A DNA stretch of 43,387 nucleotides from assembly GCA_027449545.1 (NCBI GenBank), contig DAIDLI010000112.1, forward strand, positions 1 through 43,387. Reading direction: 5' to 3'. Position numbers and translations under genes: made by a program. Every line of letters begins with the position of its first letter. The stretch's first letter is position 1. Below, piece by piece: positions 1 through 43,387 of the stretch. The notes beneath the pieces were generated by a model that was not told the origin of the DNA, searched no databases, and saw only the letters and a program-made list of their open reading frames with translations. The DNA is from Acidobacteriaceae bacterium. Its GTDB lineage: Bacteria; Acidobacteriota; Terriglobia; Terriglobales; Acidobacteriaceae.

Positions 1-227
1 GAGGCGGAGCAGCCGCCATGCATTGAAAGCCGCCGCCTCTTGGGGCACTGAGCCTGGAGGGGGGCGGCGGATTAGGGTATAGAAAAGCGTGTGCAGGTGT
101 TCCCCGGGCCAGTTCATCCTGCGAACCGTTAATCCTGCATTAAGGCTGATTCGAATAGGTTGATAGCATCCGATTCGAGCTTCCGCGCTCCGCGGAGGGC
201 GGGTGCGCAGAACCGCAACTGAGGACG
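1..227. other. Non-coding leader upstream of the efflux operon
   Basis: No convincing reading frame is seen. The first 39 bases form a GC-rich dyad (GAGGCGG at 1-7 pairing with CCGCCTC at 33-39, with a nested GGCGG/CCGCC hairpin at 3-17), possibly the end of an upstream transcript. Nearer the efflux genes there is a small dyad TTAAT-CCTGC-ATTAA (129-143) and a direct repeat of GATTCGAA/GATTCGAG (148-155 and 172-179, 24 bp apart). These could be operator elements for the efflux operon; this is inference from position only. Confidence 0.4.
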
Positions 228-1643
228 ATGGCCATTTTACTGAGAATGCAAGGCAAGTTAGCTTGTGCGATTGCGGCCGCCGCGGTGGTTTTTGCGGCGC
301 GTGTTGCGCCTGGGCAGGCGCAGGGGCCGGCAGCTCAGGCGATGCCGGCGCAGGCGCAGCAGCCCGTCACGATCACGCTGGACGAGGCGATCCGCCGTGC
401 GGAGGCCAGCGATCCGGCGTATGCCACCGCGTCGGGGACGAGCCAGTCGGCCAAGCTGGACAGGTCGATTGCACGCGCCGGGCTGTTGCCGAATATCCAT
501 GGGCTCAGCAGCGACATTTATGCGCAGCCGAACGGCATCTACACCGAGGGCGACGCGGGCCAGCCCTCAGCGCCGCTGCCCCGCTTCGTCTCCTACGACG
601 CGCGGCCGTGGGAATACATTGCCATGGGCGTTGCGGATGAGTCGATCAGCCTGGGCGGGGCCGCAGCGGTGCGCCGGGCGGATGCAGCCGCGGCACAGGC
701 GGCGGCGGAACAGGAGATCGCGCGGCGCGGATTGGTCGCGGGCGTGACGGCGCTGTTCTATAGCTCGCTGGCCGCGGATCGCGATGTGAAAGTGGCACAG
801 CAGGCGCTGCAAGACGCCGCGGACTTTACCAAGATTACCCGGGAGCGAGAGCAGGCGCGCGAGGCGGCGCATGCGGACGTGATCAAGGCGGAGCTCACGC
901 AGCAGGGGATGCAGCGTTCGCTGGAGGATGCGCAGGTGGCGGCCCAAAAGGCGCGCCTGGAGCTGGGAGTGCTGCTGTTCCCCGATCCGCGAACGCCATA
1001 CACGCTCACTGCGCCGGCCGCAGCTCCTCCGCTGCCTCCGCGAGCCGATGTGGATGCCGCAGCCGCAAAGAACAACCCCGAGCTGCGGAGCGCGCTGGCG
1101 GCGGTGAAGATGAGCAATGCCGATGTGATGGCGGCCCGCGGGGCCTATCTGCCAAGTGCGGTGGTGAGCGTGGACTACGGCATCGACGCGAATCAGTTCG
1201 CGGCCAATGGCCCGCTGAATACGACCGGCTTCGCGGCCGGGCTTCAGGGGCGCAATCTGGGCTATGCGTTTACCGCGACGGTGAATGTTCCCGTGTGGGA
1301 CTGGCTCTCTACCGAGCACAAGGTGAAGCAGAGCAAGATTCAGCGGCAGATCGCAAAGGTGACGCTGACGAATACGCAGCGGCAGTTGATTGCGAAGCTG
1401 GATGAGGCGTATGCGGAGGCGGCGACGGCGCGCGACCAACTGGCGTCGCTGGAGCAGAGCGTGAACACCGCGGGCGAGAGCCTGCGGCTGACGCGGGCGG
1501 CCTACCAGGGCGGAGATGCCACGGTGCTGGAAGTGGTGGATGCGCAGAACGCCTACGTGGCGGCGCAGGTGGCGCGCGAGGCCGGCCGGGTGCGTTATGA
1601 GAACGCGCTTGCCAATCTTCAGACTTTAACCGGAACCATGTAA
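228..1643 (+). CDS. TolC-family outer-membrane efflux channel
   Basis: A 471-residue outer-membrane factor, the exit duct of a tripartite efflux pump. The N-terminus has a signal peptide (hydrophobic AIAAAAVVFAARV core, cleavage expected near QAQG around residues 30-33). The body has the two repeated alpha-helical OEP domains typical of TolC proteins, rich in Ala/Gln/Glu heptads, for example around residues 140-240 and 380-465. GAGG lies just upstream of the chosen ATG; an in-frame ATG at 246 is an alternative and would leave a more usual signal peptide. It is the first gene of a channel-adaptor-permease operon, 8 bp before the adaptor. Length is normal for the family. Substrate cannot be read from the sequence. 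Confidence 0.9.
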   Translation: MAILLRMQGKLACAIAAAAVVFAARVAPGQAQGPAAQAMPAQAQQPVTITLDEAIRRAEASDPAYATASGTSQSAKLDRSIARAGLLPNIHGLSSDIYAQPNGIYTEGDAGQPSAPLPRFVSYDARPWEYIAMGVADESISLGGAAAVRRADAAAAQAAAEQEIARRGLVAGVTALFYSSLAADRDVKVAQQALQDAADFTKITREREQAREAAHADVIKAELTQQGMQRSLEDAQVAAQKARLELGVLLFPDPRTPYTLTAPAAAPPLPPRADVDAAAAKNNPELRSALAAVKMSNADVMAARGAYLPSAVVSVDYGIDANQFAANGPLNTTGFAAGLQGRNLGYAFTATVNVPVWDWLSTEHKVKQSKIQRQIAKVTLTNTQRQLIAKLDEAYAEAATARDQLASLEQSVNTAGESLRLTRAAYQGGDATVLEVVDAQNAYVAAQVAREAGRVRYENALANLQTLTGTM

Positions 1644-1651
1644 TCCGAACC

Positions 1652-2956
1652 ATGAGCGAGACCATGAAGAGACGTTCCTTAGATACAAGCTGGCTCATCA
1701 CAGCACGGCTGGTGCTGGCGTGCGCGGCGGCGGGTGCGGTTGCGCTGACCGCCGGATGCAGTAAGGAAGCAGCACCTGAGACGCAGGTGACGGTGCAGGC
1801 AGAGCATCCGGAGGTGGGCACGATCGCCGAGCAAGTGCACGCCGACGCGGTGCTCGCGCCTCGGGACCAGGCGGCGATTGCGCCGAAGATTACGGCTCCC
1901 ATCAAGAAGTTCTATGTGCAGCGCGGGCAGCGCGTGCATGCCGGACAACTGCTGGTGGTGCTGGAGAACAACGATCTGAAGGCCGCTGCGATGGATAACC
2001 AGGGCGCCTACGAGGCCGCCCAGGCGGCGTATGTGACGGCCACCCGCTCGCAGGTTCCGGAAGAGACGCAGAAAGCGGAGTCGGACCTGGCGCAGGCCAA
2101 GGCCAACCTCGATCTGCAACAGAGCATCGTGAACAGCCGTAAGAAGCTGTTTGCCGAAGGGGCGATTCCGGGCCGCGATCTGGATACCGCGGAGGCGGCG
2201 CTGGTGCAGGCGAAGGCGGCGTATGCGGCGGCCAGCATTCATTTGAAGGCTCTGAAAAGCTATACGCACGCAGCCGCCTTGAAAGCTGCCAAAGGGCAGT
2301 TGACCTCCGCTGAAGGCAGGTTGCAGGGCGCGCAGGCGCAGGTTGGATACTCGGAGATTCGCAGCCCGATCAATGGCGTGGTTACCGACCGGCCGCTCTT
2401 CGATGGAGAAACGGCCACAGCGGGGACGCCGGTGGTCACGGTGATGGAAACCTCGATGTTGATCGCCAAGACGCATCTTTCGCAGGCGATGGCGCAGCAG
2501 TTGAAGCTGGGCAGCCCTGCCAAGGTGACGGTGCCGGGGCTGGAAACGCCCGTGCCGGCGACGGTGTCGATGATCAGCCCGGCGCTCGATCCGGGCAGCG
2601 CCACGATTGAAGTTTGGCTGAAGATCAACAACAAGTCCGGCGAGCTGAAGCCGGGCACGCCGGTGAAGGTTTCGATCACGGGACATCCGGTGGAACATGC
2701 GCTCACCATTCCGCTGTCCGCGGTGCTGACCGCGGATAACGGCAAGAAGAGCGTGATGGTGGTGGCGAGCGATGGCACGGCGCAGCCCAAGCCGGTGCAA
2801 CTGGGTGTCTCGAACGGCGAAGACGTGCAGGTGCTCTCGGGCTTGAGTCCTGCGGATACGGTGATTACCGGCGGCTCGTTTGGTCTGGATAAGGGAACCA
2901 AGGTCAAGATCGGTCCGGCTCCGAAGGCGGATGACGATGACGACGGAGGGTTTTAA
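1652..2956 (+). CDS. RND efflux periplasmic adaptor lipoprotein (HlyD/AcrA type)
   Basis: A 434-residue membrane fusion protein that bridges the inner-membrane pump and the TolC-like channel. The signal peptide ends in a lipobox (LTAGC, Cys36), so it is probably a lipid-anchored adaptor. A split biotinyl-lipoyl-like domain flanks a long alpha-helical hairpin (about residues 105-225, many Ala/Gln/Lys), followed by the beta-barrel and membrane-proximal domains (SEIRSPINGVVTDR motif near residue 230). The C-terminus is an acidic tail (ADDDDDGG). The stop codon shares one base with the permease start (TAATG), indicating translational coupling. The ligand is not evident. Confidence 0.9.
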   Translation: MSETMKRRSLDTSWLITARLVLACAAAGAVALTAGCSKEAAPETQVTVQAEHPEVGTIAEQVHADAVLAPRDQAAIAPKITAPIKKFYVQRGQRVHAGQLLVVLENNDLKAAAMDNQGAYEAAQAAYVTATRSQVPEETQKAESDLAQAKANLDLQQSIVNSRKKLFAEGAIPGRDLDTAEAALVQAKAAYAAASIHLKALKSYTHAAALKAAKGQLTSAEGRLQGAQAQVGYSEIRSPINGVVTDRPLFDGETATAGTPVVTVMETSMLIAKTHLSQAMAQQLKLGSPAKVTVPGLETPVPATVSMISPALDPGSATIEVWLKINNKSGELKPGTPVKVSITGHPVEHALTIPLSAVLTADNGKKSVMVVASDGTAQPKPVQLGVSNGEDVQVLSGLSPADTVITGGSFGLDKGTKVKIGPAPKADDDDDGGF

Positions 2957-5900
2957 TGGCCACGGAGACCCGACCCTTGTCGAGCGAGGCGCAGATGGAC
3001 GGCGCTGAGAAGCCTTTCTGGCTGGCGAAGGCCACGCGCACCATCTTCTTCTTCGCGATGGTGCTGACGGCCGCGGGTGTCTACCTCGCCCTTCAGGTCC
3101 CGATCTCGGTTTTTCCTGAAACCAATTTTCCGCGTGTGGTGATCGGCATCGATAACGGCGTGATGCCGGTGGATCAGATGGAAGTCACCATCACGCGGCC
3201 GATTGAGAACGCGGTGAATTCGGTCCCCGGCCTGCAATCGGTGCAATCCACTACCAGCCGCGGCTCGGCGGAGGTGGATCTGTTCTTTAGCTGGAACGTG
3301 GACATGATCCAGTCGCTGCAACTGGTGAACTCCGCGTTGACCCAGGTGCAGCAGCAGTTGCCGCCCACGGTGCAGATCACCACCAACCGGCTGACATTTG
3401 CGAGCTTTCCGGTGCTCGGCTACAGCCTGACTTCGAATACCACTCCGCAGACCGAGTTGTGGGAGATGGCCACCTATCAGCTCAAGCCGCCGCTGAACCG
3501 GGTGAACGGCGTGAGCACGGTGGTGGTGCAGGGCGGGCAGGAGCCGGAATATCACGTGGTCCCCAATCTTGCCGCGATGAGCGCCGACGGGGTCACGATC
3601 ACCGATCTGGAGACGGCCATCAATAACTCCAATATTGTGGAGTCCCCGGGTCTCTATGAAGCCAATCACGAACTGATTCTCGGGCTGGTGGGGGCGCAGG
3701 TGCACGACCCTGCCGAGATTCGGAATCTGGTGGTGAAGACGACGCCGAACGGCGCGCCGGTACGCGTTTCCGATGTGGCCGCGGTGGAGCCGTCCGTGAT
3801 GCCGGTGTATACCACAGTCACCGCCGATGGCCGCAACTCCGTGCTGTTGATGATCTCGCGCCAGCCGGCGAGCAACACGGTAGCGGTAGCCAACGCGGTG
3901 AGCAAAGAAGTAGCACAGTTGCAGGCCCACCTGCCGTCCGGGGTGAAGCTGACGCTGTTCTACGATCAGTCGCAACTGGTGCGCGATGCCATCGGCAGCG
4001 TGCGCGACGCCATCTTTATCGGGCTGGTCCTGGCCTGCGTCATCCTGTTCCTGTTCCTGCGCGACTGGACCTCCTCGCTGATCGCGGGGCTGGTGATTCC
4101 GGTAACGCTGGCGATGACGATTCTGGCCCTCTACCTGATGGGTGCGAGCTTCAATCTCATGACCCTGGGCGGGCTTGCCGCGGCGATCGGATTGTTGATC
4201 GACGATGCCATCGTGGTGGTGGAGAACATCGTCATGCACCGCGACAACGGCGAACGCCGGGTGGAGGCGGTGCGCAAGGCGATCCACGAACTCACCATTC
4301 CACTGCTGGGCTCCACGATCACGCCGGTAGTTGTGTTCCTGCCGCTGATCTCGGTGAGCGGCGTGACGGGCGCGTTCTTCCGGGCGCTGGCCATCACCAT
4401 GGCCGCGGCCCTGGTGTCCTCACTGGCGCTGGCTCTTACCTGGACGCCGGGTCTGAGCTATGTGCTGTTGAGCGAGAAGCGGGGCAATCACGAACACGAA
4501 GGGCCGGGCCGAGTTATGGGCCGGGTACTCCACACCCACAAGCGGGTCCTGGAGTGGGCGCTGGCCAAGCCTATCTGGGTGGGAGGCATCTGCCTGCTGC
4601 TGATTGCAGGAACGTGGGCGGGATATCAGGGGCTGGGCACCAATCTGCTGCCCGACATGGACGAGGGCGGCTTCATCCTCGATTACGTGATGCCTCCCGG
4701 AAGCTCACTCGCCGAAACCAACCGCGTTCTGGAGCATGTAACCAGGATTCTACGCTCCATACCGGAGGTGCAGAACACCTCCCGCCGCACCGGGTTGCAA
4801 CTGGGCCTGGCGGCTGTGACGGAGGCGAATACAGGCGATTTCACCGTCAAGCTGAAGTCCGACCGCAGCCGCTCGGTATGGCAGGTCATGTCCGAGGTGC
4901 GCGAACGGGTCAAGGCCACAGAGCCGGCGCTGGACATCGAGCTGACGCAAGTTCTACAGGACAACATCAACGATCTATCCAATGCTCCGCAGGCAATCCA
5001 GGTCAAGCTCTTCGCCAGCGATCCCAATTTGCTGTACCACCTTGGGCCGGAAGTGGGAGACGCGATCAGCAAGATTCCCGGGGTGGTGGATGTGGATAAC
5101 GGCGTGGACAGTACGGTCAGCGGGCCGGCCACCAATTTTCAGATCGATCCGGTAGCATCTTCACGGCTCGGGTTTACGCCCACCGAGGTCTCCGACGATG
5201 CCAACTCCATCCTGGATGGCCTGACGACCACACCTCTGATTGCCAATGGCCGCGAGTATCCCATTCGCATCCGCTTGAGCCAGGAGCATCGCAGTTCGCT
5301 GAGCGCGATCGAAAATACGGTCTTCAACAGCACCACAGGCCATACGGCAACGCTGGCTTCGCTGGCGCAAATCACGCAACTGCCGCCGCAGCACGAAATT
5401 CTGCGCCAGAATCTGCAGCGCTTTATTCTGGTAGCCGCCGGCCTGGAAGGCTCGAACCTGGGCGGTGTCATGGCCAAGGTGCAGCAGGCGGTGACCGCAC
5501 TGAATCTGCCGCCTTCGGTGCACGTGGTCTACGGCGGCACCTATGAGGTGCAGCAGCAGTCGTTCCACGATTTGCTGCGCGTGCTGCTGCTGGCCCTAGT
5601 GCTGGTCTTCGGAGTGCTGCTGGCGGAGTTTCGCAACTTCCCGGCGCCGATCGCCATTCTCAGCTCCTCGGTGCTTTCCATCTCGGGGGTGATCGTGGCC
5701 CTGCTGATCACCAACGTGACCTTCAACGTGGCCTCGTTCATGGGACTGATCATGGTGATCGGCATCGTGGCCAAGAACGGCATTTTGCTGCTCGACGCCG
5801 ACGAACGCTACCGCGCCCAGGGGATGTCGGCCTATGACGCCATGCTCAACGCCGCGCAGCGACGGCTGCGGCCCATTGTGATGACGGCGGTGGCGGCGGT

Positions 5901-6081
5901 GTGCGGGATGTTGCCGCTGGCCTTTGCGATCGGTTCCGGCTCGCAGATGTTGCAGCCGCTGGCCATCGCGGTGATCGGCGGGCTGACGATCTCGATGGTG
6001 CTGAGCCTGGTGATTACACCGCTTGTCTACTATCTGCTCACTCGCAACCGTCATGCTGCGCAGCCCGAGGAAGCGGCGTAG
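2956..6081 (+). CDS. RND-family efflux permease (AcrB/CzcA superfamily)
   Basis: A 1041-residue proton-driven inner-membrane transporter, full length for the family. It shows the duplicated RND architecture: TM1 near residue 35, a large periplasmic loop, a TM2-TM6 block (about 350-490), TM7 near 540, a second periplasmic loop and a TM8-TM12 block (about 870-1030). Proton-relay residues are present: paired Asp416-Asp417 in GLLIDDAIVVVEN, and Lys940 in VAKNGILLLD. It completes an operon with the channel and adaptor. The sequence alone does not separate drug (HAE) from metal (HME) export; the adjacent two-component system would be compatible with either. Confidence 0.92.
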   Translation: MATETRPLSSEAQMDGAEKPFWLAKATRTIFFFAMVLTAAGVYLALQVPISVFPETNFPRVVIGIDNGVMPVDQMEVTITRPIENAVNSVPGLQSVQSTTSRGSAEVDLFFSWNVDMIQSLQLVNSALTQVQQQLPPTVQITTNRLTFASFPVLGYSLTSNTTPQTELWEMATYQLKPPLNRVNGVSTVVVQGGQEPEYHVVPNLAAMSADGVTITDLETAINNSNIVESPGLYEANHELILGLVGAQVHDPAEIRNLVVKTTPNGAPVRVSDVAAVEPSVMPVYTTVTADGRNSVLLMISRQPASNTVAVANAVSKEVAQLQAHLPSGVKLTLFYDQSQLVRDAIGSVRDAIFIGLVLACVILFLFLRDWTSSLIAGLVIPVTLAMTILALYLMGASFNLMTLGGLAAAIGLLIDDAIVVVENIVMHRDNGERRVEAVRKAIHELTIPLLGSTITPVVVFLPLISVSGVTGAFFRALAITMAAALVSSLALALTWTPGLSYVLLSEKRGNHEHEGPGRVMGRVLHTHKRVLEWALAKPIWVGGICLLLIAGTWAGYQGLGTNLLPDMDEGGFILDYVMPPGSSLAETNRVLEHVTRILRSIPEVQNTSRRTGLQLGLAAVTEANTGDFTVKLKSDRSRSVWQVMSEVRERVKATEPALDIELTQVLQDNINDLSNAPQAIQVKLFASDPNLLYHLGPEVGDAISKIPGVVDVDNGVDSTVSGPATNFQIDPVASSRLGFTPTEVSDDANSILDGLTTTPLIANGREYPIRIRLSQEHRSSLSAIENTVFNSTTGHTATLASLAQITQLPPQHEILRQNLQRFILVAAGLEGSNLGGVMAKVQQAVTALNLPPSVHVVYGGTYEVQQQSFHDLLRVLLLALVLVFGVLLAEFRNFPAPIAILSSSVLSISGVIVALLITNVTFNVASFMGLIMVIGIVAKNGILLLDADERYRAQGMSAYDAMLNAAQRRLRPIVMTAVAAVCGMLPLAFAIGSGSQMLQPLAIAVIGGLTISMVLSLVITPLVYYLLTRNRHAAQPEEAA

Positions 6082-6171
6082 GGCGTCACCGCCTGGGCGG
6101 AGTGCGGGAGGGTTCGCGCAGCGTCCAGTCATTCGGCGGGCGGATAATAGAAGGCGGAGCGAGAACGGCCC

Positions 6172-6873
6172 ATGCGGGTGCTCGTAGTCGAGGATGAGGA
6201 GCGGCTGGCGCAGAATGTGGCCGCGATCCTGCGCGATAACGCATTGTGTGCGGTGGACGTTGCGCCGGATGGGGAAGAGGGCCTGTTCATGGCCTGCTCG
6301 TCGCCCTACGATCTGCTGATCCTGGATCTGATGCTGCCGAAGCTCACCGGATTGCAGGTGCTGAAGAGCTATCGGGCGGAAGGCAACAACTCACCGGTGC
6401 TGATTCTGACCGCCCGTGATGAGAAGGAGATCGTCGTCAAGCTGCTGAATGCGGGCGCCGACGACTACCTGACCAAGCCCTTTGACCTGGGCGAGTTTGT
6501 AGCGCGCTGCAAGGCGCTGATGCGGCGCGGCAAGGGCGAACACTCGCCCGTGATTCAGGCCGGCCCGCTGGAAGTGGATACCGTGAAGCGGGCCGTGCAG
6601 GTGAATGGCGTCCGGCTCAGTTTGACGGCGATGGAGTACCGGGTGCTGGAGTATCTGGCGCTGCGGCGTGGGGCCCTGGTGTCGAAGATGGAACTGCTCG
6701 AGCATCTCTACGACTACAACTGGGAGAAGTTTGGCAACGTGATCGAGGTGTACATCTCGGGTTTGCGGCGCAAGATCGAGGGCGCCTCAGGGGTCAAAGT
6801 GATCCAGACAGTGCGCGGGCTGGGATACGCTTTGCGGCTGGAAGGAGAACTGGCGGAGAAGGAGCGCGGTTAG
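6172..6873 (+). CDS. OmpR/PhoB-family response regulator
   Basis: A 233-residue two-component response regulator. The receiver domain (residues 1-118) has the acidic pocket Glu7-Asp8, the phospho-acceptor Asp52 (ILDLMLP), Thr80 and Lys102 (LTKPF). The C-terminal half (about 130-225) is a winged-helix trans_reg_C DNA-binding domain (LTAMEYRVLEYLA ... VRGLGYALR). It lies 90 bp after the RND permease and 74 bp before its kinase on the same strand, so it probably controls the efflux operon; that link is inferred from position. Confidence 0.94.
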   Translation: MRVLVVEDEERLAQNVAAILRDNALCAVDVAPDGEEGLFMACSSPYDLLILDLMLPKLTGLQVLKSYRAEGNNSPVLILTARDEKEIVVKLLNAGADDYLTKPFDLGEFVARCKALMRRGKGEHSPVIQAGPLEVDTVKRAVQVNGVRLSLTAMEYRVLEYLALRRGALVSKMELLEHLYDYNWEKFGNVIEVYISGLRRKIEGASGVKVIQTVRGLGYALRLEGELAEKERG

Positions 6874-6947
6874 GTGAGGTGCGCGGCAGCGCGATCACAC
6901 ATTCGCCGCAAGCTCCGCAATCGCTGGAGATGAAGACGGTTTGAGGT

Positions 6948-8420
6948 ATGAAAGCTTTCTCGCTTAACAGGCGGCTGATCCTGGCGGTGGTGGCGTCGCA
7001 GTTGCTGCTGGGCGCGGGCCTGGTGCTGGTCGGCACCTCGTTCTCCAAACACTATCTGCGCCAGGCCTTCGATGTATTTTTGCAGGGACGCGCGGAGAGC
7101 ATGGCGGCGCTGGTGTATTACCGCGATGATGGAGTTCCGGGCCTGCTCTTCAACAATGCGAAGATTCCGCCCTCCCGGCACCGTGTTCACAAGGATCTGT
7201 TTCTGGTCCAAAGCGACCGCGACAATCTGCTGCGCTATTCGCCCGGTTTCGATCCGGCGATGCTCGGCCGGATTCCGGCGAATGCGCGCTTCTGGAGGTT
7301 CCACTACAAGGGCGCGCCGTACCGGGCGATCATCCTGCGCAAGGTGGGGATCCTCGACACGGAAGAAGGCGAGCCTCTGCCGCTGCCCACGCTCACCGTG
7401 GTGTATGCCGCGCCGACTATGGATATCGACCAGCAGGTGTCGATGCTGGGAGTGACGATCGGTCTGGTGAGTCTACTGGTGCTGATTCCCACCTTGATTC
7501 TGGCGGTGTGGAGCATCCGGCGGGCGTTGACGCCGCTGAATGACTTAGTCGCGGCGGCAAGCACGGTTTCTGTGGACCGCTGGAGCTTTGAGCCCTCGCA
7601 GGAGGCGCGCTCGACGCGCGAGTTGAAGCCGCTGATCGACGCCATGCAGACGGTGCTGAGCGGATTGGAAGAAGCGTTTACCCGGCAGCGGGAGTTTCTG
7701 GGCGATGCCGCGCACGAGCTGAAGACTTCGCTGGCAATTCTGAAGTCGACTCTGCAACGGTTGCTGAACAAGCCGCGCGAACGCGAGGAGTACGAACGCG
7801 GGCTGGCCATGATGAACGGAGACTGCCTGCGCCTGGAGCGGCTTCTGAACCGGATGTTGCAAAGCGCGCGCGCCGAACAGAGGATCGCAAAGGGGCACGA
7901 GCAGGAGCCCGAGCCGGTGGAAGTGACCGCAACCTGCGAGGGCGCGCTGGCGCGCATGGCGCAGTTTGCCGCGGAGCGTGACGTGCGGCTGGAGTATGTT
8001 CCCGAAGGCGAAGCCACGGTGAGGGCCGAGGCAGCGGATCTTGAGCTGATCTGGCTGAACCTGCTGGAGAATGCGGTGCAGTACAGTCCGCGCGGCTCGG
8101 TGGTGACGGTGAAGGTCTCCGCGGAGAATGGGATGGCGAAGGTGTCGGTGCTCGATCAGGGATGCGGGATTGAGGCGGCGCATCTGCCGCACATCTTCCA
8201 ACGGTTTTATCGCGCCGATTCCTCGCGGGCGCGGGCCACGGGCGGCTTCGGCCTGGGGCTGGCGATCTCTAAATCGCTGGTGGATTTTTACCGCGGACGG
8301 ATCGATGTTGAGAGCGCGCCCGGCCGCGGCACTTGCGTTACTGTGGAGCTGCCGGCGGAGTCGGGCGCGCGAGGAGAAGGCGGACGATCGAGCGACAGGG
8401 CCGCCTCAATCAGCCGCTAA
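6948..8420 (+). CDS. Sensor histidine kinase, partner of the preceding response regulator
   Basis: A 490-residue membrane histidine kinase. One TM helix lies near residues 8-28, then a periplasmic sensor region (about 30-160), a second TM (about 165-190), a HAMP-like linker, a HisKA dimerisation domain with phospho-acceptor His256 (AAHELKTSLAIL; the usual HELRTP is HELKTS here), and a HATPase_c domain with the N box (NLLENAVQYSP), G1 (DQGCGI), F box (FQRFYRADSS) and G2 (GGFGLGLAIS). GAGG lies just upstream of the ATG. Its 3' end overlaps the convergent MarR-like gene by 15 bp. The signal sensed is unknown. Confidence 0.93.
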   Translation: MKAFSLNRRLILAVVASQLLLGAGLVLVGTSFSKHYLRQAFDVFLQGRAESMAALVYYRDDGVPGLLFNNAKIPPSRHRVHKDLFLVQSDRDNLLRYSPGFDPAMLGRIPANARFWRFHYKGAPYRAIILRKVGILDTEEGEPLPLPTLTVVYAAPTMDIDQQVSMLGVTIGLVSLLVLIPTLILAVWSIRRALTPLNDLVAAASTVSVDRWSFEPSQEARSTRELKPLIDAMQTVLSGLEEAFTRQREFLGDAAHELKTSLAILKSTLQRLLNKPREREEYERGLAMMNGDCLRLERLLNRMLQSARAEQRIAKGHEQEPEPVEVTATCEGALARMAQFAAERDVRLEYVPEGEATVRAEAADLELIWLNLLENAVQYSPRGSVVTVKVSAENGMAKVSVLDQGCGIEAAHLPHIFQRFYRADSSRARATGGFGLGLAISKSLVDFYRGRIDVESAPGRGTCVTVELPAESGARGEGGRSSDRAASISR

Positions 8421-8900
8421 CGGCTCTTTGCTCCTTTCTTGCGGTGGAGCGTTGCGGCGGGGAGCTCGTTCCGCGCGAACAGCGGCCTGCGTGACGCGAT
8501 CACTCAGCTCGATCAAGGTACTCCAGTCGGTGTCGCCGAGTTGCTGGCGCAGGCGGTCCTGAGCCCGCTCCCAACCGGGCATAGCCGCTTCCAGCAGACG
8601 AAAGCCTTCCGCCGTCAGGGTGTACATTCTGCGCCGTCGCGCATCGATGGTCATTTGCACCCAGCCGGCGCGGCGGGCGGTTGCCAGACGGCGCGAGAAG
8701 GTCTCCTCGGAGGCGCCGAACTGTCGTGCCAGCTCGCAATGAGCGATGGGAGCAGCGTCCGCAATAGCCTTCAAGAGCAAAAACTGGGTTGTCTTGATGG
8801 CTTGCGGGGCGAGCACAAGGTCGTAGAGATGGCTTACAGCGCGACCAGCGCGCCGCAGACTGGCGCAGGCACAAGGCGAAATGGAGAAAGCGGAAATCAT
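8406..8900 (-). CDS. MarR-like winged-helix transcriptional regulator
   Basis: A 164-residue DNA-binding protein resembling the MarR family. The opening LRRAGRAVSHLYDLVL helix and the following winged-helix (CELARQFGASEETFSRRLATARRAGW, then the R-RR-MYTLT wing, split here around residues 50-100) are typical. The ATG at 8900 is preceded by GAGGTG at a 6-base spacing; an upstream in-frame GTG at 8909 is less likely. It lies 99 bp downstream of the cytochrome b gene on the same strand and converges with the sensor kinase. Whether it regulates the bc complex is unknown. The C-terminal tail is Arg/Pro-rich and of low complexity. Confidence 0.8.
   Translation of the reverse strand: MISAFSISPCACASLRRAGRAVSHLYDLVLAPQAIKTTQFLLLKAIADAAPIAHCELARQFGASEETFSRRLATARRAGWVQMTIDARRRRMYTLTAEGFRLLEAAMPGWERAQDRLRQQLGDTDWSTLIELSDRVTQAAVRAERAPRRNAPPQERSKEPLAAD
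8412..8440 (+). terminator. Weak terminator-like hairpin at the end of the kinase gene
   Basis: AGCCG-CTAA-CGGCT (8412-8425) is followed by a pyrimidine- and T-rich run on the plus strand. The stem is only five base pairs and spans the end of the kinase frame and of the convergent MarR gene, so it is a tentative call. Confidence 0.35.
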
Positions 8901-8999
8901 GCAAAACACCTCACAAAGCAGTGGAATGGAAGAGAACCGGGATCAGCGTACGACGGGGGAGAAGAACAAAACGATCCGCATGCAGGCCAGCGAAGCAGG

Positions 9000-10358
9000 T
9001 CAGCGCATCTCGACATTGACTTCGCTCCTTTCGAAGGGCTCGGCGGGTTGAGCGGGGATGGCGCGGGACCGTCTCCGGCGGATGGTCTCACAGATGGCAT
9101 AGGCCACCACACCGGTCAACAGCGGCGCGGCGAAGGCGAGGTAGCGGAGCAACTCGCGCATCCAGGCGAGAGGCGCTCCCGCGGCTACGGCGATGACATC
9201 ATCTCCGCCGGCCACGAACAGCACCGACAGAAAAGCCAGGACCGCGCAGCCGAGCGCAGTGTTGAAGGGCTGCTCCCAGGGCATGCGCAGCACGTTGTGG
9301 GCGCGGAAGTCGAGCGAGATCAACTTGTCAATGAAAGGAAACGCGTAGAGGAGGATGAACACCACAGCGGGAAACAGGAAGCCGGGGAAGAAGACCTCGG
9401 GGATGAGCCATTTGCCGAAGTGGGTGTTCACGCTGGGAAATAGGCGCATGGCGCCTTCGATCCATCCCAGGTACCAATCGGGCTGCGCGCCGGGAAGGAT
9501 GGCATCCGCTTTGAAGGGGCCGTAGATCCACACGGGATCGATCTGGACGAAGCTGCCCAGGGCGGCCACGACAGCGAAGACGAAGAGGAACAGGCCGATG
9601 GATTTGAGAGTGTAGGAGGGCCAGAGGCGGGAGCCGACGATGACCCGATCGTTGCGGCCTTTGCCGGGGTAGTTGGTGTGCATTTGACGCCAGATGAGCG
9701 CCAGGTGTGCGCCGATGAGGGTTGCGATCAGCGCGGGGAAGAGGAAGATGTGCATCGCGAACAGGCGGGGGATGGTGGCGGAGACGGGAATGGTGCCGCC
9801 GAAGGCGAGGAAGGTGAGCCAGGGCCCAATGACCGGTACCGAGAGCAGGATGGAGTAGCCGATGCGAAGCCCGGCGCCGGAGAGCAGATCGTCGCAGATG
9901 GAGTATCCCAGGAAGCCGTTGGCGATGGCCAGCAGCAGCAGGGTGAGGCCAATCATCCAGTTGAGCTCGCGAGGCTTGCGGTAGGCGGCGGTGAAATAGA
10001 TGCGGAGCAGGTGAGCGGCGATGGCGCCCAGGAAGATGTCGGCGGCCCAGTGGTGCATCTGCCGGATCACCAGGCCGGCGGGCACATCGAAGCTGAGGTG
10101 CAGCACAGACTGGTATGCGGAGGACATGTGCACTCCGACCAGCGGCGCGTAGGAGCCGTGATAGACCACGTCCGCGGAGCTGCCGTCGAAGAACAGGGCC
10201 ATGAAGGTGCCGGTGATGACGAGGATGACGAATGCGTAGAGGGCGATTTCGCCCAGCATGAAGGACCAGTGGTCAGGGAAGACATGGTTCATGATGCTGC
10301 GGGCGAATTTGGCCGCGCGCGTTCTGGAATCGAGCCAGCGGGCAATGGAAGCAATCAT
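9000..10358 (-). CDS. qcrB: Cytochrome b subunit of a bc-type quinol oxidoreductase (QcrB)
   Basis: A 452-residue integral membrane protein with about eight to nine TM helices, combining the cytochrome b N-terminal (di-heme) and C-terminal domains in one chain. Heme-ligand His residues are visible in MHHWAADIFLGAIAAHLL (helix B) and in AMHIFLFPALIATLIGAHL (helix D). The quinol-oxidation loop is modified: PDWYLGW stands in the usual PEWY position. Its start overlaps the Rieske stop by ATGA, so the order qcrC-qcrA-qcrB is one operon. It is shorter than actinobacterial QcrB, lacking the long C-terminal extension. It oxidises quinol and passes electrons to the Rieske protein and cytochrome c. Confidence 0.9.
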   Translation of the reverse strand: MIASIARWLDSRTRAAKFARSIMNHVFPDHWSFMLGEIALYAFVILVITGTFMALFFDGSSADVVYHGSYAPLVGVHMSSAYQSVLHLSFDVPAGLVIRQMHHWAADIFLGAIAAHLLRIYFTAAYRKPRELNWMIGLTLLLLAIANGFLGYSICDDLLSGAGLRIGYSILLSVPVIGPWLTFLAFGGTIPVSATIPRLFAMHIFLFPALIATLIGAHLALIWRQMHTNYPGKGRNDRVIVGSRLWPSYTLKSIGLFLFVFAVVAALGSFVQIDPVWIYGPFKADAILPGAQPDWYLGWIEGAMRLFPSVNTHFGKWLIPEVFFPGFLFPAVVFILLYAFPFIDKLISLDFRAHNVLRMPWEQPFNTALGCAVLAFLSVLFVAGGDDVIAVAAGAPLAWMRELLRYLAFAAPLLTGVVAYAICETIRRRRSRAIPAQPAEPFERSEVNVEMR

Positions 10359-11470
10359 GACGGCATCCCCCAGAAGCCCGGGCCGGGCGGAGTGCTGAAG
10401 CCGCCGGCGGCGCGCAGATTGCCGTCGCTATCCACGTAGAGCGGGAGCTGCGGCAGCGGCCGCGCGGCGGGGCCGCCCGTGGGCTGGGCCCCGCGCAGCA
10501 CGTCGAAGGTGGACTGGTGGCAGGGGCACATGAGCATGTGGGCGGTGCGCAGATACAAGCCGACGGCGCAGCCGGCATGGGTGCAGACGCGCGAATAGGC
10601 GAGATTGCCCTGCGGCGCCCAGTCATGGCGGCTGTCGGGCAATTGCAGTTGACTCGGATCGACGCGCACGAGCACGGTCTGGGCTTTTTCCGAGCCGAGG
10701 CTCTCTTCAGGAAAGACGATCACCGTGCTGCCCGGCTCGAGGGTGTCGGCTCGGATGGTCTTGCCGTCTTCGGTCATCAGGCGCTGGCCGCGCTTCCACA
10801 CCGTGGTGTAGAGCGCGTTGTTGGGATTGAAGCCGAGAGAACGGAACAGGGAAACGACAGTGAGAGCGACAAAGCCGAGCCCCGTGGCGGTGATGAGCTT
10901 GAGCAATCCTCGGCGCTGCAACTCGCGACTGCCGTCGCAGAAGGCCTGTTCGAACTCCTCCCGATCCCGCGCGGGCGGCTGCATGTCTTCGCGGGGTTCA
11001 ACGGCTTCTTTGTGCGCGGTAAGCAGGTGCGCCCAGAAGATGAATGCGGCCGCCCATCCAGACAGGAAGAGCGCCAGGCCCCCGCCCAGCATCTGGTTGC
11101 TGCCGCCGGTCCAGTAGGCGGTGAAAAAGAGGAGAAACCCGGCGATGGATGCGGCGAACGAGCAGCCAACCAGAAAGGTTCCCCAGCGGCGGCGACGGAG
11201 AAGATGCGTCTCGTGGGCGAGGGTGAGGTTGAGGTCGCTGGCGCGGCTAGAACTGGGCCGGTCGCTGTTGGCGAGCTGAGACGGGTTGGAAGCGGCGACT
11301 TGCTTTTCGGATTGCTGCGCACAAAGGCTGGGGAAGAGCGCAAAGGCCACGCGCTTTCCCAGATTCCAGCTCAGCATGACGCCGGTGGCAAACCATGCAG
11401 TGGTGCGAATTTTTCTCTCGGTAGCCTGATCAAGATCCGGGCGCTCCCGATGAAGCCCGTTCTCGCTCAT
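10355..11470 (-). CDS. qcrA: Rieske iron-sulfur subunit with three N-terminal membrane helices (QcrA)
   Basis: A 371-residue Rieske protein. The [2Fe-2S] motifs are CTHAGC and CPCH: ligands Cys296, His298, Cys315 and His318, with disulfide partners Cys301 and Cys317. Unlike mitochondrial-type Rieske proteins it has hydrophobic segments near residues 97-118 and 127-150 and another before the head domain (LLKLITATGLGFVALTVV), the arrangement known from actinobacterial QcrA. The start is the ATG at 11470, which overlaps the qcrC stop (ATGA); the open frame extends further upstream but only as antisense-like sequence within qcrC. It accepts electrons from quinol at cytochrome b and passes them to the diheme cytochrome c. 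Confidence 0.92.
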   Translation of the reverse strand: MSENGLHRERPDLDQATERKIRTTAWFATGVMLSWNLGKRVAFALFPSLCAQQSEKQVAASNPSQLANSDRPSSSRASDLNLTLAHETHLLRRRRWGTFLVGCSFAASIAGFLLFFTAYWTGGSNQMLGGGLALFLSGWAAAFIFWAHLLTAHKEAVEPREDMQPPARDREEFEQAFCDGSRELQRRGLLKLITATGLGFVALTVVSLFRSLGFNPNNALYTTVWKRGQRLMTEDGKTIRADTLEPGSTVIVFPEESLGSEKAQTVLVRVDPSQLQLPDSRHDWAPQGNLAYSRVCTHAGCAVGLYLRTAHMLMCPCHQSTFDVLRGAQPTGGPAARPLPQLPLYVDSDGNLRAAGGFSTPPGPGFWGMPS

Positions 11471-12177
11471 CCCTTCCCCCCTTTTTCGATCCACATCACG
11501 ATGCCGATCATCAGGAGGACGCCGACCCACGCGACGAATCCCTCGGCGACCGGCCCGTACCAGTTGAGCGCGCTTCCGCCGGGGCTCGCCGGCTGCTGCA
11601 CGTAGCGGATGTAATCCACGATGGATGCGACCTGGTGGTCGCTGAGCACGGAGGGCGGAAACCGTGGCATGGGCCCGGGGCCCCAGCGGATGGCGCCGGC
11701 AATCAGCGCCGCGGACTTGCCGGTCAGCGAAGGCGCATTGGTGCCGACGAAGACCAGTCCGCCGCCGCGCACAGCGGTGCGATGACAGGCGGCGCAATTC
11801 CGTCTGAACAGCTCTCCGCCGCGGCTCAGGTCGCCGCCATTCAGGTGAATTTGCGCGATGGTGTGGGCGACGTAGTCTGAGACGGCGTGCATCTGCGCAA
11901 CCGAGAGGATGTACTCGAACCTCGGCATGTGCGAGGGGCCGACTTCAAGGGCCGTCATCACCCGGCCGGGATCGTCTTCCGCCCACAAGTTGGGGCCGGC
12001 GATAGTGACAGCCGCACTGATGCCTTCACCGGTTGGGCCGTGGCACTTGGCGCATTGCTGCAGGTAAATCTGCATGCCCTCAGGTGCAGAGGACGGAGGT
12101 GCAGCCTGCTGACCCAAGGCAAGCGATCCAGGGCAAAGCGCAAGTAAAAGGCCGAAGACGGTGCGAAGATATCGCAC
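11467..12177 (-). CDS. qcrC: Diheme cytochrome c subunit of the bc complex (QcrC-like)
   Basis: About 236 residues. A signal peptide (RYLRTVFGLLLALCPGSLALG) is followed by two cytochrome c domains with CxxCH motifs CAKCH (residues 42-46) and CAACH (128-132), and a C-terminal TM anchor (WVGVLLMIGIVMWIEKG). Met residues suitable as axial ligands occur in SHMPRFEYIL and GPMPRFPPSV. No ATG gives a sensible signal peptide; the GTG at 12177 does. A longer frame to 12477 has no coding character. It is the first gene of the qcrCAB operon and resembles the actinobacterial membrane-anchored diheme QcrC that hands electrons directly to a terminal oxidase. Confidence 0.85.
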   Translation of the reverse strand: MRYLRTVFGLLLALCPGSLALGQQAAPPSSAPEGMQIYLQQCAKCHGPTGEGISAAVTIAGPNLWAEDDPGRVMTALEVGPSHMPRFEYILSVAQMHAVSDYVAHTIAQIHLNGGDLSRGGELFRRNCAACHRTAVRGGGLVFVGTNAPSLTGKSAALIAGAIRWGPGPMPRFPPSVLSDHQVASIVDYIRYVQQPASPGGSALNWYGPVAEGFVAWVGVLLMIGIVMWIEKGGKG

Positions 12178-12323
12178 GTTGATGCAAGGGACTCCCCTGC
12201 TTTCCACACGTGGTTTAGATGCAGGTCGCCGGTGCAGAGAAATGCACGTTGGTTGCATCGGCAACGCGGATGGGATGCCTGGCAGGAAAGGAACAAGTGG
12301 AGAAGGTTGCATCCAAGGGGGAT

Positions 12324-12722
12324 ATGCGCAGGTCGCGGCAGTGTGTGCGGGGCAGATTGTGGGTCGCGGGTGTGGCGATGGCCGGGCTGCTTTGCGGATG
12401 CAGCGGAGGGAAGGATTTCCGGGGGTACACGGTGCAGGCGGCTGGATCGGCGCAGCGGGGCCGTCTGCTGATCGCAAAATATAAATGCGGTTCCTGCCAC
12501 ATGATTCCCGGCATTCACGGGGCGGATGGGCAGTTCGGACCGCCGCTCCTGTCCATGAGCCGCCGGACGTACATCGCGGGCGAGTTCGAGAACACGCCGC
12601 AGAACCTTGCCCACTGGATCCAGGACCCGCAGGGGATGAAGCCGAAGACCACGATGCCGGAGCTTGGCCTCAATCAGCAGGAAGCAACGGACATCGCGGC
12701 CTATCTGCAAACCCTGCGCTAA
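12324..12722 (+). CDS. Mono-heme cytochrome c lipoprotein
   Basis: A 132-residue secreted protein. The N-terminus (MRRSRQCVRGR) leads into a hydrophobic stretch ending in a lipobox-like LCGC (Cys26), so it is probably lipid-anchored. A single CxxCH heme motif (CGSCH, residues 55-59) is followed by a Met ligand candidate in KTTMPELGL and the terminal helix DIAAYLQTLR, the standard class I cytochrome c plan. The ATG at 12324 is preceded by AAGGGGG; an earlier in-frame ATG at 12219 would add an unlikely 35-residue leader. It is transcribed divergently from qcrCAB and overlaps the convergent SDR gene by 4 bp. It may be an electron carrier for the bc complex or an oxidase. Confidence 0.85.
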   Translation: MRRSRQCVRGRLWVAGVAMAGLLCGCSGGKDFRGYTVQAAGSAQRGRLLIAKYKCGSCHMIPGIHGADGQFGPPLLSMSRRTYIAGEFENTPQNLAHWIQDPQGMKPKTTMPELGLNQQEATDIAAYLQTLR

Positions 12723-13714
12723 CGCATCATCCTGTTGACGGCAAAGCCGGCCAGGCCGGCCAGCACCAGGCCCGCTGCCAGCGCGCCGCGGTGCAGGTCC
12801 GCCCAAAGCTGAATGCTGTGGCCGTGGGCCTTCTCATCGAAGCGTCCGTGCGCGCCGCAATCCTCGCCCGCATCCACGGGAGACCAGAGATTGTTCGGCC
12901 GCGAAGGATCTTCGGGTTCCGGGGTCTGCTGCGATTTGTATCCGGAGCTCGCCAGATAATGATCCAGTAAGCCGGGGGCAATCTTATTGCCGACGATGGC
13001 CGCTACCGTGGAAGTGCCAACGTAGACCTCGCGGCGATTATGATGGGCGGCCCAGTAGACGGCGCGCGCGCCGACCTCCGGCTCAAAGATGGGAGGCACC
13101 GGCTGCGCCTTGTGCTGCAGGCGGCTTTTGACCCAATTGAATTGCGGCGTATTCATGGCCGGCATCTGCACGGTGGTGAGGCGAATGTTGCTCTTGTCGT
13201 GAAGCAGTTCGCAGCGCAGGGAATCGGTAAAGCCATTGATGGCGTGCTTGGCGGCGCAGTAAGCGGACTGGAGCGGGATGCTGCGATAACTGAGCGCCGA
13301 GCCAACCTGCACGATGGTGCCGCGGTCGCGGGGCAGCATGCGCTTGAGCGCGGCCAGCGTGCCGTAGACGGCGCCGAGATAGGTCACCTCGGTAGCGCGC
13401 TTGTATTCTTCGGCCTTCATTTCTTTGACCGGCGAGAAGACAGAAGACATGGCGTTGTTGACCCATGTATCGATGGGCCCGAAATGCTTCTCCACGGCTT
13501 CGGCCGCAGCTTCAACGGCATCGGGGTCGGCAACGTCTGTGGGGACCGCAAACGCTCTGCCGCCTTTTGCCTCGATTTCGGCGACCGCGCCGTCGAGGCC
13601 TTTCTCTCCGCGCGCCAGCAGGGCCACCTGAGCTCCGTGTTTGGCAAACTCGTGGGCGATGGCGCGTCCCAGACCTGCCGATGATCCTGTAACGACAACT
13701 GTTTCCATGGCCAA
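12719..13714 (-). CDS. SDR-family NAD(P)-dependent oxidoreductase with C-terminal membrane helix
   Basis: A 331-residue classical short-chain dehydrogenase. It has the Rossmann glycine motif TGSSAGLG (residues 9-16), the NNAM motif (86-89, in place of NNAG), and the catalytic Ser139, Tyr152 and Lys156 (YCAAK). The last 80 residues are unusual: a Pro/Glu-rich linker and a hydrophobic helix (ALAAGLVLAGLAGFAV), suggesting membrane association. The start is probably TTG at 13714, because AGGAGG lies 7 bases upstream of it but 13 bases before the ATG at 13708. It lies 45 bp downstream of the debranching-type glucosidase on the same strand. The substrate is unknown. Confidence 0.87.
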   Translation of the reverse strand: MAMETVVVTGSSAGLGRAIAHEFAKHGAQVALLARGEKGLDGAVAEIEAKGGRAFAVPTDVADPDAVEAAAEAVEKHFGPIDTWVNNAMSSVFSPVKEMKAEEYKRATEVTYLGAVYGTLAALKRMLPRDRGTIVQVGSALSYRSIPLQSAYCAAKHAINGFTDSLRCELLHDKSNIRLTTVQMPAMNTPQFNWVKSRLQHKAQPVPPIFEPEVGARAVYWAAHHNRREVYVGTSTVAAIVGNKIAPGLLDHYLASSGYKSQQTPEPEDPSRPNNLWSPVDAGEDCGAHGRFDEKAHGHSIQLWADLHRGALAAGLVLAGLAGFAVNRMMR

Positions 13715-13759
13715 GTTGAATCCTCCTGGGGTGATCTTGGTTTGTATTCGCAGCGCGAT

Positions 13760-16075
13760 TCAGCCTGCGCGGCGGTAGGGAATGAGGCTCTCCACGGCAT
13801 CGCGGATGCGCTCGGCCCAGCCGGTGGTCAGCGACCAGGGGCTGGGCTGGCGGATGATGTGCAGTTTGCCCTCCAACTCGCTTACCTCAAAGTTTGTTTC
13901 GCCCTTTTCATTGCGCGTGAACTTGAGCGTGACGACTGCCTTGCCCACATGCAGCCGTTGCACCGTCACGCTGGGAAGCCACTCGGGCAGATGGGGATCG
14001 AGGAAAAGCAGATGCGCCGGGGCGTAGGGATAGATGCCGAGCATCGCCTGCATCACGGTGAAGGGTGCCGACGCCGACCAGGCCTGGGGCCAGTCAGCCT
14101 GCGTGTAAAGGCCAGGGAAGGGAGCATCGGGCGTGCGCTGGTGCCCGCCAAAGACTTCGGGCAGACGGTGATTCTCAAACAGCGAGGCAGTCTCGAAGAA
14201 AGCTTTCGCCAGCCGGTGCATCTCGCCGTGCAGCCCGTAGCGGCTGAAGGCGAGCACGAAGCCCGCGTTGGTGACCGGCCAAACCGTGCCGCGATGATAA
14301 GAGAAAGGATTGAAGGCGGGATGAGCGGAGGAGAGCGTGCGAATGCCCCACCCGGAGAAGAGATCGTCGCGCATCATGCGCTGGGCGATCTGCTTCACAT
14401 GCTTCTCGTCCACAATGCCGGAGAGCAGGCAGTGGCCGGCATCGGAGGCGATGGAGCGGATGATCTTGCCCTTGGCATCGATTCCCATGGCAAGATAGCC
14501 TTCCTTCTCCATCCAGAACTTTTCATTGAAGCGCTTCTTGAGATCTTCGGCCTCGCGGAACAGACGCCGCGCCACGTCCATGCGGCCGAGGTGCCACAGT
14601 ACCTCGGAGAAGTGGAGCTTAGCCACATAGGCGAAGGCCTGCATCTCGGAGGTGCCGAGCGGATCCTGGGCCTGCGAGCCGTCTGCGTAAACAATCGCGT
14701 CGTTGGAATCTTTCCATCCCTGATTCTTAACGCCCTGTTCGGAGCGTGTCTTGTAACGATAGAAGCCGGTGGAGTCGAGGCTGTTCTTGTCCGCCCAATC
14801 CAGCGCTCCTAAGGCGGCGTCGACGTAAGGGCGAATCGAATCCAAGTCGCCGCTCCAGTGCCAGAGCTCAGAGACGGAAACCGGCAGCAGAACGCTCGCG
14901 GTGAACGAGCCATAATAGAGGCTCTTGGGGCGGAAGTTAAGCACCGACAGCGGATCCGTGTGCAATTCGTGAGGAATGCGGCCCGGCTGCGCGTCGCGCC
15001 AATCGTCGGTCTTGGTGGCGGGCAGCTTCTTGAAGACGTTGAGGGCGCCGCGCATGAACTGCGGCGTCAGCATGGCCGCCTGCCAGCCTGCGGCCTGCAT
15101 ATCGCGGCCGAAGACCTCCATGTAAGTGGGTACGCCGGCGGCCTGGGCGACGCCTCCGGGGGAGTCCAGGTCGTACAGACGCAGGGCCTCCATGTCGATG
15201 CGCGATCTCTCAAGCACGCGGTCCACCAAATGCGAAAGATCGTTGGCATGCGGCACGGAGAAGGTGGACGAGGTTGCGAAGAAGCGCTTACGGCGCTGGT
15301 CCCAGTCGCTGCTGGCAACTCGTGAGCACTGCGGCGTCAGGGGCAGTATCCTGCCTTCAACGGAAGCAATCCAACTCAGGCAGGCATGCCACTCCTGGTG
15401 TGGCTTCAGTCGCACATCGAATCGAACGCTCTGCTTGCCGATCTTTGGCTTGGAGCCCGCGTTTTCCACGCGCAGGATCACACCGCGATGCATGTGCGCG
15501 ATGCCGCGGTCGCCCTGGTGGCTGTAGCGGTGCTCCACGCGATAGTCGGCGGAGAGCTGCCATACTCCTTTGGCGGGCCGATCGTTGCGAAGCTCAAGCT
15601 TGCCGCGCTGCTTTCGTCCCTGTTCGGCCTCGGTCTGCGCGGTGAATTCGATCTCAAACTGCAATTCCAGGCGAACCGTCGTCGCGACCTGCGTGTGATT
15701 GGTGAGGCGCACGTCCTCATGCATGCCCTCACCAACGGCGCGCGCGATGCGCAGCTCGATGGTCTCTTCGAGCGGGCTGCATTCCCCGGCGGGCGTGCGC
15801 TTGCAGTTCCTGGGCGTCTGAATGAAATAGCCGATCCAGTTGGATTGCTCCACGTTGGATCCGCAACTGAAGGCCGGCGGCTTTCCGTTCATCAGCCAGC
15901 AGTAGCGCGCCAGCACGCGCGTGTCATAGACGTATAGTCCTTCAATCGGCCGCTCGTGGTGGGCTTCGCCTTCGAGGCCGGTGATGAAGGCGGTGCGGCC
16001 CCGGCTGAGCTGCACGGTGGTTGCGCGCGGACGAAGCCGGATGAGATCGTCCCTACGATCGCTTGTAGATGTCAT
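13760..16075 (-). CDS. Amylo-alpha-1,6-glucosidase / glycogen-debranching-type protein
   Basis: About 771 residues. The N-terminal GDE_N-type beta domain (GRTAFITG ... IEGLYVYDTRVLARYC) is typical of bacterial glycogen debranching proteins. The C-terminal part is an (alpha/alpha)6 barrel of the amylo-alpha-1,6-glucosidase kind (GRDMQAAGWQAAM, FNPFSYHRGTVWPVTNA, PQAWSASAPFTVMQAML). It is expected to act on alpha-glucan side chains or a related oligosaccharide in the cytoplasm. The start at 16075 (MTSTSDRRDD) is preferred to a longer frame to 16336 whose extra residues resemble no known N-terminus. It is divergent from the reductase/ligase pair. Substrate specificity is not established. Confidence 0.87.
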   Translation of the reverse strand: MTSTSDRRDDLIRLRPRATTVQLSRGRTAFITGLEGEAHHERPIEGLYVYDTRVLARYCWLMNGKPPAFSCGSNVEQSNWIGYFIQTPRNCKRTPAGECSPLEETIELRIARAVGEGMHEDVRLTNHTQVATTVRLELQFEIEFTAQTEAEQGRKQRGKLELRNDRPAKGVWQLSADYRVEHRYSHQGDRGIAHMHRGVILRVENAGSKPKIGKQSVRFDVRLKPHQEWHACLSWIASVEGRILPLTPQCSRVASSDWDQRRKRFFATSSTFSVPHANDLSHLVDRVLERSRIDMEALRLYDLDSPGGVAQAAGVPTYMEVFGRDMQAAGWQAAMLTPQFMRGALNVFKKLPATKTDDWRDAQPGRIPHELHTDPLSVLNFRPKSLYYGSFTASVLLPVSVSELWHWSGDLDSIRPYVDAALGALDWADKNSLDSTGFYRYKTRSEQGVKNQGWKDSNDAIVYADGSQAQDPLGTSEMQAFAYVAKLHFSEVLWHLGRMDVARRLFREAEDLKKRFNEKFWMEKEGYLAMGIDAKGKIIRSIASDAGHCLLSGIVDEKHVKQIAQRMMRDDLFSGWGIRTLSSAHPAFNPFSYHRGTVWPVTNAGFVLAFSRYGLHGEMHRLAKAFFETASLFENHRLPEVFGGHQRTPDAPFPGLYTQADWPQAWSASAPFTVMQAMLGIYPYAPAHLLFLDPHLPEWLPSVTVQRLHVGKAVVTLKFTRNEKGETNFEVSELEGKLHIIRQPSPWSLTTGWAERIRDAVESLIPYRRAG

Positions 16076-16447
16076 TGCTGCCCCGCAGATGGTGAGAAGA
16101 GAGAGATATACCCATGGCTTGCCGCCCGGTGCCGCATCGTTCCCAGGGTTGGATGCTCTGTCCACGGGGATGGCCACAGAAAACCCAAGAGCCCGTTGCA
16201 ATGGAGAGGCGTGTTGCAATAGCAACTCCCCGCTAGGGAGAGCAGCCCCGGCAGACGCTGCCATCCCGAACTCACCAGGCAAGGAATTCGAGGACGCCGG
16301 ATGGGGAATGCCGCCGACCAGCCTACAGTAAGCCACCGGCTCAGCGACTATAATTTAAGTAACTTTTCCCGTCGGCCAGGCACCGAACAGGTCGCCATTC
16401 TCCGGCCTTCGAGGCGGTCAAGCAAAGCGATAGAGGCCGGCTGCAGA
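16076..16447. other. Divergent intergenic region between glucosidase and reductase genes
   Basis: A 372-bp stretch between two divergent starts. The only clear signal is an AT-rich patch on the plus strand containing a perfect TATAAT (16349-16354). No gene or RNA element is recognised in the rest. Confidence 0.5.
16349..16354 (+). promoter_or_regulatory. Candidate -10 hexamer for the reductase/ligase operon
   Basis: TATAAT lies 94 bp before the reductase ATG in otherwise GC-rich DNA. No good TTGACA-like -35 is present at 16-18 bp spacing, so an activator or a different sigma factor would be needed. Confidence 0.35.
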
Positions 16448-17554
16448 ATGAACCGAGAAGAACTGATCTTCGTGACCGGCGCGACCGGTTTTCTGGGCGT
16501 GCAACTGGTGCGCGATCTGCTGGAGCGCCGTCCGGATGCGCGCCTTGCGCTGCTGATTCGCAATCGTCCCGGACAGACCGGCGAGCAGCGCGCAGCGGCG
16601 TTTGTCCCCGCGGAAGCGCGCAGCCGGGTGGAGGTGTATTCCGGCGATGTGGCGCAGCCGCGCTGCGGGCTGGATGCTGCCGCCTATGAGCGGCTGAGCG
16701 CCACCGCGACGCGCCTGATTCACTCCGCCGCCACGGTGCGCTTCGACCACACGCTCGAAGAGGCCCGCCGCATCAATGTGGAGGGCACGCGGAACATGCT
16801 GGATCTGGCCGCTGCGATGCGCAACCTGCAGAGTTTTGCCTATGTGGGCACGGCGTACGTGGCGGGAGCTCGCAGCGGGCTGGTGCGCGAAGACGAGCTC
16901 AAGGTAGGCCAGGGCTATCGCAACACCTACGAGCAGACGAAGTCCGAGGCGGAGGCTTTGGTGCGCTCGCGGCTGGGATCGTTGCCAGGCGTGATCCTGC
17001 GGCCCAGCATCATTGTGGGCGACTCCCGCACCGGCGTCACCTCCAGCTTCAAAATGATGTACTGGCCGCTCAAGATCTACGCGCGCCGTTTGTGGCGCAC
17101 GGTTCCCGGATTTCCGGATGCGGTGCTGGACATTGTGCCGGTGGATTACGTGGCCCGCGCGGTACAGCACCTGCTGTTCGACGAGTCGGCTTATGGCAGC
17201 ACGGTGCACCTGTGCGCGGGACCGCAGGGCAGCGCCACCATCGAGCAGATTGCGCGCCGCGCCTCCGAGTACTTCCACGCGCCGACGCCGCGCTATGTCG
17301 ATCCGCAACTTTTCTTCGCCGCGGTGCGCCCGCTGCTGTACATGGTGCTGTGGGGAAAGAAGCGGCGGGTGTTGCGCGACGGGCGCGCCTACCGCGACTA
17401 CTTCACCATGCGCTTGCAGTTCGACACCAGCAACGCAGAGCGGCTGCTGATGCCCGCGGGCATTGCGCCGCCGCCGGTGATGGATTATCTGGATCGTCTT
17501 TTCCATTATTGCGTGGCCAGCGACTGGGGCCGGAAGCCGGTTTCGGTTCCATGA
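16448..17554 (+). CDS. Thioester-reductase-like NAD(P)-binding protein (NAD_binding_4 / extended SDR)
   Basis: A 368-residue Rossmann oxidoreductase. The N-terminus has the nucleotide motif VTGATGFLG (about residues 9-17). The catalytic YxxxK is YEQTK in NTYEQTKSEAEALV, followed by LRPSIIVGDSRTG, which is characteristic of the male-sterility / fatty acyl-CoA reductase / carboxylic-acid-reductase R-domain group. ATG at 16448 is chosen because the residues before it are not conserved in character. Its stop overlaps the next gene's start (ATGA), so reductase and acyl-adenylating ligase are coupled. Likely role: reduction of an activated acyl group to aldehyde or alcohol, or epimerase-like chemistry; substrate unknown. 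Confidence 0.85.
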   Translation: MNREELIFVTGATGFLGVQLVRDLLERRPDARLALLIRNRPGQTGEQRAAAFVPAEARSRVEVYSGDVAQPRCGLDAAAYERLSATATRLIHSAATVRFDHTLEEARRINVEGTRNMLDLAAAMRNLQSFAYVGTAYVAGARSGLVREDELKVGQGYRNTYEQTKSEAEALVRSRLGSLPGVILRPSIIVGDSRTGVTSSFKMMYWPLKIYARRLWRTVPGFPDAVLDIVPVDYVARAVQHLLFDESAYGSTVHLCAGPQGSATIEQIARRASEYFHAPTPRYVDPQLFFAAVRPLLYMVLWGKKRRVLRDGRAYRDYFTMRLQFDTSNAERLLMPAGIAPPPVMDYLDRLFHYCVASDWGRKPVSVP

Positions 17555-19164
17555 GCATCGTCCGCAACTTTCAGCTCGCTCGCGATCCCGGTGTTACTGT
17601 GGCCAATCTGATCGACGAGCTGCTGCGCAGGCGGGGCGATGGCGAAGTCTCCGTCGGCGACGATGGGCGCTTTCGTCTGGCTCAACTGCATGCGGAGATC
17701 TGCGCGATGGACGCCTTTCTGCGGCGTTCCGTCGGACTGCGGGCGGCCCAGCCGGTGGCCGTTTATCGCACCAACGACCGGCGCTGCTTTCACTGGTTCC
17801 TGGCGATTTTGCGTGCCGGCGGCATCGCGGTGCCGCTGAATCCGCAGCTCTCGCTTGCTGAGGTGAGCCGCATCCTGAAGGATAGCGGGACGGAAATTCT
17901 GGTGACCGACGCCGCGGTGTTCCATCGCACCATCGCAGAGCGGGATGCCTTGCCAGCCGTGCGGGTGTGGATTCAGAGCGATGACGAACCGGAGACGCTG
18001 GAGGGCTTTCTGCGGGCGGAGATCAGCGGGGAGAGCGCCGATCCGCCGTTTGCGCCTGCAACTATCGATCCGGCTGCGACAGTTGCGGTATTCCACACCT
18101 CGGGCACCAGCGGATATCCGAAAGGCGCGGCGCTTTCGAGCAACGCGCTGCTGGGCGGCCGCGCATCGACGGTGATCACCGGCGCGCTGCTGGGGCCGCG
18201 CGATCTGGCGCTGGTCGCGCTGCCCTGGTCGCACATCATGGCGGTGAGCATCGCGCTCTATGGATTGATGGCGGGCATTCGCGGCTGTTTCCTGAATCGT
18301 TTCGAAGCCGGCGCGGCGGTGAATCTGGTGGAGCGCTTCGGCGTGACCACGGTGGTTGGCGTGCCCGCGATGTTTGCTGCGCTGGTGAACAGCAATCCTG
18401 ACCCGGTGCGGCTGAAGACGGTGCGGGTGTGGCTCTCGGCCAGCGATCATCTGCCTTCCGAGGTTCGGCAAAAGCTGCGCGGATACGGCGGGCTGTTGCG
18501 CCTGCCGGGATTGCGCATTCCCCCGGTGCTGCTGAATGGCTACGGAATGGTCGAGCTTGGCGGCCTGGCCATGATGGGCATCGAGCTGCCGCTGCTCCAT
18601 GGCAGCGGCGATTTGTGTTTTCCGGTACCGCCTTTTCGCATCCGCGTGGCGGATGAACAAGGGCGCCCGGTGAAGCCGGGGGCAACAGGGGAGTGCCAGA
18701 TTCGCCGCCGAGGGCTTTCTCCTCATTACTGGAAGGATCGCGGCGAAAGCAGCGGATTGCTGACCGCCGACGGATGGATGCGGACGGGCGATCTTGCCCG
18801 GCGCAATCGCCTGGGTCTGATCCGGCTGGTGGGCAGGATGAAGGATGTGATCAAGTCGGGCGGCTATTCGGTGTACGTGCGGGAGCTTGAAGAAGCCGTA
18901 CAGGCACATCCCGCGGTTGCCCGCGCCGTTGCATTCGGCCTGCCGCACAAGGAGAAGGGTGAGATTCCGGTGGCGGCGGTGGAGCTTAGCCCGGAGATGC
19001 CGGCCAGCGAGAGCGATCTGCTGGACTGGTGCCGGCAAAGGCTTGCGCCCTACAAGACGCCGCGCCGCATCTGGATTGTGGGGGCCGGGGAACTGCCGCA
19101 GAACCACAACGGCAAGATGCTGCGGCGGGTTCTGCGCGAGCGCTATCTTGGCGAAACGATCTAG
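17551..19164 (+). CDS. AMP-forming acyl ligase (ANL superfamily)
   Basis: A 537-residue adenylate-forming enzyme that activates a carboxylic acid with ATP. Motifs in order: the phosphate-binding loop FHTSGTSGYPKGA, the acyl-binding/aromatic motif NGYGMVELGG (YGxTE is YGMVE here), MRTGDLARRN, the hinge region RMKDVIKSGGYSVY, and the C-terminal catalytic lysine in NHNGKMLRR. ATG at 17551 overlaps the reductase stop by four bases. No phosphopantetheine carrier domain is present, so the product is presumably an acyl-adenylate or acyl-CoA. Together with the preceding gene it resembles a carboxylic acid reductase split into two proteins. Confidence 0.88.
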   Translation: MSIVRNFQLARDPGVTVANLIDELLRRRGDGEVSVGDDGRFRLAQLHAEICAMDAFLRRSVGLRAAQPVAVYRTNDRRCFHWFLAILRAGGIAVPLNPQLSLAEVSRILKDSGTEILVTDAAVFHRTIAERDALPAVRVWIQSDDEPETLEGFLRAEISGESADPPFAPATIDPAATVAVFHTSGTSGYPKGAALSSNALLGGRASTVITGALLGPRDLALVALPWSHIMAVSIALYGLMAGIRGCFLNRFEAGAAVNLVERFGVTTVVGVPAMFAALVNSNPDPVRLKTVRVWLSASDHLPSEVRQKLRGYGGLLRLPGLRIPPVLLNGYGMVELGGLAMMGIELPLLHGSGDLCFPVPPFRIRVADEQGRPVKPGATGECQIRRRGLSPHYWKDRGESSGLLTADGWMRTGDLARRNRLGLIRLVGRMKDVIKSGGYSVYVRELEEAVQAHPAVARAVAFGLPHKEKGEIPVAAVELSPEMPASESDLLDWCRQRLAPYKTPRRIWIVGAGELPQNHNGKMLRRVLRERYLGETI

Positions 19165-19186
19165 CGGCGCGGCCGACGCCGCGCCG
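19165..19186. terminator. Bidirectional hairpin between convergent genes
   Basis: A nine-base-pair perfect GC stem (19165-19173 with 19178-19186, loop CGAC) fills almost the whole 27-bp gap between the convergent ligase and hydrolase genes. There is no strong T tract on either side, but position and stability suit a shared terminator. Confidence 0.65.
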
Positions 19187-19191
19187 GCCTT

Positions 19192-20220
19192 CTAAGCCAG
19201 CGCGGCCACCGATTCGGGTTCGGCAATCGCTACCATCTCGCGAATCGAGTCGATCACCAGCTCCGGCTCATCGAGATGAATCCAGTGCGCGCTCTTGGGC
19301 GCGATCAACTGGCGTACGTTGTCGCCGATGCGGTCGAGGCACTCCTGGTTGAGGGGCGTGGACTTGCCGGGGGTGAGAAGAAGTACGGGAATGCCGCGAA
19401 TAGGATCGGCAGCCTGCATCTCCCGAACGGTGTCGGGCACGGCCGAGACGTGATCGCGCAGGCCGACATAGTACCCTGGCCGCGACCAGTGGGCGGCCAC
19501 AATGGGCCACACCTCTTGCGGCATCTTGCCGACTTCCTCCTTGATGCGCCCCAGGACATGCTTGCCGCCATCGCCGGCGGCCCCGGCCAGGCGCTCGGCG
19601 ACGCGACCGGAGCGGCAGAACAGCGAAGTGACTGCAAGGCGGGTCAAGCCGAAGCGCGTGATGGGAATCGCGACGTTCGCGAGCTTTGCGCCGCGGTCGA
19701 TCATCGCCTGCTTGGCGGGGTCGAGAGGTGGCCACTCCTCGCAGCGCATGGGGTCCACCAGAACGACGCTGCTTACCTCTTCCGGATAGAGCAGCGCGAA
19801 GCGCCGGACCACGAGTCCGCCGAAGGAGTGGCCCACCATCACGTACGGTGGCTTGATGCCTGCCTTCTGGAGCAACTCGTGCAGTTCCACGGCGATGTTG
19901 CCGGGCGTGCGCTTGCTGCGGGAGGGGCTGCTCCAGCCCAGGCCGGCACGATCGTAGGAGGCCGTGGCGGCAAACTGCGACACCATCTCCTGAAGGTGAC
20001 GCCAGTTGAGATTGGTGGCGGCAATTCCGGCTTCGAAGATGACGGTTGGGCTGCCGGCGCCCTGCTCCAGCAGATAATGCTCGCGGCCTTCGCCGAGGCT
20101 GATCCAGCGGCCGCTTCCGGCCATGCGTTTACGGTCTCTATGCGCGCCGATGAACTGATAGAGAAAGCCGATCAATACGACAGCCAATACCAGCGCCAAA
20201 AATAGGAGGAGAAGATGCAT
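19192..20220 (-). CDS. Membrane-anchored alpha/beta hydrolase
   Basis: A 342-residue alpha/beta-hydrolase fold protein. An N-terminal TM helix (residues 2-24) anchors it. The oxyanion-side motif and nucleophile elbow are present: GHSFGG with Ser132, preceded by the conserved SYDRAGLGWSSP. A late His in SAHWIHLDEPELV is the probable catalytic base, and an acidic residue follows the beta strand TPVLLLTPG region. AGGTG lies four bases before the ATG. It begins 7 bp after the LolA-like gene, third in an ABC-ATPase/LolA-like/hydrolase run. Substrate unknown; esterase or lipase activity on a lipid would suit the neighbourhood but is inference. Confidence 0.85.
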   Translation of the reverse strand: MHLLLLFLALVLAVVLIGFLYQFIGAHRDRKRMAGSGRWISLGEGREHYLLEQGAGSPTVIFEAGIAATNLNWRHLQEMVSQFAATASYDRAGLGWSSPSRSKRTPGNIAVELHELLQKAGIKPPYVMVGHSFGGLVVRRFALLYPEEVSSVVLVDPMRCEEWPPLDPAKQAMIDRGAKLANVAIPITRFGLTRLAVTSLFCRSGRVAERLAGAAGDGGKHVLGRIKEEVGKMPQEVWPIVAAHWSRPGYYVGLRDHVSAVPDTVREMQAADPIRGIPVLLLTPGKSTPLNQECLDRIGDNVRQLIAPKSAHWIHLDEPELVIDSIREMVAIAEPESVAALA

Positions 20221-20227
20221 GCTTCAC

Positions 20228-21025
20228 CTAAAAACGGGTGAGACGTTCGGAATCGAAGTCGTGCAGGCCTAAATGCGCCTCGGGCGTGCCGCGCTCCACG
20301 ATCAGCAGGGTCGATCCGGCGCGGCCGCGGATCCTGGCTTCAATCTGGTGGGCCCACCAGACTCCCCGCGTCTGGCGAACTCCGAAATAGGTAAATTCCT
20401 TCAAGGTTCCTGTGCCCTTCACTTTCTTCTCAACCGTCAGGGGAAAGCCAGTACGGGGATTCAAGCAGCTTTTTACGCTTTCAAAGTGAGTCTGGTCAAT
20501 AGGGCGCGGTGTGCTCAGGAGCTGGTCGCAGGGCTGGCCGCTAACTGCGGCAGTTCCCAGGTCTCGCTGATCCGGCCAAAAGTATTGCGCCTCAAGGAAA
20601 TCCTCATAGCTGAAGCGATTGCCCAGCGGCCCGTCCGCCCATTTGCTGAAGGTCAGTTCCCTGGGCGCCTTGTCGCCGGGATGGGCAATCTTGATCGTGC
20701 TTCGTCCGTTGGGGCGCATCTCCAGCAGCACATGCTCGCGGTCCTGAGCGGGAGAGGTGACCTCGAGCAATACGCGCAGCATTCCCGGAAACCAGTGAGC
20801 CTCGATGCGGATGTTGTCGCTGGTGCGTTTGCCGTTGGCATCCACCCGCACCAGGCGTCCGGTCATGCGGTAATCGGCGGACTCGACCTGTTTGCGTGCA
20901 GCGGTCAATGCAGCGGGTGGCGCCGCCACAGCGGGCAGCGCCGCCGCAGCGGGCAGCGCCGCCGCAGCGGAGGCACCCAGAGAACAGGACAGAGCGAGAG
21001 CAACAGCGGCCAGGGCAGCTCTCAT
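20228..21025 (-). CDS. Outer-membrane lipoprotein-sorting (LolA-like) protein
   Basis: A 265-residue secreted protein of the LolA-like lipoprotein-sorting family. It has a signal peptide (MRAALAAVALALSC) followed by an Ala/Pro repeat segment, then a beta-rich half-barrel with typical features (DYRMTGRLVR, VLLEVTSPAQDREHVLLEM, FSYEDFLEAQYF, GFPLTVEKK). Such proteins bind acyl chains in the periplasm. Its start overlaps the LolD-like ATPase stop by ATGA. The Ala/Pro segment is encoded by a perfect 18-bp tandem repeat. No matching FtsX/LolC-type permease is in the window. Confidence 0.82.
   Translation of the reverse strand: MRAALAAVALALSCSLGASAAAALPAAAALPAVAAPPAALTAARKQVESADYRMTGRLVRVDANGKRTSDNIRIEAHWFPGMLRVLLEVTSPAQDREHVLLEMRPNGRSTIKIAHPGDKAPRELTFSKWADGPLGNRFSYEDFLEAQYFWPDQRDLGTAAVSGQPCDQLLSTPRPIDQTHFESVKSCLNPRTGFPLTVEKKVKGTGTLKEFTYFGVRQTRGVWWAHQIEARIRGRAGSTLLIVERGTPEAHLGLHDFDSERLTRF
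20930..20977. repeat. 18-bp tandem repeat inside the LolA-like gene
   Basis: The unit GCGCCGCCGCAGCGGGCA is present about 2.7 times with single differences. It encodes the six-residue ALPAAA-type repeat just after the signal peptide, so copy number could change linker length without shifting frame. Confidence 0.75.
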
Positions 21026-21687
21026 TGCTCCACCTTTCCGTCGCGGATGTGGATGCGGCGCGGAGCGGCATGCGCGATCGAGTCGTCGTGGGTGACCATG
21101 ACGAGGGTCATGCCTCGTTCCTTCTGGAGGCTGACGAGGATGTCCATGATGCGTGCCGAGTTGGCGCTGTCAAGATTGCCGGTGGGTTCATCGGCGAGAA
21201 GAATCTCAGGGTCGTTTGCCAGCGCGCGGGCGATCGCTACCCGCTGCCGCTCTCCTGCCGAGAGTTCATTGGGATATTGTTCGGCGCGGTGGTCGATGCC
21301 CATCTGCTTGAGCAGCTTGCGTGCCCGGGCAGCACGATCGTTTCCGCGCCGGCCGGTGGCCAGCATCGGCAACTGAACATTTTCAATGGCGCGCAGGCTT
21401 GGCATCAGGTGAAAGGCCTGGAAGACAAAGCCGACTTTCTGAAGGCGATAGGTATCGAGATCAATCTCTGAGCCGAGGCAGGCCCTCTGAAACAGAATTT
21501 GACCGCTGGTGGGGGTGTCGAGGCCGCCCAGCAGGTGCAGCAGAGTGGACTTGCCGCTACCGCTGGGGCCCACGATGGCCACGTACTCGCCCGGTGCGAT
21601 GGTTACGTCTGCGCCGCGAAGGGCTTCAATGCGGCCCTGGTCGTAGCTCTTGCGCACCGCGCGAGCTTCCAAAGCGGGATCAGTCAT
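21022..21687 (-). CDS. ABC transporter ATP-binding protein (LolD/MacB type)
   Basis: A 221-residue ATPase subunit. Walker A GPSGSGKS, the Q-loop region VFQAFHLMP, the signature LSAGERQRVAIARA, Walker B/D-loop LLADEPTGNLD and a switch His (VMVTHD) are all present, in the arrangement typical of LolD/MacB/FtsE-like enzymes that work with FtsX-type permeases. The ATG at 21687 (MTDPALEARAV) is chosen over upstream frame extension. It couples by ATGA to the LolA-like gene. No cognate permease gene adjoins it, so the transporter must be completed from elsewhere. Confidence 0.9.
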   Translation of the reverse strand: MTDPALEARAVRKSYDQGRIEALRGADVTIAPGEYVAIVGPSGSGKSTLLHLLGGLDTPTSGQILFQRACLGSEIDLDTYRLQKVGFVFQAFHLMPSLRAIENVQLPMLATGRRGNDRAARARKLLKQMGIDHRAEQYPNELSAGERQRVAIARALANDPEILLADEPTGNLDSANSARIMDILVSLQKERGMTLVMVTHDDSIAHAAPRRIHIRDGKVEQ

Positions 21688-22168
21688 GCCGCAATCCTTC
21701 CACAGTGCAGACGCGCGCCGCGCGCCAGCCATTGTTGCTGGGTTGCGCTGGAGAATCCGACCAGACTGACGATGCGCCGATTGCCATATCAATTCCGCCC
21801 AGTGTCATTCGAGTGCGCAGGCGCCTGTACCGAGGCATTCCCACGCGAGACCAGGAAATGACAATTGATTCATCTTCAAGCCGGATAGATCCTCAGGGAC
21901 GGGAGGCTGCGAGCGTCAGTTTATCCGGCGGGAAAGAGCTTTGTCCATGCTCAATTCTAACCGCGACAATCCTTTAACTCCAATAGAAACCTGACGGAGA
22001 CCCGGCGGCAGGGAACGGGCGGGAGTGGTCTCCGCTGGGCTGATGGACGCAGCAAGACGGCAAAGGTTAACTGCCCCGCGAAGGTGCCGGCGCGCAGTCT
22101 GCGGTATTCGTCGCCTTGCCGGTAGCTGGCGGCCGTTGTGGTCGGCCGGTTGTGTGCCGCTCTTTGCC
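21688..22168. other. Intergenic region between sulfur cluster and LolD-like operon
   Basis: A 481-bp stretch with no convincing gene; frames here are short or antisense to neighbours. It should hold the end of the sulfur-cluster transcript and the promoter of the ATPase operon. One 6-bp dyad (CGGCCG at 22130-22135 and 22143-22148, loop of seven) lies 20 bp after the porin stop. No clear -10/-35 pair is evident. Confidence 0.5.
22130..22148 (-). terminator. Possible hairpin after the porin gene
   Basis: CGGCCG-TTGTGGT-CGGCCG forms a 6-bp GC stem just downstream of the porin stop at the end of the long sulfur cluster. There is no U tract, so termination here is only suggested. Confidence 0.3.
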
Positions 22169-23464
22169 TTAAAGTGCGAACTGGATTCTGGTCATCGCCA
22201 CTCGCTCCGCGGAAGGCTGGGGAATGCTTCCCCCATGCAGGCGGAAGGCGGTGTATTCGTAATCCGCGACAATCTTCGTGTATCGGTTGATGTACCAGTT
22301 CAGCCCCACCGCCGATTCGCTTGCGCGTTCCGCGGACGCCAGGGGGGACGCGAAGCTGGGGAAGGTGTTCGAGTCCACGCGAACCGCAGCGTGCCGAAAG
22401 GCGATCTCCCATGCGCCGAGGTGGCGAAGACCTGCTCCGGGTTCGAAGGGATGCGCCGGCTGAATACCCTCGTAGGAGTTTCTTTCTCCGGTCAGGACCA
22501 GCGACGCGGATACCTGCCAACTGCGATTGGAGAGGGAACGACGCATGGAGTCCACAGCCACCGTCTGATCCGAGACGATGTATTCGGCGATGGAGCCGAA
22601 GGATTTGAAGAAGTAGAAGCCTTGCGGAGACAGGTGCCGGCGCGGTCCGTCAGCGTATGCCGCGGGAGCGAATTGGAAGAACGTTGCCTGACCGATGGTT
22701 TTCAAGCTGGCGAGGCTGTTTTGGCGATGACCGTGGGAATACGAGAATCCTGCGCCCAGGTTGTGCATAGGCGAAGCCGAGCCGGCAAAAGGCTGGAGGA
22801 AAACGCGGGCCACGCCTTCGCCGTCGCCGCGCCACTCGAAGTTGGCGTTGGCGCCGTCGAGAGCGCTGCTGAAGTATCCAAATTCAAGGATGGCCGCGCG
22901 CTGAAGGAAGGAAGCTTCTACTTGCCCGCCGAGATCGCGAATGGGAACGAGATCGGAGGCCACGGAGCGTTCGGCAAAGGTCAGATCGCGGTCGGAGCGC
23001 AGCACCTCAAGGCCGATGGGCGTCTTGAATTTTCCGACGCGGAGCCGTGCAAACGGACCTATCGCCGTCTCCGCGTAGGCCTCCTGAATCACGGTATTGC
23101 CCTCGCCGAAATCGGGCATGAAGCGGAATTCGAAGCGGTTGGCAAGCACGCCTTCGACAAGAGGACGCACGCGGCGGAAGAGCAGAGTGTTGTGCTGCTC
23201 GCCTTGAACATTTGTAGAGAAGAGGCGGCCGTCGGCCTGAAGATAGCCGTGAACCCGCAACTGGGTGGATCCGTCGTCATTGGAGAGAGTGAGACCCTGT
23301 GCGTTGAGCGTGAGGGCCGATCGAGTTTGATTCGCGTCCGCTATCGTAGCCCCGGCGGAGACCATGTGCTCCGTTGCTCTTTGGCAGTCGATGGACGCGG
23401 GCAACAGGCAACATGCAGTCAGCATGGGAAGGAGCAGGCTGCGACGAAATCTGCAGAGGCCCAT
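22169..23464 (-). CDS. Phosphate-selective porin O/P-like outer-membrane protein
   Basis: About 431 residues, an outer-membrane beta-barrel of the OprO/OprP group of anion-selective porins. Signature features are DFGEGNTVIQEAYAET with ARLRVGKFKTPIGLEVLRS shortly after, alternating amphipathic strands throughout, and a terminal FAL ending on an aromatic strand (MTRIQFAL). The signal peptide starts at 23464 (MGLCRFRRSLLLPML). An upstream in-frame ATG at 23560 has a better ribosome site (AGGAG four bases away) but would put 32 hydrophilic residues before the signal and overlap the previous gene by 29 bp. It is the last gene of the sulfur cluster and may pass sulfate or sulfite; the anion is not shown by sequence. 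Confidence 0.82.
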   Translation of the reverse strand: MGLCRFRRSLLLPMLTACCLLPASIDCQRATEHMVSAGATIADANQTRSALTLNAQGLTLSNDDGSTQLRVHGYLQADGRLFSTNVQGEQHNTLLFRRVRPLVEGVLANRFEFRFMPDFGEGNTVIQEAYAETAIGPFARLRVGKFKTPIGLEVLRSDRDLTFAERSVASDLVPIRDLGGQVEASFLQRAAILEFGYFSSALDGANANFEWRGDGEGVARVFLQPFAGSASPMHNLGAGFSYSHGHRQNSLASLKTIGQATFFQFAPAAYADGPRRHLSPQGFYFFKSFGSIAEYIVSDQTVAVDSMRRSLSNRSWQVSASLVLTGERNSYEGIQPAHPFEPGAGLRHLGAWEIAFRHAAVRVDSNTFPSFASPLASAERASESAVGLNWYINRYTKIVADYEYTAFRLHGGSIPQPSAERVAMTRIQFAL

Positions 23465-23531
23465 CAGTTGCCCCGTTGCCGGTCCGGCACCGCGGCAAGG
23501 CCGTCGGTTGACTGAGTCCGGTTGGGAGGAC

Positions 23532-24518
23532 TCAGCCGCGATGGGCGGGTTCTGACTCATGGGTCTCCTCTACAGGTTCCTGCTGCGCGGCAGGCGCCGC
23601 CTCAGGCTGTGGGCTGCCGGGCTGGATGCGCGCCTTGCGTTTACGGCGCAGGCCATTGGTGAGCAGGTCAGTCAGGAAGCCAGCCAGCACCGCCACCAGC
23701 ACAGCGCCGATGCCGTAGATCCACGGCCTGGCGAAGGCGAGCTGCGCCACGTAGGCTGGGAACCCAACCTCGGTGAGCTGGAGCGTCGCTGTGGACTGAG
23801 CGATGACCTTGTGTTCACGGCAAGCGCACACGGATACCCGGTAACGCCCCGGTGGAATCTTTCGGGGCCACTCGAAATCGACTGCATAGCGGGTTGCCGA
23901 GGCCGACTGGCTGAGGGTCACGATGCCGGCTTGCGCGCGGTAGGTGCCCTCCTGATGCTTGAGCCGGAGGAAATCAGCATAGAGGAGCCGGGAGTAGGCC
24001 GGATCTGGAACTGTGTCGTGGGTGCCCATCTGCTGCGAGCGGTCGGTGAGGCTGCACTTGCAACGGCAGAGCATGCGAATCCGGCTCATAATGGCGGCTT
24101 CATCCAACTGGTGCTCTTCCACCTCGGACCCGCCGAGCAGGGTGGTTACAGCAGTGGAACTGAAACGGAGATACACCGAGGGCGCATGCTTGACGTGAAT
24201 CCTGTCGACCGTCAACCAGATGGGACCCACGCGGCCCTTGCGATTGAAGAACTCATCGCGCTCCGACCCTTCAATCACGATGACCACGCCGGAGCCTGCC
24301 GGAGCGACGCCCTCGATGCGGAGGCGAGCGCCGTTGTAGAAGGCGCCCATCGGAATGGTGTCGGGGATCAGCTTCGGCGGCGGCATCTTGACGGGCCCGG
24401 GAGCGGTGTCCGCGGGCGCGAAGACAACCAGGAGCGCTCCCAGAGCCACGGCCAGAAGCAGTGTTTTTATCTTCTCGCAGCGCTTCGCCAGAGCTACGCC
24501 GAATTGGTGAGCAGTCAC
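23532..24518 (-). CDS. Alph_Pro_TM-like (TIGR02186 type) membrane protein with cysteine clusters
   Basis: About 328 residues. A signal peptide or TM (LLLAVALGALLVVF), a beta-rich periplasmic domain, a C-terminal TM (IYGIGAVLVAVLAGFLTDLL) and a charged cytoplasmic tail are present. Similarity in pattern to the Alph_Pro_TM family is seen in GARLRIEG, RKGRVGPIWLTVDR, YADFLRLK and PPGRYRVSV; members known to me often adjoin TauE/SafE permeases, as here. Unusual are CRCKC (Cys151/153/155) and CAC (Cys231/233). GTG at 24518 overlaps the permease stop (GTGA) with GGGAGGG upstream; an in-frame TTG at 24545 is the alternative start. Function unknown; an accessory to the permease is the likeliest role. 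Confidence 0.75.
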   Translation of the reverse strand: MTAHQFGVALAKRCEKIKTLLLAVALGALLVVFAPADTAPGPVKMPPPKLIPDTIPMGAFYNGARLRIEGVAPAGSGVVIVIEGSERDEFFNRKGRVGPIWLTVDRIHVKHAPSVYLRFSSTAVTTLLGGSEVEEHQLDEAAIMSRIRMLCRCKCSLTDRSQQMGTHDTVPDPAYSRLLYADFLRLKHQEGTYRAQAGIVTLSQSASATRYAVDFEWPRKIPPGRYRVSVCACREHKVIAQSTATLQLTEVGFPAYVAQLAFARPWIYGIGAVLVAVLAGFLTDLLTNGLRRKRKARIQPGSPQPEAAPAAQQEPVEETHESEPAHRG

Positions 24519-25495
24519 CCCATGCAAACCCTCCCGAAGCTGCAAGCAAACCCAACCGAAAGTTGCTGGATTGGCTGGAGATTGAGTGATGCGATCTGAG
24601 AGAACGAGACCGAAGGGGGCAGCACCAGGTCCGCGGCCATGTCAGCCATGACGCCCAGCGCCAGGATGCCGAGCAGAATCATGAGCTGCTCGGCGCGCAG
24701 ATGGCGGCTGAGCCTGGCTCCTATCTGCGCGCCGAGGGTGGAACCCACGGCCACCAGCAGGGCCAATACCACGTCCACGATCTGGTTATCGCCGGCCTGC
24801 ATCACGGTTGCTCCGGCGCAGGTAAAGAGCGCCTGGAAAAGACTGGTTCCCACAGCGACATGCGCGGGCATGCGCAGCATGTAGACCATCATCGGCACCA
24901 GAACAAATCCGCCGGCGACGCCCAGGATAGCGGTGAGGATTCCGACCAGGAAGCACAGTGCAAACGGGACAAAGACGGAGTGGCGAACACCGGAGTGAGG
25001 GAACTCCATCTGCAGGGGAAGGGTGGATATCCAGGTGCGCCTGGGGAGGCCCCCATGCCTGGCGCGAACGATGAGGCCGCTGCGCATTTTGCGTAAGCTG
25101 TCGCGCAGGATGTAACCACCGACCAGGCCCAGCATGACGATGTAAGTGAAGGTAATGACCAGGTCGGCGCTGCCAAGGTGCCGCAGCAGGCGAAGCAGAT
25201 GCACGCCCAGCCAGGAACCCGTGAGCCCGCCGCACAGCAGGATCGCCCCCATTTTGTGATCCACATTGTGCAGGCGGAAATGCGCGGCGACGCCCGACGA
25301 GGAGGTGGCCACGATGGCATTGGTGCCGGAAGCCGCGGCCACCGTGGGTGGCACGCCCACCATCATCAAGATGGGCGTCATCAGGAAGCCGCCGCCAATC
25401 CCCAGCAGCCCGGAGAGCAGCCCGATGATGGCGCCGATTCCAACGACTGCTCCGATGTGGACACTGATTCCGGCGATGGGCAAAAGGATCCGCAT
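24515..25495 (-). CDS. TauE/SafE-family anion permease (copy 1)
   Basis: A 326-residue inner-membrane protein with eight or nine predicted helices in two similar halves. The diagnostic glycine-rich motif GLLSGLLGIGGGFLMTPIL is near residue 25, and its second-half counterpart TAILGVAGGFVLVPMMVYML near 190. Family members export sulfite or sulfonate-derived anions, or import sulfate-like anions. AGGAGGG lies five bases before the ATG. It is clearly paralogous to the permease at 28138-29055. It follows the PEP-synthase-like gene by 37 bp and overlaps the Alph_Pro_TM-like gene. The sulfur-cluster context favours sulfite or sulfate, direction unknown. Confidence 0.88.
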   Translation of the reverse strand: MRILLPIAGISVHIGAVVGIGAIIGLLSGLLGIGGGFLMTPILMMVGVPPTVAAASGTNAIVATSSSGVAAHFRLHNVDHKMGAILLCGGLTGSWLGVHLLRLLRHLGSADLVITFTYIVMLGLVGGYILRDSLRKMRSGLIVRARHGGLPRRTWISTLPLQMEFPHSGVRHSVFVPFALCFLVGILTAILGVAGGFVLVPMMVYMLRMPAHVAVGTSLFQALFTCAGATVMQAGDNQIVDVVLALLVAVGSTLGAQIGARLSRHLRAEQLMILLGILALGVMADMAADLVLPPSVSFSQIASLNLQPIQQLSVGFACSFGRVCMG

Positions 25496-25507
25496 CAGAT
25501 CCCTCCT

Positions 25508-25524
25508 GCGCGGCTACTCCGCGC
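25508..25524 (-). other. Small hairpin between dikinase-like and permease genes
   Basis: GCGCGG-CTACT-CCGCGC is a 6-bp GC stem within the 37-bp gap, directly before the permease ribosome site. It may tune translation or mRNA stability; the evidence is only the dyad. Confidence 0.35.
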
Positions 25525-25532
25525 GGCCGCGG

Positions 25533-28085
25533 TCATGACGCCACCGCCTTAGGTTGTTCCGCGGCCTGGTGGAAGCCGTAATTGCCGGCCAGGAACTGCT
25601 GCACATACCATCCGGCAACAGCGCTGCTGGTCATGTACATGTCGAGCTGGCAACTGCAAGCCATCAGACGCCCGAGAATGTCGAGGTTAGCCTCGGTTTG
25701 CGCAGCGGGCGCCTTTTTGTACCAGGCGTTCACCAGGTCTCCGCGGCGGTCGACTTTGAAGCCGTAGTGAGAGAGGCAGCCTTGAATGAAGGAAGCGCGC
25801 AGGTTGCGCCGGCTGCGGCCCGCTCCGCCGCCGGCAAAGCGGAAGGAGATGGAATTGTTACTGGGAATCTCCGAGACACAGGCATCGACCAGGGTGAAGT
25901 GATACGCGAGCCGCGAGTTCAGGTTCATGTACTCATCGGCAACCAGCAGATAGCTCTTTTCGCCGAGGGCGCGGATCGGACCGGTGGATGTCGCGAGCGA
26001 GGTGGTCATGACCGAGGCGAGATCGCTCAGGCTGGCGGGAATTTCACGGGTCCAGGAGACGCCCGGATGGGTGACTCCGCGCCATAAGGCCTGGAAGGGC
26101 CGCGAGACGATCTGCTGCGGGGTGACTTCAGCCGCCGCGGAGGCGTCGGCTGCCAGACCGTGCCCGAGATCGAGCACGTGCAGGTTGACCGGCGCCGGAG
26201 TACGGAGTTTCTTGACGGAAGGCGCACCCTGCGCGATCTCCGCATCGTTCAGATCGAACATTGCCTGAATGGCTTTTTCATGGCAGAAGCGCAGGACGTC
26301 GTGGGCCGACTTGCATCCGGACGGGCGAAAATTGAGCGCTCCGGGATCCTGCAAATTGAGCGTGAGCAGCCGCTGCGTGATGGGATCGCGCGGGCTGCGG
26401 CGATACCGGTCGGGCAACGGCTCATCGAGGTTGCGTTCCGGCCAGAGTTTTCCCGGGTACACCCGAGGTTGTACCGCATCCAGGCTGACCTCATCGCCGT
26501 TGCGCAGTTTTTCAAAGGCGCCCGGCATGTGAAAAACCGACGGAATGGCGAACTCGCGCAAAAGCGAAGCGGCGTGTCCGGTGACGTTGCCCCACTCCGC
26601 GACCAGCCCCGAGATACGCGGAAACGTCTCCACGATCTCCGGCGAAGCTTTCCGCAGGAACAGGATGGCCCCCGGCGGTGTCTGGCCGAAGTCCTTCTTA
26701 TCGGTGACCAGATGAGCCGGTCCTGAGACTCGCCCGGGGTAGACGGTGCGTCCGCCGGTGAGGAGCGGTTCGCCATGGATGCGCGACTTGATGTGCCAGG
26801 TTTTGGATTCCGCCAGCGCGAGCGGCCGCGATTGCACGACCCAGAGTTTGCCCTGCTCATCGAGGACCCACTCCACATCCTGGGGGCAGCCAAAGTGGTC
26901 CTCGATGCGAAGCGCCCACTCCGCGAGCATCTGCAACTGCGGTTCAGAGAGGCAGGGACGATCGGCCTGGTCGTGGGCGATTGGCTGGCGAACGATACCA
27001 CCGCCCGGGCCGGGGATGAGGAGTTCTTGTTTGTGCGCGAGGTTCTGCTCCGTGATGGGGTGCGGGCGCTTGCGGGAGAGGATGGTGAGGTCGGCCGGGG
27101 CGCGCCCGCTCGCCACCTCGAGGCCCAGTCCGGCGGTAGAGGTGACCCACAGAACGTCGCTCTTGGGGTTTCTGGGATCGCGCGTATACAGGATGCCGGC
27201 GGCCTGCGCGCGGAGGACCTGCAAGCACAAGACCGCCGTGGGGCTTTCAGCCTCTGGAACGCCGGAAGAGAGGCGGTAAGACAGCGCTTTTGCGCCGAAG
27301 CGGCTGGCTACAACATCGCGATAGGCGGAGACAACTTCCTTGAGAGGAACATTGAGGATGCTGAGGAATTGGCCGGCGAAGGTTCTTTCACCGCCCTCGC
27401 CCACAGCGCTTGATCGGATCGCGAGGCCCGCGCCGGAAGCTTGCAGGAGCTGCGCGCGATCCAGGAGAGCGACTTCAATCGCTCGGGGAAGAGGAAGTTC
27501 GCGGACCCGCGCGGTCAGTGCGGCGGAGACCGTTTCGAGTGCTTCCAGATCGTTCAAATCGAGGTTCCGGACAGCGTCGCGGATCACTCGCCAGAGGGGC
27601 ATGCCGCAGAATTGCCGATAGGCCTCCGCGGTCATCACGAAACCGTCGGGAACGGGAAGCAGCAGTTTGTTCCTGATCTCTCCCAGCGCCGCCGCTTTTC
27701 CGCCGACCTCCCATTCCGCGCTGCGATCGATCTCACTCAGCCAGCGCGCCAACGGGGGGCTGGCAAGTTCATCGCGCGCGGCGATGTACGATTCAACTTC
27801 CTGGCTCTGCGCATCGACGGATGCTGCCAGACCGGCGAAGTGTTCGTCCGCAAGCCGCTCCAGCGCAGAGACAATCTCCTGAATCTCGTCGAAGCTGACG
27901 GCCACTCGATTGCCGAGCACATTGCGGTTGGCAGGGGCGAACTGCAGGTCTTCCTGGATGCCGGCGAGGAGCTCCAGGCAATCATTGTTGAGAGACAGAA
28001 TTTTCCGAAAGCTCGCGTACTTGGAGCGGATCGACACTTCCGGCGAGGCTGTTTGTGTTGCCGGCCTTCGCCACCACGGGCTCAT
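25533..28085 (-). CDS. PEP-synthase/PPDK-like phosphotransfer protein lacking a recognisable PEP barrel
   Basis: An 850-residue protein. Residues 1-120 are a helical N-terminal domain with no clear relative. An ATP-grasp PPDK_N domain follows (GGKAAALGE at 128-136, AIRSSAVGEGGERTFAGQ, TAGLGLEVASGRAPAD, DVEWVLDEQGKLWVVQSRPL). Next is the mobile phosphohistidine domain with His504 (GNVTGHAASLLREFAIPSVF; the usual S/T-H is G-H). The C-terminal 220 or so residues (NNSISFRFAGGGAGRSRRNL, SCQLDMYMTSS) do not look like the PEP/pyruvate TIM barrel of PpsA. So ATP-dependent histidine phosphorylation is plausible but the acceptor is unknown. It lies between the two TauE/SafE permeases in the sulfur cluster. 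The start follows a GAGG site. Confidence 0.82.
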   Translation of the reverse strand: MSPWWRRPATQTASPEVSIRSKYASFRKILSLNNDCLELLAGIQEDLQFAPANRNVLGNRVAVSFDEIQEIVSALERLADEHFAGLAASVDAQSQEVESYIAARDELASPPLARWLSEIDRSAEWEVGGKAAALGEIRNKLLLPVPDGFVMTAEAYRQFCGMPLWRVIRDAVRNLDLNDLEALETVSAALTARVRELPLPRAIEVALLDRAQLLQASGAGLAIRSSAVGEGGERTFAGQFLSILNVPLKEVVSAYRDVVASRFGAKALSYRLSSGVPEAESPTAVLCLQVLRAQAAGILYTRDPRNPKSDVLWVTSTAGLGLEVASGRAPADLTILSRKRPHPITEQNLAHKQELLIPGPGGGIVRQPIAHDQADRPCLSEPQLQMLAEWALRIEDHFGCPQDVEWVLDEQGKLWVVQSRPLALAESKTWHIKSRIHGEPLLTGGRTVYPGRVSGPAHLVTDKKDFGQTPPGAILFLRKASPEIVETFPRISGLVAEWGNVTGHAASLLREFAIPSVFHMPGAFEKLRNGDEVSLDAVQPRVYPGKLWPERNLDEPLPDRYRRSPRDPITQRLLTLNLQDPGALNFRPSGCKSAHDVLRFCHEKAIQAMFDLNDAEIAQGAPSVKKLRTPAPVNLHVLDLGHGLAADASAAAEVTPQQIVSRPFQALWRGVTHPGVSWTREIPASLSDLASVMTTSLATSTGPIRALGEKSYLLVADEYMNLNSRLAYHFTLVDACVSEIPSNNSISFRFAGGGAGRSRRNLRASFIQGCLSHYGFKVDRRGDLVNAWYKKAPAAQTEANLDILGRLMACSCQLDMYMTSSAVAGWYVQQFLAGNYGFHQAAEQPKAVAS

Positions 28086-28137
28086 GGTCTTCGTCCTCTT
28101 GTTGTCCTGCCCCGCACTCGCTCGATACTGCTTCAGC

Positions 28138-29055
28138 TCAGTCTGTTCCCACTACGGAGAGCAGGATCTCCGGCTTGGTGAGCAGGCGGAGCGACATCTT
28201 CACCGCAGTGGCCAGGACAACGCTGGCCAGGACGATGCGCAATTGTTCGCCTCGGAGGACCCGCGAAAGGCGCGCACCGACCTGCGCCCCGATGGTTGAT
28301 CCTGTAGCCACTGCCAGGGCCAGGAAGACGTCGACGGTCTGATTGGTGGCAGCCTGCATAAGCGTTGCGCCGGCACAGGTAAAGAGAATTTGAAACAGAT
28401 CCGTGCCCACAGCGACGTGCATGGGCATGCGCAGGAGGTAGACCATCATCGGCACCATAATGAAGCCGCCGCCGACGCCCATGATGGCGGCCAGCATTCC
28501 CACCAGCACGCAAAGCATAAAGGGCACGAAGACCGAATGACGGATGTTGGAGCGGGGAAAGTTCATTTGGAAGGGGAGCTTCTTGAGTAGCGTGTAGTTA
28601 CGCTCTTGGCTGCTGGTGGCGCTGGGCGCCAGCACTCCGCGGCGCAGGCTCTGCAGGCTTTCCAGGAACATAAAAGAACCTACACTTCCGAGCACGACCA
28701 CGAAGAAAACCGTGATGACAAAATTGGCATTTCCCAAAGTACGCAGGAGCTTGATGATGTGTACCCCAATCGTCGATCCCGAGAGGCCTCCCATCAACAA
28801 GATGGTGCCCAGCTTGAGATCTACGTTCCCCATGCGAAAATGCACTGCGGTACCGGAAAAAGAGGTGCCCACGAGAGAACAGACTTCGGAGGCCGCCGCA
28901 TTCGTGGGGGGCACACCGATCATCATCAGAATGGGAGTCAGCAGAAACCCGCCGCCCACCCCGACCAGGCCGGAGAGCAGTCCGATCATTGCTCCGACCC
29001 CCACCACAAGGAACAGGTTTACGCTCATTCCCGCAACCGGCAAATACAGTTCCAT
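28138..29055 (-). CDS. TauE/SafE-family anion permease (copy 2)
   Basis: A 305-residue inner-membrane permease with motif GLLSGLVGVGGGFLLTPIL and a second-half repeat AAIMGVGGGFIMVPMMVYLL. It matches copy 1 at most positions in both glycine-rich segments and in VGTDLFQILFTCAGATLMQA, so the two are paralogues by duplication. ATG at 29055 has AGGCGG six bases upstream; a TTG two codons earlier (29061) is an alternative. It lies 36 bp after the cytidylate-kinase-like gene and 52 bp before the PEP-synthase-like gene. Probable role is sulfite or sulfate movement across the inner membrane; direction is not determinable. Confidence 0.88.
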   Translation of the reverse strand: MELYLPVAGMSVNLFLVVGVGAMIGLLSGLVGVGGGFLLTPILMMIGVPPTNAAASEVCSLVGTSFSGTAVHFRMGNVDLKLGTILLMGGLSGSTIGVHIIKLLRTLGNANFVITVFFVVVLGSVGSFMFLESLQSLRRGVLAPSATSSQERNYTLLKKLPFQMNFPRSNIRHSVFVPFMLCVLVGMLAAIMGVGGGFIMVPMMVYLLRMPMHVAVGTDLFQILFTCAGATLMQAATNQTVDVFLALAVATGSTIGAQVGARLSRVLRGEQLRIVLASVVLATAVKMSLRLLTKPEILLSVVGTD

Positions 29056-29091
29056 CTCCAACCGCCTTTCCTGGCCGATGGTGGAAGTTGT

Positions 29092-29901
29092 CTACCCCTG
29101 CACGGGGGGAGCAAGTTTATCGAGATCGAGGTCGATCACCCCCGGGATATCCATGGCGATCCGCCTCACCTCCGCGAACTGCTCCGCCGAGGAGAGCTTT
29201 CCTTTGAGTTTGACCACGCCGTCGCTGGCGATTGCTTCCAGCTCCAGGCCCTCGGTAGCCGGCGCGACGGCGAGCATGGCTCTGACCTTGCTGGCCAGCG
29301 CCAGATCCGCGAGCGCCTTGCGGCAGGCGGGCGTGAGCTCGAAGCAGCGCCGGTGCACGGCCGCCGAGACGATGTGGCACGCCGTTTCAATGGTCATCTG
29401 TTCGAGGTTAATGACGAGATCGTAGAGCTCGGGATCGTCCCAATTCACCCCGTAGAGATAGCTGGTCCAGCGGCGTCGCTGGTCATCCATCTTCTGGATA
29501 TAGGCGATGGCCTCGCTGCGCGTGTAGTTGAGCCGCTCGTGGACCATGCGGACGCGATAATCCATGGGCGCGATGAGGCGCGTGCGCAGGATGTGCCGGC
29601 CGCTGCCCAGCAGCAGATGCCCCGCCAGACCGTGGTAGATGACTTTGCCTTCCCGTACCTCCTCGGTCAGGCTGGCCTGGATCAATGCCAGGTACTTGTA
29701 TCTCTTCTGGCTGAACCGCTCCAGAAAGCCGGGCGGTCTCTCCAGCGCGTCGCGAATCTCCTCCTGCGAGACGCCATGGGCGGCCGCCCGCTCCACAATC
29801 ACGTCGCGATCCACGCAGCGATAGCCCAGTCTTTTGGCCAGGCACTCGGCCAGCATCTTCCCGCCGGTAAAGGACCCTCTGGAGATGGTAATGACGGACA
29901 T
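29092..29901 (-). CDS. Cytidylate-kinase-like protein with C-terminal BON domain
   Basis: A 269-residue protein. The N-terminal part is like cytidylate-kinase-like proteins: ITISRGSFTGGKMLAE holds a degenerate P-loop, followed by LGYRCVDRDVIVERAA and the Arg-rich HILRTRLIAPMDYRVRMV. The C-terminal 65 residues (GLELEAIASDGVVKLKGKLSSAEQ ... IAMDIPGVIDLDLD, shown here in parts) form a BON domain, usually a lipid- or ligand-binding module. ATG at 29901 is preceded by AGGAC. It begins 16 bp after a very stable hairpin that separates it from sat. True nucleotide kinase activity is doubtful; a regulatory or sensory kinase role is possible. Confidence 0.82.
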   Translation of the reverse strand: MSVITISRGSFTGGKMLAECLAKRLGYRCVDRDVIVERAAAHGVSQEEIRDALERPPGFLERFSQKRYKYLALIQASLTEEVREGKVIYHGLAGHLLLGSGRHILRTRLIAPMDYRVRMVHERLNYTRSEAIAYIQKMDDQRRRWTSYLYGVNWDDPELYDLVINLEQMTIETACHIVSAAVHRRCFELTPACRKALADLALASKVRAMLAVAPATEGLELEAIASDGVVKLKGKLSSAEQFAEVRRIAMDIPGVIDLDLDKLAPPVQG

Positions 29902-29917
29902 GGTAAGGTCCTGTTCA

Positions 29918-29952
29918 GCCGGCTCGCACGCATCGCAGCAGTGCGAGCCGGC
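29918..29952 (-). other. Strong 12-bp hairpin between sat and the kinase-like gene
   Basis: GCCGGCTCGCAC (29918-29929) pairs perfectly with GTGCGAGCCGGC (29941-29952), with an 11-base loop. It fills the middle of the 83-bp gap after sat. There is no U tract downstream in the transcript direction, so it may be an attenuator, an RNase-protection stem or a Rho-dependent pause rather than a simple intrinsic terminator. Confidence 0.75.
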
Positions 29953-29984
29953 CATGATACGAGTTGCGTTCCACTGTGATCCGC

Positions 29985-31256
29985 TCAGCGCTTCGGCTTG
30001 ACCTCTCCGGTCGCGGCGGAGTGGAGCTGGACTTCCACCTTCTCTTCGAGGCTGTCGTAATACTGTTTCAGAATGGCGATCACCTCGGGCTTCGAGAACT
30101 CCGCAGGCACGGGCTTACCTTCGCTCATCAGCTTGCGCAGCAGCGTGCCGGAGAGCAGCAGACGCGCGCCGCCCTTGTAGTTCCCGTTGTCGTCGATCAC
30201 CGCCTTGCTCTCGTGCGGGCAGGTCTTCATGGAGGCCATGCTGCCGCACTCGTAGCAGTAGAAGGTCCAGTCCATGCACAGCGGCTGGATGGCAAGCGCG
30301 CCGGCGGGCACCTCGTTGAAGATATTCTGCGCTTCGAAGGGGCCGTAGTAGTCGCCTACGCCCGCATGGTCGCGCCCGACGATCAGGTGCGAGCAGCCGT
30401 AGTTCTGGCGGAAGACCGCGTGCAGCAAGGCCTCGCGCGGGCCGGCATAGCGCATCTCCATCGGGTATCCGCCCTGCAGCACCCGCTCCTTGCGGAAGTA
30501 CTTGTTGACCAGAGCATCGATGGCTTTCACCCGCACGTCGGCCGGGATGTCGCCGGGCTTCAGCTTGCCGAGGAGCTGATGGACATACACGCCGTCGCAG
30601 ACCTCGATGGCGATCCAGGCAAGGTACGCGTGCGAGTTGTGCATCGGGTTGCGCAGTTGCAGTGCCGCCACCGTATTCCAGCCGCGCTCCTCAAAGATCT
30701 TGCGGGCGTCGGCGGGACGCTGGTAGATCCCCTTGAACTCCTCCGGGAAGAAGGATTCCGAAACCACTCTCACGGGGCCGGCGAGGTTGATCTCGGCCTG
30801 GTCCATCACCTTCTGCACTCCAGGGTGCTTGAGATCGGTGGTGTGGAATACCTGCCTGCATTCGTGTTCCTTGTCGATCCGGTACTTCTCCTCGACCTTC
30901 ATGGTGCCCACCAGGGCATCGGTCTCCACGTCCCAGAGCGCCACTTCTTCGCCGGGAGCGATCGAGCTGGCGTGCAGCTCATCGGTGGAAAGGGTGATGG
31001 GAATGGGCCAGAACAGGTTCTTTCTGCTGGGAAGCGAATAGCTGTCGCAGCAGCCTTTCCAATCGTCGCGCCCCATGAAGCCGTCGAGCGGGGTGAAGGC
31101 GCCGATGCCCATCATGATCAGGTCGCCGGTTTCGCGGCTGGTGAGCGGAACATGCTTCATGTGTGCCGCCCGCTTGATTTCCTCCGATCGCTCCTTACCT
31201 TCCAGCAACAGCGGTTTCAGGTCGGAGCTGCCATGCGGTGGAGTTAGCTTGTGCAT
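29985..31256 (-). CDS. sat: Dissimilatory-type ATP sulfurylase (sulfate adenylyltransferase)
   Basis: A 423-residue homo-oligomeric enzyme interconverting sulfate + ATP with APS + PPi in the cytoplasm. The nucleotide-binding motif [10 protein letters not shown] (residues 200-209) and GRDHAG (294-299) are intact. A metal-binding-type cluster follows (Cys334, Cys337, Cys346, His348 in [16 protein letters not shown]), as in Sat of sulfate reducers and Archaeoglobus; no APS-kinase domain is fused. ATG at 31256 begins one base after the qmoC stop; a longer frame to 31322 is not supported. Being co-directional with aprBA and qmoABC, it supplies APS for reduction or makes ATP from APS in oxidation. 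Confidence 0.95.
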
Positions 31257-31257
31257 A

Positions 31258-32442
31258 TCAAGACCTCGTTCCCATGACGTGAGGAAGGCCGGGTCCTTCC
31301 GAAGACACAACCTCCGGACCACCAGGCCTCAACTGTCCCCGGCCAGGTGACTTGCTTTCTTGCCATGTAGCTGCCATGGCAATGGTCCGGTAAAGGAAAT
31401 GGACGAATTTGGAGTAAGGCGTGCAGAGAAACAGCGTGAGGACCAGTGAAAGGTGGACGTAATAGATGAAGAACATCCAGTCCAGGCTCTGCGCCAGGCG
31501 CAGGCCCTCGGAAAGGATGCCGGTGAGGCCGATGCCGCCCAGCAGGGCGAGAAAATACCAGTCGCAGAAGGAACTGCCCGCGCGCTTTTCCGGATCGGTG
31601 AGGCGTTTCGCGACCAGGATCGAAATGCCTATGACCAGCACGAGCGCGCACACATTGGCGAAGATCTTGAGCGGATAGAGATTGGGCAGAGGCGTGTCGA
31701 TCAAGCCAAACATGCTGCCGATGCCGACCGCTGTCCCCATCGCGGCCAAGCCGACAAATCCATAGAGCGTGAGCAGGTGTCCGAGCCGCCGGGTTTGCCC
31801 CGCGTTGCAGTTGCCAAAGCGGCGATGGCGGAGGATTTCCAGGAGCGCCGGAACCAGGGCCGGCAAGATAGGACCTCGGGCGCCGGCCGCGCGCAGCGCT
31901 CTTATGAAGCGCACGGTGCCGATGGTCAAGGCCAGCACCACGAAGGCACCTACCGCAAAGAACATCGGCTCCAGCCGGTCCTTGGGAAACATCTGGGCGA
32001 AGACGAAGGGGCGCACCGCGAATTTGGAGATGGGCAGCAGAGCGATGGCGAGTAGCAGCAGCGCGGAGATGAAGAGCACGATCAGGCCGGTCTCCATGTC
32101 GCCGACCAGGCTGCCCATGAAGCGGGGAAAGGCCATACGCCGGATCGCGGCCATGCGCAACGCGTCCATCACCGCCGAGGGCCGCGCACCGCGCGGGCAG
32201 CGCGCGGTGCAGTCTGCGCAGTCGTGGCAGAGCCAGATGGCCGGGTCGCCCAGCAAACGGTCTTTCAGGCCCCACTGCGCCTCGAGCACCTGCTTGCGCG
32301 GAAAGGGCCGCGCTTCCGTCGAGAGCGAGCAGACCGAGGTGCAGGTTGCGCACTGAAAGCACTTCTTCAGCTCGCCGCCGCTGTTCGCGTTCACTTCGCG
32401 AACGAACTCAGGATCGGGTTGGAGCATCAGGGCGTCCGCCAT
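31258..32442 (-). CDS. qmoC: QmoC, membrane heme b/Fe-S subunit of quinone-interacting oxidoreductase
   Basis: A 394-residue fusion of a HdrC-like ferredoxin domain and a NarI/DsrM-like membrane domain. Two [4Fe-4S] motifs are at Cys28/31/34/38 ([12 protein letters not shown]) and Cys72/75/78/82 ([12 protein letters not shown]). About six TM helices follow (about 105-350), with His residues suitable for heme b ([19 protein letters not shown]). It connects the quinone pool to QmoAB and so to AprBA. ATG at 32442 is 2 bp after the qmoB stop. The last 35 residues are a Pro/Gly-rich soluble tail. Confidence 0.94.
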
Positions 32443-32444
32443 GG

Positions 32445-34703
32445 CTAAAACCCCTTGTATGGGTTGGGGCCCAGTTCGCGGATTCGGGCGACGAAATCGT
32501 CGATCACCTGGGGAACGCGATCGCATTCGTCAATGGCTAACTGCACCAGCTCGATCCGTCCGGATTCGAGCTGCAGCCGTTCCAGGGTGTCTTTGACGTT
32601 TTCCAGGCGGCGGCTGGCCAGCTCGCTGCCGCGGATGAAGTGGCATTGGTAGTCATCGCCAAACTTGCAGCCCATCAGCATCACGCCGTCGATGCCCCGG
32701 GAGAGCGCATCGGCGATCCAGACAATGTTCATGGAGCCCAGGCAGCGCAAGGGAATCACGCGCACGCTGGCATCGTAGGTGCGGCGATTCATGCCCGCCT
32801 GATCGAGAGCGGGATAGGCATCGTTCTCGCAGGCGAAGATCAGGATGCGGGGCTTGTCCTCGGTCTCGTCCGGCACTTCGATGGCCTTGGTCATAGAGGC
32901 GATCATGTCCACCGAGTAGTTTTTGAACGAGATGATGCGCTCCGGACAGGCGCCCATGCAGATGCCGCAGCGGCGGCAGCGGTAGGGATTGAAGCGGGGC
33001 GTACCCTTCTCGTCTTCGTCGATCGCGCCGAAGGGGCACTCGACGGTGCAGCGCTTGCACTGCGTGCAGCGCTGCAAGGCAAAGATCGGATACGACAGAT
33101 CGCCGGCGCGGGGATGAACGGCCTGCCCCTGGACCGCCATCTCCACGCACTGGATAGCCTTCATCATGGCGCCGCCGGCGTCTTCGGCGGCGAGCACGGA
33201 GTCCATGGGAGCGCGCACCGCCCCGGCCGCATAGATGCCGGTACGCTGGGTTTCGTAGGGGAAGCAGACGAAGTGAGAGTTCGGAAAGCCGTTCTGTAAA
33301 ACCGGCAGATCCGGGCCCTGACGGTAGCCGAGATTCAGAATCTCGGTGTTCGCATGGCGTTCGAGAAGGCCGATGGTCTTCTGCGCCTCCGCAACCTGCG
33401 CCTCCGACTCCTTGCGCTCCAATTTCTTTTGTGCATCGCGCAATGTCTGAATAGCGTTGTTGTCCGCCGAGTTGGGCACCATGCCGGTGGCCAGCACCAC
33501 CAGGTCGACGGCCAGGTTCAGCGGTTCGTCCTCGCCCAGAAGGCTTCCGCGCAAGGTGGCGACGATCTTGCCATCGCCGTTGCGTTCGAGCTTCTGGACC
33601 TCGCCCTTGAGAAAGAAGTTCAGCGGATGGCTCTGCAGCTTCTCGTAGTACCTCTCGTAGAAGCCGGGCGTAACCATGTCCCGGTAAACGATGAAGATCT
33701 GAACATCGGAGTGCTGCTCGCGGAAGTATTCGGCCTGTTTGAGTGCGGCCGTGCAGCAGACGGTGGAGCAGTAGCTCAGGTGGTTGGGATCGCGGGAGCC
33801 CGCGCAGAGCACGAACAGAACGCTGCGCACAGGCTTGCCATCGGAGGGACGTAGCATGACCCCGGCCGCCGCCGCCTTCTCCACCTGGACATTGGTCATC
33901 ACATCGGGCAGATCGCAGCCCGGGAGGTCGAGCTTCGCCGGGTCGTATGGCTTCCATCCCGTCGCCATCACGATGGCGCCTGCACGAACCGTGGCTTGAT
34001 TCTGTCCCTGGCGAAGTGCTACGTCGAACATGCCCGGCTGGCCGTCGATCCTGAGCACCTCCGCCGAACAGAAGACCGTGACCAGCGGATGAGACTTCAG
34101 TGCCTGAATCTTTTCGCCCAGTCCCGCGGTCTCCGCGCTGGTGTAGGGCGGGTGCACGGGAAAGACCCGCTTCAGGCCGCCAACAAAGCCGCCCAGCTCC
34201 GCCTCCTTTTCCACGAGGATCACTTCATATCCGGCGTTGGCGCCGTCGAGAGCGGCATGGATGCCGGCGACGCCACCACCCACCACAAGAACGGTGCGGG
34301 AGATGGCCTCCGCCAGCGGCTCGAGCGGCTCCATCTTTTCCGCCCTGGCGATGCCCATGCGCAGGCAATCTTCAGCCAGCATCTGTGTGTCTTCGTCCCG
34401 GGCGGCATGCGACCAGGCCACCTGCTCCCGCAGATTCACGCGCTCCACAAGCGAGGCGGGTCCAAAGTCGAAGGATGCGGTTTTCGCGCGCGGCGAGCAA
34501 GCCGCTACGACCACGGTGTTCACCGAGCCATCGGCGAGATCGCTGCGAATCTGCGTCAGCCCTTCTTCACCGCACAGGAACGAGTGCGTGCGGCAGATGG
34601 GGACCTTCCGCTCCCGGGTTGCTACCAGTGCCAGCCGGTCGAGGTCGAGCGCCTCCCCGAGGGAGCAGCCACTGCAGATGTACACGCCCAGTTGCTTATT
34701 CAT
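32445..34703 (-). CDS. qmoB: QmoB, FAD/Fe-S subunit of quinone-interacting oxidoreductase
   Basis: A 752-residue HdrA/MvhD-like flavoprotein. Features in order: an HdrA-type N-terminal Cys motif (YICSGCSLGEALD), the FAD Rossmann motif VLVVGGGVAGIHAAL (about residue 137), LCAGSRDPNHLSYCSTVCC, two ferredoxin motifs (CTQCKRCTVECP and CRRCGICMGACP, about 555-600), and a C-terminal MvhD-like domain with Cys ligands (FACEND, RCLGSMN, GCKFGDDYQCHF). ATG at 34703 has GGAG six bases upstream and overlaps qmoA by 8 bp; an ATG at 34715 is possible. It shuttles electrons between AprBA and QmoA/C. Confidence 0.94.
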   Translation of the reverse strand: MNKQLGVYICSGCSLGEALDLDRLALVATRERKVPICRTHSFLCGEEGLTQIRSDLADGSVNTVVVAACSPRAKTASFDFGPASLVERVNLREQVAWSHAARDEDTQMLAEDCLRMGIARAEKMEPLEPLAEAISRTVLVVGGGVAGIHAALDGANAGYEVILVEKEAELGGFVGGLKRVFPVHPPYTSAETAGLGEKIQALKSHPLVTVFCSAEVLRIDGQPGMFDVALRQGQNQATVRAGAIVMATGWKPYDPAKLDLPGCDLPDVMTNVQVEKAAAAGVMLRPSDGKPVRSVLFVLCAGSRDPNHLSYCSTVCCTAALKQAEYFREQHSDVQIFIVYRDMVTPGFYERYYEKLQSHPLNFFLKGEVQKLERNGDGKIVATLRGSLLGEDEPLNLAVDLVVLATGMVPNSADNNAIQTLRDAQKKLERKESEAQVAEAQKTIGLLERHANTEILNLGYRQGPDLPVLQNGFPNSHFVCFPYETQRTGIYAAGAVRAPMDSVLAAEDAGGAMMKAIQCVEMAVQGQAVHPRAGDLSYPIFALQRCTQCKRCTVECPFGAIDEDEKGTPRFNPYRCRRCGICMGACPERIISFKNYSVDMIASMTKAIEVPDETEDKPRILIFACENDAYPALDQAGMNRRTYDASVRVIPLRCLGSMNIVWIADALSRGIDGVMLMGCKFGDDYQCHFIRGSELASRRLENVKDTLERLQLESGRIELVQLAIDECDRVPQVIDDFVARIRELGPNPYKGF

Positions 34704-35970
34704 GGCCGGCTCCATTGGTTCTGTTCCGCATCGCCTTCAGAGCTGCGCCGGTGGCATCGCGTATGGAAGCGGCCACTTCAGCGGGGCGCTTCACGCATCC
34801 GGATGCGTACACGCCCGGCGGGCCGCTGCTCACAAACCCGAATTCATCAATCAGGAGGTTGATCGGGAGTCCGCTGCTTTGCGGCACCATGCCCACGGCA
34901 AGCACCACCAGGTCGTACTCGCGGGTGCTCTTTCTGCCTTTGAGCACATCTTCGGCGGTAACCAGGAGGTTGCCAGTCTCTGTATCCTGCTCCACCTTGC
35001 CGGCTTTACCCTTGATCAGCTCAAGCTGGTTTGCCGCAACCGTCTTGGCCGCGAAGTCTTCCAGGTGCCCCGGAGTGCGAAGGTCGATATAGAACACAGT
35101 GATCGTGGCCTCGGGGTACTGCTCGCGGATGTAGGTAGCCTGTTTGAGCGAGGCCGTGCAGCAGACGCCGGAACAGTAGGGAAGGTGATTCCGGTCGCGC
35201 GATCCGGCGCATTGAACAAAGGCCACGCTGCGCGGCGGCTTGCCGTCGGAAGGACGCAGGATTCTGCCGCCGGTGGGCCCATCGGGCGCAGCCATGCGCT
35301 CCAGCATCACGTTGGTGACTACATGCGGGAACCTGCCGAAGCCCAGGTTGTCGATTTTGCCGGCATCGTAGGGCTCCCAGCCGGTGGCCAGGACGACGGA
35401 GGCTACGCGCAAGGTCTTCTTCGCGGGCCGCTGATCGAGGTCGATGGCGCCGAACTTGCACGCATCCGCGCAGAGACGGCAGCCCTGCGGGCATGCGCTC
35501 CGGTCGATCCGAAACTGAAGCGGGAAGGCCATCGGATAGGGGCGGTGAATCGCCTTCTTCTTGCCAATCCCGCAGTTGAACAGGTCTGGAACTTGGGTGG
35601 GACAGACCGCCGTGCATGCGCCGCAGAGGGTGCAGCTTTCTTTCACGAATCGCGGTGCGGTCCGGACCACGGCTTGGTAGTTGCCCGGCGATCCGCTCAG
35701 GCTTTCCAACTCGGCAAGCGTCAGAATCTCGATCTTCGGGTTGTTGTGCAGGCGGCGGGTATTGATCTCCAGACCGCAGGGCGGCGGGCAGAGCTTGGGA
35801 AAGTAACGATGGAAGGCGGCAACATGGCCGCCTAGATATGCCGATTTCTCAATCAGGACGACGGGATTGCCCGCTTCGGCAGCTTCGATTGCGCAGGTGA
35901 GCCCTGTGATCCCGCCGCCCACAACCAGGATGGGAGCGCGCTCTCGACTGCTGCTCTCAGGACTGGGCAT
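34696..35970 (-). CDS. qmoA: QmoA, FAD/Fe-S subunit of quinone-interacting oxidoreductase
   Basis: A 424-residue HdrA-like flavoprotein. It has the FAD motif ILVVGGGITGLTCAIEA (residues 14-30), HVAAFHRYFPKLCPPPCG, a [4Fe-4S] motif CTLCGACTAVCP and a second Cys group (CPQGCRLCADACKFGAID), then FVQCAGSRDRNHLPYCSGVCC. Length is normal for QmoA. ATG at 35970 is chosen because the residues upstream (a longer frame to 36183) overlap the YkgJ-like gene out of frame. It overlaps that gene by 14 bp and qmoB by 8 bp. With QmoB and QmoC it transfers electrons between membrane quinones and APS reductase. Confidence 0.94.
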   Translation of the reverse strand: MPSPESSSRERAPILVVGGGITGLTCAIEAAEAGNPVVLIEKSAYLGGHVAAFHRYFPKLCPPPCGLEINTRRLHNNPKIEILTLAELESLSGSPGNYQAVVRTAPRFVKESCTLCGACTAVCPTQVPDLFNCGIGKKKAIHRPYPMAFPLQFRIDRSACPQGCRLCADACKFGAIDLDQRPAKKTLRVASVVLATGWEPYDAGKIDNLGFGRFPHVVTNVMLERMAAPDGPTGGRILRPSDGKPPRSVAFVQCAGSRDRNHLPYCSGVCCTASLKQATYIREQYPEATITVFYIDLRTPGHLEDFAAKTVAANQLELIKGKAGKVEQDTETGNLLVTAEDVLKGRKSTREYDLVVLAVGMVPQSSGLPINLLIDEFGFVSSGPPGVYASGCVKRPAEVAASIRDATGAALKAMRNRTNGAGHE

Positions 35971-36796
35971 ATTCGCCACCAGGCTGTTCGGTAGGGGCGC
36001 TGATTCCCGAGGCGGGTTGTGAGGCGGAGGCCGGCTTTCGCAGGCGCATGGTCTTTTCGTGAAAGAGGCTGAAGGCCAGCCAATCAATCGCGAACTCCAG
36101 CAGTTCCTCGTCGTCTTCCGCGATGGCTTGTATGCGCGACTCCTCCACTTCGAAGAGCTCGAGAAAGCGGGACTCGAAGACAAAGCGGCGAAAGCGATCC
36201 AGATCGTAGAGAGCCGTCAGATACATGTCGAGCTTGGCGGCTGTCGTAGACTCCGGCGAATCCCACCCAGGGTGGGCGAGCAGCGCGAGAAACGGCCCCT
36301 GCATCTGGTCGAAGGCCTCGATCTCCTGCTCGGTGATCCACTCGCGGATGGAATGTTGGTCGGGTCCGCGATGTCCCTGGCAGATCGTTTCGGTCACCAG
36401 AAAATAGAACCGCTGCGCGGCAGCATCCGGTTCCTTTGGCTCCGCCATGCCCAGCGGATACATGCGGCAGGCCCAGGGCCGATGCGGATAGACGCTGCAA
36501 CCGGCCTGGCCAACAAACGGGCACTGGCGCGTCTCTTCGGTCATGCGCAACAGCACCACCGGAACCTGTCTCTCCCGCGAGCGCGCCACCAGCGTGTGTT
36601 TTTCCAGAAATTCGGAAGAGTCCATGTGCAGGGCCTTCTTCAAGCGCAGCACATCGTAGGGCGAGAGCAGGATGGTGACGTCGGCGCAGCAGCGGTTGAA
36701 GCACTCCCGGTCGGGGCCGCAACGAAAGGTGAAGCGGGTGTCGAGGCCGAGCCGCGGCTGGTCTTCGAGAATCTGCTGCTGAATGGATTCAGGCAT
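35957..36796 (-). CDS. YkgJ-family cysteine-cluster protein
   Basis: A 279-residue soluble protein with a zinc/iron-chelating-type CxxCxxxCC-like cluster: CGPDRECFNRCC near residues 26-37, then CPFVGQAGCSVYPHRPWACRMYP near 91-115. These Cys residues are expected to bind a metal or Fe-S cluster. The rest is helical with an acidic C-terminal half. It overlaps the upstream zinc-finger gene by 8 bp and qmoA by 14 bp, so it is translated with the electron-transfer subunits. A role in cluster insertion, metal delivery or assembly of AprBA/Qmo is plausible but not shown. Confidence 0.85.
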   Translation of the reverse strand: MPESIQQQILEDQPRLGLDTRFTFRCGPDRECFNRCCADVTILLSPYDVLRLKKALHMDSSEFLEKHTLVARSRERQVPVVLLRMTEETRQCPFVGQAGCSVYPHRPWACRMYPLGMAEPKEPDAAAQRFYFLVTETICQGHRGPDQHSIREWITEQEIEAFDQMQGPFLALLAHPGWDSPESTTAAKLDMYLTALYDLDRFRRFVFESRFLELFEVEESRIQAIAEDDEELLEFAIDWLAFSLFHEKTMRLRKPASASQPASGISAPTEQPGGEYAQS

Positions 36797-37076
36797 CTGC
36801 GTCCGCCTCCTCGGCGAGAATGTTGCTCTTCAATGCGTCGCGCGACCACACGGGAAGCGGACCGCTCTCGCCGCTTTGCGGCTCGAGCCGGTAACGGTAG
36901 CTGGCGGTCACGTTGAAGTGGCTCTTCATCCACTCCCAGCCGCGCAGGTAGTACGGACATTCGTCGTTGAAGCAGACCCACTGAAACTCGCCGTTCCAGG
37001 AGGTGACTTGGGGATTGGCCCAGCGCTGCATGGGCTTCTGGCAATGCGGGCAGCGGGTATCGGTGATTCGCGCCAT
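36789..37076 (-). CDS. Small Ogr/Delta-like zinc-binding protein
   Basis: A 95-residue protein with a four-cysteine zinc site: CPHC (residues 9-12) and CFNDEC (35-40), in the arrangement of Ogr/Delta-type zinc fingers. The rest is basic and aromatic (WEWMKSHFNVTASYRYRL). Such small proteins occur near aprBA in sulfate reducers, from memory. It follows aprA by 109 bp, across two hairpins, and overlaps the YkgJ-type gene by 8 bp. It may act in assembly or regulation of APS reductase; function unproven. Confidence 0.82.
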   Translation of the reverse strand: MARITDTRCPHCQKPMQRWANPQVTSWNGEFQWVCFNDECPYYLRGWEWMKSHFNVTASYRYRLEPQSGESGPLPVWSRDALKSNILAEEADADA

Positions 37077-37100
37077 GACCCTGGTCTCACGGAAGCTTGT

Positions 37101-37158
37101 GGTGAGGAGCCCCGGCCAATGCCTGAGCCCCTCACCGGGTTCCAGCCAAAGCTGGAAC
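37101..37158 (-). other. Two hairpins in the aprA downstream gap
   Basis: Transcribed first is GTTCCAGC-CAAA-GCTGGAAC (37139-37158), a perfect 8-bp stem with a four-base loop. Next is GGTGAGG/CCTCACC (37101-37107 with 37130-37136). Both sit in the 109-bp gap between aprA and the zinc-protein gene. No U tract follows. They could protect an abundant aprBA transcript or reduce read-through to qmoABC. Confidence 0.7.
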
Positions 37159-37185
37159 GCTACATCGGTTGCGCGCGCCGACAGC

Positions 37186-39111
37186 CTAGTCTGCTGCCAC
37201 CGCGACCTTGGTCTCCTGGAAGACTGGGATGATCGGCCGGGTGAGCATCTCCCAGTTTCCAGACTTGGGATCGTAGCGGCAGTTGGCGAAGACGTGCCAT
37301 TGCTTCTCGTCCAACTGCGGCGTATCGGTCCTCATGTAGTAGCCGGGCCAGCGCGTTTCCTGACGGAACAGCATGGTGCGGACGTGGGCTTCGGCCTGCC
37401 ACATGCGGTGAACGTTCTCCCAGCACCGCATCAGCTCGTGCGTGCTCGAGGCCGCCAGCTTCTCCGCGTCTTCCTTGAGGAGGGCCAGCAGTTCCAAAGC
37501 CCGCTCCAACTGCGCCTTGTTGGTGCTGAATTGCGCAGTGACACCACCCGCGTACTCGTCCATGATCTTCTGCAACCGGAACATGAAGGAGCGCGGCTTG
37601 ATGTAGTTGGGGTTGACGTCCTCATCGGTCGTCAGCTTCCGGTTCTGCTCAAAGGTCTCCAGCGGCTTGAGAACGTCCTGGACGATCTTGTCCACCTCCG
37701 CCTGGTCCATCTTCGGCAGCGCATTGTGCTCCACGATGAACTTGATGGCGGACTTGGCGGCGATTCTGCCCTCGGCGTGCGATCCCGAAGAGAACTTGTG
37801 GCTCGAAGCCCCGGAAGCGTCGCCCGCGCAGAACAGGCCCTGAACGGTCGACATGTTGGTGTAGCCCCAGAAGTACTGGGACCTGGTCTCGTCGGTCTGC
37901 AGATCCTCCGGACCGCTGAGCCACGCGCCGGAGGCACCGGAGTGCGAGCCGATGAAGTAAGGCTCGGCGGCGGCGATCTCCGAGCTCTTCTGCTCCGGCT
38001 GGACGTTGGAGCCGGCCCACAGAATCGCCTGTGAGATCGTCATGTCGAGGAAGTCTTCCCAGGCTTCCGATTCCAGTTCCTTCATCTTCTTCTGGTAGGC
38101 CTTGGGATCGTCCTTGTACTGCTCGGCGATCTTGCCCAGGGCTTCTTCGGTGCGCATGGAGATGGGTCCCTTGCCGTCGAGCACGTCCAACATGCCGAGA
38201 TAGTTGCGCAGGTTGGCGGGCACGGGCTTAACGCGGCCGTACGGCCCCCACTTCTCCAGCTCCGGCCGGCGCTCCACCATGTAATCGCCGCCCATGGCGT
38301 TGGTGGCCCGCGACTTGAACAGCAGGAACCATGCGCCCACGGGACCGTACGCGTCCTTGAAGCGCACCGGGATGAAACGCACTTCCTGGCAGGTCATCTC
38401 GGCGCCGGCCTTGATGGTGAAGTAGGCGGACGAGCCGGAGTTCCACGGTGGATACCAGGCGCGCCCCATGCCTTCGCCCGAGCTCCGGGGCTTGAAGACG
38501 TGGACCGCTCCGCCCATGGCCGCCAGCGTGGCCTTGGAACGGAAGATGTAGACCTTGTTCTCGCGTACCGAGAAGCCTACGGCGCCGGCGCAGCGATCGC
38601 CGTCCATGATCGGCCCCACGATGAAGATGCGTTCGAAGATCTCTCCCACGCCGCTGCCCAGCAAGGCGTTCTTCGCGGCTTCCGCCACCACCACCTTGTA
38701 GGACTCCCCGTTGATCATCAGTTGCCAGCGGCCCTCGTGGACATACTTGCCGTTTTCGTCCTTCCAGATAGGCAGGCCCCATTTCTCGAAGAGGTGAACG
38801 GACGAGTCCACGTGGCGTGCGATGTTGGCGACCAGGTCCTCGCGGGTAACGCCCATCAGGTCGTTGCGCACGTAGTCCACATAGTCCTTGACACTGTTGG
38901 CGCCATCCTTCAGGCCCACGTATTGATTGATGGCCGAGAGGCCCATGGCCACGGCGCCGGAGCGATCCACGGCGGCCTTGTCGACCAGCGTCACCTTCAG
39001 GCCGTTCTGCTTGGCCCAGTGCGCAGCCTCCACCGCGGCGCCGCAGGCCGCCATGCCCCCGCCCAGAATCAGCAGATCGGTTTCAACGACGACGACTTCG
39101 GGATTAGGCAT
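37186..39111 (-). CDS. aprA: APS reductase alpha subunit (AprA)
   Basis: A 641-residue FAD enzyme that interconverts APS with sulfite and AMP. The FAD dinucleotide motif is LLILGGGMAACGAA (about residues 13-26). Conserved family segments include RSGAVAMGLSAINQY, SGEGMGRAWYPPWNSG, RFKDAYGPVGAWFLLFK, GDYMVERRP and GDASGASSHKFSSGSHAEGR, consistent with the substrate and FAD pockets of AprA. Length matches known AprA. The start overlaps aprB by 8 bp. Sequence alone does not tell whether it works reductively or oxidatively; association with QmoABC is compatible with both. Confidence 0.96.
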   Translation of the reverse strand: MPNPEVVVVETDLLILGGGMAACGAAVEAAHWAKQNGLKVTLVDKAAVDRSGAVAMGLSAINQYVGLKDGANSVKDYVDYVRNDLMGVTREDLVANIARHVDSSVHLFEKWGLPIWKDENGKYVHEGRWQLMINGESYKVVVAEAAKNALLGSGVGEIFERIFIVGPIMDGDRCAGAVGFSVRENKVYIFRSKATLAAMGGAVHVFKPRSSGEGMGRAWYPPWNSGSSAYFTIKAGAEMTCQEVRFIPVRFKDAYGPVGAWFLLFKSRATNAMGGDYMVERRPELEKWGPYGRVKPVPANLRNYLGMLDVLDGKGPISMRTEEALGKIAEQYKDDPKAYQKKMKELESEAWEDFLDMTISQAILWAGSNVQPEQKSSEIAAAEPYFIGSHSGASGAWLSGPEDLQTDETRSQYFWGYTNMSTVQGLFCAGDASGASSHKFSSGSHAEGRIAAKSAIKFIVEHNALPKMDQAEVDKIVQDVLKPLETFEQNRKLTTDEDVNPNYIKPRSFMFRLQKIMDEYAGGVTAQFSTNKAQLERALELLALLKEDAEKLAASSTHELMRCWENVHRMWQAEAHVRTMLFRQETRWPGYYMRTDTPQLDEKQWHVFANCRYDPKSGNWEMLTRPIIPVFQETKVAVAAD

Positions 39112-39562
39112 GAGCGCCTCCTTTGGTGTTCAGACTGAAGACCTCGGGGAGCCCCAGCGACGCAGGCTCGGTGAAGAGCGCCGCGTTGAAGAGATCGCCC
39201 TTCGACTCGAAGCCGCCATCCGGAACCGCGGTCCCTTCCGGGGTGGTGCGGATGGGGAACTTGAAGCGCTTCAGGGTCCCGTTTCTGAATTTCACAGTCC
39301 ACATAATCGAGTCGGTGGACCGCAAGGGCGTGACAGACGCGCCCATGGGCACGAAGTCCGCGTAGCCGCGAACCTGAACCGCTTGCGTTGGGCAAATCTT
39401 CACGCAGTTGTAGCACTCCCAGCACATCGCCGGGTCGCGGTTATAGGCCTTCTGCGTGTTCTTGTCCAGGACCATCAGGTCGTTGGGACAGATATGCTGA
39501 CACGCGGTGCGATCCAAAGCCTTGCAGCCATCGCACTTCTCCGGGTTAACGTAGCTCGGCAC
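39104..39562 (-). CDS. aprB: APS reductase beta subunit, di-[4Fe-4S] ferredoxin-like (AprB)
   Basis: A 152-residue electron-transfer partner of AprA. Two [4Fe-4S] clusters are encoded: Cys10/13/21/25 (CDGCKALDRTACQHIC, with the AprB-specific insertion) and Cys47/50/53/57 (CWECYNCVKICP). The C-terminal half forms the extended tail that wraps AprA (SIMWTVKFRNGTLKRFKFPI). The start is GTG at 39562 with a strong GGAGG six bases upstream. It is the first gene of the long sulfur cluster and overlaps aprA by 8 bp. QmoABC is the expected electron partner. Confidence 0.95.
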   Translation of the reverse strand: MPSYVNPEKCDGCKALDRTACQHICPNDLMVLDKNTQKAYNRDPAMCWECYNCVKICPTQAVQVRGYADFVPMGASVTPLRSTDSIMWTVKFRNGTLKRFKFPIRTTPEGTAVPDGGFESKGDLFNAALFTEPASLGLPEVFSLNTKGGAHA

Positions 39563-39729
39563 TGCTCACCTCCAACGCATCGGAATTGTCAAACCCACTT
39601 CTGGACTTCTGTGTCCGAGCCAGCGCCGAGCAAGAAAACATGCCTTCGCGTCGCCGCCTGCTCTCAGGGGTATTGGTTATGGGTGATGCAGGTTTGGTCA
39701 TTGCACACCACTTTTCCGCAAGTTGAGCT

Positions 39730-39745
39730 CTCCAGATACCTGGAG
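39730..39745. promoter_or_regulatory. Dyad upstream of aprB
   Basis: CTCCAG-ATAC-CTGGAG is a perfect 6-bp inverted repeat with a four-base spacer, 168 bp upstream of the aprB start. It could be an operator for an unidentified regulator. Confidence 0.4.
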
Positions 39746-39778
39746 CTAGTTGATGTGCAGTGTTTGGGAAGCGGATCA

Positions 39779-39797
39779 CCGCAAGCTAAGTTTGCGG
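39779..39797. promoter_or_regulatory. Second dyad upstream of aprB
   Basis: CCGCAA-GCTAAGT-TTGCGG is a perfect 6-bp inverted repeat with a seven-base spacer. It might be an operator or a hairpin in a leader transcript. Confidence 0.35.
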
Positions 39798-39914
39798 CTA
39801 CCTCTGCCCAAGAACCCTGCATAGCGGACAGTTAGCCTGATTCCTGCGAAAGGCGAGAGCATGGATTCGCCTTCTGAAACCGTGCAGATTGTACGTTTGC
39901 TCAAAATGGCCCTC

Positions 39915-39930
39915 TGTGACTGCTGTCACG
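39915..39930. promoter_or_regulatory. CRP/FNR-superfamily-type palindrome (HcpR-like candidate)
   Basis: TGTGA-CTGCTG-TCACG matches the CRP-type consensus TGTGA-N6-TCACA at nine of ten positions. It lies roughly midway between the aprB start (353 bp) and the dsrM-like start (364 bp). From memory, HcpR regulators of deltaproteobacterial sulfate reducers use a similar site and are predicted to control sat/apr genes; whether a homologue acts here is inference. Confidence 0.5.
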
Positions 39931-39951
39931 GCTGCAAGGGAAATCATCGTT

Positions 39952-39970
39952 CGGCCTAACAAGAAGGCCG
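39952..39970. promoter_or_regulatory. Dyad near the CRP-like site
   Basis: CGGCCT-AACAAGA-AGGCCG is a perfect 6-bp inverted repeat, 21 bp beyond the CRP-like palindrome on the side of the dsrM-like gene. Role unknown. Confidence 0.35.
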
Positions 39971-40293
39971 TTACTTAGGGTGCAAAGAAAAGATCGACCG
40001 GAAATGCGCTCTTGTCATTCTAAGTTCATAAGATATGTCTATTTACCATGAAATAGCATGACGATAGGAGATATGCACTAGGTGATATAACGTACAAACT
40101 ACTCACGCTGGGGCCGTGGTCGATAAGCAAGAATGTGATCGAGCCCACATGTGAGCCTGTGTGTTGCGGCATTGTAGTAACCGCGCAAAATATCTCCATC
40201 CCTGTGACCCCAAGCACATTCATTTGACCCGGTGCGGCTTATCGTGATCCCCCGAGCGCGTCCATTCACGCTGCTACTCAACGGAGGCAAACG

Positions 40294-41220
40294 ATGATCA
40301 TCGCCGTATACCTCTCCATGTACGCTGGGCTCCTTCTCTTCGTGGGGGGATGTATCTGGCGTATCCGTGAGTACGCGCGCCTCCCGTTTCACCTGCGATG
40401 GGAACTCTACCCCGTTCCCCACGAGGAGCCCAGCCGCGCAAAGCACGGCGGCTCGTACTTCGAATCGGGAGATTGGTGGCTCAGCTCGCAAACCATGCAT
40501 TCTCGCGGCGATTGGATGGCCATGTTCCGGGAGATCTTCCTTCTCAGGGGTCTGTGGGAGTTCAATCGTTCTCTGTGGCTGCCATCCTTCCTGTTTCACT
40601 TTGGCCTGTATCTCGCGATTGCTGCTCTCGGATGCGGCCTGCTGGCGGGCTCAGCGGGTGCGGCGTTCGCCGGCGGAGCCCTCGCGCCATTGGCCATCCT
40701 GCTCGGCGCTGTCTGCCGCTGGACGGGTATGGCAGGAGCGGGCCTTGTACTGCTCGGCGCAGCCCTTCTGCTGGAGGAGCGCCTCGCCAATCCAGCCCTG
40801 AGGAACTATACGAAGATCGGCGACATCTTCAACCTGATCTTCTTTCTCGCAGCTTTCATTCTGCTTGGAACTGGCTTCTTCGTGCAGACAGCACCGGTCG
40901 ATGCCGTTTTCCGTGGCGCTCTCCGTTTCGACCGCAGTCTTCATGTCGCGCCGGTAGCCGGCATGGGCGTGGTGCTGGCTTCGGCGCTAGCCGCATATAT
41001 TCCCTTCACGCATATGTCGCACTTCATCGCCAAGTACTTCACCTGGCACAGCGTGCGCTGGGATGACCGCCGCAACGCCCGCGACGGAGCCCTGGAGAGC
41101 GAGGTCGCCGCATCGCTGCGCAAGCGGCCGACGTGGGCTGCCGCGCACATCGGAGCCGACGGACAACGATCCTGGGCGGAGATCGCTGCCATCAATCCGG
41201 CCGAAGAGGTGCGCAAATGA
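40294..41220 (+). CDS. DsrM/TmcC-like heme b membrane subunit
   Basis: A 308-residue membrane protein of the NarI/DsrM type. About five or six TM helices are seen (residues 3-22, 98-120, 128-160, 182-200, 220-240 region). Candidate heme b His ligands are in FLFHFGLYLAIA and in THMSHFIAKYFTWHSVRW. The loop ELYPVPHEEPSR ... GGSYFESGDWW after helix 1 resembles TmcC/DsrM relatives of sulfate reducers. GGAGG lies upstream of the ATG. Its stop overlaps the HdrD-like gene (ATGA). It exchanges electrons with the quinone pool for the partner protein. Whether it is DsrM proper, a second DsrM copy or TmcC cannot be settled here. Confidence 0.82.
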   Translation: MIIAVYLSMYAGLLLFVGGCIWRIREYARLPFHLRWELYPVPHEEPSRAKHGGSYFESGDWWLSSQTMHSRGDWMAMFREIFLLRGLWEFNRSLWLPSFLFHFGLYLAIAALGCGLLAGSAGAAFAGGALAPLAILLGAVCRWTGMAGAGLVLLGAALLLEERLANPALRNYTKIGDIFNLIFFLAAFILLGTGFFVQTAPVDAVFRGALRFDRSLHVAPVAGMGVVLASALAAYIPFTHMSHFIAKYFTWHSVRWDDRRNARDGALESEVAASLRKRPTWAAAHIGADGQRSWAEIAAINPAEEVRK

Positions 41221-42824
41221 GCCAACCGATCAGCCTGCAGGACCTCTCGGAAACCGATCGCCAGCCGCTGGTCCATCTGGAGAATGAAGACCTGATGCCT
41301 CTTCCGGATCCGCTTGGAAGTCCGGCGGAAGACCATGCATGGACTCCTCTGTCTGCCCAGTGCGTGGAGCGCTTTGAATGCGCCCTCGACGACACCTGCG
41401 CGGTGAATGTTCCCCGCCCCAAAACTCCCGAGCAAGAGAAGGAGCTGGTGGCGCGTTTTCTTTCCGGTCTGGATAAGCTCTTTGACAAGGAGAACAACTG
41501 GACCTTTCTCCAGCCGCTGCTGCTGACCATGGAGCACTGCACGGGATGCCAGACGTGCGCCAAGTCCTGCCATATCTTCGAGGCCAGCGGTTTCAACGAA
41601 CTGTACCGGCCCACCTATCGCTCCGAGGTGCTGCGGCGGCTGTATTTCAGGTACGTCAAGCATGGCGGTCTGCTGTCGGCCTGGCAGCACGGAAGCATTC
41701 ATCTCAACTGGCCGCTGGTGGCGCGTCTGATTGAACTGTCGTATCGCTGCAACCTGTGCCGGCGCTGCGCCCAATCCTGCCCGATCGGCTGCGATAACGG
41801 CCTGGTTGCGCATGAGCTGCGGAAACTCTTCAGCCAGGAGATGGGCATCGCGCCGCGGGAGATTCACGAGCAGGGATCCATGCTTCAGCTCAAGGCGGGC
41901 TCGTCGACCGGCATGACCACGGAGATCGTGAAGGACAACGTTGCCTTCATCGACGAGGATATCAGCGAACGTACCGGCATCGAAGTTCGCACGCCCTGGG
42001 ACGTGAAGGGCGCGGATGTTCTGCTGATTCATAATGCCGGCGAGATCATGGCCTGGCCGGAAAATCCGGGGGCCTTCGCCCTGATTCTCACCTTGGCCGG
42101 CGTGAACTGGACCATGTCATCCGAACTGGCCGGATACGACTCGATCAATTACGGCCTGTGGTACGACGACGCCCAGATGGCGCGGATGGCCTTGAAGCAC
42201 GTGGAAGCAGCCAGGAAGCTGGGCGTGAAACAGATCGTTGTTGGAGAGTGCGGCCATGCCCACAAGGCCCTGTGCGTCACTGCTGACCGCCTGCTCACGG
42301 GCGACCTGAACATTCCCCGCACCAGTTGGTTGCCACTCGTGCGGGATATCGTCTTCAGCGGCAAGATCAAGTTCGATCCCTCGCGCAACGACTTTCCGGT
42401 TACGCTGCATGATCCGTGCAACATGGTTCGGCTGATGGGCGTCGTGGAGCCGCAGCGGGAGATCGTGCGCGCGCTGTGCCCGCAGTTCCGGGAGATGGAG
42501 CCGCATGGAGTAGAAAACTACTGCTGCGGAGGCGGCAGCGGATTCGCCATCATGAGCGGCAACAACTTCCCGGATTGGCGCTTCCATGTGGCCGGACGGA
42601 AGAAGATGGAGCAGGTGCTCCAAGCCTTCGCCGACTGCATCGGTCCGGAGACACCCAAGTATCTGTGCGCACCATGCAGTAACTGCAAAGGCCAACTGCG
42701 GGATATGCTGGCTTACTACGATCTTTGGGAGAAGAACCGGATCTTATACGGAGGTCTGGTTGAGCTGATCGTGAATGCTATGACCGAAGTGAAGCCGGGC
42801 TTCATTGAGTGGGAGTGGCGCTGA
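41217..42824 (+). CDS. DsrK/TmcB-like (HdrD-type) iron-sulfur electron-transfer protein
   Basis: A 535-residue soluble Fe-S protein. Two ferredoxin-type [4Fe-4S] motifs are at Cys108/111/114/118 (CTGCQTCAKSCH) and Cys178/181/184/188 (CNLCRRCAQSCP). The C-terminal half has the CCG-type site of HdrD/DsrK: HDPCNMVRLMG, YCCGGGSGF and CAPCSNCKGQL, which in HdrB/D binds a non-cubane cluster acting on disulfides. In DsrMK complexes the partner is the DsrC trisulfide. ATG at 41217 overlaps the membrane subunit stop by four bases. No dsrJOP follows, so this is a stand-alone MK-type pair, a second DsrMK or a TmcBC relative. Confidence 0.85.
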   Translation: MSQPISLQDLSETDRQPLVHLENEDLMPLPDPLGSPAEDHAWTPLSAQCVERFECALDDTCAVNVPRPKTPEQEKELVARFLSGLDKLFDKENNWTFLQPLLLTMEHCTGCQTCAKSCHIFEASGFNELYRPTYRSEVLRRLYFRYVKHGGLLSAWQHGSIHLNWPLVARLIELSYRCNLCRRCAQSCPIGCDNGLVAHELRKLFSQEMGIAPREIHEQGSMLQLKAGSSTGMTTEIVKDNVAFIDEDISERTGIEVRTPWDVKGADVLLIHNAGEIMAWPENPGAFALILTLAGVNWTMSSELAGYDSINYGLWYDDAQMARMALKHVEAARKLGVKQIVVGECGHAHKALCVTADRLLTGDLNIPRTSWLPLVRDIVFSGKIKFDPSRNDFPVTLHDPCNMVRLMGVVEPQREIVRALCPQFREMEPHGVENYCCGGGSGFAIMSGNNFPDWRFHVAGRKKMEQVLQAFADCIGPETPKYLCAPCSNCKGQLRDMLAYYDLWEKNRILYGGLVELIVNAMTEVKPGFIEWEWR

Positions 42825-42844
42825 GAAAGCTCGGCGCGAGGGAG

Positions 42845-43387
42845 TCAACGGCTCTTTTGTGTTACGGCGGCAGGGCGCCTGGCGTCGGCTCGTAGGAATG
42901 CGCGAAACGCCTGTGGGGTTGCGATCTGCTGAAGCCGGCGGCGCCGTGTGGGTGAAGAGGGCTCCTGAGCCAGGATGGCGTGCCGCTGTTTGCCCAGATG
43001 CTCGACCCATCTGCCCCATTCACGGCCGAACTGGATTTCCAGCTCTCGCTTCAGCCTGGCGGCGAGGGAGGGACTGCGGCCTCCGGTCGAAATTGCAATC
43101 TGCAAAGGTCCCCGGCGCACTACGGCGGGAAAGAAGAAGCCGCAGTGCCGTGGATCATCCACGGCATTGCACAGGATTCCCTGTTCCGAGCAGGCGCGGA
43201 AGATGCGTTGATTGGTTCGCGTTGATCCCGTTGCCGCGATCACCAGAAACTTACCCTGGACATCCGCAGGAACAAAGCTGCGCTGATGCCACGTGATCTC
43301 TCCAGAACAGGCGCGCTCGGTGATTTCTCGCACAGCGCGCGGGCTCACAAGCTCAACGTGGGCTCCGCATTGGAGCAGCGAGGTGAG
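42845..43387 (-). CDS. Siroheme synthase N-terminal type: precorrin-2 dehydrogenase/ferrochelatase (partial)
   Basis: A 180-residue C-terminal portion of a SirC/Met8/CysG-N-like protein; the frame runs off the window end, so the start is missing. The visible sequence begins in the Rossmann segment (LLQCGAHVELVSP) and continues with KFLVIAATGSTRTNQRIFRAC, GILCNAVDDPRHCGFFFPAVV and ISTGGRSPSLAARLKREL, all characteristic of precorrin-2 dehydrogenases. It makes sirohydrochlorin and siroheme, the cofactor of DsrAB and of assimilatory sulfite reductases. The C-terminus ends in an Arg-rich tail with no SUMT methyltransferase domain. It converges with the DsrK-like gene 20 bp away. Confidence 0.88.
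   Translation of the reverse strand, partial: LTSLLQCGAHVELVSPRAVREITERACSGEITWHQRSFVPADVQGKFLVIAATGSTRTNQRIFRACSEQGILCNAVDDPRHCGFFFPAVVRRGPLQIAISTGGRSPSLAARLKRELEIQFGREWGRWVEHLGKQRHAILAQEPSSPTRRRRLQQIATPQAFRAFLRADARRPAAVTQKSR

Follow-up and report, generated by a model that had tools for sequence, protein, structure and literature searches.

A dikinase-like gene and paired TauE/SafE permease genes accompany the sulfate-activation and APS-reduction operon in Acidobacteriota

Introduction

Which genes of a long, co-directional sulfur cluster belong to sulfate activation and APS reduction proper, and what might the remaining ones contribute? The question is raised by a window of 43,387 nucleotides (the whole stretch of DNA analyzed here) from an Acidobacteriaceae bacterium, in which a putative transport-and-control module adjoins the acidobacterial operon for sulfate activation and APS reduction (aprBA, zinc-ribbon, YkgJ-like, qmoABC, sat).

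Results

Organization of the cluster

From aprB to the porin gene, 14 genes lie in one direction on the minus strand, as judged from the ORF list, family searches and a start-calling script (Table 1). The first-pass annotation had described thirteen genes in this order; their co-direction stands, and the number becomes 14. Using gene starts from the codon-usage script, aprB and aprA overlap by 8 bp, aprA and the zinc-ribbon gene are separated by 109 bp, and overlaps of 8, 14 and 20 bp follow at the zinc-ribbon/YkgJ, YkgJ/qmoA and qmoA/qmoB junctions. Gaps of 2 bp (qmoB-qmoC), 1 bp (qmoC-sat), 29 bp (sat-kinase/BON), 30-36 bp depending on the start (kinase-TauE1), 52 bp (TauE1-dikinase) and 37 bp (dikinase-TauE2) precede a 4 bp overlap of TauE2 and Alph_Pro_TM. 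The earlier upper bound of 109 bp for all gaps holds with the porin ORF start at 23560, which overlaps Alph_Pro_TM, whereas the later start called by the script, 23365, leaves 166 bp.

Table 1. Features of the cluster and of the divergent flank, with the evidence for each assignment.
Feature	Coordinates	Strand	Evidence
aprB, APS reductase beta subunit	39104..39562	-	ORF; listed loci have comparable frames ahead of aprA (81-92%); named from reading and gene order
aprA, APS reductase alpha subunit	37186..39111	-	TIGR02061 881.6 bits, cut-off 641.75
Ogr/Delta-like zinc-ribbon protein	36789..37076	-	PF04606 36.2 bits, cut-off 26.3
YkgJ-like CxxCxxCC zinc/iron-chelating protein	35957..36796	-	PF03692 35.6 bits, cut-off 23
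qmoA	34696..35970	-	Script start; order with qmoBC; name by reading
qmoB	32445..34715	-	ORF; 75-76% in G018, G032, L023; name by reading
qmoC (Fe-S and nitrate-reductase-gamma-like membrane domain)	31258..32442	-	Pfam Fer4_8, Nitrate_red_gam; script start
sat, sulfate adenylyltransferase	29985..31256	-	NF003166 472.3 bits, cut-off 387; PF01747, PF14306; script start
Cytidylate_kin2 P-loop kinase-like domain fused to BON domain	29092..29955	-	PF13189 131.8 bits, PF04972 30.6 bits
TauE/SafE (TSUP) permease 1	28138..29061	-	PF01925 165.4 bits, cut-off 32.6
Dikinase-like protein	25533..28085	-	Profile searches, PDB alignment, AlphaFold models
TauE/SafE (TSUP) permease 2	24515..25495	-	PF01925 155.9 bits, cut-off 32.6
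Alph_Pro_TM protein	23532..24518	-	PF09608 136.7 bits
Porin_O_P outer-membrane porin, start uncertain (23365-23560)	22169..23560	-	PF07396 67.7 bits
dsrM-like and dsrK-like genes, divergent	40294-41220; 41217-42824	+	ORFs, script starts; names by reading

Expected Pfam or NCBIfam models were matched by all 11 genes searched; aprB, qmoA and qmoB were left out of these searches and named by reading, gene order and an earlier list. No terminator-like signal was found on the minus strand within the cluster gaps, by a scan that barely exceeded shuffled sequence (15 vs 13.2); the promoter scan (5 vs 3.3) stood out no better. The divergent dsrM-like/dsrK-like pair is also present in L016.

The apr-qmo core

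The gene set is that of the dissimilatory sat-aprBA-qmoABC module of sulfate reducers, with sat and aprA above curated NCBIfam cut-offs, the qmo genes in order and the qmoC domains recognized by Pfam. It differs in the zinc-ribbon and YkgJ-like genes placed between aprA and qmoA, and in the appended transport/dikinase block. Both inserted genes were recovered by tblastn in 20/23 acidobacterial aprA neighbourhoods and belong to the core apr-qmo operon, not to a downstream support system as previously assigned; their products would more likely assist in the assembly of AprBA/QmoABC. A dsrA match occurs in 13 of the 15 genomes checked, G000 included (G153 and G185 gave none), and locus L131 holds a full-length dsrA frame and, by reading, a full-length dsrB frame. 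The DsrD profile (PF08679) matched nowhere, controls included.

Conservation and distribution of the downstream genes

The complete order is repeated in genome G018 (L016 and L017) and in G032 (L018 and L019), in both cases with protein identities of 48-93%; in G032, an insertion of two additional kinase/BON copies and another gene follows sat. In locus L023 the order can be traced from within aprA as far as the porin, and segments of it are retained in L025 and L026. Because the same order recurs in these relatives, it exceeds what chance would give. The porin keeps its place in L023, L024, L025, L026 and L034, beyond which gene content varies among L023, L024 and L034; it is found in 2/23 aprA neighbourhoods, both in the genus of the window. 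Porin-like genes also lie near L048, L118 and L148.

Across 396 Acidobacteriota genomes the C-terminal domain of the dikinase-like protein occurs in 18, aprA in 24 and both in 17 (hypergeometric p 2e-23, uncorrected for phylogeny, the 17 genomes not being independent). Families f1, f37, f54, f71 and f85 each hold aprA-negative members too, and the dikinase was found in none of those. The sole dikinase-positive, aprA-negative genome, G194, is 67% complete and has a partial dsrA. Alph_Pro_TM follows the same pattern, with 15 of its 16 occurrences among the 396 genomes in aprA-positive ones and the other in G194; the protein scores below the NCBIfam TIGR02186 cut-off (60.9 vs 255.25). In a set of 59 relatives of the window the dikinase occurs in 4 and aprA in 3, G025 having the dikinase, a partial dsrA and no aprA match in this set. 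Dikinase and aprA identities correlate across 10 genomes (rho 0.67, Mantel p 0.0005). Sulfate reduction seems not to depend on the dikinase, since 7/24 aprA-positive genomes gave no match to this protein.

Dikinase loci often contain TauE, kinase/BON, sat, apr, qmo or dsr genes. Within 10 kb of the dikinase in 43 chosen loci, TauE was found in 31, kinase/BON in 23, a histidine kinase plus receiver in 19, Alph_Pro_TM in 18 and sat/apr/qmo/dsr genes in 17. Several of the 12 loci without TauE are cut by contig ends, and TauE is present in 19 of the 23 loci flanked on each side by 5 kb or more; the whole 4.43-Mb genome of the window has 8 TauE genes. Two of these 23, L033 and L044, lack TauE, sulfur genes and a kinase/receiver in their vicinity.

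Within Acidobacteriota the downstream genes (kinase-BON, two TauE, dikinase-like, Alph_Pro_TM) constitute a genuine sulfur-linked module, and they probably form a dedicated helper system, because some of them are almost confined, among the genomes searched, to those that also have the sulfate genes. The first-pass annotation, which had proposed such a system, named chance linkage and equal frequency outside sulfur contexts as the findings that would count against it; within Acidobacteriota this check did not overturn the proposal, the dikinase C-domain and Alph_Pro_TM being nearly confined to aprA genomes. The proposal is narrowed in its other members, the porin by its few occurrences and TauE and Cytidylate_kin2 by being widespread families, neither alone specific to aprA genomes. 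Distant PDB relatives of the kinase-BON protein are 3hdt, a putative kinase, and 3fdi, uncharacterized.

The dikinase-like protein

The protein comprises a helical N-terminal domain, a PPDK_N ATP-grasp domain (residues 126-430; PF01326, 226 bits), a phospho-histidine mobile domain (470-537, with His504; PF00391, 49.7 bits) and a C-domain (about 560-850) to which no family was assigned. Its ATP-grasp and His504 motifs align with those of the solved PEP synthases 8a8e and 2ols. Within these motifs K130, R224, E405, Q418, R420 and His504, which we take to be the catalytic residues, are invariant in 24/24 dikinases of a hand-picked set (that of the window plus 23 divergent copies); H595, D596, R599, H602, H729, N744, R763 and D815 of the C-domain are likewise invariant in these 24. 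At E 0.01 no Pfam match beyond the two known domains, and none to a PEP/pyruvate-binding barrel, was obtained in any of the 24 members scanned. The PEP synthase model TIGR01418 covers positions 3-465 of its 784 and scores 235.7 bits (cut-off 739.75). Pyruvate phosphate dikinase (TIGR01828, 24.9 bits, cut-off 843.45) and rifamycin phosphotransferase (NF041857, 190.2 bits, cut-off 999) were rejected as assignments.

The protein resembles PEP synthase (PpsA) and PPDK in its ATP-grasp and mobile domains with their conserved motifs, and differs from them in the missing barrel match and the added N-terminal and C-terminal domains. Judged from sequence, the C-domain appears to have replaced the PEP barrel, with the ATP-grasp and phospho-histidine residues retained. 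Among divergent paralogs, a histidine kinase and a receiver lie within one gene of the dikinase in 13/15 loci (domains checked for some); none was found among the profile-searched neighbours of the window copy.

Discussion

Comparison with known systems

A comparable locus is the Desulfovibrio 'nitrate cluster' (DVU0251-DVU0245 and Dde_0597-0605), also of sulfate reducers, in which a TauE protein and a PPDK-type protein without PEP barrel share one cluster, on the Desulfovibrio side by the paper's annotation rather than by sequence (the annotation of DVU0246 lists just the ATP-grasp and mobile domains), with a histidine kinase and receiver alongside (PMC4001038), an arrangement shared by most loci of divergent acidobacterial paralogs. 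The window copy differs in having neither of the latter, and the Desulfovibrio cluster has PtxB-like and phosphatase genes of its own; in the portions of the paper cited here it is not described beside sat/apr, and no kinase-BON, Alph_Pro_TM or porin is listed (PMC4001038). Transposon mutants of DVU0251 (TauE), DVU0247 (receiver-only) and DVU0246 (PPDK-type) grew at 100 mM nitrate as they did without it, which the authors explained through nitrate entry; they suggested a leaky thiosulfate transporter, citing unpublished mild thiosulfate defects (PMC4001038). The first-pass claim of an undescribed system is qualified by this comparable TauE and dikinase-type locus with phenotypes.

A permease gene of the TSUP (TauE) family likewise lies close to the sulfate-activation genes sat/apr in Desulfosporosinus and other organisms, with no mention of dikinase, kinase-BON or Alph_Pro_TM partners in the sections cited (PMC5840216). 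'Syntenic genes 1-4, conserved proteins of unknown function' from peatland Acidobacteria MAGs, which share phylum and pathway with the window, may correspond in part to its genes; the passages cited neither name nor describe them (PMC6018796). Sequence is a poor guide to the substrates of TauE-family proteins (PMC5840216). Both window permeases exceed the PF01925 cut-off and are candidates for oxyanion transport.

Possible function of the module

The downstream module quite possibly serves ATP/phospho-histidine-controlled oxyanion transport, a tentative reading whose mechanism we infer. The two TauE/SafE permeases would carry one of the sulfur oxyanions sulfate, sulfite and thiosulfate to serve Sat/Apr/Dsr, assisted in the membrane or periplasm by Alph_Pro_TM and, in the closest relatives, by the outer-membrane porin. 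The dikinase-like enzyme would phosphorylate its own swivelling histidine from ATP, releasing AMP, and the phosphoryl group would pass to whatever ligand or partner the C-domain holds, a transfer that might power or gate the permeases. Control may fall to the kinase-BON protein at the window copy, and to the histidine kinase and receiver at paralogs elsewhere in the phylum.

That the enzyme instead phosphorylates or joins a small molecule (e.g. an organosulfur compound), as rifampin phosphotransferase or PigC do, with TauE then moving the product, is unlikely: profiles of Rph, PigC and RedH do hit that region of the protein and the C-domain has invariant polar residues, but scores fall far under the cut-offs (Rph 190.2 vs 999 bits, PigC 154.4 vs 1300), no biosynthetic partner genes were recognized, and the receivers and histidine kinases beside paralogs point to control. 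These same regulators, together with the BON domain of the kinase-like protein, would fit a purely signalling module, one that monitors how sulfate respiration is running and controls genes accordingly, with TauE as sensor rather than carrier. We regard this as decidedly unlikely, given that TauE/SafE proteins are permeases in known cases. The Cupriavidus necator sulfite exporter is cited as an example (PMC5840216, PMC3949148), and the attribution of the Desulfovibrio phenotypes to nitrate entry also argues against sensing alone (PMC4001038).

Somewhat less probable again is energy recycling, in which the dikinase would run backwards and rebuild ATP from AMP, with Pi or PPi, at the expense of a phosphorylated donor that the C-domain binds, helped with AMP by kinase-BON. 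Sat makes PPi and AprBA yields AMP, the dikinase gene is the third after sat, and the residues of the ATP half-reaction are conserved. Against this, no PEP-binding barrel was matched in the 24 members, and the frequent TauE partner and the receivers are left unexplained; use of PPi is unlikely because the ATP domain is far nearer to PEP synthase than to PPDK (235.7 vs 24.9 bits). Finally, the downstream genes might hitch-hike, without any functional tie, on a sulfur island transferred among Acidobacteriota, an island indeed present in few relatives of the window. This is highly improbable and largely answered by an association that spans six families and includes rearranged gene orders, separate loci and paralogs sharing 30-35% identity.

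The transport reading could be extended to a new transporter class, which we consider doubtful at best: the dikinase would charge its swivelling histidine from ATP, to be discharged by phosphate and by AMP, which AprBA produces, and couple oxyanion entry through paired TSUP permeases to sulfate-activation throughput, resembling a PTS without PEP or sugar, the C-domain being the acceptor that docks on permease or receiver.

Significance

How sulfate reducers take up and meter sulfate is described as poorly known (PMC5840216). Across the searched Acidobacteriota genomes, two families, the dikinase-like C-domain and Alph_Pro_TM, closely follow the presence of aprA. The zinc-ribbon and YkgJ-like genes form a nearly constant part of the acidobacterial apr-qmo operon. 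If the transport reading is true, it would help to explain the Desulfovibrio nitrate-sensitivity locus and would offer a genetic handle by way of a tractable lab strain.

Organization and limits of the gene cluster

Contig C112 belongs to a MAG of 221 contigs and 4.43 Mb (93% complete), and carries 14 minus-strand genes from aprB to the porin, not thirteen as the first-pass annotation had counted, with a widest gap of 109 bp when the porin's ORF start is taken. The names aprB, qmoA and qmoB were assigned by reading and gene order. Promoter and terminator scans of the window were uninformative. Genes for a LolD-like ATPase and a LolA-like protein, both named by eye, lie below the porin in the same direction. 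They were rejected as cluster members, given that synteny ends at the porin and that loci L023, L024 and L034 carry other genes at this place.

Features of the window and of the compared loci
Feature	Sequence	Position	Direction	Content
Cluster	window	39562 down to 22169	minus	
Cluster, first part	window		minus	aprB, aprA, Ogr/Delta-like zinc-ribbon, YkgJ-like CxxCxxCC, qmoA, qmoB, qmoC, sat
Cluster, second part	window		minus	Cytidylate_kin2-BON, TauE, 850-residue dikinase-like protein, TauE, Alph_Pro_TM, Porin_O_P porin
Zinc-ribbon and YkgJ-like genes	window	35957-37076	minus	
Dikinase gene	window	25533-28085	minus	
dsrM/dsrK-like pair	window	40294-42824	opposite to cluster	
LolD-like and LolA-like genes	window	20228-21792	as cluster	
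Dikinase fusion frame	L047	2-1150		
Protein of 327-328 residues	L106 (G307)	5975-6961		adjoins dikinase paralog
Protein of 327-328 residues	L107 (G171)	12142-13125		adjoins dikinase paralog

Conservation of the cluster across loci

The whole collection was scanned with a five-sequence dikinase alignment (A2) and two short peptide patterns, which are narrow, so that distant relatives from other phyla may have escaped. Among the 27 loci recovered, 26 bear titles of Acidobacteria or of groups within them; the remaining one, L047, is titled Bacillota. The latter contig starts inside the dikinase gene, and one frame runs into a different protein, giving a dikinase C-domain fused to what by eye reads as LolA-like; it appears to be chimeric or mislabelled and was not taken as a second phylum.

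The nearest named relative found, L022, encodes a dikinase 97% identical to that of the window. The order from aprB to the porin is repeated in genome G018 (L016, L017), in L023 from within aprA onward, and in genome G032 (L018, L019), where two additional kinase-BON copies and one extra gene are inserted after sat; parts of it are kept in L025 and L026. In more distant loci (e.g. L029, L032, L035, L040 and L046) several of the kinase-BON, TauE, dikinase and Alph_Pro_TM genes lie near sat, apr, qmo or dsr in changing orders. Within 10 kb of the dikinase gene, 43 chosen loci carry TauE in 31 cases, kinase-BON in 23, Alph_Pro_TM in 18, a histidine kinase with a receiver in 19 and sat, apr, qmo or dsr in 17; the corresponding figures for the 23 loci flanked on both sides by 5 kb or more are 19, 15, 13, 12 and 11. 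The window's genome has eight TauE genes in total. L047 and L022 are included among the 43, and the window's own locus is left out, as are L016-L021 and L119-L121 (which cover places already counted, in longer or different extracts), L103 (L102 continued) and the 30 loci L049-L078, of which 25 duplicate used loci, one (L050) is the window itself and four (L056, L069, L070 and L076) are further places on stretches below 4 kb. Genes were called with a simple script based on codon usage, which overlooks some genes and gives qmoA and qmoB one shared label.

Co-occurrence with sulfur genes

Among 396 Acidobacteriota genomes, the dikinase C-domain profile matched in 18, aprA in 24 and both in 17, against an overlap of about 1 expected by chance (hypergeometric p 2e-23, uncorrected for descent). 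Dikinases are confined to six families of this set, all among the nine that have aprA, and none was found in the aprA-negative members of families f1, f37, f54, f71 and f85. G194, whose completeness is 67%, is the exception with a dikinase and no aprA match; it does carry a partial dsrA. Seven aprA genomes gave no dikinase match (G136, G148, G153, G162, G185, G214 and G222), yet Alph_Pro_TM is present in G136 and G185; overall it occurs in 16 of the 396 genomes, namely 15 aprA genomes and G194. Within a set of 59 relatives, a full-length dikinase was found in four and aprA in three (among them G058, with a fragment below the cut-off), matches over the ATP-grasp part only (G015, G029) not being counted. 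G025, which has a dikinase and no aprA, carries a dsrA fragment, and its contig ends inside the TauE gene just upstream of the dikinase. On the conserved order across loci, together with the co-occurrence of dikinase and aprA, a chance arrangement of the cluster was rejected. Neither Cytidylate_kin2 (PF13189), which 203 of the 396 genomes carry, nor TauE, present in each of the 14 controls, was accepted as a specific marker. Dikinase and aprA identities are correlated across ten genomes (rho 0.67, Mantel p 0.0005), which fits co-inheritance, although a common species history could be enough to produce this result.

A dsrA gene was matched in 13 of 15 genomes checked, the other two, G153 (L152) and G185 (L141; 64% complete), giving no match despite having aprA. 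In the window's genome, contig C216 (L131) holds a full-length dsrA frame and, by reading, dsrB. The frame 3' of these was read by eye as dsrL, a succession likewise reported from peatland Acidobacteria in PMC6018796. The in-frame TGA flagged in dsrA of G018, G032 and the window's genome (G000) appears to be the regular stop codon of complete frames, 409-415 codons long. A search of the genomes for DsrD (PF08679) gave no match anywhere, controls included.

Zinc-ribbon and YkgJ-like genes

Because the codon-usage script misses genes, the neighbourhoods of aprA were searched by tblastn in 23 of the 24 aprA-positive genomes, the window's own being omitted. Both genes were present in 20 of the 23, lying between aprA and qmoA wherever gene order was called, and they are therefore part of the phylum's core apr-qmo operon. 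In two of the misses (G185, G435) the 3' end of aprA is about 120 bases or less from the contig end; in the third (G153) the zinc-ribbon frame is absent from the roughly 600 bases after aprA, a genuine miss for that gene only. Their cysteine motifs suggest that the products are possible metal-centre or Fe-S assembly factors of AprBA/QmoABC. The first-pass annotation, which had joined all eight genes other than apr, qmo and sat into a dedicated support system, was right that the cluster deserves study and partly wrong on which genes belong.

The dikinase-like protein and its divergent paralogs

The dikinase-like protein of the window matches two Pfam models, PPDK_N (226 bits) and the mobile phospho-His domain (49.7 bits). 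At E 0.01 no further model is matched by any of the 24 aligned members, 23 of which are divergent copies of 30-35% identity. A phmmer search pairs its ATP-grasp motifs and the motif around His504 with those of two PEP synthases of solved structure, 8a8e and 2ols. Residues K130, R224, E405, Q418, R420 and H504 are invariant in alignment A5, which comprises the window copy and a selection of 23 full-length divergent ones (alignments A3 and A4 have 24 and 27 chosen rows); we take their catalytic roles to be those of PEP synthase and PPDK. Profile searches of 24 members detected no PEP barrel, and a true PEP synthase or PPDK was rejected on this ground. Where the barrel would be lies a C-domain of about 290 residues, with H595, D596, R599, H602, H729, N744, R763 and D815 invariant in A5. 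AlphaFold models it as alpha/beta (pLDDT 73, some low-confidence stretches), and fold searches with it returned no convincing known fold; domain placement in the full-length model is unreliable, given its pLDDT of 74.5 and pTM of 0.44. PPDK is regulated through phosphorylation of the Thr two positions ahead of its histidine. Such control was dismissed for the dikinase, that Thr being Ala in several members.

In tblastn searches of plasmids, the dikinase hit 228 records and the C-terminal part of a paralog 12, none covering 80% of the query, and kinase-BON had no match. A scan of IMG/VR with the dikinase gave six weak relatives (27-34%), with alignments that stop by residue 537.

The C-domain profile has 43 matches in total in the 396 genomes, with three to five in some, and 20 regions were hand-picked around part of these. 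A receiver gene lies at most one gene from the dikinase in 13 of 15 divergent-copy loci (counted by hand, L102 and L103 being one locus; exceptions L105 and L110), usually with a histidine kinase too. Ten paralog neighbours scanned against Pfam comprised six histidine kinases, of which one also has a receiver, two receiver-only proteins and two proteins without a match. Pairs of dikinase paralogs, tandem or divergent, stand amid receivers and histidine kinases in L102, L115, L116 and L118. The separate protein in L106 had no Pfam match, is without the dikinase catalytic domains and aligns weakly with the dikinase C-domain (hhalign probability 70, E 4e-5).

Related systems and proposed function

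In PMC4001038, a Desulfovibrio cluster comprises TauE DVU0251, a PtxB-like protein, a histidine kinase, the receiver DVU0247 and DVU0246, the last annotated with PPDK ATP-grasp and mobile domains only. It resembles the acidobacterial paralog loci in parts, as far as the annotation in that paper tells. The same paper reports that transposon mutants in DVU0246, DVU0247, DVU0250 and DVU0251 grow equally with or without 100 mM nitrate and that a DVU0245 mutant does not show such indifference; for DVU0250, pooled and single-mutant results conflict. Its authors proposed a leaky thiosulfate transporter and mentioned mild, unpublished thiosulfate defects. Other papers mention putative thiosulfate transporters whose loss figures in nitrate resistance (PMC9723548), a highly expressed Archaeoglobus tauE homolog with suggested sulfite import (PMC3949148) and TSUP genes close to sat/apr in a small number of sulfate reducers (PMC5840216). 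Figure 2 of PMC6018796 marks four syntenic genes, unnamed and without known function, some of which may belong to the module. By title or abstract start, an open-access full-text search (no subscription papers, preprints or supplements) returned no paper describing this gene set. Neither TauE nor dikinase occurs as a term in PMC10564751, PMC8528874, PMC10591310, PMC10504309 or PMC9448743, and DVU0246, DVU0249, DVU0251, PEP, thiosulfate and dikinase are all absent from PMC10102598.

We tentatively propose, with a little under even confidence, that the downstream block is a module for oxyanion transport, controlled by ATP/phospho-histidine. Judged by its residues, the dikinase would retain autophosphorylation chemistry; its frequent partner is TauE, and the shared phenotype reported for Desulfovibrio mutants of TauE, the receiver and the dikinase-type gene would, with these, place the three in a common pathway, in which case the phospho-enzyme may control or power TauE. 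A bolder and rather improbable extension is that the module senses AMP, the product of AprBA. The transport reading is good but unproven. As far as the open-access literature search reaches, the module is undescribed; it is real, conserved and sulfur-linked.
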